Translations under genes and position numbers: made by a program
Notes under the pieces: generated by a model
What the model was told of the DNA's origin: nothing
The model's database searches: none
Seen by the model: only the letters and a program-made list of their open reading frames with translations
Assembly: GCA_026261815.1 (NCBI GenBank)
Contig: JAMPIT010000350.1
Coordinates: 4,007,650-4,071,649, forward strand
Direction of reading: 5' to 3'
Origin: Monarcha castaneiventris obscurior
Taxonomy: Eukaryota; Chordata; Aves; Passeriformes; Monarchidae
DNA length: 64,000 nucleotides
Shown here: piece by piece, positions 1-64,000 of the stretch
Numbering within the stretch: position 1 is the stretch's first letter
Layout: each line of letters starts with the position of its first letter

Positions 1-3000
1 ATGTTGTCTTCTTCTTAGTGAGTGATAGGTATTGAAGCCAAAAAGTACTCAAGAATGAAGAATTCAGTAAATCCCTTATTTCTGTAAAGTTCGTAAAAGA
101 CAATCTGGCACCCATTGCTCTTAAAGTGCAATTATGTATAAACAATTCCCTTTTAGAAAAATGTTACCATCCAGTTCTAGAGGTTGTAACTCCTATGGGC
201 CAACAAGACCCTTTTACACCATTTCATAGTATCTATCTGGTCAGGTTTGCAGAAAACACCAATATTTACCTCATAAGAATGGCTCTTGAATGGCTTTTGA
301 AAGCTGAGTGAAATTATTGTGACATGATGCATATAGAAGGTATTTTATACCTTTAAACTCCTCATGCCTGCAACTTTCATGATTGGGAGATGGCAACTGG
401 TCAGTTCTGGACTTCACAGTTATTTATTGTGTTGTGCCCTTGCAGGGTGAATAGAAGTAAGAGTCCTCTGTGTATCTGGCACTGAATAATCCTAATACCT
501 TTTGCAGTGAATACTTAATCACAAAGTGAATGCTGATTTTCAGTGTGTGATGCAGTTCATGATAAACTGGTTACTTAATAAGTACTGCTAGTTTATGACC
601 CCAACACATCTGTGTTTGCCTCTGTCCTGGTTAGCTTCTGTCCATGTGTTCCTAGGGCATCTAATTTCTTTGTTAAGAGAGAGCAGGCATCTTATCTTAA
701 TGTCTTTAACTCTCCCTAACAAAGCTCACAGAACAGGAAAGCTGAAACATGCAAACACCTTCTCTGCTTTTTGTCTGATTTAGATGTGTCAGAGGGAGTG
801 GATGCAGCACACAGAGCAAGGGAATCTCTTTTAAGGATGGTTTTTAATACATTCTGCATGTTTTGCTTATTAGAAATAATTAATATGAATTATCCACATT
901 CAGAGCCAGTGACTGCTACTTAATTATGGTGCTATCAGTGCCGAATGAAGAAAGACTTGATGGAAAACAAAATCCTTCATACAATTTATCAGCCTGAATA
1001 ACAAACCCAAACAATGAGAACCATAGACTGCCACAGCATGCAGATGGTGCTGAAAAGCCAGCTATCTACAATCAGCCCAATCAATATGGGTTTATCTTGG
1101 CAAGGGTGTTATTCAAAGCCATACAGAAAGGCTGCCATGCCTCTGTTTTTTATAAGCTTCTCTTTCTTTAAATGATTGTTGAGAGGTCTTTTTACTTCAA
1201 CCTTACCATTTTCCCTGTACATGGCATAAATGATGTTCAGAAAAGTATGCTCACATTCTATTATATCATATGACAAATGAACAGAGACAAAGGAAAAAGA
1301 AGACAAAACCCACAGACTAATTGATAGGACTCAAAATTCCCATTGATTTTGACACAATGAGGAGGCTAAGTTCATAATTAAGAAAAAAACAACCAAAAAA
1401 ACATAGGAAAAGCAATGTTAAGGTTTCCTTGGCAACCTTACTTTGACTCTTTACATGACTTAAAAGATTTTGTTCAGGCAATTCTTTTCTGACATTTGAT
1501 TTTTCCTCCCACTTTAATGTACGGTTACCATCCCCTACTTGCTGTTTAATCACTTTACTGAGGCAAATAAAGCTGGCTTTTACAAAATCAGACTGAGGAA
1601 AAGGTCAATGTTTTAATTTTCACAGAGCAATAAAAGCAACCTTTATAATATTTTGACTGCATCATTATTATTATTTATTACTTTTATTTATTATCACTAC
1701 TACTAATAATAATGAAATCTATTTTTTTTATCTCTGCTCTGTGAGAAGTCTGAAAGACTGCTACATAGCCCCCAGAACCCTAAATCAAGATTAAAACTAC
1801 TGCTTCATCCAGTTTTTCACAAAAGCCCTTCTCACAGCTGTTCCTGCAAGGAGTTGAATGGTGATACTGTTTCATTTCCAGAGTGCTCTTAAGAGCATTG
1901 ATGGTCAATAACATTGCATCTAATCAGTACAAAGAGGTAGGGAAGGTCTGTCAGTCTTGATGTTTACAGTGGAGAATTGTCAACATCTCTGGGTACAGAA
2001 ACAACTCCTTGGTGATGGTGGGGAGGGAGACATGAACAAAAGGGTGAAAGGGACTCCTTCTCATCTCCTTGTGACAGCCCTGGATCTCTGCACAACCATA
2101 AATGCTGAGTTCAGACCTTTTCTTTCTGTACCTCCTCCTGACCAAGGGCACTGCAGGAAGGGCACTTGGTCAAGTCTGGCTGCAGGAGACAAACTGAACA
2201 AATTTGATTGCTCATTGTAAAGGAAAAATTATGTTCCCTATGACTGAAAGCCAGACCTGCTGTAATACAGCTGACATCAGCCAAGCTTCCTTCTAGGACT
2301 ATAGGTAAATCAAAAAAGAAAGGCTGATTAAAAAAAAGAAAAAGAATGAAAATTTTTTGAACTTTATTGCAACTTTGGGGGGAAATGCTCTGAGGTTTGT
2401 ACAAATGCCCTGTTTTTTGTATGATACAGACAGTGCTCCCTAGCCCTGCTCTTGATTAATTTTTTCCCTTTTTTATTCATTAATAAGGAATTAGCTCAAA
2501 CACGCATATATATTGACATAATTTGGGGTTGTCATGGCAATGCTGCTATACCAGAAATAAAAGCAGAGTGAAAGTATAGCATAATTATAATCAGGATTGA
2601 GAATCAAAAGGAAATATTTCTAAGACAACTTTAAGTCAATACAATACAAGTACCTTATTTGTATGCATTTGTGGAGATCTTATTTTTATAACAGATCCTT
2701 AAGCAGAAAGGGCATTACTGAGGGCTCACTGAAGTCAGTCAGATTCTCTCTGTTGATTTTAGTGATTGTTCTTTCAGAAGCGTACATCCATTTTGCTTTG
2801 AGCCTATGCCTGGCAAAACAAAATAAGCAAATGTATTCCTTTCAGCATTTTCATTTTCAATGCTCTCTTAGTTTCATGCTTTGACCAGTGAATATCAGGG
2901 TAGATGCAGGTGAAGGGTGGCATTCTTAAAGCCAGTCTGTAAATTCCCATTTTACCTTAACCTGCACACCAGGGTATATAAAGGAAGAGGTATGGAGAGT

Positions 3001-3492
3001 AGGGGAAGAGGGACGAAGATTAAATGATTTACAGTCTCCTTCATGCTGCCCTTGAAAGAACAATAAGAAACACAGGTGAAGGAATGTGGGGAAATTGTGG
3101 CAGACCAAGCACAAAGCATCACGGGTCAGGGGAGGAGGACATATCGCTAGTATGTCCTCAGGCAACAGGTCTCATGTCATAGAATTTCTGTTAAATAGTG
3201 TCATGATTTGGATTGTAGGAGTGATGGCATCGAGGTGCTTGAACTATCTGAGCAGTAATAAAAGGCTGACATTGATAACCCAAGTTCAGGATAGAGGGTT
3301 GTCTTGTTTGCTACAGTAATTCAGTCCCTTGCAAATATTCCAGCTGCGATGTCTGCCTGGATAACAGCGATGTTTCTATCACACCCTATATGGTTACACC
3401 TCTTCCTATGGCAGGTTTACCTCAAGTGAGCGTGGCAAAGTGTCCCATCGAAAAGTCACAGAGAGAAAAAAATGCCCAAAAGGACACTGCAG
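1..3492. other. Single-copy-looking AT-rich flank, no gene recognised
   Basis: This stretch shows none of the satellite motifs found in the rest of the window and no internal tandem structure beyond a short AT-rich tract. The longest open frames are under 100 codons, lie on both strands, overlap one another and show no recognisable domain. I see no splice-site-bounded exon, tRNA or rRNA, and no transposon family I can name. The best reading is intergenic or intronic DNA next to a large satellite block. The region around 820-1010 is rich in short TAATTA-type words and could be a conserved non-coding element, but that cannot be judged from one sequence. The right limit is blurred: similarity to a badly decayed monomer may begin near 3446. 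Confidence 0.7.
1661..1713. repeat. Imperfect AT-rich trinucleotide/tetranucleotide tract
   Basis: A run of ATT, TTTA, ACT and AAT units forms a low-complexity tract of about 50 bp. It looks like an old, interrupted microsatellite. No function is suggested. Confidence 0.6.
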
Positions 3493-6400
3493 GATGGAGT
3501 GCTCATTTCTGCCCAGTGTTCTTTCTTAGGCTCCGCATAGTGCGTAGTTTAGGGTTATGCCTAGAGTTAGGGTTCAGAAAACCAAAAAGCCCAGAGCTCC
3601 AGGGACACTAAAAATGCAAAAGGCATGCCAAGAGAAATGCAAAACAGCCCCAAACATGCGGCATCTTTAGCTTTCTTATGGGACCTCATTTCTGCCCAGT
3701 GCTCTTTCTTAGGCACCACATAGTGTGAACTTTAGGGTTATACCTAGACTTAGGGTTCAGAAAACCAAAAAGCCCAGATCTCCAAAGGCACGAAAAGTGC
3801 AAAAGGCATGACCAGAGAAATGCAAAACAGCTCCAATCATCTGCCATCTTGATATTCCTGGTCAGTGCTCATTTCTGCCCAGTGCTCTTTCTTAGGCACC
3901 ACATAGTGTGAGGTTTAGGGTGAAGGCTAAGGTTAGGGTTCAGAAAATCAAAAAGCCCAGACCTCCAGGGACACTAAAAATGCGAAAGGCATGCCAGGAG
4001 AAATGCAAATTAGCTCCAATCATCTGCCATCTTGATATTCCTGGTCCGCGCTCATTTCTGCCCAGTGCTCTTTCTAAGGCTCTGCATAGTGCGAAGTTTA
4101 GGGTTACACCTAGGGTTAGGGTTCAGAAAAGCAAAAAGCCCAGAGCTCCATGGACATTAAAAAGGTGAAAGGCATGCCAAGAGAAATCCAAAACAGCCCC
4201 AGTAATCTGCCATTGTCATCTTCCTGATCAGCGCTCATTTCTGACCAGTGCTCTTTTCAGGATCCGCATAGTGCGAAGTTTAGGGTTAAGACTAGGGTTA
4301 GGGTTCAGAAAAAAAAAAAGCCCAGAGCTCCAGGGACACTAAAAATGCGAAAGGCATGCCAAGAGAAATGGAAAACAGCCCCAAATATGCAGCATCCACA
4401 TCTACCTGATCAGACCTAATTTTTGCCCAGTGCTCTTTCCAAAGCCTCCACCTTGTGCGAAGTTTAGGGTTACGCCTAGGGTTAGGGTTCACAAAACCAA
4501 AAAGCCCAATGCTCCATGGTCACTAAAAATGCGAAAAGCATGCCAAGAGAAATGCAAAACAGCCCCACACATGAGGCATCCTCATCTTCCTGATCGGACC
4601 TCGTTTCAGCCCAGTGCTCTTTCAAAAGGCTCTGAATAGGGCGAGGTTTAGGGTTACGCCTAGCTTTAGGGTTCAGAAAAGCAAAAAGCCCAGAGCTCCG
4701 GGGACATTAAAAATGCAAAAGGCATGCCAAGAGAAATGCAAATCAGCTCCAATCATCTGCCATTTTGATATTCCTGGTCCGCGCTCATTTCTGCCCAGCG
4801 CTCTTACTTAGGCCCCCCATAGTGTGAAGTTTAGCGTTGCGCCTAGGGTTAGGGTTCAGAAAATCAAAAAGCCCAGAGCTCCAGGGACACTAAAAATGCG
4901 AAAGGCATGCCAAGAGAAATGCAAAACAGCCCCACACATGCAGCATCTTCACCTTCAAGATCGGAGCTCATTTCTGCCCAGTGCTCTTTCCTAGCCTCCA
5001 CCTTGTGCGAAGTTCAGGGTTACGGCTAGGGTTAGGGGTTCAGAAAAGCAAAAAGCCCAATGCTCCATGGTGACTAAAAATGCGAAAGGCATGCCAAGAG
5101 AAATGCAAAACAGCCCCACACATGCAGCAACCTCATCTTCCTGATCTGACCTCATTTCTGCCCTGTGCTCCTTCTTAGGCTCTACATAGGGCGAAGTTTA
5201 GGGTTACGCCTAGGGTTAGGGTTCAGAACACCAAAAAGCCCAGAGCGCCAGGGACAGTTAAAATGCGAAAGGCATGCCAAGAGAAATGCAAAACAGCCCC
5301 ACACATGCAGCATCTTCACCTTCAAGATCGGAGCTCATTTCTGCCCTGTGATCTTTCTTAAGGCTCTGAATAGGGCGAACTTTAGGGTTACGCCTAGGGT
5401 TAGGGTTCAGAACACCAAAAAGCCCAGAGCTCCAGGGACACTAAAAATGCGAAAGGCATGCCAAGAGAAATGCAAAACAGCCCCACAAATGCAGCATCTT
5501 CACCTTCAAGACTGGACCTCATTTCTGCCCAGTGCTCTTTCTTAAGGCTACATATAGGGCGAAGTTTAGGGTTACGCCTAGGGTTAGGGTTCAGAAAAGC
5601 AAAAAGCCCAGAGCTCCAGGGACACTAAAAATGCGAAAGAGATGCCAAGAGAAATGCAAAACAGCCCCACACATGCAGCAACCTCATCTTCCTGATCTGA
5701 CCTCATTTCTGCCCTGTGCTCTTTCTTAGGCTCTGCATAGGGCGAAGTTTAGGGTTACGCCTAGGGTTAGGGTTCAGAACACCAAAAAGCCCAGAGCTCC
5801 AGGAACACTAAAAATGCAAAAGGCATGCCAAGAGAAATGCAAAACAGCCCCACAAATGCAGCATCTTCACCTTCAAGACTGGACCTCATTTCTGCCCTGT
5901 GCTCTTTCTTAAGGCTACATATAGGGTGAAGTTTAGGGTTACGCCTAGGGTCAGGGTTCAGAACACAAAAAAGCCCAGAGCTCCAGGGACACTAAAAATG
6001 TGAGAGCAATGCCCACACAAGTGCAAAAGAGCTCCAATCATCTGCCTTCTTCATATTCCTGATCAGTGCTAATTTCTGCCCATTGCTCCTACTCAGGCTC
6101 CGCATAGTGTGAAGTTTAGGGTTATGCCTAGGGATAGGGTTCAGAAAACTAAAAAGCCCAGAGTTCCAGGGACACTAAAAATGTGAAAGGCATGCCAAGA
6201 GAAATCCAAAACAGCCCCAGTTATCTGCCATTTTTCATCTTCCTGATCAGCGCTCATTTCTGACCAGTACTCTTTTCAGGATCTGCATAGTGCGAAGTTT
6301 AGGGTTACGGCTATGGTTAGGGTTCGGAAAACCAAAAAGCCCAGAGCCCCATGGACACTAAAAATGCGAAAGAGATGCCAAGAGAAATGCAAAACAGCCC

Positions 6401-6515
6401 CACACATGCAGCAACCTCATCTTCCTGATCTGACCTCATTTCTGCCCTGTGCTCTTTCTTAGGCTCTGCATAGGGCGAAGTTTAGGGTTACGCCTAGGGT
6501 TAGGGTTCAGAACAC
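3493..6515 (+). repeat. Diverged left-edge domain of the satellite
   Basis: About 16 monomers at the junction with single-copy DNA. They are the least uniform in the window. The telomere-like block is often altered (for example GCCTAGAGTTAGGG near 3558 and AAGGCTAAGGTTAGGG near 3922), and several monomers carry private variants that are rare or absent further in. This is the pattern expected at the edge of a satellite array, where unequal exchange homogenises less. A subset of these edge variants (about 4650-5250) recurs at about 7403-8003. Confidence 0.8.
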
Positions 6516-7063
6516 TGTCCTGGGTTGCAGTGTATTCTATTACCACCCTCATGAACCGTTGAAACCAGGTGGGGCAGTATTTCCTTGCCTCCTCCCTCCA
6601 GACTATTGTTCTGTTAATGGCCCATTAATGTTGTGCGGCATGACTCAGCAGTAACTCCCCCCCGGACTATCTGCTGTTAACGAGCCCATCAACACCTGGC
6701 CTCATGACTCATCATCCCATTGGGAGAGGCTCCGCCCAGAGGGGGGAATCAAGCGTTCCATCCCAGATAAATCTGGGCTTCTGAACGCCACGCGGGGCTG
6801 TCTACTGGATTCCTGGAGGACAAGAGCTACCACTGGACCTTCAGCTGGAGACTAGACTTCCCATAGGATCACCAATTCGACTGAACTACCTCATCTGGAC
6901 TACTACCACCACCCTAATAGGGTGTCAGGTATTCTGACTTTGTCTGTGTTTTTCTTTTCCTTTTTCCCTTGTATTATTTCACTTATTTTTAAATATTTAT
7001 TTTCCCTATTAAATTTTAACCCTGACTTGGGATCTCGCTCTGGTTTGTTTTCAAACCTTTACA
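6516..7063 (+). mobile_element. Solo LTR of an avian endogenous retrovirus, copy 1 (548 bp)
   Basis: A 548-bp segment unlike the satellite interrupts a monomer exactly between GGGTTCAGAACAC and ACACCAAAAAGCC. It begins TGTCC and ends TTACA, the TG...CA ends of retroviral LTRs, and is flanked by a 4-bp duplication ACAC (6512-6515 and 7064-7067). An uninterrupted version of the same site at about 8893-8896 confirms the insertion point. Internally there is a perfect 7-bp inverted repeat at 6762-6777, a T-rich stretch, an ATTAAA polyadenylation signal at 7008-7013 and a following GT-rich stretch, as expected for U3-R-U5. There is no gag, pol or env sequence, so this is a solo LTR left by recombination between two LTRs. 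It resembles from memory a family common in passerine genomes. A 4-bp duplication fits gammaretrovirus-like elements, but AACAC on both sides leaves the length open by one base. Confidence 0.88.
7008..7013 (+). promoter_or_regulatory. ATTAAA polyadenylation signal in LTR copy 1
   Basis: ATTAAA lies 50 bp before the LTR end and is followed by a GT-rich segment (about 7031-7050). This is the usual arrangement of a retroviral LTR cleavage and polyadenylation site. It helps fix the plus-strand orientation of the element. Confidence 0.6.
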
Positions 7064-10000
7064 ACACCAAAAAGCCCAGAGCTCCAGGGACACTAAAAAT
7101 GCGAAAGGCATGCCAAGAGAAATGCAATAGAGCCCCAAACATGCAGCAACCTCATCTTCAAGATCGGACCTCATTTCTGCCCAGTCCTCTTTCTTAAGGC
7201 TACACATAGGGCGAAGTTTAGGGTTACGCCTAGGGTCAGGGTTCAGAACACAAAAAAGCCCAGAGCTCCAGGGACACTAAAAATGTGAGAGCAATGCCCA
7301 CACAAGTGCAAAAGAGCTCCAATCATCTGCCTTCTTCATATTCCTGATCAGTGCTAATTTCTGCCCATTGCTCCTACTCAGGCTCTGCATAGTGTGAAGT
7401 TTAGGGTTACGCCTAGCTTTAGGGTTCAGAAAAGCAAAAAGCCCAGAGCTCCGGGGACATTAAAAATGTGAAAGGCATGCCAAGAGAAATGCAAATCAGC
7501 TCCAATCATCTGCCATTTTGATATTCCTGGTCCGCGCGCATTTCTGCCCAGCGCTCTTACTTAGGCCCCCCATAGTGTGAAGTTTAGCGTTGCGCCTAGG
7601 GTTAGGGTTCAGAAAATCAAAAAGCCCAGAGCTCCAGGGACACTAAAAATGCGAAAGGCATGCCAAGAGAAATGCAAAACAGCCCCACACATGCAGCATC
7701 TTCACCTTCAAGATCGGAGCTCATTTCTGCCCAGTGCTCTTTCCTAGCCTCCACCTTGTGCGAAGTTCAGGGTTACGGCTAGGGTTAGGGGTTCAGAAAA
7801 GCAAAAAGCCCAATGCTCCATGGTGACTAAAAATGCGAAAGGCATGCCAAGAGAAATGCAAAACAGCCCCACACATGCAGCAACCTCATCTTCCTGATCT
7901 GACCTCATTTCTGCCCTGTGCTCCTTCTTAGGCTCTGCATAGGGCGAAGTTTAGGGTTACGCCTAGGGTTAGGGTTCAGAACACCAAAAAGCCCAGAGCG
8001 CCAGGGACACTAAAAATGCGAAAGGCATGCCAAGAGAAATGCAAAACAGCCCCACAAATGCAGCATCTTCACCTTCAAGACTGGACCACATTTCTGCCCA
8101 GTGCTCTTTCTTAAGGCTACATATAGGGCGAAGTTTAGGGTTACGCCTAGGGTTAGGGCTCAGAACACCAAAAAGCCCAGAGCTCCGGGGACATGAAAAA
8201 TGGAAAAGGCATGCCGAGAGAAAAAACAGCCACAATCAACTGCCATCTTGATATTCCTGATCCGCGCTCATTTCTGCCCAGCGCTCTTATGAAGGCACCC
8301 CATACTGTGAAGTTTAGGGTTTTGCCGAGGGTTAGGGTTCACAAAAGCAAAAAGCCCAGAGCTCCAGGGACACTAAAAATGCGAAAGGCATGCCAAGAGA
8401 AATGTACAACAGGCCAATCATCTGCCATTGTGATATTACTGGTCAGAGCTCATTCCTGCCCAGTGCTCTTACTTAGGCCACCCCATAGTGCAAAGTTTAG
8501 GATTTCGCCTAGGGTTAGGGGTCAGAAAAGCAAAAAGCCCAGAGCCCTATGGACAGTTATAATGCGAAAGGCATGTCAAGAGAAATGCAAAAGTGCCCCA
8601 ATTATCTGCCATGGTCATCTTCCTGAGCAGCGCTCACTTCTGCCCTGTGCTCCTTCTTAGGCTCTGAATAGGGCGAAGTTTAGGGTTACGCCTAGGGTTC
8701 GGGTTCAGAAAAGCAAAAAGCCCAGAGCTCCAGGGACACTAAAAATGCGAAAGAGATGCCAAGAGAAATGCAAAACAGCCCCACACATGCAGCAACCTCA
8801 TCTTCCTGATCTGACCTCATTTCTGCCCTGTGCTCTTTCTTAGGCTCTGCATAGGGCGAAGTTTAGGGTTACGCCTAGGGTTAGGGTTCAGAACACCAAA
8901 AAGCCCAGAGCTCCAGGGACACTAAAAATGCGAAAGGCATGCCAAGAGAAATGCAATAGAGCCCCAAACATGCAGCAACCTCATCTTCAAGATCGGACCT
9001 CATTTCTGCCCAGTCCTCTTTCTTAAGGCTACACATAGGGCGAAGTTTAGGGTTACGCCTAGGGTCAGGGTTCAGAACACAAAAAAGCCCAGAGCTCCAG
9101 GGACACTAAAAATGCGAGAGCAATGCCCACACAAGTGCAAAAGAGCTCCAATCATCTGCCTTCTTCATATTCCTGATCAGTGCTAATTTCTGCCCATTGC
9201 TCCTACTCAGGCTCCGCATAGTGTGAAGTTTAGGGTTACGCCTAGGGATAGGGTTCAGAAAACTAAAAAGCCCAGAGTTCCAGGGACACTAAAAATGTGA
9301 AAGGCATGCCAAGAGAAATCCAAAACAGCCCCAGTTATCTGCCATTTTTCATCTTCCTGATCAGCGCTCATTTCTGACCAGTACTCTTTTCAGGATCTGC
9401 ATAGTGCGAAGTTTAGGGTTACGGCTATGGTTAGGGTTCAGAAAACCAAAAAGCCCAGAGCCCCATGGACACTAAAAATGCGAAAGGCATGTCAAGAGAA
9501 ATGCAAAAGTGCCCCAATTACCTGCCATGGTCATCTTCCTGATCAGCGCTCACTTCTGCCCAGTGCTCTTTCTTAGGCTCTGAATAGGGCGAAGCTTAGG
9601 GTTACGCCTAGGCTAAGGGTTCAGAAAAGCAAAAAGCCCAGAGCTCCAGGGACACTAAAAATGCGAAAGGCATGCCAAGAGAAATGTAAAACAGGCCAAT
9701 CATCTGCCATTGTGATATTACTGGTCAGAGCTCATTTCTGCCCAGTGCTCTTTATAAGCCACCCCATAGTGCAAAGTTTAGGGTTACGGCCAAGTTTAGG
9801 GTTCAGAAAAGCAAAAAGCCCAGAGTTCCAGGGACACTAAAAATGTGAAAGGCATGCCAAGAGAAATCCAAAACAGCCCCAGTTACCTGTCATTGTCATC
9901 TTCCTGATAAGTGCTCATTTCTGCCCCGTGCTCTTTTCAGGATCCGCATAGTGCGAAGTTTAGGGTTATGGCTATGGTTAGGGTTCAGAAAAGCAAAAAG

Positions 10001-12006
10001 CCCAGAGCTCCAGGGACACGAAAAATGCGAAAGGCATGCCAGGAGAAATACAAAAGAGCCCCAAACATGCAGCATCCTCATCTTCTTGATCTGACCTCAT
10101 TTATGCTCCGTGTTCTTTCACAAAAGGCTCCGCATAGGGCGAAGTTTAGGGTTACGCCTAGGGTTAGGGTTCAGAAAAGCAAAAAGCCCAGAGCTCAATG
10201 GACACTAAAAATGCGAAAGGCATGCCAAGAGAAATGCAAAACAGCCCCACACATGCGCCATCCTCATCTTCCTGATCGGACCTCATTTCAGCCCAGTGCT
10301 CCTTCTTAGGCTCTGAATAGGGCGAAGTTTAGGGTTACGCCTAGGGTTAGGGTTCAGAAAAGCAAAAAGCCCAGAGCTCTATGGACAGTTATAATGCGAA
10401 AGGCATGCCAAGAGAAATGCAAAACAGCCCCACTTATCTGCCATGGTCATCTTCCTGATCAGAGCTCATTTCTGCCCAGTGCTCCTTCTTAGGCTCTGAA
10501 TAGGGCGAAGTTTAGGGTTACGCCTAGGGTTAGGGTTCAGAAAAGCAAAAAGCCCAGAGCTCCAGGGACACTAAAAATGCGAAAGGCATGCCAAGAGAAA
10601 TGCAAAACAGCCCCACACATGCAGCACCGTCATCTTCCTGATCAGAGCTCATTTCTGCCCTGTGCTCTTTCTTAGGCTCTGAATAGGGCGAAGTTTAGGG
10701 TTACGCCTAGGGTTAGGGTTCAGAAAAGCAAAAAGCCCAGAGCTCCAGGGACACTAAAAATGCGAAAGGCATGCCAAGAGAAATGCAAAACAGCCCCACA
10801 CATGCAGCAACCTCATCTTCCTGATCTGACCTCATTTCTGCCCTGTGCTCTTTCTTAGGCTCTGCATAGGGCGAAGTTTAGGGTTACGCCTAGGGTTAGG
10901 GTTCAGAACACCAAAAAGCCCAGAGCTCCAGGGACACTAAAAATGCGAAAGGCATGCCAAGAGAAATGCAAAACAGCCCCACAAATGCAGCATCTTCACC
11001 TTCAAGACTGGACCTCATTTCTGCCCAGTGCTCTTTCTTAAGGTCTGCATAGGGCGAAGTTTAGGGTTACGCCTAGGGTTAGGGTTCAGAAAACCAAAAA
11101 GCCCAGAGCTCCAGGGACACTAAAAATGCGAAAGGCATGTCAAGAGAAATGCAAAACAGTTCCAAACATGCAGCATCCTCACCTTCCAGATCGGACCTCA
11201 TTTCTGCCCAGTGCTCTTTCAAAAGGATCTGAATAGGGCGAACTTTAGGGTTACGCCTAGGGTTAGGGTTCAGAAAACCAAAAAGCCCAGAGCTCCGGGG
11301 ACATGAAAAATGCAAAAGGCATGCCGAGAGAAAAAACAGCCACAATCAACTGCCATCTTGATATTCCTGATCCGCGCTCATTTCTGCCCAGCGCTCTTAT
11401 GAAGGCACCCCATAGTGTGAAGTTTAGGGTTTTGCCGAGGGTTAGGGTTCAGAAAAGCAAAAAGCCCAGAGCTCCAGGGACACTAAAAATGCGAAAGGCA
11501 TGCCAAGAGAAATGTACAACAGGCCAATCATCTGCCATTGTGATATTACTGGTCAGAGCTCATTCCTGCCCAGTGCTCTTACTTAGGCCACCCCATAGTG
11601 CAAAGTTTAGGGTTTCGCCTAGGGTTAGGGGTCAGAAAAGCAAAAAGCCCAGAGCTCTATGGACAGTTATAATGCGAAAGGCATGTCAAGAGAAATGCAA
11701 AAGTGCCCCAATTATCTGCCATGGTCATCTTCCTGAGCAGCGCTCACTTCTGCCCTGTGCTCCTTCTTAGGCTCTGAATAGGGCGAAGTTTAGGGTTACG
11801 CCTAGGGTTCGGGTTCAGAAAAGCAAAAAGCCCAGAGCTCCAGGGACACTAAAAATGCGAAAGAGATGCCAAGAGAAATGCAAAACAGCCCCACACATGC
11901 AGCAACCTCATCTTCCTGATCTGACCTCATTTCTGCCCTGTGCTCTTTCTTAGGCTCTGCATAGGGCGAAGTTTAGGGTTACGCCTAGGGTTAGGGTTCA
12001 GAACAC
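7064..12006 (+). repeat. Satellite block between the two 548-bp LTRs
   Basis: About 27 monomers of the same satellite with no other insertion. The marker variant GAGAGCAATGCCCAC occurs at 7287 and 9116, and the marker variant CCGAGAGAAAAAACAGCC at about 8212 and 11322. The segment at about 8730-9060 is the unoccupied counterpart of the LTR insertion site. Monomers at about 7403-8003 repeat variants seen at about 4650-5250. Confidence 0.9.
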
Positions 12007-12554
12007 TGTCCTGGGTTGCAGTGTATTCTATTACCACCCTCATGAACCGTTGAAACCAGGTGGGGCAGTATTTCCTTGCCTCCTCCCTCCAGACTATTGT
12101 TCTGTTAATGGCCCATTAATGTTGTGCGGCATGACTCAGCAGTAACTCCCCCCCGGACTATCTGCTGTTAACGAGCCCATCAACACCTGGCCTCATGACT
12201 CATCATCCCATTGGGAGAGGCTCCGCCCAGAGGGGGGAATCAAGCATTCCATCCCAGATAAATCTGGGCTTCTGAACGCCACGCGGGGCTGTCTACTGGA
12301 TTCCTGGAGGACAAGAGCTACCACTGGACCTTCAGCTGGAGACCAGACTTCCCATAGGATCACCAATTCGACTGAACTACCTCATCTGGACTACTACCAC
12401 CACCCTAATAGGGTGTCAGGTATTCTGACTTTGTCTGTGTTTTTCTTTTCCTTTTTCCCTTGCATTATTTCACTCATTTTTAAATATTTATTTTCCCTAT
12501 TAAATTTTAACCCTGACTTGGGATCTCGCTCTGGTTTGTTTTCAAACCTTTACA
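12007..12554 (+). mobile_element. Solo LTR of an avian endogenous retrovirus, copy 2 (548 bp)
   Basis: This has the same length, orientation and ends as the LTR at 6516-7063, and differs by only four transitions that I can see over 548 bp. It sits at the identical point in the monomer with the same ACAC flanks (12003-12006 and 12555-12558). Identity continues into the flanking satellite for roughly 160 bp to the left and 320 bp to the right, then the two contexts diverge. This shows the copy arose by duplication of satellite plus LTR, not by a second insertion. There is no internal retroviral sequence. Confidence 0.88.
12499..12504 (+). promoter_or_regulatory. ATTAAA polyadenylation signal in LTR copy 2
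   Basis: Same position within the LTR as the signal at 7008-7013, unchanged. Confidence 0.6.
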
Positions 12555-15500
12555 ACACCAAAAAGCCCAGAGCTCCAGGGACACTAAAAATGCGAAAGGC
12601 ATGCCAAGAGAAATGCAATAGAGCCCCAAACATGCAGCAACCTCATCTTCAAGATCGGACCTCATTTCTGCCCAGTCCTCTTTCTTAAGGCTACACATAG
12701 GGCGAAGTTTAGGGTTACGCCTAGGGTCAGGGTTCAGAACACAAAAAAGCCCAGAGCTCCAGGGACACTAAAAATGTGAGAGCAATGCCCACACAAGTGC
12801 AAAAGAGCTCCAATCATCTGCCTTCTTCATATTCCTGATCAGTGCTAATTTCTGCCCATTGCTCCTACTCAGGCTCCGCATAGTGTGAAGTTTAGGGTTA
12901 CGCCTAGGGATGGGGTTCAGAAAACTAAAAAGCCCAGAGTTCCAGGGACACTAAAAATGTGAAAGGCATGCCAAGAGAAATCCAAAACAGCCCCAGTTAT
13001 CTGCCATTTTTCATCTTCCTGATCAGCGCTCATTTCTGACCAGTACTCTTTTCAGGATCTGCATAGTGCGAAGTTTAGGGTTACGGCTATGGTTAGGGTT
13101 CAGAAAACCAAAAAGCCCAGAGCCCCATGGACACTAAAAATGCGAAAGGCATGTCAAGAGAAATGCAAAAGTGCCCCAATTACCTGCCATGGTCATCTTC
13201 CTGATCAGCGCTCACTTCTGCCCAGTGCTCTTTCTTAGGCTCTGAATAGGGCGAAGCTTAGGGTTACGCCTAGGGTAAGGGTTCAGAAAAGCAAAAAGCC
13301 CAGAGCTCCAGGGACACTAAAAATGCGAAAGGCATGCCAAGAGAAATGTAAAACAGGCCAATCATCTGCCATTGTGATATTACTGGTCAGAGCTCATTTC
13401 TGCCCAGTGCTCTTTATAAGCCACCCCATAGTGCAAAGTTTAGGGTTACGGCCAAGTTTAGGGTTCAGAAAAGCAAAAAGCCCAGAGTTCCAGGGACACT
13501 AAAAATGTGAAAGGCATGCCAAGAGAAATCCAAAACAGCCCCAGTTACCTGTCATTGTCATCTTCCTGATCAGCGCTCATTTCTGCCCAGTGCTCTTTTC
13601 AGGATCCGCATAGTGCGAAGTTTAGGGTTATGGCTATGGTTAGGGTTCAGAAAAGCAAAAAGCCCAGAGCTCCAGGGACACGAAAAATGCGAAAGGCATG
13701 CCAGGAGAAATACAAAAGAGCCCCAAACATGCTGCATCCTCATCTTCTTGGTCTGACCTCATTTATGCTCCGTGTTCTTTCACAAAAGGCTCCGCATAGG
13801 GCGAAGTTTAGGGTTACGCCTAGGGTTAGGGTTCAGAACACCAAAAAGCCCAGAGCTCAATGGACACTAAAAATGCGAAAGGCATGCCAAGAGAAATGCC
13901 AAACAGCCCCACACATGCGCCATCCTCATCTTCCTGATCGGACCTCATTTCAGCCCAGTGCTCCTTCTTAGGCTCTGAATAGGGCAAAGTTTAGGGTTAC
14001 ACCTAGGGTTAGGGTTCAGAAAAACAAAAAGCCCAGAGCTCTATGGACAGTTATAATGCGAAAGGCATGCCAAGAGAAATGCAAAACAGCCCAAGTTATC
14101 TGCCATGGTCATCTTCCTCATCAGCGCTCACTTCTGCCCAGTGCTCCTTCTTAGGCTCTGAATAGGGCGAAGTTTAGGGTTACGCCTAGGGTTAGGGTTC
14201 AGAAAAGCAAAAAGCCCAGAGCTCTATGGACAGTTATAATGCGAAAGGCATGCCAAGAGAAATGCAAAACAGCCCCACACATGCAGCATCTTCACCTTCA
14301 AGATCGGAGCTCATTTCTGCCCTGTGCTCTTTCTTAAGGCTCTGAATAGGGCGAACTTTAGGGTTACGCCTAGGGTTAGGGTTCAGAAAAGCAAATAGCC
14401 CAGAGCACCAGGGACACTAAAAATGCGAAAGGCATGTCAAGGGAAATGCAAAACAGCCCCAATTATCTGCCACGGTCATCTTCCTGATCAGCGCTCATTT
14501 CTGCCCTGTGCTCCCTCTTAGGCTCTGAATAGGGCGAGGTTTCGGGTTACGCCTAGGGTTAGGGTTCAGAAAAGCAAAAAGCCCAGAGCTCCAGGGACAC
14601 TAAAAATGCGAAAGGCATGTCAAGAGAAATGCAAAACAGCCCCACACATGCAGCAACCTCATCTTCCTGATCTGACCTCATTTGTGCCCTGTGCTCTTTC
14701 TTAGGCTCTGCATAGGGCGAAGTTCAGGGTTACGCCTAGGGTTAGGGTTCAGAACACCAAAAAGCCCAGAGCTCCAGGGACACTAAAAATGCGAAAGGCA
14801 TGCCAAGAGAAATGCAAAACAGCCCCACAAATGCAGCATCTTCACCTTCAAGACTGGACCTCATTTCTGCCCAGTGCTCTTTCTTAAGGCTACATATAGG
14901 GCGAAGTTTAGGGTTACGCCTAGGGTTAGGGTTCAGAACACCAAAAAGCCCAGAGCTCTATGGACAGTTATAATGCGAAAGGCATGTCAAGAGAAATGCA
15001 AAACAGTTCCAAACATGCAGCATCCTCACCTTCCAGATCGGACCTCATTTCTGCCCAGTGCTCTTTCAAAAGGATCTGAATAGGGCGAACTTTAGGGTTA
15101 CGCCTAGGGTTAGGGTTCAGAAAACCAAAAAGCCCAGAGCTCCGAGGACATGAAAAATGCAAAAGGCATGCCGAGAGAAAAAACAGCCACAATCAACTGC
15201 CATCTTGATATTCCTGATCCGCGCTCATTTCGGCCCAGCGCTCTTATGAAGGCACCCCATAGTGTGAAGTTTAGGGTTTTGCCGAGGGTTAGGGTTCACA
15301 AAAGCAAAAAGCCCAGAGCTCCAGGGACACTAAAAATGCGAAAGGCATGCCAAGAGAAATGTACAACAGGCCAATCATCTGCCATTGTGATATTACTGGT
15401 CAGAGCTCATTCCTGCCCAGTGCTCTTACTTAGGCCACCCCATAGTGCAAAGTTTAGGGTTTCGCCTAGGGTTAGGGGTCAGAACACCAAAAAGCCCAGA

Positions 15501-16487
15501 GCTCTATGGACAGTTCTAATGCGAAAGGCATGTCAAGAGAAATGCAAAAGTGCCCCAATTATCTGCCATGGTCATCTTCCTGAGCAGCGCTCACTTCTGC
15601 CCTGTGCTCCTTCTTAGGCTCTGAATAGGGCGAAGCTTAGGGTTACGCCTAGGGTTCGGGTTCAGAAAAGCAAAAAGCCCAGAGCTCCAGGGACACTAAA
15701 AATGCGAAAGAGATGCCAAGAGAAATGCAAAACAGCCCCACACATGCAGCAACCTCATCTTCCTGATCTGACCTCATTTCTGCCCTGTGCTCTTTCTTAG
15801 GCTCTGCATAGGGCGAAGTTTAGGGTTACGCCTAGGGTTAGGGTTCAGAACACCAAAAAGCCCAGAGCTCCAGGGACACTAAAAATGTGAAAGGCATGCC
15901 AAGAGAAATGCAATAGAGCCCCAAACATGCAGCAACCTCATCTTCAAGATCGGAGCTCATTTCTGCCCAGTCCTCTTTCTTAAGGCTACACATAGGGCGA
16001 AGTTTAGGGTTAAGCCTAGGGTCAGGGTTCAGAACACAAAAAAGCCCAGAGCTCCAGGGACACTAAAAATGCGAGAGCAATGCCCACACAAGTGCAAAAG
16101 AGCTCCAATCATCTGCCTTCTTCATATTCCTGATCAGTGCTAATTTCTGCCCATTGCTCCTACTCAGGCTCCGCATAGTGTGAAGTTTAGGGTTACGCCT
16201 AGGGATAGCGTTCAGAAAACTAAAAAGCCCAGAGTTCCAGGGACACTAAAAATGTGAAAGGCATGCCAAGAGAAATCCAAAACAGCCCCAGTTATCTGCC
16301 ATTTTTCATCTTCCTGATCAGCGCTCATTTCTGACCAGTACTCTTTTCAGGATCTCCATAGTGCGAAGTTTAGGGTTACGGCTATGGTTAGGGTTCAGAA
16401 AACCAAAAAGCCCGGAGCCCCATGGACACTAAAAATGCGAAAGGCATGTCAAGAGAAATGCAAAAGTGCCCCAATTACCTGCCATGG
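12555..16487 (+). repeat. Satellite block between the 548-bp and 1.5-kb LTRs
   Basis: About 21 monomers. The marker GAGAGCAATGCCCAC is found at 12778 and 16073, 3,295 bp apart, which is 18 monomers. Two main subfamilies alternate, distinguished by GGACACTAAAAATGCG and GGACAGTTATAATGCG at the same place in the monomer. No other insertion is seen. Confidence 0.9.
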
Positions 16488-16642
16488 TGTAGCGGGTTGA
16501 ATTCGGTAACCGGGCAGAAACACCAATTTGTGTAGTGGTTTAAGGGTTAACTCAGGCAGTAGCCCCTTTATGTCCCTTCTGTGAGATAAGCATCAGGAGA
16601 TAAAAGCAAAGTAGGCACAAAAACTGAAAGAATATAAACAAG

Positions 16643-16648
16643 TTTATT
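16643..16648 (-). promoter_or_regulatory. AATAAA polyadenylation signal in long LTR copy 1
   Basis: AATAAA on the minus strand, about 155 bp before the LTR 3' end and about 135 bp downstream of the TATA-like sequence. This supports the minus orientation. Confidence 0.55.
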
Positions 16649-16780
16649 AACAGAGTTAAAAGAAGGAAAAAGAAAGTCAGACTAAACCTTCAGAACACCT
16701 CTCTCCCCCCACTTCTGCTCCCTTCCACCACCAACGTAAAAGAAAACACAACCCTTGAAGATTCTAGTCAGTTCACCACC

Positions 16781-16788
16781 TATATAAT
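16781..16788 (-). promoter_or_regulatory. TATA-like element in long LTR copy 1
   Basis: The minus strand reads TATATAGG across this point. Its spacing to the polyadenylation signal suits an LTR core promoter, but short AT-rich matches like this also occur by chance. Confidence 0.35.
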
Positions 16789-19700
16789 AATTTCTGGCTT
16801 TCAGTTCACTTAGGGAGAGGAGTCTCTCTTGGTCAAAACCATGGAAACATCTCCACACGAAACAATCTTGTGCAGCTTCAGTGTCACAGCAAAGCAGCCG
16901 CCCGGGATGGTTCTCTGCTTGCATGTGAAAGTCCCATCCCCCGACTACAGCTTTCCCCACAGCTGTTTCGAGGGTTTCTTTAGCTAAGGGGGTACTATTT
17001 TTAAGGATGAGCAGTTCAGAAACAGAAGTTTTCTTCACTTATCGAAGTGCCTGAAAGGCGTAAGGACCCTCTCTGGGAGTAACCACATGGTCTAGGAACA
17101 GAGATCTTTCTCTCTGGTGCGATCTCTGCTCAAGTTTCTCAGCATTGCAGCACAAATACAGTTGCTCACAGCAAGTTATAGCTAGTTCAGCGTTTGCTTG
17201 TTCTAGTACAAGCACTTTTGCTCACAGTTGCAGTTTGAGCGCTCCAACCCCCCCCTAATGCTTTCAAGAAATTACAATGGGTAGTCTAATATATCATAGT
17301 CCATCACCATGGTTTTTTTCCAACAGAATTTCAGCTTCTAGGATTACAGCATCTCCTCAAATCCCCTCTCTCGAGGTCTCAGGTTTTTCTTCCTCACTGA
17401 CTTGGGCATCTTTATAGTGTCTCCTTCACAAGCCTTCACTTTCCTCTCTCCATCTGATCAGGGAGATGATTAGTCTCTGCAGGCTTCATCTGGTCTGGAA
17501 AAAACTTTAACAGCACTAAAGGAGTTAACCTCCCCCGGGCTTTGCAGCTGGCGCTTGGAATTTCCTTATCTCTTGGCCACGTGATCCTGCCGGACGGCAG
17601 TTTCAGGGGAATTTCAGCTGCTCCGGGGGTGAGGTGAGGGCCATCCTGGCTTCTGGAAGGGGGGTGTCTGGCGAGTTGAAGTGACTGCAATCTCAGCCAA
17701 GCCACCGCCCGGCCGGCAGAGCCCGGCCTGGCCCGGCCACCCCCCACCAGTTACCTGTTCGGCTGCCGGAAGCAAGAGAGAGCCTTCCCGGGCTTCCTGT
17801 TTCTTAAAATGTGATTTCACAGAGGCGTGTCAAGCTCTCTAAGTGGTTTAGAAAGTTGTCAATATTCAACCAGGCCAGTTGATTGGGTCTAGAGGGAGCT
17901 GAAAGCACCGTTTTGCAAGGAATCACTTCCTGGCCGGTGCAGCCTTCTTTAACTACAATTCCCAGCTACCCTAAACCACGACACATAGTCATCTTCCTGA
18001 TCAGTGCTCATTTCTGCCCTGTGCTCCTTCTTAGGCTCTGAATAGGGCGACGTTTAGGGTTACGCCCAGGGTTCGGGTTCAGAAAAGCAAAAAGCCCAGA
18101 GCTCCAGGGACACGAAAAATGCGAAAGGCATGCCAGGAGAAATACAAAAGAGCCCCAAACATGCAGCATCCTCATCTTCTTGATCTGACCTCATTTATGC
18201 TCCGTGTTCTTTCACAAAAGGCTCCGCATAGGGCGAAGTTTAGGGTTACGCCTAGGGTTAGGGTTCAGAAAAGCAAAAAGCCCAGAGCTCAGTGGACACT
18301 AAAAATGCGAAAGGCATGCCAAGAGAAATGCAAAACAGCCCCACAAATGCAGCATCTTCACCTTCAAGATCGGAGCTCATTTCTGCCCAGTGCTCTTTCT
18401 TAAGGCTACATATAGGGCGAAATTTAGGGTTACGCCTAGGGTTAGGGTTCAGAAAAGCAAAAAGCCCAGAGCTCAGTGGACACTAAAAATGCGAAAGGCA
18501 TGCCAAGAGAAATGCAAAACAGCCCCACAAATGCAGCATCTTCACCTTCAAGACTGGACCTCATTTCTGCCCAGTGCTCCTTCTTAGGCTCTGAATAGGG
18601 CGAAGTTTAGGGTTACACCTAGAGTTAGGGTTCAGAACACCAAAAAGCCCAGAGCTCTATGGACAGTTATAATGCGAAAGGCATGTCAAGAGAAATGTAA
18701 AACAGCGCAAGTTATCTGCCATGGTCATCTTCTCCATCAGTGCTCACTTCTGCCCAGTGCTCCTTCTTAGGCTCTGAATAGGGCGAACTTTAGGGTTACG
18801 CCGAGGGTTAGGGTTCAGAACACCAAAAAGCCCAGAGCTCCAGGGACACTAAAAATGCGAAAGGCATGCCAAGAGAAATGCAAAACAGCCCCACAAATGC
18901 AGCATCTTCACCTTCAAGACTGGACCTCATTTTTGCCCAGTGCTCTTTCTTAAGGCTACATATAGGGCGAAGTTTAGGGTTATGCCTAGGGTTAGGGTTC
19001 AGAAAAGCAAAAAGCCCAGAGCTCCAGGGACACTAAAAATGTGAAAGGCATGTCAAGAGAAATGCAAAACAGTTCCAAACATGCAGCATCCTCATCTTCC
19101 AGATCGGACCTCATTTCTGCCCAGTGCTCTTTCAAAAGGATCTGAATGGGGCGAACTTTAGGGTTACGCCTAGGGTTAGGGTTCAGAAAACCAAAAAGCC
19201 CAGAGCTCCGGGGACATGAAAAATGCAAAAGGCATGCCGAGAGAAAAAACAGCCACAATCAACTGCCATCTTGATATTCCTGATCCGCGCTCATTTCGGC
19301 CCAGCGCTCTTATGAAGGCACCCCATAGTGTGAAGTTTAGGGTTTTGCCGAGGGTTAGGGTTCACAAAAGCAAAAAGCCCAGAGCTCCAGGGACACTAAA
19401 AATGCGAAAGGCATGCCAAGAGAAATGTACAACAGGCCAATCATCTGCCATTGTGATATTACTGGTCAGAGCTCATTCCTGCCCAGTGCTCTTACTTAGG
19501 CCACCCCATAGTGCAAAGTTTAGGGTTTCGCCTAGGGTTAGGGGTCAGAAAAGCAAAAAGCCCAGAGCTCTATGGACAGTTATAATGCGAAAGGCATGTC
19601 AAGAGAAATGCAAAAGTGCCCCAATTATCTGCCATGGTCATCTTCCTGATCAGCGCTCACTTCTGCCCAGTGCTCCTTCTTAGGCTCTGAATAGGGCGAA

Positions 19701-22700
19701 GTTTAGGGTTACGCCTAGGGTTCGGGTTCAGAAAAGCAAAAAGCCCAGAGCTCCAGGGACACTAAAAATGCGAAAGAGATGCCAAGAGAAATGCAAAACA
19801 GCCCCACACATCAGCAACCTCATCTTCCTGATCAGACCTCATTTCTGCCCAGTGCTCTTTTTAGGCTCTGCATAGGGCGAAGTTTAGGGTTACGCCTAGG
19901 GTTAGGGTTCAGAACACCAAAAAGCCCAGAGCTCCAGGGACACTAAAAATGCGAAAGGCATGCCAAGAGAAATGCAATAGAGCCCCAAACATGCAGCAAC
20001 CTCATCTTCCTGATCGGAGCTCATTTCTGCCCAGTGCTCTTTCTTAGGCTCTGCATAGGGCGAAGTTTAGGGTTACGCCTAGGGTTAGGGTTCAGAACAC
20101 CAAAAAGCCCAGAGCTCCAGGGACACTAAAAATGCGAAAGGCATGCCAAGAGAAATGCAAAAGAGCCCCAAACATGCGCCATCCTCATCTTCCTGATCGG
20201 ACCTCATTTCTGCCCAGTGCTCCTTCTTAGGCTCCGCATAGGGCGAAGTTTAGGGTTACGCCTAGGGTTAGGGTTCAGAACACCAAAAAGCCCAGAGCTC
20301 CAGGGACACTAAAAATGCGAAAGGCATGCCAAGAGAAATGCAAAACAGCCCAAGTTATCTGCCATTTTCATCTTCCTGATCAGCGCTCATTTCTGCCCAG
20401 TGCTCCTTCTCAGGCTCTGCATAGTGTGAAGTTTAGGGTTACGCCTAGGGTTAGGGTTCAGAAAACCAAAAAGCCCAGAGCTCCATGGACACTAAAAATG
20501 CGAAAGGCATGCCAAGAGAAATGCAAAACAGCCCCACACATGCAGCATTTTCAGCTTCAAGATCGGAGCTCATTTCTGCCCAGTGCTCCTTCTTAGGCTC
20601 TGAATAGGGCGAAGTTTAGGGTTACACCTAGGGTTAGGGTTCAGAACACCAAAAAGCCCAGAGCTCCATGGACACTAAAAATGCGAAAGGCATGTCAAGA
20701 GAAATGCAAAACAGCCCAAGTTATCTGCCATGGTCATCTTCCTCATCAGCGCTCACTTCTGCCCAGTGCTCCTTCTTAGGCTCTGAATAGGGCGAAGTTT
20801 AGGGTTACGCCTAGGGTTAGGGTTCAGAAAAGCAAAAAGCCCAGAGCTCTATGGACAGTTCTAATGCGAAAGGCATGTCAAGAGAAATGCAAAAGTGCCC
20901 CAATTATCTGCCATGGTCACCTTCCTGAGCAGCGCTCACTTCTGCCCAGTGCTCTTTCTTAGGCTCTGAATAGGGCGAAGCTTAGGGTTACGCCTAGGGT
21001 TCGGGTTCAGAAAAGCAAAAAGCCCAGAGCTCCAGGGACACTAAAAATGCGAAAGGCATGCCAAGAGAAATGTAAAACAGGCCAATCATCTGCCATTGTG
21101 ATATTACTGGTCAGAGCTCATTTCTGCCCAGTGCTCTTTATAAGCCACCCCATAGTGCAAAGTTTAGGGTTACGGCCAAGTTTAGGGTTCAGAAAAGCAA
21201 AAAGCCCAGAGTTCCAGGGACACTAAAAATGTGAAAGGCATGCCAAGAGAAATCCAAAACAGCCCCAGTTACCTGCCATGGTCATCTTCCTGATCAGCGC
21301 TCATTTCTGCCCGGTGCTCTTTTCAGGTTCCGCATAGTGCGAAGTTTAGGGTTATGGCTATGGTTAGGGTTCAGAACACCAAAAAGCCCAGAGCTCCAGG
21401 GACACGAAAAATGCGAAAGGCATGCCAGGAGAAATACAAAAGAGCCCCAAACATGCAGCATCCTCATCTTCTTGATCTGACCTCATTTATGCTCCGTGTT
21501 CTTTCACAAAAGGCTCCGCATAGGGCGAAGTTTAGGGTTACGCCTAGGGTTAGGGTTCAGAAAAGCAAAAAGCCCAGAGCTCAATGGACACTAAAAATGC
21601 GAAAGGCATGCCAAGAGAAATGCAAAACAGCCCCACACATGCGCCATCCTCATCTTCCTGATCGGACCTCATTTCAGCCCAGTGCTCCTTCTTAGGCTCT
21701 GAATAGGGCGAAGTTTAGGGTTACGCCTAGGGTTAGGGTTCAGAACACCAAAAAGCCCAGAGCTCCAGGGACACTAAAAATGCGAAAGGCATGTCAAGAG
21801 AAATGCAAAACAGCCCCAATTATCTGCCACGGTCATCTTCCTGATCAGCGCTCATTTCTGCCCTGTGCTCCCTCTTAGGCTCTGAATAGGGCGACGTTTA
21901 GGGTTACGCCTAGGGATAGGGTTCAGAAAACCAAAAAGCCCAGAGTTCCAGGGACACTAAAAATGTGAAAGGCATGCCAAGAGAAATCCAAAACAGCCCC
22001 AGTTATCTGCCATTTTTCATCTTCCTGATCAGCGCTCATTTCTGACCAGTACTCTTTTCAGGATCTGCATAGTGTGAAGTTTAGGGTTACGCTATGGTTA
22101 GGGTTCAGAAAACCAAAAAGCCCAGAGCCCCATGGACACTAAAAATGCGAAAGGCATGTCAAGAGAAATGCAAAAGTGCCCCAATTACCTGCCATGGTCA
22201 TCTTCCTGATCAGCGCTCACTTCTGCCCAGTGCTCTTTCTTAGGCTCTGAATAGGGCGAAGCTTAGGGTTACGCCTAGGGTAAGGGTTCAGAAAAGCAAA
22301 AAGCCCAGAGCTCCAGGGACACTAAAAATGCGAAAGGCATGCCAAGAGAAATGTAAAACAGGCCAATCATCTGCCATTGTGATATTACTGGTCAGAGCTC
22401 ATTTCTGCCCAGTGCTCTTTATAAGCCACCCCATAGTGCAAAGTTTAGGGTTACGGCCAAGTTTAGGGTTCAGAAAAGCAAAAAGCCCAGAGTTCCAGGG
22501 ACACTAAAAATGTGAAAGGCATGCCAAGAGAAATCCAAAACAGCCCCAGTTATCTGCCATTTTCATCTTCCTGATCAGCGCTCATTTCTGCCCAGTGCTC
22601 TTTTCAGGATCCGCATAGGGCGAAGTTTAGGGTTATGCCTAGGGTTAGGGTTCAGAAAAGCAAAAAGCCCAGAGCTCCAGGGACACGAAAAATGCGAAAG

Positions 22701-24289
22701 GCATGCCAGGAGAAATACAAAAGAGCCCCAAACATGCAGCATCCTCATCTTCTTGATCTGACCTCATTTATGCTCCGTGTTCTTTCACAAAAGGTTCCGC
22801 ATAGGGCGAAGTTTAGGGTTACGCCTAGGGTTAGGGTTCAGAAAAGCAAAAAGCCCAGAGCTCAATGGACACTAAAAATGCGAAAGGCATGCCAAGAGAA
22901 ATGCAAAACAGCCCCACACATGCGCCATCCTCATCTTCCTGATCGGACCTCATTTCAGCCCAGTGCTCCTTCTTAGGCTCTGAATAGGGCGAAGTTTAGG
23001 GTTACACCTAGGGTTAGGGTTCAGAAAACCAAAAAGCCCAGAGCTCTATGGACAGTTATAATGCGAAAGGCATGTCAAGAGAAATGCAAAACAGCCCAAG
23101 TTATCTGCCATGGTCATCTTCCTCATCAGCGCTCACTTCTGCCCAGTGCTCCTTCTTAGGCTCTGAATAGGGCGAAGTTTAGGGTTACGCCTAGGGTTCG
23201 GGTTCAGAAAAGCAAAAAGCCCAGAGCTCTATGGACAGTTATAATGCGAAAGGCATGCCAAGAGAAATGCAAAACAGCCCCACACATGCAGCATCTTCAC
23301 CTTCCAGATCGGACCTCATTTCTGCCCTGTGCTCTTTCTTAAGGCTCTGAATAGGGCGAACTTTAGGGTTACGCCTAGGGTTAGGGTTCAGAAAACCAAA
23401 AAGCCCAGAGCTCCATGGACACTAAAAATGCGAAAGGCATGCCAAGAGAAATGCAAAACAGCCCCACAAATGCAGCATCTTCACCTTCAAGACTGGACCT
23501 CATTTCTGCCCAGTGCTCTTTCTTAAGGCTACATATAGGGCGAGTTTAGGGTTACGCCTAGGGTTAGGGTTCAGAACACCAAAAAGCCCAGAGCTCCAGG
23601 GACACTAAAAATGCGAAAGGCATGTCAAGAGAAATGCAAAACAGTTCCAAACATGCAGCATCCTCATCTTCCAGATCGGACCTCATTTCTGCCCAGTGCT
23701 CTTTCAAAAGGATCTGAATAGGGCGAACTTTAGGGTTACGCCTAGGGTTAGGGTTCAGAAAACCAAAAAGCCCAGAGCTCCGGGGACATGAAAAATGCAA
23801 AAGGCATGCCGAGAGAAAAAACAGCCACAATCAACTGCCATCTTGATATTCCTGATCCGCGCTCATTTCTGCCCAGCGCTCTTATTAAGGCACCCCATAG
23901 TGTGAAGTTTAGGGTTTTGCCGAGGGTTAGGGTTCACAAAAGCAAAAAGCCCAGAGCACCAGGGACACTAAAAATGCGAAAGGCATGCCAAGAGAAATGT
24001 ACAACAGGCCAATCATCTGCCATTGTGATATTACTGGTCAGAGCTCATTCTGCCACAGTGCTCTTTATAAGCCACCCCATAGTGCAAAGTTTAGGGTTAC
24101 GCCCAAGTTTAGGGTTCAGAAAAGCAAAAAGCCCAGAGCTCCATGGACACTAAAAATGCGAAAGGCATGCCAAGAGAAATCCAAAACAGCCCCAATTACC
24201 TGCCATAGTCATCTTCCTGATCAGCGCTCACTTCTGCCCAGTGCTCTTCTCAGGATCCGAATAGTGCGAAGTTTAGGGTTACGCTATGG

Positions 24290-25230
24290 ATAGGGTTCAG
24301 AAAACCAAAAAGCCCAGAGCTCCCAGGGACACAAAAAATGCGAAAGACATGCAAGAGAAATACAAAACAGCCCCAACCAAACATGCAGACATAATCTCCT
24401 GATCTGAACTCATTTATGCCCCGTGCTCTTTCACAAAAGGCTCCGCATAGGGCGAAGTTTAGAGTTACGCCTAGGGTTCGGGTTCAGAAAAGCAAAAAGC
24501 CCAGAGATCAATGGACACTAAAAATGCGAAAGACATGCCAAGAGAAACGCAAAACAGCCCCACACATGCACCAACCTCATCTTCCTGATCTGACCTCATT
24601 TCAGCCCAGTGCTCCTTCTTAGGCTCTGAATAGGGCGAAGTTTAGGGTTACACCTAGGGTCAGGGTTCAGAACACAAAAAAGCCCAGAGCTCCATGGACA
24701 CTAAAAATGCGAAAGCAATGCCAACACAAATACAAAACAGCCCAATCATCTGCCATCTCCATATTCCTCATCAGCGCTAACTTCTGCCCATTGCTCCTAC
24801 TCAGGCTCCGAATAGGCGAAGTTTAGGTTTACGCCTAGGATAGAGTTCAGAAAACCACACAAAGCCCAAAGTTCAAGGCGACACTAAAAATGGAAAGGCA
24901 TGCAGAGAAATCCAAAACAAGCCCCAGTTATCTGCCATTTTTCATTCTTCCTGTCAGCGTCTTCACCAGTACTCTTTTTTCAGATCTGCATAGTGCGAGT
25001 TTAGGTTACGGCTATGGTTTAGGTTCAGAAAACCAAAAAAAGCCCAGAGCCCCATGACATCTAAAAATGCGAAAAGGCATGGTCAAGAGAAATTGCAAAA
25101 GTGGCCACCATTACTTGCCATGGTCATCTTCTCCGAGAGCAGCGCTCACTTCTCGCCCAGTGCTCTTCCTTAGGCCCGGAATGGGCGAAGCTAGGGTTAC
25201 GCCTAGGGTTCGGGTGCGAAAAGCAAAAAA
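24290..25230 (+). repeat. Indel-rich, decayed or poorly resolved satellite patch
   Basis: Monomers here have many single-base insertions and deletions, for example extra bases in A and T runs and missing bases in normally invariant words (GGCATGCAGAG for GGCATGCCAAGAG near 24900). A paralogous, clean version of much of the same stretch lies at about 26150-26910. Neighbouring monomers on both sides are close to consensus. The change is either true local decay or low-quality consensus sequence in the assembly. Homopolymer-type errors favour the second. Confidence 0.65.
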
Positions 25231-27401
25231 GCCTGGAGCACAAAGCCTGGAGCCCAGAGCTCCAGGGACACGAAAAATGCGAAAGGCATGCCAGGAGAAA
25301 TACAAAAGAGCCCCAAACATGCAGCATCCTCATCTTCTTGATCTGACCTCATTTATGCTCCGTGTTCTTTCACAAAAGGCTCCGCATAGGGCGAAGTTTA
25401 GGGTTACGCCTAGGGTAAGGGTTCAGAAAAGCAAAAAGCCCAGAGCTCCAGGGACACTAAAAATGCGAAAGGCATGCCAAGAGAAATGTAAAACAGGCCA
25501 ATCATCTGCCATTGTGATATTACTGGTCAGAGCTCATTTCTGCCCAGTGCTCTTTATAAGCCACCCCATAGTGCAAAGTTTAGGGTTACGGCCAAGTTTA
25601 GGGTTCAGAATAGCAAAAAGCCCAGAGTACCAGGGACACTAAAAATGTGAAAGGCATGCCAAGAGAAATCCAAAACAGCCCCAGTTACCTGCCATTGTCA
25701 TCTTCCTGATCAGCGCTCATTTCTGCCCAGTGCTCTTTTCAGGATCCGCATAGTGCGAAGTTTAGGGTTATGGCTATGTTTAGGGTTCAGAACACCAAAA
25801 AGCCCAGAGCTCCAGGGACACTAAAAATGCGAAAGGCATGCCAGGAGAAATACAAAAGAGCCCCAAACATGCAGCATCCTCATCTTCTTGATCTGACCTC
25901 ATTTATGCTCCGTGTTCTTTCACAAAAGGCTCCGCATAGGGCGAAGTTTAGGGTTACGCCTAGGGTTTGGGCTCAGAAAAGCAAAAAGCCCAGAGCTCAA
26001 TGGACACTAAAAATGTGAAAGGCATGCCAAGAGAAATGCAAAACAGCCCCACACATGCGCCATCCTCATCTTCCTGATCGGACCTCATTTCAGCCCAGTG
26101 CTCCTTCTTAGGCTCTGAATAGGGCGAATTTAGGGTTACGCCTAGGGTTAGGGTTCAGAACACCAAAAAGCCCAGAGCGCCAGGGACACTAAAAATGCGA
26201 AAGGCATGTCAAGGGAAATGCAAAACAGCCCCAATTATCTGCCACGGTCATCTTCCTGATCAGCGCTCATTTCTGCCCTGTGCTCCCTCATAGGCTCTGA
26301 ATAGGGCGACGTTTAGGGTTACGCCTAGGGATAGGGTTCAGAAAACTAAAAAGCCCAGAGTTCCAGGGACACTAAAAATGCGAGAGCAATGCCCACACAA
26401 GTGCAAAAGAGCTCCAATCATCTGCCTTCTTCATATTCCTGATCAGTGCTAATTTCTGCCCATTGCTCCTACTCAGGCTCCGCATAGTGTGAAGTTTAGG
26501 GTTACGCCTAGGGATAGGGTTCAGAAAACCAAAAAGCCCAGAGTTCCAGGGACACTAAAAATGTGAAAGGCATGCCAAGAGAAATCCAAAACAGCCCCAG
26601 TTATCTGCCATTTTTCATCTTCCTGATCAGCGCTCATTTCTGACCAGTACTCTTTTCAGGATCTGCATAGTGCGAAGTTTAGGGTTACAGCTATGGTTAG
26701 GGTTCAGAAAACCAAAAAGCCCAGAGCCCCATGGACACTAAAAATGCGAAAGGCATGTCAAGAGAAATGCAAAAGTGCCCCAATTACCTGCCATGGTCAT
26801 CTTCCCGAGCAGCGCTCACTTCTGCCCAGTGCTCTTCCTTAGGCTCTGAATAGGGCGAAGCTTAGGGTTACGCCTAGGGTTCGGGTGCAGAAAAGCAAAA
26901 AGCCTGGAGCAAAAAGCCTGGAGCCCAGAGCTCCAGGGACACGAAAAATGCGAAAGGCATGCCACGAGAAATACAAAAGAGCCCCAAACATGCAGCATCC
27001 TCATCTTCTTGATCTGACCTCATTTATGCTCCGTGTTCTTTCTCAAAAGGCTCCGCATAGGGCGAAGTTTAGGGTTACGCCTAGGGTTAGGGTTCAGAAA
27101 AGCCAAAAGCCCAGAGATCAATGGACACTAAAAATGCGAAAGGCATGCCAAGAGAAATGCAAAACAGCCCCACACATGCGCCATCCTCATCTTCCTGATC
27201 GGACCTCATTTCAGCCCAGTGCTCCTTCTTAGGCTCTGCATAGGGCGAAGTTTAGGGTTACACCTAGGGTTAGGGTTCAGAACACCAAAAAGCCCAGAGC
27301 TCTATGGACAGTTATAATGCGAAAGGCATGCCAAGAGAAATGCAAAACAGCCCCACACATGCTGCATTTTCACCTTCAAGATCGGAGCTCATTTCTGCCC
27401 T

Positions 27402-30400
27402 GTGCTCTTTCTTAAGGCTCTGAATAGGGCGAACTTTAGGGTTACGCCTAGGGTTAGGGGTCGGAACACCAAAAAGCCTAGAGCGCCAGGGACTCTAAAA
27501 ATGCGAAAGGCATGTCAAGGGAAATGCAAAACAGCCCCAAATACATGCCACAGTCATCTTCCTGATCAGCGCTCATTTCTGCCCTGTGCTCTTTCTTAGG
27601 CTTTCAATAGGGCGAAATTTAGGGTTACGCCTAGGGTTAGGGTTCAGAAAAGCAAAAAGCCCAGAGCTCAATGGACACTAAAAATGGAAAAGGCATGCCA
27701 AGAGAAATGCAAAACAGCCCCACAAATGCAGCATCTTCACCTTCAAGACTGGACCTCATTTCTGCCCAGAGCTCTTTCTTAAGGCTACATATAGGGCGAA
27801 GTTTAGGGTTACGCCTAGGGTTAGGTTTCAGAACACCAAAAAGCCCAGAGCTCCAGGGACACTAAAAATGCGAAAGGCATGTCAAGAGAAATGCAAAACA
27901 GTTCCAAACATGCAGCATCCTCATCTTCCAGATCGGACCTCATTTCTGCCCAGTGCTCTTTCAAAAGGATCTGAAGAGGGCGAACTTTAGGGTTACGCCT
28001 AGGGTTAGGGTTCAGAAAACCAAAAAGCCCAGAGCTCCAGGGACATGAAAAATGCAAAAGGCATGCCGAGAGAAAAAACAGCCACAATCAACTGCCATCT
28101 TGATATTCCTGATCCGCGCTCATTTCTGCCCAGCGCTCTTATTAAGGCACCCCATAGTGTGAAGTTTAGGGTTTTGCCGAGGGTTAGGGTTCACAAAAGC
28201 AAAAAGCCCAGAGCACCAGGGACACTAAAAATGCGAAAGGCATGCCAAGAGAAATGTACAACAGGCCAATCATCTGCCATTGTGATATTACTGGTCAGAG
28301 CTCATTCCTGCCCAGTGCTCTTACTTAGGCCACCCAATAGTGCAAAGTTTAGGGTTTCGCCTAGGGTTAGGGGTCAGAACACCAAAAAGCCCAGAGCTCT
28401 ATGGACAGTTATAATGCGAAAGGCATGTCAAGAGAAATGCAAAACAGCGCAAGTTATCTGCCATGGTCATCTTCCTCATCAGTGCTCACTTCTGCCCAGT
28501 GCTCCTTCTTAGGCTCTGAATAGGGCGAAGTTTAGGGTTACGCCTAGGGTTCGGGTTCAGAACACCAAAAAGCCCAGAGCTCCAGGGACACTAATAATGC
28601 GAAAGGCATGTCAAGAGAAATGCAAAACTGTTCCAAACATGCAGCATCCTCATCTTCCAGATCGGACCTCATTTCTGCCCAGTGCTCTTTCAAAAGGATC
28701 TGAATAGGGCGAACTTTAGGGTTACGCCTAGGGTTAGGGTTCAGAAAACCAAAAAGCCCAGAGGTCCGGGGACATGAAAAATGCAAAAGGCATGCCGAGA
28801 GAAAAAACAGCCACAATCAACTGCCATCTTGATATTCCTGATCCGCGCTCATTTCTGCCCAGCGCTCTTATTAAGGCACCCCATAGTGTGAAGTTTAGGG
28901 TTACGCCTAGGGTTAGGGTTCAGAAAAGCAAAAAGCCCAGAGCTCCAGGGACACTACAAATGCGAAAGAGATGCCAAGAGAAATGCAAAACAGCCCCACA
29001 CATGCAGCAAACTCATCTTCCTGATCTGACCTCATTTCTGCCCTGTGCTCTTTCTTAGGCTCTGCATAGGGCGAAGTTTAGGGTTACGCCTAGGGTTAGG
29101 GTTCAGAACACCTAAAAGCCCAGAGCTCCAGGGACACTAAAAATGCGAAGGGCATGCCAAGAGAAATGCAAAACAGCCCCACACATGCAGCATTTTCACC
29201 TTCAAGATCGGAGCTCATTTCTGCCCTGTGCTCTTTCTTAAGGCTCTGAATAGGGCGTACTTTAGGGTTACGCCTAGGGTTAGGGTTCGGAACACCAAAA
29301 AGCCCAGAGAGCCAGGGACACTAAAAATGCGAAAGGCATGTCAAGGGAAATGCAAAACAGCCCCAAATACCTGCCACAGTCATCTTCCTGATCAGCGCTC
29401 ATTTCTGCCAATTGCTCTTTCTTAGGCTTTGAATAGGGCGAAGTTTAGGGTTACGCCTAGGGTTAGGGTTCAGAAAAGCAAAAAGCCCAGAGCTCAATGG
29501 ACACTAAAAATGTAAAAGGCATGCCAAGAGAAATGCAAAACAGCCCCACAAATGCAGCATCTTCACCTTCAAGACTGGACCTCATTTCTGCCCAGAGCTC
29601 TTTCTTAAGGCTACAAATAGGGCGAAGTTTAGGGTTACGCCTAGGGTCAGGGTTCAGAACACCAAAAAGCCCAGAGCTCCAGGGACACTAAAAATGCGAA
29701 CGGCATGTCAAGAGAAATGCAAAACAGTTCCAAACATGCAGCATCCTCATCTTCCAGATCGGACCTCATTTCTGCCCAGTGCTCTTTCAAAAGGATCTGA
29801 AGAGGGCGAACTTTAGGGTTACGCCTAGGGTTAGGGTTCAGAAAACCAAAAAGCCCAGAGCTCCGGGGACATAAAAATGCAAAAGGCATGCCAAGAGAAA
29901 AAACAGCCACAACAAATGCCAACCTCATATTCCTGATCCGACCTCATTTCTGCCCAGCGCTCTTACTAAGGCACCCCATAGTGCGAAGTTTAGGGTTTCG
30001 CCTAGGGTTAGGGTTCAGAAAAGCAAAAAGCCCAGAGCTCCAGGGACACTAAAAATGCGAAAGGCATGCCAAGAGAAATGTAAAACAGGCCAATCATCTG
30101 CCATTATGATATTACTGGTCAGAGCTCATTCCTGCCCAGTGCTCTTACTTAGGCCACCCCATAGTGCAAAGTTTAGGGTTTCGCCTAGGGTTAGGGTTCA
30201 GAAAAGCAAAAAGCCCAGAGCTCTATGGACAGTTAAAATGCGAAAGGCATGCCAAGAGAAATGCAAAACAGCCCCACAAATGCAGCAACTTCACCTTCAA
30301 GACTGGACCTCATTTCTGCCCAGAGCTCTTTCTTAAGGCTACATATAGGGCGAACTTTAGGGTTACGCCTAGGGTTCGGGTTCACAAAACCAAAAAGCCC

Positions 30401-32000
30401 AGAGCTCCAGGGACACTAAAAATGCGAAAGGCATGTCAAGAGAAATGCAAAACAGTTCCAAACATGCAGCATCCTCATCTTCCAGATCGGACCTCATTTC
30501 TGCCCAGTGCTCTTTCAAAAGGATCTGAATAGGGCGAACTTTAGGGTTACGCCTAGTGTTAGGGTTCAGAAAACCAAAAAGCCCAGAGCTCCGGGGACAT
30601 GAAAAATGCAAAAGGCATGCCGAGAGAAAAAACAGCCACAATCAACTGCCATCTTGATATTCCTGATCCGCGCTCATTTCTGCCCAGCGCTCTTATTAAG
30701 GCACCCCATAGTGTGAAGTTCAGGGTTACGCCTAGGGTTCGGGTTCAGAAAAGCAAAAAGCCCAGAGCTCCAGGGACACTAAAAATGCGAAAGAGATGCC
30801 AAGAGAAATGCAAAACAGCCCCACACATGCAGCAACCTCATCTTCCTGATCTGACCTCATTTCTGCCCTGTGCTCTTTCTTAGGCTCTGCATAGGGCGAA
30901 GTTTAGGGTTACGCCTAGGGTTAGGGTTCAGAACACCAAAAAGCCCAGAGCTCCAGGGACACTAAAAATGCGAAGGGCATGCCAAGAGAAATGCAAAACA
31001 GCCCCACACATGCAGCATTTTCACCTTCAAGATCGGAGCTCATTTCTGCCCTGTGCTCTTTCTTAAGGCTCTGAATAGGGCGTACTTTAGGGTTACGCCT
31101 AGGGTTAGGGTTCGGAACACCAAAAAGCCCAGAGAGCCAGGGACACTAAAAATGCGAAAGGCATGTCAAGGGAAATGCAAAACAGCCCCAAATACCTGCC
31201 ACAGTCATCTTCCTGATCAGCGCTCATTTCTGCCAATTGCTCTTTCTTAGGCTTTGAATAGGGCGAAGTTTAGGGTTACGCCTAGGGTTAGGGTTCAGAA
31301 AAGCAAAAAGCCCAGAGCTCAATGGACACTAAAAATGCAAAAGGCATGCCAAGAGAAATGCAAAACAGCCCCACAAATGCAGCATCTTCACCTTCAAGAC
31401 TGGACCTCATTTCTGCCCAGAGCTCTTTCTTAAGGCTACATATAGGGCGAAGTTTAGGGTTACGCCTAGGGTTAGGTTTCAGAACACTAAAAAGCCCAGA
31501 GCTCCAGGGACACTAAAAATGCGAAAGGCGTGTCAAGAGAAATGCAAAACAGTTCCAAACATGCGGCATCCTCATCTTCCAGATCGGACCTCATTTCTGC
31601 CCAGTGCTCTTTCAAAAGGATCTGAAGAGGGCGAACTTTAGGGTTACGCCTAGGGTTAGGGTTCAGAAAACCAAAAAGCCCAGAGCTCCGGGGACATGAA
31701 AAATGCAAAAGGCATGCCGAGAGAAAAAACAGCCACAATCAACTGCCATCTTGATATTCCTGATCCGCGCTCATTTCTGCCCAGCGCTCTTATTAAGGCA
31801 CCCCATAGTGTGAAGTTTAGGGTTTTGCCGAGGGTTCGGGTTCAGAAAAGCAAAAAGCCCAGAGCTCCAGGGACACTAAAAATGCGAAAGGCATGCCAAG
31901 AGAAATGTACAACAGGCCAATCATCTGCCATTGTGATATTACTGGTCAGAGCTCATTCCTGCCCAGTGCTCTTACTTAGGCCACCCCATAGTGCAAAGTT
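27402..32000 (+). repeat. Local higher-order repeat, 10 monomers (about 1,825 bp), nearly three copies
   Basis: The same ordered series of monomer variants recurs with starts near 27402, 29228 and 31053, and again near 27671, 29497 and 31322, giving offsets of 1,825-1,826 bp. The GCCGAGAGAAAAAACAGCC variant lies about 640 bp into all three units, with its first A of the AAAAAA run intact or slightly altered in the second unit (about 29885). The unit differs from the 13-monomer unit found near the right end, so the array holds more than one higher-order family. The right limit is approximate. Confidence 0.75.
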
Positions 32001-35000
32001 TAGGGTTTCGCCTAGGGTTAGGGGTCAGAACACCAAAAAGCCCAGAGCTCCAGGGACACTAAAAATGCGAAAGGCATGCCAAGAGAAATGCAATAGAGCC
32101 CCAAACATGCAGCAACCTGATCTTCAAGATCGGACCTCATTTCTGCCCGGTCCTCTTTCTTAAGGCTACACATAGGGCGAAGTTTAGGGTTACGCCTAGG
32201 GTCAGGGTTCAGAACACCAAAAAGCCCAGAGCTCCAGGGACACTAAAAATGCGAGAGCAATGCCCACACAAGTGCAAAAGAGCTCCAATCATCTGCCTTC
32301 TTCATATTCCTGATCAGTGCTAATTTCTGCCCATTGCTCCTACTCAGGCTCCGCATAGTGTGAAGTTTAGGGTTACGCCTAGGGATAGGGTTCAGAAAAC
32401 TAAAAAGCCCAGAGTTCCAGGGACACTAAAAATGTGAAAGGCATGCCAAGAGAAATCCAAAACAGCCCCAGTTATCTGCCGTTTTTCATCTTCCTGATCA
32501 GCGCTCATTTCTGCCCAGTGCTCTTTTCAGGATCTGCATAGTGCGAAGTTTAGGGTTACGGCTATGGTTAGGGTTCAGAAAACCAAAAAGCCCAGAGCCC
32601 CATGGACACTAAAAATGCGAAAGGCATGTCAAGAGAAATGCAAAAGTGCCCCAATTACCTGCCATGGTCATCTTCCTGATCAGCGCTCACTTCTGCCCAG
32701 TGCTCTTTCTTAGGCTCTGAATAGGGCGAAGCTTAGGGTTACGCCTAGGGTTCGGGTGCAGAAAAGCAAAAAGCCCAGAGCTCCAGGGACACGAAAAATG
32801 CGAAAGGCATGCCAGGAGAAATACAAAAGAGCCCCAAACATGCAGCATCCTCATCTTCTTGATCTGACCTCATTTATGCTCCGTGTTCTTTCACAAAAGG
32901 CTCCGCATAGGGCGAAGTTTAGGGTTACGCCTAGGGTTAGGGTTCAGAAAACCAAAAAGCCCAGAGCTCAATGGACACTAAAAATGCGAAAGGCATGCCA
33001 AGAGAAATGCAAAACAGCCCCACACATGCGCCATCCTCATCTTCCTGATCGGACCTCATTTCAGCCCAGTGCTCCTTCTTAGGCTCTGAATAGGGCGAAG
33101 TTTAGGGTTACACCTAGGGTTAGGGTTCAGAACACCAAAAAGCCCAGAGCTCTATGGACAGTTATAATGCGAAAGGCATGTCAAGAGAAATGCAAAACAG
33201 CCCAAGTTATCTGCCATGGTCATCTTCCTCATCAGCGCTCACTTCTGCCCAGTGCTCCTTCTTAGGCTCTGAATAGGGCGACGTTTAGGGTTACACCTAG
33301 GGGTAGGGTTCAGAACACCAAAAAGTCCAGAGCTCTATGGACAGTTATAATGCGAAAGGCATGCCAAGAGAAATGCAAAACAGCCCCACACATGCAGCAT
33401 CTTCACCTTCAAGACTGGACCTCATTTCTGCCCAGTGCTCTTTCTTAAGGCTACATATAGGGTGACGTTTAGGGTTACGCCTAGGGTTAGGGTTCAGAAA
33501 ACCAAAAAGCCCAGAGCTCCGGGGACATGAAAAATGCAAAAGGCATGCCAAGAGAAAAAACAGCCCCAATTATCTGACACGGTCATCTTCCTGATCAGCC
33601 CTCATTTCTGCCCAGCGCTCTTATTAAGGCACCCCATAGTGTGAAGTTTAGGGTTTTGCCGAGGGTTAGGGTTCAGAAAACCAAAAAGCCCAGAGCTCCA
33701 GGGACACTAAAAATGCGAAAGGCATGCCAAGAGAAATGTACAACAGGCCAATCATCTGCCATTGTGATATTACTGGTCAGAGCTCATTCCTGCCCAGTGC
33801 TCTTACTTAGGCCACACCATAGTGCAAAGTTTAGGGTTTCGCCTAGGGATAGGGGTCAGAAAAGCAAAAAACCCAGAGCTCCATGGACAGTTATAATGCG
33901 AAAGGCATGTCAAGAGAAATGCAAAAGTGCCCCAATTATCTGCCATGGTCATCTTCCTGATCAGCGCTCACTTCTGCCCTGTGCTCCTTCTTAGGCTCTG
34001 AATAGGGCGAAGTTTAGGGTTACGCCTAGGGTTCGGGTACAGGAAAGCAAAAAGCCCAGAGCTCCAGGGACACTAAAAATGCGAAAGAGATGCCAAGAGA
34101 AATGCAAAACAGCCCCACACATGCAGCAACCTCATCTTCTTGATCTGACCTCATTTATGCTCCGTGTTCTTTAACAAAAGGCTCCGCATAGGGCGAAGTT
34201 TAGGGTTATGCCTAGGGTTAGGGTTCAGAAAAGCAAAAAGCCCAGAGCTCAATGGACACTAAAAATGCGAAAGGCATGCCAAGAGAAATGCCAAACAGCC
34301 CCACACATGCGCCATCCTCATCTTCCTGATCGGACCTCATTTCAGCCCAGTGCTCCTTCTTAGGCTCTGAATAGGGCGAAGTTTAGGGTTACACGTAGGG
34401 TTAGGGTTCAGAACACCAAAAAGCCCAGAGCTCTGTGGACAGTTATAATGCGAAAGGAATGTCAAGAGAAATGCAAAACAGCCCAAGTTATCTGCCATGG
34501 TCATCTTCCTCATCAGCACTAACTTCTGCCCAGTGCTCCTTCTTAGGCTCTGAATAGGGCGAAGTTTAGGGTTAAGCCTAGGGTAAAGGTTCAGAAAAGC
34601 AAAAAGCCCAGAGCTCTATGGACAGTTATAATGCGAAAGGCATGCCAAGAGAAATGCAAAACAGCCCCACACATGCAGCATTTTCACCTTCAAGATCGGA
34701 GCTCATTTCAGCCCAGTGCTCCTTCTTAGGCTCTGAATAGGGCGAAGTTTAGGGTTACGCCTAGGGTTAGGGTTCAGAACACCAAAAAGCCCAGAGCTCT
34801 ATGGAAAGTTATAATGCGAAAGGCATGTCAAGAGAAATGCAAAACAGCCCAAGTTATCTGCCATGGTCATCTTCCTCATCAGTGCTCACTTCTGCCCAGT
34901 GCTCTTTCTTAGGCTCTGAATAGGGCGAAGTTTAGGGTTACGCCTAGGGTTAGGGTTCAGAAAACCAAAAAGCCCAGACCTCTGTGGACAGTTATAATGC

Positions 35001-38000
35001 GAAAGGCATGCCAAGAGAAATGCAAAACAGCCCCACACATGGCAGCATCTTCACCTTCAAGATCGGAGCTCATTTCTGCCCAGTGCTCTTTCTTAAGGCT
35101 ACATATAGGGCGAAGTTTAGGGTTACGCCTAGGGTTAGGTTTCAGAACACCAAAAAGCCCAGAGCTCCAGGGACACTAAAAATGCGAAAGGCATGTCAAG
35201 AGAAATGCAAAACAGTTCCAAACATGCAGCATCCTCATCTTCCAGATCGGACCTCATTTCTGCCCTGTGCTCTTTCAAAAGGATCTGAATAGGGCGAACT
35301 TTAGGGTTACGCCTAGGGTTAGGGTTCAGAAAAGCAAAAAGCCCAGAGCTCCAGGGACACTAAAAATGCGAAAGGCATGTCAAGAGAAATGCAAAACCGT
35401 TCCAAACATGCAGCATCCTCATCTTCAAGATCGGACCTCATTTCTGCCCAGCGCTCTTTCTTAAGGCTACACATAGGGCGAAGTTTAGGGTTACGCCTAG
35501 GGTCAGGGTTCAGAACACAAAATAGCCCAGAGCTCCAGGGACACTAAAAATGTGAGAGCAATGCCCACACAAGTGCAAAAGAGCTCCAATCATCTGCCTT
35601 CTTCATATTCCTGATCAGTGCTAATTTCTGCCCATTGCTCCTACTCAGGCTCCGCATAGTGTGAAGTTTAGGGTCACGCCTGGGGTTAGGGTTCAGAAAA
35701 CTAAAAAGCCCAGAGTTCCAGGGACACTAAAAATGTGAAAGGCATGCCAAGAGAAATCCAAAACAGCCCCAGTTATCTGCCATTTTTCATCTTCCTGATC
35801 AGCGCTCATTTCTGACCAGTACTCTTTTCAGGATCTGCATAGTGCGAAGTTTAGGGTTACGGCTATGGTTAGGGTTCAGAAAACCAAAAAGCCCAGAGCC
35901 CCATGGACACTAAAAATGCGAAAGGCATGTCAAGAGAAATGCAAAAGTGCCCCAATTACCTGCCATGGTCATCTTCCTGATCAGCGCTCACTTCTGCCCA
36001 GTGCTCTTTCTTAGGCTCTGAATAGGGCGAAGCTTAGGGTTACGCCTAGGGTTCGGGTGCAGAAAAGCAAAAAGCCCAGAGCTCCAGGGACACGAAAAAT
36101 GCGAAAGGCATGCCAGGAGAAATACAAAAGAGCCCCAAACATGCAGCATCCTCATCTTCTTGATCTGACCTCATTTATGCTCCGTGTTCTTTCACAAAAG
36201 GCTCCGCATAGGGCGAAGTTTAGGGTTACGCCTAGGGTTAGGGTTCAGAAAAGCAAAAAGCCCAGAGCTCTATGGACAGTTATAATGCGAAAGGCATGTC
36301 AAGAGAAATGCAAAACAGCCCAAGTTATCTGCCATGGTCATCTTCCTCATCAGCGCTCACTTCTGCCCAGTGCTCCTTCTTAGGCTCTGAATAGGGCGAA
36401 GTTTAGGGTTACGCCTAGGGTTAGGGTTCAGAAAAGCAAAAAGCCCAGAGCTCTATAGACAGTTATAATGCGAAAGGCATGCCAAGAGAAATGCAAAACA
36501 GCCCCACACATGCAGCATTTTCACCTTCAAGATCGGAGCTCATTTCAGCCCAGTGCTCCTTCTTAAGGCTCTGAATAGGGCGAAGTTTAGGGTTACACCT
36601 AGGGGTAGGGTTCAGAACACCAAAAAGCCCAGAGCTCTATGGACAGTTATAATGCGAAAGGCATGCCAAGAGAAATGCAAAACAGCCCCACACATGGCAG
36701 CATCTTCACCTTCAAGATCGGAGCTCATTTCTGCCCAGTGCTCTTTCTTAAGGCTACATATAGGGCGAAGTTTAGGGTTACGCCTAGGGTTAGGGTTCAG
36801 AACACTAAAAAGCCCAGAGCTCCAGGGACACTAAAAATGCGAAAGGCATGTCAAGAGAAATGCAAAACAGTTCCAAACATGCAGCATCCTCATCTTCCAG
36901 AACGGACCTCATTTCTGCCCAGTGCTCTTTCAAAAGGATCTGAATAGGGCGACGTTTAGGGTTACGCCTAGGGTTAGGGTTCAGAAAACCAAAAAGCCCA
37001 GAGCTCCGGGGACATGAAAAATGCAAAAGGCATGCCAAGAGAAAAAACAGCCCCAATTATCTGACACGGTCATCTTCCTGATCAGCCCTCATTTCTGCCC
37101 AGCGCTCTTATTAAGGCACCCCGTAGTGTGAAGTTTAGGGTTTTGCCGAGGGTTAGGGTTCAGAAAAGCAAAAAGCCCCGAGCTCCAGGGACACTAAAAA
37201 TGCGAAAGGCATGCCAAGAGAAATGTACAACAGGCCAATCATCTGCCATTGTGATATTACTGGTCAGAGCTCATTCCTGCCCAGTGCTCTTACTTAGGCC
37301 ACACCATAGTGCAAAGTTTAGGGTTTCGCCTAGGGATAGGGGTCAGAAAAGCAAAAAGCCCAGAGCTCTATGGACAGTTATAATGTGAAAGGCATGTCAA
37401 GAGAAATGCAAAAGTGCCCCAATTATCTGCCATGGTCATCTTCCTGAGCAGCGCTCACTTCTGCCCTGTGCTCCTTCTTAGGCTCTGAATAGGGCGAAGT
37501 TTAGGGTTACGCCTAGGGTTCGGGTACAGAAAAGCAAAAAGCCCAGAGCTCCAGGGACACTAAAAATGCGAAAGAGATGCCAAGAGAAATGCAAAACAGC
37601 CCCACACATGCAGCAACCTCATCTTCTTGATCTGACCTCATTTATGCTCCGTGTTCTTTCACAAAAGGCTCCGTATAGGGCGAAGTTTAGGGTTATGCCT
37701 AGGGTTAGGGTTCAGAAAAGCAAAAAGCCCAGAGCTCAATGGACACTAAAAATGCGAAAGGCATGCCAAGAGAAATGCAAAACAGCCCCACACATGCGCC
37801 ATCCTCATCTTCCTGATCGGACCTCATTTCAGCCCAGTGCTCCTTCTTAGGCTCTGAATAGGGCGAAGTTTAGGGTTACACGTAGGGTTAGGGTTCAGAA
37901 CACCAAAAAGCCCAGAGCTCTGTGGACAGTTATAATGCAAAAGGCATGTCAAGAGAAATGCAAAACAGCCCAAGTTATCTGCCATGGTCATCTTCCTCAT

Positions 38001-40516
38001 CAGCGCTCACTTCTGCCCAGTGCTCCTTCTTAGGCTCTGAATAGGGCGAAGTTTAGGGTTAAGCCTAGGGTAAAGGTTCAGAAAAGCAAAAAGCCCAGAG
38101 CTCTATGGACACTAAAAATGCGAAAGGCATGCCAAGAGAAATGCAAAACAGCCCCACATATGCGCCATCCTCATCTTCCTGATCGGACCTCATTTCAGCC
38201 CAGTGCTCCTTCTTAGGCTCTGAATAGGGCGAAGTTTAGGGTTACACCTAGGGTTAGGGTTCAGAAAAGCAAAAAGCCCAGAGCTCTATGGACGGTTATA
38301 ATGCGAAAGGCATGTCAAGAGAAATGCAAAACAGCCCCACAAATGCAGCATCTTCACCTTCAAAATCGGACCTCATTTCTGCCCTGTGCTCTTTCTTAAG
38401 GCTACATATAGGCCGAAGTTTAGGGTTACGCCTAGGGTTAGGGTTCAGAACACAAAAGCCCAGAGCTCCAGGGACACTAAAAATGCGAAAGGCATGTCAA
38501 GAGAAATGTAAAACAGCCCCACACATGCAGCATCTTCACTTTCAAGATCGGAGCTCATTTCTGCCCAGTGCTCTTTCAAAAGGATCTGAATAGGGCGAAC
38601 TTTAGGGTTACGCCTAGGGTTAGGGTTCAGAAAATCAAAAAGCCCAGAGCTCCGGGGACATGAAAAATGCAAAAGGCATGCCGAGACAAAAAACAGCCAC
38701 AATCAACTGCCATCTTGATATTCCTGATCCGTGCTCATTTCTGCCCAGCGCTCTTATGAAGGCACCCCATACTGTGAAGTTTAGGGTTTTGCCGAGGGTT
38801 AGGGTTCACAAAAGCAAAAAGCCCAGAGCTCCAGGGACACTAAAAATGCGAAAGGCATGCCAAGAGAAATGTACAACAGGCCAATCATCTGCCATTGTGA
38901 TATTACTGGTCAGAGCTCATTCCTGCCCAGCGCTCTTACTTAGGCCACCCCATAGTGCAAAGTTTAGGGTTTCGCCTAGGGTTAGGGGTCAGAAAAGCAA
39001 AAAGCCCAGAGCTCTATGGACAGTTATAATGCGAAAGGCATGTCAAGAGAAATGCAAAAGTGCCCCAATTATCTGCCATGGTCACCTTCCTGAGCAGCGC
39101 TCACTTCTGCCCAGTGCTCTTTCTTAGGCTCTGAATAGGGCGAAGCTTAGGGTTACGCCTAGGGTTCGGGTTCAGAAAAGCAAAAAGCCCAGAGCTCCAG
39201 GGACACTAAAAATGCGAAAGAGATGCCAAGAGAAATGCAAAACAGCCCCACACATGCAGCAACCTCATCTTCCTGATCTGACCTCATTTCTGCCCTGTGC
39301 TCTTTCTTAGGCTCTGCATAGGGCGAAGTTTAGGGTTACGCCTAGGGTTAGGGTTCAGAAAAGCAAAAAGCCCAGAGCTCCAGGGACACTAAAAATGCGA
39401 AAGGCATGCCAAAAGAAATGCAATAGAGCCCCAAACATGCAGCAACCTCATCTTCAAGATCGGACCTCATTTCTGCCCAGTCCTCTTTCTTAGGCTCTGC
39501 ATAGGGCGAAGTTTAGGGTTACGCCTAGGGTCAGGGTTCAGAACACAAAAAAGCCCAGAGCTCCAGGGACACTAAAAATGCGAGAGCAATGCCCACACAA
39601 GTGCAAAAGAGCTCCAATCATCTGCCTTCTTCATATTCCTGATCAGTGCTAATTTCTGCCCATTGCTCCTACTCAGGCTCCGCATAGTGTGAAGTTTAGG
39701 GTTACGCCTAGGGATAGAGTTCAGAAAACTAAAAAGCCCAGAGTTCCAGGGACACTAAAAATGTGAAAGGCATGCCAAGAGAAATCCAAAACAGCCCCAG
39801 TTATCTGCCATTTTTCATCTTCCTGATCAGCGCTCATTTCTGACCAGTACTCTTTTCAGGATCTGCATAGTGCGAAGTTTAGGGTTACGGTTATGGTTAG
39901 GGTTCAGAAAACCAAAAAGCCCAGAGCCCCATGGACACTAAAAATGCGAAAGGCATGTCAAGAGAAATGCAAAAGTGCCCCAATTACCTGCCATGGTCAT
40001 CTTCCTGATCAGCGCTCACTTCTGCCCAGTGCTCTTTCTTAGGCTCTGAATAGGGCGAAGCTTAGGGTTACGCCTAGGGTAAGGGTTCAGAAAAGCAAAA
40101 AGCCCAGAGCTCCAGGGACACTAAAAATGCGAAAGGCATGCCAAGAGAAATGTAAAACAGGCCAATCATCTGCCATTGTGATATTACTGGTCAGAGCTCA
40201 TTTCTGCCCAGTGCTCTTTATAAGCCACCCCATAGTGCAAAGTTTAGGGTTACGGCCAAGTTTAGGGTTCAGAAAAGCAAAAAGCCCAGAGTTCCAGGGA
40301 CACTAAAAATGCGAAAGGCATGTCAAGAGAAATGCAAAAGTGCCCCAATTACCTGCCATGGTGTAGCGGGTTGAATTCGGTAACCGGGCAGAAACACCAA
40401 TTTGTGTAGTGGTTTAAGGGTTAACTCAGGCAGTAGCCCCCTTATGTCCCTTCTGTGAGATAAGCATCAGGAGATAAAAGCAAAGTAGGCACAAAAACTG
40501 AAAGAATATAAACAAG

Positions 40517-40522
40517 TTTATT
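40517..40522 (-). promoter_or_regulatory. AATAAA polyadenylation signal in long LTR copy 2
   Basis: Unchanged counterpart of the minus-strand AATAAA at 16643-16648. Confidence 0.55.
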
Positions 40523-40654
40523 AACAGAGTTAAAAGAGGGAAAAAGAAAGTCAGACTAAACCTTCAGAACACCTCTCTCCCCCCACTTCTGCTCCCTTCC
40601 ACCACCAACGTAAAAGAAAACACAACCCTTGAAGATTTTAGTCAGTTCACCACC

Positions 40655-40662
40655 TATATAAT
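40655..40662 (-). promoter_or_regulatory. TATA-like element in long LTR copy 2
   Basis: Unchanged counterpart of the TATA-like sequence at 16781-16788, with the same reservations. Confidence 0.35.
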
Positions 40663-41877
40663 AATTTCTGGCTTTCAGTTCACTTAGGGAGAGGAGTCTC
40701 TCTTGGTCAAAACCATGGAAACATCTCCACACGAAACAATCTCGTGCAGCTTCAGTGTCACAGCAAAGCAGCCGCCCGGGATGGTTCTCTGCTTGCATGT
40801 GAAAGTCCCATCCCCCGACTACAGCTTTCCCCACAGCTGTTTCGAGGGTTTCTTTAGCTAAGGGGGTACTATTTTTAAGGATGAGCAGTTCAGAAACAGA
40901 AGTTTTCTTCACTTATCGAAGTGCCTGAAAGGCGTAAGGACCCTCTCTGGGAGTAACCACATGGTCTAGGAACAGAGATCCTTTTCTCTGGTGCGATCTC
41001 TGCTCAAGTTTCTCAGCATTGCAGCACAAATACAGTTGCTCACAGCAAGTTATAGCTAGTTCAGCGTTTGCTTGTTCTAGTACAAGCACTTTTGCTCACA
41101 GTTGCAGTTTGAGCGCTCCAACCCCCCCCTAATGCTTTCAAGAAATTACAATGGGTAGTCTAATATATCATAGTCCATCACCATGGTTTTTTTCCAACAG
41201 AATTTCAGCTTCTAGGATTACAGCATCTCCTCAAATCCCCTCTCTCGAGGTCTCAGGTTTTTCTTCCTCACTGACTTGGGCATCTTTATAGTGTCTCCTT
41301 CACAAGCCTTCACTTTCCTCTCTCCATCTGATCAGGGAGATGATTAGTCTCTGCAGGCTTCATCTGGTCTGGAAAAAACTTTAACAGCACTAAAGGAGTT
41401 AACCTCCCCCGGGCTTTGCAGCTGGCGCTTGGAATTTCCTTATCTCTTGGCCACGTGATCCTGCCGGACGGCAGTTTCAGGGGAATTTCAGCTGCTCCGG
41501 GGGTGAGGTGAGGGCCATCCTGGCTTCTGGAAGGGGGGTGTCTGGCGAGTTGAAGTGACTGCAATCTCAGCCAAGCCACCCCCTGGCCGACCCGGGCCAG
41601 GCCCGGCCGGCAGAGCCTGGCCTGGCCCGGCCACCCCCCACCAGTTACCTGTTCGGCTGCCGGAAGCAAGAGAGAGCCTTCCCGGGCTTTCTGCTTCTTA
41701 AAATGTGATTTCACAGAGGCGTGTCAAGCTCTCTAAGTGGTTTAGAAAGTTGTCAATATTCCACCTGGCCAGTTGAATGGGTCTAGAGGGAGCTGAAAGC
41801 ACCGTTTTGCAAGGAATCACTTCCTGGCCGGTGCAGCCTTCTTTAACTACAATTCCCAGCTACCCTAAACCACGACA

Positions 41878-44800
41878 CATAGTCATCTTCCTGATCAGTG
41901 CTCATTTCTACCCTGTGCTCCTTCTTAGGCTCTGAATAGGGCGACGTTTAGGGTTACGCCCAGGGTTCGGGTTCAGAAAAGCAAAAAGCCCAGAGCTCCA
42001 GGGACACGAAAAATGCGAAAGGCATGCCAGGAGAAATACAAAAGAGCCCCAAACATGCAGCATCCTCATCTTCTTGATCTGACCTCATTTATGCTCCGTG
42101 TTCTTTCACAAAAGGCTCCGCATAGGGCAAAGTTTAGGGTTACGCCTAGGGTTAGGGTTCAGAAAACCAAAAAGCCCAGAGCTCCAGGGACACTAAAAAT
42201 GCAAAAGGCATGTCAAGAGAAATGCAAAACAGCCCCACCAATGCAGCATCTTCACCTTCAAGACTGGACCTCATTTCTGCCCAGTGCTCTTTCTTAAGGC
42301 TACATATAGGGCGAAGTTTAGGGTTACGCCTAGGGTTCGGGTTCAGAAAAGCAAATAGCCCAGAGCTCCAGGCACACTAAAAATGCGAAAGAGATGCCAA
42401 GAGAAATGCAAAACAGCCCCACACATGCAGCAACCTCATCTTCCTGATCTGACCTCATTTCTGCCCTGTGCTCTTTCTTAGGCTCTGCATAGGGCGAAGT
42501 TTAGGGTTACGCCTAGGGTTAGGGTTCAGAACACCAAAAAGCCCAGAGCTCCAGGGACACTAAAAATGCGAAAGGCATGCCAAGAGAAATGCAATAGAGC
42601 CCCAAACATGCAGCAACCTCATCTTCAAGATCGGACCTCATTTCTGCCCAGTCCTCTTTCTTAAGGCTACACATAGGGCGAAGTTTAGGGTTACGCCTAG
42701 GGTCAGGGTTCAGAACACAAAAAAGCCCAGAGCTCCAGGGACACTAAAAATGCGAGAGCAATGCCCACACAAGTGCAAAAGAGCTCCAATCATCTGCCTT
42801 CTTCATATTCCTGATCAGTGCTAATTTCTGCCCATTGCTCCTACTCAGGCTCCGCATAGTGTGAAGTTTAGGGTTACGCCTAGGGATAGGGTTCAGAAAA
42901 CTAAAAAGCCCAGAGTTCCAGGGACACTAAAAATGTGAAAGGCATGCCAAGAGAAATCCAAAACAGCCCCAGTTATCTGCCATTTTTCATCTTCCTGATC
43001 AGCGCTCATTTCTGACCAGTACTCTTTTCAGGATCTGCATAGTGCGAAGTTTAGGGTTACGGCTATGGTTAGGGTTCAGAAAACCAAAAAGCCCAGAGCC
43101 CCATGGACACTAAAAATGCGAAAGGCATGTCAAGAGAAATGCAAAAGTGCCCCAATTACCTGCCATGGTCATCTTCCTGATCAGCGCTCACTTCTGCCCA
43201 GTGCTCTTTCTTAGGCTCTGAATAGGGCGAAGCTTAGGGTTACGCCTAGGGTAAGGGTTCAGAAAAGCAAAAAGCCCAGAGCTCCAGGGACACTAAAAAT
43301 GCGAAAGGCATGCCAAGAGAAATGTAAAACAGGCCAATCATCTGCCATTGTGATATTACTGGTCAGAGCTCATTTCTGCCCAGTGCTCTTTATAAGCCAC
43401 CCCATAGTGCAAAGTTTAGGGTTACGGCCAAGTTTAGGGTTCAGAAAAGCAAAAAGCCCAGAGTTCCAGGGACACTAAAAATGTGAAAGGCATGCCAAGA
43501 GAAATCCAAAACAGCCCCAGTTACCTGTCATTGTCATCTTCCTGAGCAGCGCTCATTTCTGCCCAGTGCTCTTTTCAGGATCCGCATAGTGCGAAGTTTA
43601 GGGTTATGCCTAGGGTTAGGGTTCAGAAAAGCAAAAAGCCCAGAGCTCCAGGGACACGAAAAATGCGAAAGGCATGCCAGGAGAAATACAAAAGAGCCCC
43701 AAACATGCAGCATCCTCATCTTCTTGATCTGACCTCATTTATGCTCCGTGTTCTTTCACAAAAGGCTCCGCATAGGGCGAAGTTTAGGGTTACGCCTAGG
43801 GTTAGGGTTCAGAAAAGCAAAAAGCCCAGAGCTCAATGGACACTAAAAATGCGAAAGGCATGCCAAGAGAAATGCAAAACAGCCCCACACATGCGCCATC
43901 CTCATCTTCCTGATCGGACCTCATTTCAGCCCAGTGCTCCTTCTTAGGCTCTGAATAGGGCGAAGTTTAGGGTTACACCTAGAGTTAGGGTTCAGAACAC
44001 CAAAAGCCCAGAGCTCTATGGACAGTTATAATGCGAAAGGCATGTCAAGAGAAATGCAAAACAGCGCAAGTTATCTGCCATGGTCATCTTCCTCATCAGT
44101 GCTCACTTCTGCCCAGTGCTCCTTCTTAGGCTCTGAATAGGGCGAAGTTTAGGGTTACGCCTAGGGTTAGGGTTCAGAAAAGCAAAAAGCCCAGAGCTCT
44201 ATGGACAGTTATAATGCGAAAGGCATGCCAAGAGAAATGCAAAACAGCCCCACACATGCAGCATCTTCACCTTCAAGATCGGAGCTCATTTCTGCCCTGT
44301 GCTCTTTCTTAAGGCTCTGAATAGGGCGAACTTTAGGGTTACGCCTAGGGTTAGGGTTCAGAACACCAAAAAGCCCAGAGCTCCGGGGACATGAAAAATG
44401 CAAAAGGCATGCCGAGAGAAAAAACAGCCACAATCAACTGCCATCTTGATATTCCTGATCCGCGCTCATTTCTGCCCAGCGCTCTTATTAAGGCACCCCA
44501 TAGTGTGAAGTTTAGGGTTATGCCTAGGGTTAGGGTTCAGAAAAGCAAAAAGCCCAGAGCTCCAGGGACACTAAAAATGCGAAAGGCATGCCAAGAGAAA
44601 TGTACAACAGGCCAATCATCTGCCATTGTGATATTACTGGTCAGAGCTCATTTCTGCCCAGTGCTCTTACTTAGGCCACCCCATAGTGCAAAGTTTAGGG
44701 TTTCGCCTAGGGTTAGGGGTCAGAAAAGCAAAAAGCCCAGAGCTCTATGGACAGTTATAATGCGAAAGGCATGCCAAGAGAAATGCAAAACAGCCCCACA

Positions 44801-46953
44801 AATGCAGCATCTTCACCTTCAAGACTGGACCTCATTTCTGCCCAGTGCTCTTTCTTAAGGCTACATATAGGGCGAAGTTTAGGGTTACGCCTAGGGTTAG
44901 GGTTCAGAAAAGCAAAAAGCCCAGAGCTCCAGGGACACTAAAAATGCGAAAGGCATGTCAAGAGAAATGCAAAACAGTTCCAAACATGCAGCATCCTCAT
45001 CTTCCAGATCGGACCTCATTTCTGCCCAGTGCTCTTTCAAAAGGATCTGCATAGGGCGAACTTTAGGGTTACGCCTAGGGTTAGGGTTCAGAAAACCAAA
45101 AAGCCCAGAGCTCCGGGGACATGAAAAATGCAAAAGGCATGCCGAGAGAAAAAACAGCCACAATCAACTGCCATCTTGATATTCCTGATCCGCGCTCATT
45201 TCTGCCCCGCGCTCTTATTAAGGCACCCCATAGTGTGAAGTTTAGGGTTACGCCTAGGGTTCGGGTTCAGAAAAGCAAAAAGCCCAGAGCTCCAGGGACA
45301 CTAAAAATGCGAAAGGCATGCCAAGAGAAATGCAAAACAGCCCAACATATGCCATCCTCATCTTCCTGATCTGACCTCATTTCTGCCCAGTGCTCTTTCT
45401 TAGGCACCGCATAGGGCGAAGTTTAGGGTTACGCCTAGGGTTAGGGTTCAGAAAAGCAAAAAGCCCAGAGCTCCAGGGACACTAAAAATGCGAAAGGCAT
45501 GCCAAGAGAAATGCAAAACAGCCCCAACACATGCAGCAACCTCATCTTCAAGATCGGACCTCATTTCTGCCCAGTGCTCTTTCTTAAGGCTACACATAGG
45601 GCGAAGTTTAGGGTTACGCCTAGGGTTAGGGTTCAGAACACCAAAAAGCCCAGAGCTCCAGGGACACTAAAAATGCGAAAGGCATGCCAAGAGAAATGCA
45701 AAACAGCCCCAGACATCAGCCTCTTCATCTTCCAGATCAGAGCTCATTTCTGCCCAGTGCTCTTTCCTAGCCTGCACTAGTGCGAAGTTTAGGGTTACGC
45801 CTAGGGTTAGGGTTCAGAAAAGCAAAAAGCCCAGAGCTCCAGGGACACTAAAAATGCGAAAGGCATGCCAAGAGAAATACAAAACAGCCCCACACATGCA
45901 GCATCCTCATCTTCATGATCGGACCTCATTTCTGCCCAGTGCTCTTTCTTAGGCTCCGAATAGGGCGAAGTTTAGGGTTACGCCTAGGGTTAGGGTTCAG
46001 AACACCAAAAAGCCCAGAGCTCAATGGACACTAAAAATGCGAAAGGCATGCCAAGAGAAATGCAAAACAGCCCAACATATCTGCCATCCTCATCTTCCTC
46101 ATCAGCGCTCATTTCTGCCCAGTGCTCCTTCTTAGGCTCTGAATAGGGCGAAGTTTAGGGTTACGCCTAGGGTTAGGGTTCAGAAAAGCAAAAAGCCCAG
46201 AGCTCCATGGACAGTAAAAATGCGAAAGGCATGCCAAGAGAAATGCAAAACAGCCCCACAAATGCACCATCTTCACCTTCCAGATCGGACCTCATTTCTG
46301 CCCAGTGCTCTTTCTAAAGGATCTGAATAGGGCGAACTTTAGGGTTACGCCTAGGGTTAGGGTTCAGAAAACCAAAAAGCCCAGAGCTCCAGGGACACTA
46401 AAAATGCGAAAGGCATGCCAAGAGAAATGTACAACAGCCCAATCATCTGCCATCGTGATATTACTGGTCAGAGCTCATTTCTGCCCAGTGCTCTTACTTA
46501 GGCCACCCCATAGTGCAAAGTTTAGGGTTACGCCTAGGGTTAGGGGTCAGAAAACCAAAAAGCCCAGAGCTCCAGGGACACTAAAAATGCGAAAGGCATG
46601 CCAAGAGAAATGCAAAACAGCCCCAAATCTGCATCCTCATCTTCCTGATCAGCGCTCATTTCTGCCCAGTGCTCTTCTTAGGCTCTGAATAGGGCGAAGT
46701 TTAGGGTTACGCCTAGGGTTAGGGTTCAGAAAAGCAAAAAGCCCAGAGCTCCAGGGACACTAAAAATGCGAAAGGCATGCCAAGAGAAATGCAAAACAGC
46801 CCCAAACATGCAGCATCCTCATCTTCAAGATCGGACCTCATTTCTGCCCAGTGCTCTTTCTTAAGGCTACACATAGGGCGAAGTTTAGGGTTACGCCTAG
46901 GGTCAGGGTTCAGAACACAAAAAAGCCCAGAGCTCCAGGGACACTAAAAATGC
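41878..46953 (+). repeat. Satellite block between the long LTR and the homogenised domain
   Basis: About 28 monomers. The first part (to about 45.2 kb) carries the same variant series as the homogenised domain to the right. From about 45.28 to 46.85 kb there is instead a run of monomers close to the general consensus, with spacers not seen in the regular units, for example CCAACATATGCC at 45351 and CCCCAAATCTGC at 46621. The spacing between GAGAGCAATGCCCAC markers at 42754 and 46954 is 4,200 bp, 23 monomers. Confidence 0.88.
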
Positions 46954-49332
46954 GAGAGCAATGCCCACACAAGTGCAAAAGAGCTCCAATCATCTGCCTT
47001 CTTCATATTCCTGATCAGTGCTAATTTCTGCCCATTGCTCCTACTCAGGCTCCGCATAGTGTGAAGTTTAGGGTTACGCCTAGGGATAGGGTTCAGAAAA
47101 CTAAAAAGCCCAGAGTTCCAGGGACACTAAAAATGTGAAAGGCATGCCAAGAGAAATCCAAAACAGCCCCAGTTATCTGCCATTTTTCATCTTCCTGATC
47201 AGCGCTCATTTCTGACCAGTACTCTTTTCAGGATCTGCATAGTGCGAAGTTTAGGGTTACGGCTATGGTTAGGGTTCAGAAAACCAAAAAGCCCAGAGCC
47301 CCATGGACACTAAAAATGCGAAAGGCATGTCAAGAGAAATGCAAAAGTGCCCCAATTACCTGCCATGGTCATCTTCCTGATCAGCGCTCACTTCTGCCCA
47401 GTGCTCTTTCTTAGGCTCTGAATAGGGCGAAGCTTAGGGTTACGCCTAGGGTAAGGGTTCAGAAAAGCAAAAAGCCCAGAGCTCCAGGGACACTAAAAAT
47501 GCGAAAGGCATGCCAAGAGAAATGTAAAACAGGCCAATCATCTGCCATTGTGATATTACTGGTCAGAGCTCATTTCTGCCCAGTGCTCTTTATAAGCCAC
47601 CCCATAGTGCAAAGTTTAGGGTTACGGCCAAGTTTAGGGTTCAGAAAAGCAAAAAGCCCAGAGTTCCAGGGACACTAAAAATGTGAAAGGCATGCCAAGA
47701 GAAATCCAAAACAGCCCCAGTTACCTGCCATTGTCATCTTCCTGATCAGCGCTCATTTCTGCCCAGTGCTCTTTTCAGGATCCGCATAGTGCGAAGTTTA
47801 GGGTTATGGCTATGGTTAGGGTTCAGAAAAGCAAAAAGCCCAGAGCTCCAGGGACACGAAAAATGCGAAAGGCATGCCAGGAGAAATACAAAAGAGCCCC
47901 AAACATGCAGCATCCTCATCTTCTTGATCTGACCTCATTTATGCTCCGTGTTCTTTCACAAAAGGCTCCGCATAGGGCGAAGTTTAGGGTTACGCCTAGG
48001 GTTAGGGTTCAGAAAAGCAAAAAGCCCAGAGCTCAATGGACACTAAAAATGCGAAAGGCATGCCAAGAGAAATGCAAAACAGCCCCACACATGCGCCATC
48101 CTCATCTTCCTGATCGGACCTCATTTCAGCCCAGTGCTCCTTCTTAGGCTCTGAATAGGGCGAAGTTTAGGGTTACACCTAGGGTTAGGGTTCAGAACAC
48201 CAAAAAGCCCAGAGCTCTATGGACAGTTATAATGCGAAAGGCATGTCAAGAGAAATGCAAAACAGCCCAAGTTATCTGCCATGGTCATCTTCCTCATCAG
48301 CGCTCACTTCTGCCCAGTGCTCCTTCTTAGGCTCTGAATAGGGCGAAGTTTAGGGTTACGCCTAGGGTTCGGGTTCAGAAAAGCAAAAAGCCCAGAGCTC
48401 TATGGACAGTTATAATGCGAAAGGCATGCCAAGAGAAATGCAAAACAGCCCCACACATGCAGCATCTTCACCTTCAAGATCGGAGCTCATTTCTGCCCTG
48501 TGCTCTTTCTTAAGGCTCTGAATAGGGCGAAGTTTAGGGTTACGCCTAGGGTTAGGGTTCAGAAAACCAAAAAGCCCAGAGCTCAATGGACACTAAAAAT
48601 GCGAAAGGCATGCCAAGAGAAATGCAAAACAGCCCCACAAATGCAGCATCTTCACCTTCAAGACTGGACCTCATTTCTGCCCAGTGCTCTTTCTTAAGGC
48701 TACATATAGGGCGAAGTTTAGGGTTACGCCTAGGGTTAGGGTTCAGAAAACCAAAAAGCCCAGAGCTCCAGGGACACTAAAAATGCGAAAGGCATGTCAA
48801 GAGAAATGCAAAACAGTTCCAAACATGCAGCATCCTCATCTTCCAGATCGGACCTCATTTCTGCCCAGTGCTCTTTCAAAAGGATCTGCATAGGGCGAAC
48901 TTTAGGGTTACGCCTAGGGTTAGGGTTCAGAAAACCAAAAAGCCCAGAGCTCCGGGGACATGAAAAATGCAAAAGGCATGCCGAGAGAAAAAACAGCCAC
49001 AATCAACTGCCATCTTGATATTCCTGATCCGCGCTCATTTCTGCCCAGCGCTCTTATTAAGGCACCCCATAGTGTGAAGTTTAGGGTTACGCCTAGGGTT
49101 CGGGTTCAGAAAAGCAAAAAGCCCAGAGCTCCAGGGACACTAAAAATGCGAAAGAGATGCCAAGAGAAATGCAAAACAGCCCCACACATGCAGCAACCTC
49201 ATCTTCCTGATCTGACCTCATTTCTGCCCTGTGCTCTTTCTTAGGCTCTGCATAGGGCGAAGTTTAGGGTTACGCCTAGGGTCAGGGTTCAGAACACAAA
49301 AAAGCCCAGAGCTCCAGGGACACTAAAAATGC
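46954..49332 (+). repeat. 13-monomer higher-order unit 1 (about 2,379 bp)
   Basis: Bounded by successive GAGAGCAATGCCCAC markers, which occur once per unit. The unit contains 13 monomers in fixed order, including one GTAAAACAGGCC monomer, one GCTCAATGG monomer, two or three GGACAGTTATAATG monomers and one CCGAGAGAAAAAACAGCC monomer. The start is an arbitrary phase choice. Confidence 0.85.
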
Positions 49333-51710
49333 GAGAGCAATGCCCACACAAGTGCAAAAGAGCTCCAATCATCTGCCTTCTTCATATTCCTGATCAGTGC
49401 TAATTTCTGCCCATTGCTCCTACTCAGGCTCCGCATAGTGTGAAGTTTAGGGTTACGCCTAGGGATAGGGTTCAGAAAACTAAAAAGCCCAGAGTTCCAG
49501 GGACACTAAAAATGTGAAAGGCATGCCAAGAGAAATCCAAAACAGCCCCAGTTATCTGCCATTTTTCATCTTCCTGATCAGCGCTCATTTCTGACCAGTA
49601 CTCTTTTCAGGATCTGCATAGTGTGAAGTTTAGGGTTACGGTATGGTTAGGGTTCAGAAAACCAAAAAGCCCAGAGCCCCATGGACACTAAAAATGCGAA
49701 AGGCATGTCAAGAGAAATGCAAAAGTGCCCCAATTACCTGCCATGGTCATCTTCCTGATCAGCGCTCACTTCTGCCCAGTGCTCTTTCTTAGGCTCTGAA
49801 TAGGGCGAAGCTTAGGGTTACGCCTAGGGTAAGGGTTCAGAAAAGCAAAAAGCCCAGAGCTCCAGGGACACTAAAAATGCGAAAGGCATGCCAAGAGAAA
49901 TGTAAAACAGGCCAATCATCTGCCATTGTGATATTACTGGTCAGAGCTCATTTCTGCCCAGTGCTCTTTATAAGCCACCCCATAGTGCAAAGTTTAGGGT
50001 TACGGCCAAGTTTAGGGTTCAGAAAAGCAAAAAGCCCAGAGTTCCAGGGACACTAAAAATGTGAAAGGCATGCCAAGAGAAATCCAAAACAGCCCCAGTT
50101 ACCTGCCATTGTCATCTTCCTGATCAGCGCTCATTTCTGCCCAGTGCTCTTTTCAGGATCCGCATAGTGCGAAGTTTAGGGTTATGGCTATGGTTAGGGT
50201 TCAGAAAAGCAAAAAGCCCAGAGCTCCAGGGACACGAAAAATGCGAAAGGCATGCCAGGAGAAATACAAAAGAGCCCCAAACATGCAGCATCCTCATCTT
50301 CTTGATCTGACCTCATTTATGCTCCGTGTTCTTTCACAAAAGGCTCCGCATAGGGCGAAGTTTAGGGTTACGCCTAGGGTTAGGGTTCAGAAAAGCAAAA
50401 AGCCCAGAGCTCAATGGACACTAAAAATGCGAAAGGCATGCCAAGAGAAATGCAAAACAGCCCCACACATGCGCCATCCTCATCTTCCTGATCGGACCTC
50501 ATTTCAGCCCAGTGCTCCTTCTTAGGCTCTGAATAGGGCGAAGTTTAGGGTTACACCTAGGGTTAGGGTTCAGAACACCAAAAAGCCCAGAGCTCTATGG
50601 ACAGTTATAATGCGAAAGGCATGTCAAGAGAAATGCAAAACAGCCCAAGTTATCTGCCATGGTCATCTTCCTCATCAGCGCTCACTTCTGCCCAGTGCTC
50701 CTTCTTAGGCTCTGAATAGGGCGAAGTTTAGGGTTACGCCTAGGGTTAGGGTTCAGAAAAGCAAAAAGCCCAGAGCTCTATGGACAGTTATAATGCGAAA
50801 GGCATGCCAAGAGAAATGCAAAACAGCCCCACACATGCAGCATCTTCACCTTCAAGATCGGAGCTCATTTCTGCCCTGTGCTCTTTCTTAAGGCTCTGAA
50901 TAGGGCGAACTTTAGGGTTACGCCTAGGGTTAGGGTTCAGAAAACCAAAAAGCCCAGAGCTCTATGGACACTAAAAATGCGAAAGGCATGCCAAGAGAAA
51001 TGCAAAACAGCCCCACACATGCAGCATCTTCACCTTCAAGATCGGACCTCATTTCTGCCCAGTGCTCTTTCTTAAGGCTCTGAATAGGGCGAAGTTTAGG
51101 GTTACGCCTAGGGTTAGGGTTCAGAAAACCAAAAAGCCCAGAGCTCCAGGGACACTAAAAATGCGAAAGGCATGTCAAGAGAAATGCAAAACAGTTCCAA
51201 ACATGCAGCATCCTCATCTTCCAGATCGGACCTCATTTCTGCCCAGTGCTCTTTCAAAAGGATCTGCATAGGGCGAACTTTAGGGTTACGCCTAGGGTTA
51301 GGGTTCAGAAAACCAAAAAGCCCAGAGCTCCGGGGACATGAAAAATGCAAAAGGCATGCCGAGAGAAAAAACAGCCACAATCAACTGCCATCTTGATATT
51401 CCTGATCCGCGCTCATTTCTGCCCAGCGCTCTTATTAAGGCACCCCATAGTATGAAGTTTAGAGTTACGCCTAGGGTTCGGGTTCAGAAAAGCAAAAAGC
51501 CCAGAGCTCCAGGGACACTAAAAATGCGAAAGAGATGCCAAGAGAAATGCAAAACAGCCCCACACATGCAGCAACCTCATCTTCCTGATCTGACCTCATT
51601 TCTGCCCAGTGCTCTTTCTTAGGCTCTGCATAGGGCGAAGTTTAGGGTTACGCCTAGGGTCAGGGTTCAGAACACAAAAAAGCCCAGAGCTCCAGGGACA
51701 CTAAAAATGC
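49333..51710 (+). repeat. 13-monomer higher-order unit 2 (2,378 bp)
   Basis: Same monomer order as the unit at 46954, with only scattered substitutions. The offset between matching sites is 2,378 bp throughout, for example 48960 to 51338 for the CCGAGAGAAAAAACAGCC monomer. Confidence 0.85.
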
Positions 51711-53538
51711 GAGAGCAATGCCCACACAAGTGCAAAAGAGCTCCAATCATCTGCCTTCTTCATATTCCTGATCAGTGCTAATTTCTGCCCATTGCTCCTA
51801 CTCAGGCTCCGCATAGTGTGAAGTTTAGGGTTACGCCTAGGGATAGAGTTCAGAAAACTAAAAAGCCCAGAGTTCCAGGGACACTAAAAATGTGAAAGGC
51901 ATGCCAAGAGAAATCCAAAACAGCCCCAGTTATCTGCCATTTTTCATCTTCCTGATCAGCGCTCATTTCTGACCAGTACTCTTTTCAGGATCTGCATAGT
52001 GCGAAGTTTAGGGTTACGGTATGGTTAGGGTTCAGAAAACCAAAAAGCCCAGAGCCCCATGGACACTAAAAATGCGAAAGGCATGTCAAGAGAAATGCAA
52101 AAGTGCCCCAATTACCTGCCATGGTCATCTTCCTGATCAGCGCTCACTTCTGCCCAGTGCTCTTTCTTAGGCTCTGAATAGGGCGAAGCTTAGGGTTACG
52201 CCTAGGGTAAGGGTTCAGAAAAGCAAAAAGCCCAGAGCTCCAGGGACACTAAAAATGCGAAAGGCATGCCAAGAGAAATGTAAAACAGGCCAATCATCTG
52301 CCATTGTGATATTACTGGTCAGAGCTCATTTCTGCCCAGTGCTCTTTATAAGCCACCCCATAGTGCAAAGTTTAGGGTTACGGCCAAGTTTAGGGTTCAG
52401 AAAAGCAAAAAGCCCAGAGTTCCAGGGACACTAAAAATGTGAAAGGCATGCCAAGAGAAATCCAAAACAGCCCCAGTTACCTGTCATTGTCATCTTCCTG
52501 ATCAGCGCTCATTTCTGCCCAGTGCTCTTTTCAGGATCCGCATAGTGCGAAGTTTAGGGTTATGGCTATGGTTAGGGTTCAGAACACCAAAAAGCCCAGA
52601 GCTCCAGGGACACTAAAAATGCGAAAGGCATGCCAGGAGAAATACAAAAGAGCCCCAAACATGCAGCATCCTCATCTTCTTGATCTGACCTCATTTATGC
52701 TCCGTGTTCTTTCACAAAAGGCTCCGCATAGGGCGAAGTTTAGGGTTACGCCTAGGGTTAGGGTTCAGAAAACCAAAAAGCCCAGAGCTCTATGGACACT
52801 AAAAATGCGAAAGGCATGCCAAGAGAAATGCAAAACAGCCCCACACATGCAGCATCTTCACCTTCAAGATCGGACCTCATTTCTGCCCAGTGCTCTTTCT
52901 TAAGGCTACATATAGGGCGAAGTTTAGGGTTACGCCTAGGGTTAGGGTTCAGAACACCAAAAAGCCCAGAGCTCCAGGGACACTAAAAATGCGAAAGGCA
53001 TGTCAAGAGAAATGCAAAACAGTTCCAAACATGCAGCATCCTCATCTTCCAGATCGGACCTCATTTCTGCCCAGTGCTCTTTCAAAAGGATCTGCATAGG
53101 GCGAACTTTAGGGTTACGCCTAGGGTTAGGGTTCAGAAAACCAAAAAGCCCAGAGCTCCGGGGACATGAAAAATGCAAAAGGCATGCCGAGAGAAAAAAC
53201 AGCCACAATCAACTGCCATCTTGATATTCCTGATCCGCGCTCATTTCTGCCCAGCGCTCTTATTAAGGCACCCCATAGTGTGAAGTTTAGGGTTACGCCT
53301 AGGGTTCGGGTTCAGAAAAGCAAAAAGCCCAGAGCTCCAGGGACACTAAAAATGCGAAAGGCATGCCAAGAGAAATGCAAAACAGCCCCACACATGCAGC
53401 AACCTCATCTTCCTGATCTGACCTCATTTCTGCCCTGTGCTCTTTCTTAGGCTCTGCATAGGGCGAAGTTTAGGGTTACGCCTAGGGTTAGGGTTCAGAA
53501 CACCAAAAAGCCCAGAGCTCCAGGGACACTAAAAATGC
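51711..53538 (+). repeat. 10-monomer deletion derivative of the higher-order unit (1,828 bp)
   Basis: Matches the 13-monomer unit at both ends but lacks three consecutive monomers in the middle, after the CACAAAAGGCTCCGC monomer (about 52710-52800). The missing part includes the GCTCAATGG and GGACAGTTATAATG monomers. A single unequal exchange in whole-monomer register explains it. Confidence 0.75.
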
Positions 53539-56500
53539 GAGAGCAATGCCCACACAAGTGCAAAAGAGCTCCAATCATCTGCCTTCTTCATATTCCTGAT
53601 CAGTGCTAATTTCTGCCCATTGCTCCTACTCAGGCTCCGCATAGTGTGAAGTTTAGGGTTACGCCTAGGGATAGGGTTCAGAAAACTAAAAAGCCCAGAG
53701 TTCCAGGGACACTAAAAATGTGAAAGGCATGCCAAGAGAAATCCAAAACAGCCCCAGTTATCTGCCATTTTTCATCTTCCTGATCAGCGCTCATTTCTGA
53801 CCAGTACTCTTTTCAGGATCTGCATAGTGTGAAGTTTAGGGTTACGGCTATGGTTAGGGTTCAGAAAACCAAAAAGCCCAGAGCCCCATGGACACTAAAA
53901 ATGCGAAAGGCATGTCAAGAGAAATGCAAAAGTGCCCCAATTAACTGCCATGGTCATCTTCCTGATCAGCGCTCACTTCTGCCCAGTGCTCTTTCTTAGG
54001 CTCTGAATAGGGCGAAGCTTAGGGTTACGCCTAGGGTTAGGGTTCAGAAAAGCAAAAAGCCCAGAGCTCCAGGGACACTAAAAATGCGAAAGGCATGCCA
54101 AGAGAAATGTAAAACAGGCCAATCATCAGCCATTGTGATATTACTGGTCAGAGCTCATTTCTGCCCAGTGCTCTTTATAAGCCACCCCATAGTGCAAAGT
54201 TTAGGGTTACGGCCAAGTTTAGGGTTCAGAAAAGCAAAAAGCCCAGAGTTCCAGGGACACTAAAAATGTGAAAGGCATGCCAAGAGAAATCCAAAACAGC
54301 CCCAGTTACCTGTCATTGTCATCTTCCTGATCAGCGCTCATTTCTGCCCAGTGCTCTTTTCAGGATCCGCATAGTGCGAAGTTTAGGGTTATGGCTATGG
54401 TTAGGGTTCAGAAAAGCAAAAAGCCCAGAGCTCCAGGGACACGAAAAATGCGAAAGGCATGCCAGGAGAAATACAAAAGAGCCCCAAACATGCAGCATCC
54501 TCATCTTCTTGATCTGACCTCATTTATGCTCCGTGTTCTTTCACAAAAGGCTCCGCATAGGGCGAAGTTTAGGGTTACGCCTAGGGTTAGGGTTCAGAAA
54601 AGCAAAAAGCCCAGAGCTCAATGGACACTAAAAATGCGAAAGGCATGCCAAGAGAAATGCAAAACAGCCCCACACATGCGCCATCCTCATCTTCCTGATC
54701 GGACCTCATTTCAGCCCAGTGCTCCTTCTTAGGCTCTGAATAGGGCGAAGTTTAGGGTTACACCTAGGGTTAGGGTTCAGAACACCAAAAAGCCCAGAGC
54801 TCTATGGACAGTTATAATGCGAAAGGCATGTCAAGAGAAATGCAAAACAGCCCAAGTTATCTGCCATGGTCATCTTCCTCATCAGCGCTCACTTCTGCCC
54901 AGTGCTCCTTCTTAGGCTCTGAATAGGGCGAAGTTTAGGGTTACGCCTAGGGTTAGGGTTCAGAAAAGCAAAAAGCCCAGAGCTCTATGGACAGTTATAA
55001 TGCGAAAGGCATGCCAAGAGAAATGCAAAAAAGCCCCACACATGCAGCATCTTCACCTTCAAGATCGGAGCTCATTTCTGCCCTGTGCTCTTTCTTAAGG
55101 CTACATATAGGGCGAAGTTTAGGGTTACGCCTAGGGTTAGGGTTCAGAAAAGCAAAAAGCCCAGAGCTCTATGGACAGTTATAATGCGAAAGGCATGCCA
55201 AGAGAAATGCAAAACAGCCCCACAAATGCAGCATCTTCACCTTCAAGACTGGACCTCATTTCTGCCCAGTGCTCTTTCTTAAGGCTACATATAGGGCGAA
55301 GTTTAGGGTTACGCCTAGGGTTAGGGTTCAGAAAAGCAAAAAGCCCAGAGCTCCAGGGACACTAAAAATGCGAAAGGCATGTCAAGAGAAATGCAAAACA
55401 GTTCCAAACATGCAGCATCCTCATCTTCAAGATCGGACCTCATTTCTGCCCAGTCCTCTTTCATAAGGATACACATAGGGCGAACTTTAGGGTTACGCCT
55501 AGGGATAGAGTTCAGAAAACTAAAAAGCCCAGAGTTCCAGGGACACTAAAAATGTGAAAGGCATGCCAAGAGAAATCCAAAACAGCCCCAGTTATCTGCC
55601 ATTTTCATCTTCCTGATCAGCGCTCATTTCTGCCCAGTGCTCTTTTCAGGATCCCCATAGTGCGAAGTTTAGGGTTATGCCTAGGGTTAGGGTTCAGAAA
55701 AGCAAAAAGCCCAGAGCTCCAGGGACACGAAAAATGCGAAAGGCATGCCAGGAGAAATACAAAAGAGCCCCAAACATGCAGCATCCTCATCTTCTTGATC
55801 TGACCTCATTTATGCTCCGTGCTCTTTCACAAAAGGCTCCGCATAGGGCGAAGTTTAGGGTTACGCCTAGGGTTAGGGTTCAGAAAAGCAAAAAGCCCAG
55901 AGCTCAATGGACACTAAAAATGCGAAAGGCATGCCAAGAGAAATGCAAAACAGCCCCACACATGCGCCATCCTCATCTTCCTGATCGGACCTCATTTCAG
56001 CCCAGTGCTCCTTCTTAGGCTCTGAATAGGGCGAAGTTTAGGGTTACACCTAGGGTTAGGGTTCAGAACACCAAAAAGCCCAGAGCTCCATGGACACTAA
56101 AAATGCGAAAGGCATGTCAAGAGAAATGCAAAACAGCCCAAGTTATCTGCCATGGTCATCTTCCTCATCAGCGCTCACTTCTGCCCAGTGCTCCTTCTTA
56201 GGCTCTGAATAGGGCGAAGCTTAGGGTTACGCCTAGGGTTAGGGTTCAGAAAAGCAAAAAGCCCAGAGCTCCAGGGACACTAAAAATGCGAAAGGCATGC
56301 CAAGAGAAATGCAAAACAGCCCAATCATCTGCCATTGTCATATTACTGGTCAGAGCTCATTTCTGCCCAGTGCTCTTTTCAGGATCCGCATAGTGCGAAG
56401 TTTAGGGTTATGCCTAGGGTTAGGGTTCAGAAAAGCAAAAAGCCCAGAGCTCCAGGGACACTAAAAATGCGAAAGGCATGCCAGGAGAAATACAAAAGAG

Positions 56501-57937
56501 CCCCAAACATGCAGCATCCTCATCTTCTTGATCTGACCTCATTTATGCTCCGTGTTCTTTCACAAAAGGCTCCGCATAGGGCGAAGTTTAGGGTTACGCC
56601 TAGGGTTAGGGTTCAGAAAAGCAAAAAGCCCAGAGCTCAATGGACACTAAAAATGCGAAAGGCATGCCAAGAGAAATGCAAAACAGCCCCACACATGCGC
56701 CATCCTCATCTTCCTGATCGGACCTCATTTCAGCCCAGTGCTCCTTCTTAGGCTCTGAATAGGGCGAAGTTTAGGGTTACACCTAGGGTTAGGGTTCAGA
56801 ACACCAAAAAGCCCAGAGCTCTATGGACAGTTATAATGCGAAAGGCATGTCAAGAGAAATGCAAAACAGCCCAAGTTATCTGCCATGGTCATCTTCCTCA
56901 TCAGCGCTCACTTCTGCCCAGTGCTCCTTCTTAGGCTCTGAATAGGGCGAAGTTTAGGGTTACGCCTAGGGTTCGGGTTCAGAAAAGCAAAAAGCCCAGA
57001 GCTCTATGGACAGTTATAATGCGAAAGGCATGCCAAGAGAAATGCAAAACAGCCCCACACATGCAGCATCTTCACCTTCAAGATCGGAGCTCATTTCTGC
57101 CCTGTGCTCTTTCTTAAGGCTCTGAATAGGGCGAACTTTAGGGTTACGCCTAGGGTTAGGGTTCAGAAAAGCAAAAAGCCCAGAGCTCCATGGACACTAA
57201 AAATGCGAAAGGCATGCCAAGAGAAATGCAAAACAGCCCCACACATGCAGCATCTTCACCTTCAAGACCGGACCTCATTTCTGCCCAGTGCTCTTTCTTA
57301 AGGCTACATATAGGGCGAAGTTTAGGGTTACGCCTAGGGTTAGGGTTCAGAAAACCAAAAAGCCCAGAGCTCCAGGGACACTAAAAATGCGAAAGGCATG
57401 TCAAGAGAAATGCAAAACAGTTCCAAACATGCAGCATCCTCATCTTCCAGATCGGACCTCATTTCTGCCCAGTGCTCTTTCAAAAGGATCTGCATAGGGC
57501 GAACTTTAGGGTTACGCCTAGGGTTAGGGTTCAGAAAACCAAAAAGCCCAGAGCTCCGGGGACATGAAAAATGCAAAAGGCATGCCGAGAGAAAAAACAG
57601 CCACAATCAACTGCCATCTTGATATTCCTGATCCACGCTCATTTCTGCCCAGCGCTCTTATTAAGGCACCCCATAGTATGAAGTTTAGAGTTACGCCTAG
57701 GGTTCGGGTTCAGAAAAGCAAAAAGCCCAGAGCTCCAGGGACACTAAAAATGCGAAAGAGATGCCAAGAGAAATGCAAAACAGCCCCACACATGCAGCAA
57801 CCTCATCTTCCTGATCTGACCTCATTTCTGCCCAGTCCTCTTTCTTAAGGCTACACATAGGGCGAAGTTTAGGGTTACGCCTAGGGTCAGGGTTCAGAAC
57901 ACAAAAAAGCCCAGAGCTCCAGGGACACTAAAAATGC
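53539..57937 (+). repeat. Rearranged 24-monomer segment (4,399 bp)
   Basis: Between two GAGAGCAATGCCCAC markers there are 24 monomers instead of 13. The CATTTATGCTCCGTG series appears three times (near 54520, 55810 and 56540). The segment is best read as a 13-monomer unit plus an inserted partial unit of about 11 monomers. Confidence 0.7.
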
Positions 57938-60316
57938 GAGAGCAATGCCCACACAAGTGCAAAAGAGCTCCAATCATCTGCCTTCTTCATATTCCTGATC
58001 AGTGCTAATTTCTGCCCATTGCTCCTACTCAGGCTCCGCATAGTGTGAAGTTTAGGGTTACGCCTAGGGATAGAGTTCAGAAAACTAAAAAGCCCAGAGT
58101 TCCAGGGACACTAAAAATGTGAAAGGCATGCCAAGAGAAATCCAAAACAGCCCCAGTTATCTGCCATTTTTCATCTTCCTGATCAGCGCTCATTTCTGAC
58201 CAGTACTCTTTTCAGGATCTGCATAGTGCGAAGTTTAGGGTTACGGCTATGGTTAGGGTTCAGAAAACCAAAAAGCCCAGAGCCCCATGGACACTAAAAA
58301 TGCGAAAGGCATGTCAAGAGAAATGCAAAAGTGCCCCAATTACCTGCCATGGTCATCTTCCTGATCAGCGCTCACTTCTGCCCAGTGCTCTTTCTTAGGC
58401 TCTGAATAGGGCGAAGCTTAGGGTTACGCCTAGGGTAAGGGTTCAGAAAAGCAAAAAGCCCAGAGCTCCAGGGACACTAAAAATGCGAAAGGCATGCCAA
58501 GAGAAATGTAAAACAGGCCAATCATCTGCCATTGTGATATTACTGGTCAGAGCTCATTTCTGCCCAGTGCTCTTTATAAGCCACCCCATAGTGCAAAGTT
58601 TAGGGTTACGGCCAAGTTTAGGGTTCAGAAAAGCAAAAAGCCCAGAGTTCCAGGGACACTAAAAATGTGAAAGGCATGCCAAGAGAAATCCAAAACAGCC
58701 CCAGTTACCTGTCATTGTCATCTTCCTGATCAGCGCTCATTTCTGCCCGGTGCTCTTTTCAGGATCCGCATAGTGCGAAGTTTAGGGTTATGGCTATGGT
58801 TAGGGTTCAGAACACCAAAAAGCCCAGAGCTCCAGGGACACGAAAAATGCGAAAGGCATGCCAGGAGAAATACAAAAGAGCCCCAAACATGCAGCATCCT
58901 CATCTTCTTGATCTGACCTCATTTATGCTCCGTGTTCTTTCACAAAAGGCTCCGCATAGGGCGAAGTTTAGGGTTACGCCTAGGGTTAGGGTTCAGAAAA
59001 GCAAAAAGCCCAGAGCTCAATGGACACTAAAAATGCGAAAGGCATGCCAAGAGAAATGCAAAACAGCCCCACACATGCGCCATCCTCATCTTCCTGATCG
59101 GACCTCATTTCAGCCCAGTGCTCCTTCTTAGGCTCTGAATAGGGCGAAGTTTAGGGTTACACCTAGGGTTAGGGTTCAGAACACCAAAAAGCCCAGAGCT
59201 CTATGGACAGTTATAATGCGAAAGGCATGTCAAGAGAAATGCAAAACAGCCCAAGTTATCTGCCATGGTCATCTTCCTCATCAGCGCTCACTTCTGCCCA
59301 GTGCTCCTTCTTAGGCTCTGAATAGGGCGAAGTTTAGGGTTACGCCTAGGGTTCGGGTTCAGAAAAGCAAAAAGCCCAGAGCTCTATGGACAGTTATAAT
59401 GCGAAAGGCATGCCAAGAGAAATGCAAAACAGCCCCACACATGCAGCATCTTCACCTTCAAGATCGGAGCTCATTTCTGCCCTGTGCTCTTTCTTAAGGC
59501 TCTGAATAGGGCGAACTTTAGGGTTACGCCTAGGGTTAGGGTTCAGAAAACCAAAAAGCCCAGAGCTCAATGGACACTAAAAATGCGAAAGGCATGCCAA
59601 GAGAAATGCAAAACAGCCCCACACATGCAGCATCTTCACCTTCAAGACTGGACCTCATTTCTGCCCAGTGCTCTTTCTTAAGGCTACATATAGGGCGAAG
59701 TTTAGGGTTACGCCTAGGGTTAGGGTTCAGAAAAGCAAAAAGCCCAGAGCTCCAGGGACACTAAAAATGCGAAAGGCATGTCAAGAGAAATGCAAAACAG
59801 TTCCAAACATGCAGCATCCTCATCTTCCAGATCGGACCTCATTTCTGCCCAGTGCTCTTTCAAAAGGATCTGCATAGGGCGAACTTTAGGGTTACGCCTA
59901 GGGTTAGGGTTCAGAAAACCAAAAAGCCCAGAGCTCCGGGGACATGAAAAATGCAAAAGGCATGCCGAGAGAAAAAACAGCCACAATCAACTGCCATCTT
60001 GATATTCCTGATCCGCGCTCATTTCTGCCCAGCGCTCTTATTAAGGCACCCCATAGTATGAAGTTTAGAGTTACGCCTAGGGTTCGGGTTCAGAAAAGCA
60101 AAAAGCCCAGAGCTCCAGGGACACTAAAAATGCGAAAGAGATGCCAAGAGAAATGCAAAACAGCCCCACACATGCAGCAACCTCATCTTCCTGATCTGAC
60201 CTCATTTCTGCCCTGTGCTCTTTCTTAGGCTCTGCATAGGGCGAAGTTTAGGGTTACGCCTAGGGTCAGGGTTCAGAACACAAAAAAGCCCAGAGCTCCA
60301 GGGACACTAAAAATGC
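57938..60316 (+). repeat. 13-monomer higher-order unit 3 (2,379 bp)
   Basis: Same monomer order as the units at 46954 and 49333. It shares with the next unit the GGGATAGAGTTCAG variant near its start, and with the 51.3-kb region the variant GTATGAAGTTTAGAGTTACG near its end, so neighbouring units share recent variants. Confidence 0.85.
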
Positions 60317-62696
60317 GAGAGCAATGCCCACACAAGTGCAAAAGAGCTCCAATCATCTGCCTTCTTCATATTCCTGATCAGTGCTAATTTCTGCCCATTG
60401 CTCCTACTCAGGCTCCGCATAGTGTGAAGTTTAGGGTTACGCCTAGGGATAGAGTTCAGAAAACTAAAAAGCCCAGAGTTCCAGGGACACTAAAAATGTG
60501 AAAGGCATGCCAAGAGAAATCCAAAACAGCCCCAGTTATCTGCCATTTTTCATCTTCCTGATCAGCGCTCATTTCTGACCAGTACTCTTTTCAGGATCTG
60601 CATAGTGCGAAGTTTAGGGTTACGGTTATGGTTAGGGTTCAGAAAACCAAAAAGCCCAGAGCCCCATGGACACTAAAAATGCGAAAGGCATGTCAAGAGA
60701 AATGCAAAAGTGCCCCAATTACCTGCCATGGTCATCTTCCTGATCAGCGCTCACTTCTGCCCAGTGCTCTTTCTTAGGCTCTGAATAGGGCGAAGCTTAG
60801 GGTTACGCCTAGGGTAAGGGTTCAGAAAAGCAAAAAGCCCAGAGCTCCAGGGACACTAAAAATGCGAAAGGCATGCCAAGAGAAATGTAAAACAGGCCAA
60901 TCATCTGCCATTGTGATATTACTGGTCAGAGCTCATTTCTGCCCAGTGCTCTTTATAAGCCACCCCATAGTGCAAAGTTTAGGGTTACGGCCAAGTTTAG
61001 GGTTCAGAAAAGCAAAAAGCCCAGAGTTCCAGGGACACTAAAAATGTGAAAGGCATGCCAAGAGAAATCCAAAACAGCCCCAGTTACCTGTCATTGTCAT
61101 CTTCCTGATCAGCGCTCATTTCTGCCCAGTGCTCTTTTCAGGATCCGCATAGTGCGAAGTTTAGGGTTATGGCTATGGTTAGGGTTCAGAAAAGCAAAAA
61201 GCCCAGAGCTCCAGGGACACGAAAAATGCGAAAGGCATGCCAGGAGAAATACAAAAGAGCCCCAAACATGCAGCATCCTCATCTTCTTGATCTGACCTCA
61301 TTTATGCTCCGTGTTCTTTCACAAAAGGCTCCGCATAGGGCGAAGTTTAGGGTTACGCCTAGGGTTAGGGTTCAGAAAAGCAAAAAGCCCAGAGCTCAAT
61401 GGACACTAAAAATGCGAAAGGCATGCCAAGAGAAATGCAAAACAGCCCCACACATGCGCCATCCTCATCTTCCTGATCGGACCTCATTTCAGCCCAGTGC
61501 TCCTTCTTAGGCTCTGAATAGGGCGAAGTTTAGGGTTACACCTAGGGTTAGGGTTCAGAACACCAAAAAGCCCAGAGCTCTATGGACAGTTATAATGCGA
61601 AAGGCATGTCAAGAGAAATGCAAAACAGCCCAAGTTATCTGCCATGGTCATCTTCCTCATCAGCGCTCACTTCTGCCCAGTGCTCCTTCTTAGGCTCTGA
61701 ATAGGGCGAAGTTTAGGGTTACGCCTAGGGTTAGGGTTCAGAAAAGCAAAAAGCCCAGAGCTCTATGGACAGTTATAATGCGAAAGGCATGCCAAGAGAA
61801 ATGCAAAACAGCCCCACACATGCAGCATCTTCACCTTCAAGATCGGAGCTCATTTCTGCCCTGTGCTCTTTCTTAAGGCTCTGAATAGGGCGAACTTTAG
61901 GGTTACGCCTAGGGTTAGGGTTCAGAAAACCAAAAAGCCCAGAGCTCCATGGACACTAAAAATGCGAAAGGCATGCCAAGAGAAATGCAAAACAGCCCCA
62001 CAAATGCAGCATCTTCACCTTCAAGACTGGACCTCATTTCTGCCCAGTGCTCTTTCTTAAGGCTACATATAGGGCGAAGTTTAGGGTTACGCCTAGGGTT
62101 AGGGTTCAGAAAAGCAAAAAGCCCAGAGCTCCAGGGACACTAAAAATGCGAAAGGCATGTCAAGAGAAATGCAAAACAGTTCCAAACATGCAGCATCCTC
62201 ATCTTCCAGATCGGACCTCATTTCTGCCCAGTGCTCTTTCAAAAGGATCTGCATAGGGCGAACTTTAGGGTTACGCCTAGGGTTAGGGTTCAGAAAACCA
62301 AAAAGCCCAGAGCTCCGGGGACATGAAAAATGCAAAAGGCATGCCGAGAGAAAAAACAGCCACAATCAACTGCCATCTTGATATTCCTGATCCGCGCTCA
62401 TTTCTGCCCAGCGCTCTTATTAAGGCACCCCATAGTGTGAAGTTTAGGGTTACGCCTAGGGTTCGGGTTCAGAAAAGCAAAAAGCCCAGAGCTCCAGGGA
62501 CACTAAAAATGCGAAAGAGATGCCAAGAGAAATGCAAAACAGCCCCACACATGCAGCAACCTCATCTTCCAGATCGGACCTCATTTCTGCCCTGTGCTCT
62601 TTCTTAAGGCTACACATAGGGCGAAGTTTAGGGTTACGCCTAGGGTCAGGGTTCAGAACACAAAAAAGCCCAGAGCTCCAGGGACACTAAAAATGC
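60317..62696 (+). repeat. 13-monomer higher-order unit 4 (2,380 bp)
   Basis: Same order as unit 3, with offsets of 2,379-2,380 bp at all matching sites. Confidence 0.85.
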
Positions 62697-64000
62697 GAGA
62701 GCAATGCCCACACAAGTGCAAAAGAGCTCCAATCATCTGCCTTCTTCATATTCCTGATCAGTGCTAATTTCTGCCCATTGCTCCTACTCAGGCTCCGCAT
62801 AGTGTGAAGTTTAGGGTTACGCCTAGGGATAGAGTTCAGAAAACTAAAAAGCCCAGAGTTCCAGGGACACTAAAAATGTGAAAGGCATGCCAAGAGAAAT
62901 CCAAAACAGCCCCAGTTATCTGCCATTTTTCATCTTCCTGATCAGCGCTCATTTCTGACCAGTACTCTTTTCAGGATCTCCATAGTGCGAAGTTTAGGGT
63001 TACGGCTATGGTTAGGGTTCAGAAAACCAAAAAGCCCAGAGCCCCATGGACACTAAAAATGCGAAAGGCATGTCAAGAGAAATGCAAAACAGTTCCAAAC
63101 ATGCAGCATCCTCATCTTCTTGATCTGACCTCATTTATGCCCCGTGTTCTTTCACAAAAGGCTCTGAATAGGGCGAAGTTTAGGGTTACGCCTAGGGTTA
63201 GGGTTCAGAAAAGCAAAAAGCCCAGAGCTCCATGGACACTAAAAATGCGAAAGGCATGCCAAGAGAAATGCAAAACAGCCCCAAACATCAGCCAACCTCA
63301 TCTTCCTGATCAGACCTCACTTCTGCCCTGTGCTCTTTCTTAGGCTCTGAATAGGGCGAAGTTCAGGGTTACGCCTAGGGTTAGGGTTCAGAAAACCAAA
63401 AAGCCCAGAGCTCCAGGGACACTAAAAATGCGAAAGGCATGCCAAGAGAAATGCAAAACAGCCCCAAAAATGCAGCATCTTCACCTTCAAGACTGGACCT
63501 CATTTTTGCCCAGTGCTCTTTCTTAAGGCTACATATAGGGCGAAGTTTAGGGTTACGCCTAGGGTTAGGGTTCAGAACACCAAAAAGCCCAGAGCTCCAG
63601 GGACACTAAAAATGCGAAAGGCATGTCAAGAGAAATGCAAAACAGTTCCAAACATGCAGCATCCTCATCTTCCAGATCGGACCTCATTTCTGCCCAGTGC
63701 TCTTTCAAAAGGATCTGAAGAGGGCGAACTTTAGGGTTACGCCTAGGGTTAGGGTTCAGAAAACCAAAAAGCCCAGAGCTCCGGGGACATGAAAAATGCA
63801 AAAGGCATGCCGAGAGAAAAAACAGCCACAATCAACTGCCATCTTGATATTCCTGATCAGCGCTCATTTCTGCCCAGCGCTCTTATTAAGGCACCCCATA
63901 GTGTGAAGTTTAGGGTTTTGCCGAGGGTTAGGGTTCACAAAAGCAAAAAGCCCAGAGCACCAGGGACACTAAAAATGCGAAAGGCATGCCAAGAGAAATA
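62697..64000 (+). repeat. Partial unit, order departs from the 13-monomer pattern, cut by window end
   Basis: Begins like the 13-monomer unit with the GAGAGCAATGCCCAC marker, then from about 63085 changes to a different monomer series (AAAACAGTTCCAAAC followed directly by CTTCTTGATCTGACC). It includes variants otherwise typical of the 27-32 kb region, such as GATCTGAAGAGGGCG near 63713. It ends inside a monomer, so the array continues. Confidence 0.75.

Follow-up and report, generated by a model that had tools for sequence, protein, structure and literature searches.

The window analysed here, a stretch of 64,000 nucleotides from the bird Monarcha castaneiventris obscurior, contains a satellite array whose consensus monomer carries a short block resembling the telomere repeat TTAGGG. 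The best explanation, to which we assign a probability of about 0.6, is that the window covers the edge of a centromere-type (centromeric or pericentromeric) array, and that a short telomeric tract of the founder monomer has been copied passively since. As part of this explanation, the block overall probably evolves like the remaining monomer and would not represent a maintained two-site platform for the proteins TRF1 and TRF2.

The array starts close to the left end of the window:

1 to 3497, no strand assigned: flank without satellite monomers in the profile search and with 0 matches to YTAGGGTTR
3498 to 64000, plus strand: 183-bp satellite array with 310 full and partial monomers by nhmmer profile, running past the window end

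A tandem-repeat row with a period of 183 extends from 3501 to 63999. The about 300 monomers originally estimated compare well with the 310 of approximately 183 bp each that the profile search recovered on the plus strand, a count which takes in partial monomers; the telomere-like block is complete in 301 of them. An anchor motif with up to six substitutions allowed matched the window 302 times on the plus strand and 0 times on the minus strand. Two rows of type 'a', one of them starting at 7031, are pieces of insert-split monomers overrunning into the insert, and were scored as site-lacking in the per-monomer site counts. The monomers show a mean pairwise identity of 0.848. Identity to the nearest neighbour is lowest at the array edge, with a mean of 0.961 over 22 monomers whose starts lie between 3500 and 8000, and reaches 0.98-0.99 deeper in the array (the monomer at 3498 falls outside these bins).

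Monomer types recur in the order FGHMIJADKOBCP, a 13-monomer higher-order unit with four complete copies; other orders of types are found in the left part of the array. The four complete units are 99.1-99.4% alike and the types inside one unit 77-92%, as is characteristic of a higher-order-repeat satellite. In addition, the array is interrupted by four LTR-like inserts of two kinds, with two copies each that are 99.3% and 97.9% alike, respectively:

46824 to 49201, plus strand: 13-monomer unit FGHMIJADKOBCP, copy 1, 99.1-99.4% identical to the other three
49204 to 51579, plus strand: 13-monomer unit, copy 2, within the same range
57808 to 60185, plus strand: 13-monomer unit, copy 3, within the same range
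60188 to 62564, plus strand: 13-monomer unit, copy 4, within the same range
6516 to 7063, no strand assigned: LTR-like insert delimited by eye, with TG...CA ends and flanked by ACAC on either side; 99.3% identity with the copy at 12007
12007 to 12554, no strand assigned: second copy of the insert at 6516, end taken from the alignment
16488 to 17983, no strand assigned: LTR-like insert of ~1.5 kb delimited by eye, with TG...CA ends and flanks CATGG and CATAG; 97.9% identity with the copy at 40362
40362 to 41877, no strand assigned: second copy of the insert at 16488, delimited by eye

Such duplicated inserts are to be expected if large segments of the array were duplicated after insertion. By their look, the inserts also suggest avian DNA.

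Centromeric satellites typically exhibit higher-order repeats, a diverged edge and monomers of nucleosome length, and by these three features the array appears to fit the centromere type. Primate alpha satellite, with ~171-bp nucleosome-length monomers, higher-order units and diverged edge monomers, shares all three with the 183-bp array. It differs in the length of its unit and in the CENP-B box, the consensus motif of which is absent from both strands of the 183-bp consensus, so that the array is not alpha-satellite-like in this respect. A subtelomeric array whose block reflects exchange with telomere repeats is very unlikely: degenerate TTAGGG-like blocks have been described in subtelomeres (PMC6410037), but the window lacks a (TTAGGG)n tract, the flank has no TTAGGG on the plus strand, and the higher-order organisation and diverged monomer edge fit a centromere-type array.

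The telomere-like block occupies columns 61-84 of the profile consensus and reads TTAGGG TTACGC CTAGGG TTAGGG, in register and followed by TT. The following two blocks serve as examples:

3549 to 3572, plus strand: block of the first, diverged edge monomer (row starting at 3498), TTAGGG TTATGC CTAGAG TTAGGG
5198 to 5221, plus strand: consensus block, TTAGGG TTACGC CTAGGG TTAGGG, in the monomer row starting at 5138

Four in-register hexamers only three bases off (TTAGGG)4 had been read from the consensus in the original prediction, and the match is indeed 21 of 24 bases. The resemblance is real and beyond chance, because the best 24-bp match reached 18 in 20,000 dinucleotide-preserving and 19 in 20,000 mononucleotide shuffles of the consensus; by this comparison the array belongs to the satellites with an embedded TTAGGG cluster. 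Elsewhere in the monomer consensus, the best 24-bp window matches at 12 bases. Among the 301 complete blocks, mismatches to (TTAGGG)4 number two in 2, three in 146, four in 96, five in 54 and six in 3, and the exact 26-base consensus block is present in 112. An uninterrupted telomeric tract was seen in no monomer, and telomeric ancestry is judged from the match itself. An in-register ATAGGG, missing from the original prediction, lies two hexamers upstream of the block in 191 of 310 monomers.

An interstitial telomeric sequence, defined by at least two exact TTAGGG in tandem, was not found, as TTAGGGTTAGGG occurs 0 times on both strands of the window. The first seven monomers at the edge all have perfect hexamers 1 and 4 but differ in hexamers 2 and 3; for hexamer 2, five of them show TTAxxC, one TGAAGG and one TTAAGA. 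Nor is hexamer 2 ever TTAGGG in the 15 commonest block forms, which cover 309 of the 310 monomers including those at the edge. A recent origin from telomeric DNA, one of the two explanations first offered for the block, is not supported, because no monomer, the diverged edge included, holds TTAGGGTTAGGG. Telomeric capture, if it occurred, would be older than the monomers seen here.

A match this far beyond chance makes telomeric ancestry as such likely. Alternatively, the block could go back to a short internal duplication of a 12-base unit which contained TAGGG by chance. The three 12-mers ATAGGGCGAAGT, TTAGGGTTACGC and CTAGGGTTAGGG line up on TAGGG by eye, the register is kept upstream as the ATAGGG of the 191 monomers, and two exact hexamers in tandem occur in no monomer. 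Such a duplication alone leaves two exact TTAGGG and a third hexamer one base off unexplained, and the 21 of 24 matches lie beyond all 40,000 shuffles, even though shuffles do not model internal duplication; we regard this origin as unlikely. According to the preferred reading of a passively copied telomeric tract, a founder monomer of ~183 bp would have held a short interstitial telomeric tract, as suggested by the beyond-chance match, the middle hexamers of which would already have decayed before the observed monomers diverged. Unequal exchange and gene conversion may then have multiplied the monomer and built the 13-monomer units, and the block would have been copied passively with everything else in the monomer.

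The sequence YTAGGGTTR is described as the site bound by the Myb domains of TRF1 and TRF2 (PMC5651854). The window contains 427 exact matches on the plus strand, 0 on the minus strand and 0 within the first 3500 bases, in line with the several hundred potential sites originally predicted. Two sites are part of the consensus block, as in the monomer row starting at 5138:

5198 to 5206, plus strand: YTAGGGTTR site 1
5210 to 5218, plus strand: YTAGGGTTR site 2

Of the 310 monomers, 268 have an intact candidate site 1 (hexamer 1), 158 an intact candidate site 2 (hexamer 3) and 141 both, and the window scan gave 141 successive pairs starting 12 bp apart. Within the 13-monomer unit, the type consensuses A, D, K, O, B and C have both sites, whereas F, G, H, M, I, J and P have the first site only. 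Since 7 of the 13 types have thus lost site 2, two sites per monomer holds for the consensus and not for the array. The predicted pair with its 12-bp spacing stands for the consensus; for the individual monomer it does not, with both sites intact in only 141 of 310.

Two-site monomers are clustered along the array (runs z -5.34), and within the 13-monomer unit the six two-site types follow one another without a break. As a control, the 81 9-bp windows with an intact consensus in 35-65% of monomers were scored. The two strongest lie in or across the block (column 72, z -6.79; column 75, z -6.71), and control windows outside the block gave comparable values (-6.05 to -6.29 for columns 149-151; -5.49 to -5.90 for columns 16-18). 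The two-site types are somewhat more alike outside the block too, at 0.849 against 0.826 between groups. A special clustering of two-site monomers was rejected and the pattern taken as an effect of the higher-order repeat, given the similar scores of the non-block control windows.

Selection on the block had been proposed because its register seemed to be kept next to a variable spacer. On average, diversity amounts to 0.091 within the block, compared with 0.161 over the rest of the monomer. When per-site conservation was compared along the monomer, 18 of 158 24-bp windows were less diverse than the block with all monomers included (circular-shift p 0.105). To allow for the many monomers that are copies of one another, related monomers were collapsed into 109, 63 and 26 cluster consensuses, on which 17, 31 and 66 of 158 windows were less diverse (circular-shift p 0.10, 0.18 and 0.37). 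A permutation of independent columns yielded p values for lower block diversity of 0.026 with all monomers and of 0.015, 0.035 and 0.18 on the 109, 63 and 26 clusters; this procedure is trusted less than the circular shift because neighbouring columns correlate. Most of the least diverse 24-bp windows begin at columns 82-86, so that they overlap the end of the block and extend 3′ of it. In the first seven edge monomers, identity to the consensus is 0.911 in the block and 0.878 in the rest, which places the block at rank 70 of 158 windows.

Within monomer types, rare variants account for 46 of 5853 cells in the block (0.79%) and for 302 of 37930 elsewhere (0.80%), an odds ratio of 0.99. A test corrected for base and CpG context, based on variants seen at most two times per type, gave 33 variants in the block against 22.1 expected for strict types, an excess, and 46 against 47.0 for loose types, no excess. 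At site 2, rare variants exceed expectation with strict types (20 vs 7.4, rank 173 of 173) as well as with loose types (25 vs 16.4, rank 145 of 173), and the conservation of this site is average, at rank 87 to 108 of 173 9-bp windows. Neither the circular shifts (from p 0.105 with all monomers to 0.37 on 26 clusters) nor the rare variants support selection on the block as a whole, and the presumed contrast with the spacer does not hold, as the stretch directly 3′ is more conserved than the block. A two-site block maintained as a TRF1/TRF2 platform along the array, as the original prediction had it, is highly improbable: the 427 exact sites, the 141 pairs and the reported binding of the motif by the Myb domains (PMC5651854) would suit it, but such a platform would keep two intact sites per monomer, and here site 2 appears unconstrained, with its excess of rare variants, its loss in 7 of 13 types and only 141 monomers with both sites. 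TRF1 or TRF2 might still contact single sites from time to time, though this is not needed.

It is possible that selection is confined to the first octamer. This octamer, TTAGGGTT, consists of hexamer 1 and the following TT. It takes the seventh rank among 174 8-mers, being intact in 290 of 310 monomers, whereas hexamer 4 with its TT is intact in only 207. All six 8-mers of better rank are located inside a non-telomeric core, AAAAAGCCCAGAG (columns 96-108), and this core is conserved more strongly than the telomere-like block:

5232 to 5245, plus strand: most conserved non-telomeric core by conservation ranks, CAAAAAGCCCAGAG, columns 95-108, in the monomer row starting at 5138

Columns 60-68 take rank 5 to 7 of 173 9-bp windows, and TTAGGGTT is perfect in all of the first seven, diverged edge monomers. 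Rare variants in these columns are depleted with loose types, with 8 against 15.8 expected (context-corrected P 0.025; Fisher p 0.018 without context correction), and show no depletion with strict types (6 vs 6.5). For columns 95-108, 13 variants were counted with loose types (24.5 expected, P 0.008) and 8 with strict types (11.9 expected, P 0.16). These results hint that a telomere-like and a non-telomeric short box may be under constraint; the pattern was found post hoc and is not firm. One TTAGGGTT per monomer might be maintained for recognition by TRF1, TRF2 or another DNA-binding protein, at a spacing of roughly one site per nucleosome. The ranks of the octamer and of columns 60-68, its integrity at the edge and the depletion with loose types argue for such a site; the confinement of all better-ranked 8-mers to the non-telomeric core, the missing depletion with strict types and the choice of the octamer after looking argue against it, and we consider it rather improbable. 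In primate alpha satellite, CENP-B reads its box. By analogy, the telomere-derived TTAGGGTT might have been recruited as a CENP-B-box-like dock, once per nucleosome, for TRF1, TRF2 or a related protein across the centromere-type array, where a second site, present in only roughly half of all monomers as a run of six per 13-monomer unit, would make binding periodic along the unit; this extension is very doubtful.

Further searches characterize the monomer beyond the block. A G-quadruplex pattern gave 185 non-overlapping matches on the plus strand with loops of up to 12 and 0 with loops of up to 7. The fold of the monomer consensus as single-stranded DNA is not unusual (z 0.50), and Rfam yielded 0 matches at the gathering threshold. 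A 28-base satellite pattern had 0 matches in viral_contigs and 0 in genome_contigs, neither of which is a bird collection, so that this result is little informative. Six strings of the satellite sequence were found in no relevant paper, the four papers with one or two of them being on unrelated subjects by their titles; this does not show that the satellite is unpublished. An owl satellite or another named avian satellite was considered as a source and rejected, as the literature listings searched contained nothing that could be matched to the array.

Satellite monomers with short TTAGGG clusters are reported from the chaffinch, Fringilla coelebs (Liangouzov et al. 2002, Russ J Genet 38:1359-1364). 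By the title of that paper, the clusters lie inside each monomer, as they do here; the two satellites may or may not be of the same family, the likeness being one of title and not of monomer sequence or length. Chaffinch and redwing are named as passerines with interstitial telomeric signals (PMC5271350), and in some birds TTAGGG is stated to be part of a larger satellite and not directly connected to rearrangements, with Liangouzov et al. 2002 among the sources (PMC7348932). Going by the chaffinch title, a telomere-like motif inside a bird satellite monomer is an already known kind, of which the array described here is a further case. In chicken, the CNM satellite forms higher-order repeats, and centromere cores, defined by CENP-A, contain (TTAGGG)n (PMC9974502). 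It resembles our array as an avian tandem array with higher-order repeats and in its association with telomeric sequence, in chicken at centromere cores, but is a 41-bp repeat with separate embedded telomeric tracts, whereas here the block is inside the 183-bp monomer. The 191-bp candidate centromeric satellite of the monk parakeet, placed at centromeres by FISH (PMC8854603), is likewise avian and of nearly equal unit length (191 bp vs 183 bp); compared by its description only, it differs in that this description mentions no telomere-like block.

If TTAGGGTT is truly bound, telomere-binding proteins would have hundreds of monomers per array as binding places besides the telomere, with consequences for the sharing of such proteins between telomere and centromere and for the marking of bird centromeres. 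If it is no binding site, which we judge likelier, the array would clearly illustrate how a satellite can passively carry a telomere-like seed. Such a satellite could give a FISH signal with telomere probes, or contribute to telomere read counts, without being telomere.

Conservation within the satellite monomer is highest in a core that is not telomeric, and rare variants are depleted there (13 observed vs 24.5 expected, with monomer types defined by the looser of two definitions). As a possible protein-binding box, this core may be a stronger candidate than the telomere-like block.

Monomer profile columns 95-108, example at 5232-5245: non-telomeric core CAAAAAGCCCAGAG
6516-7063, 12007-12554, 16488-17983, 40362-41877: LTR-like inserts, two kinds, two copies each
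46824-62564: 13-monomer higher-order repeat of about 2.4 kb, four complete copies

Both kinds of LTR-like insert occur twice, with copy-to-copy identities of 99.3% and 97.9%, which indicates that the inserts landed first and that long stretches of the array were then duplicated along with them. Directly upstream of the array, the flank at 3440-3500 resembles by eye a degenerate monomer fragment, AGAAAAAAATGCCCAAAAGGACACTGC being similar to the monomer's AGAAAACCAAAAAGCCCAGAG...GGGACACT.

The four complete higher-order copies in this bird-like satellite share 99.1-99.4% identity.
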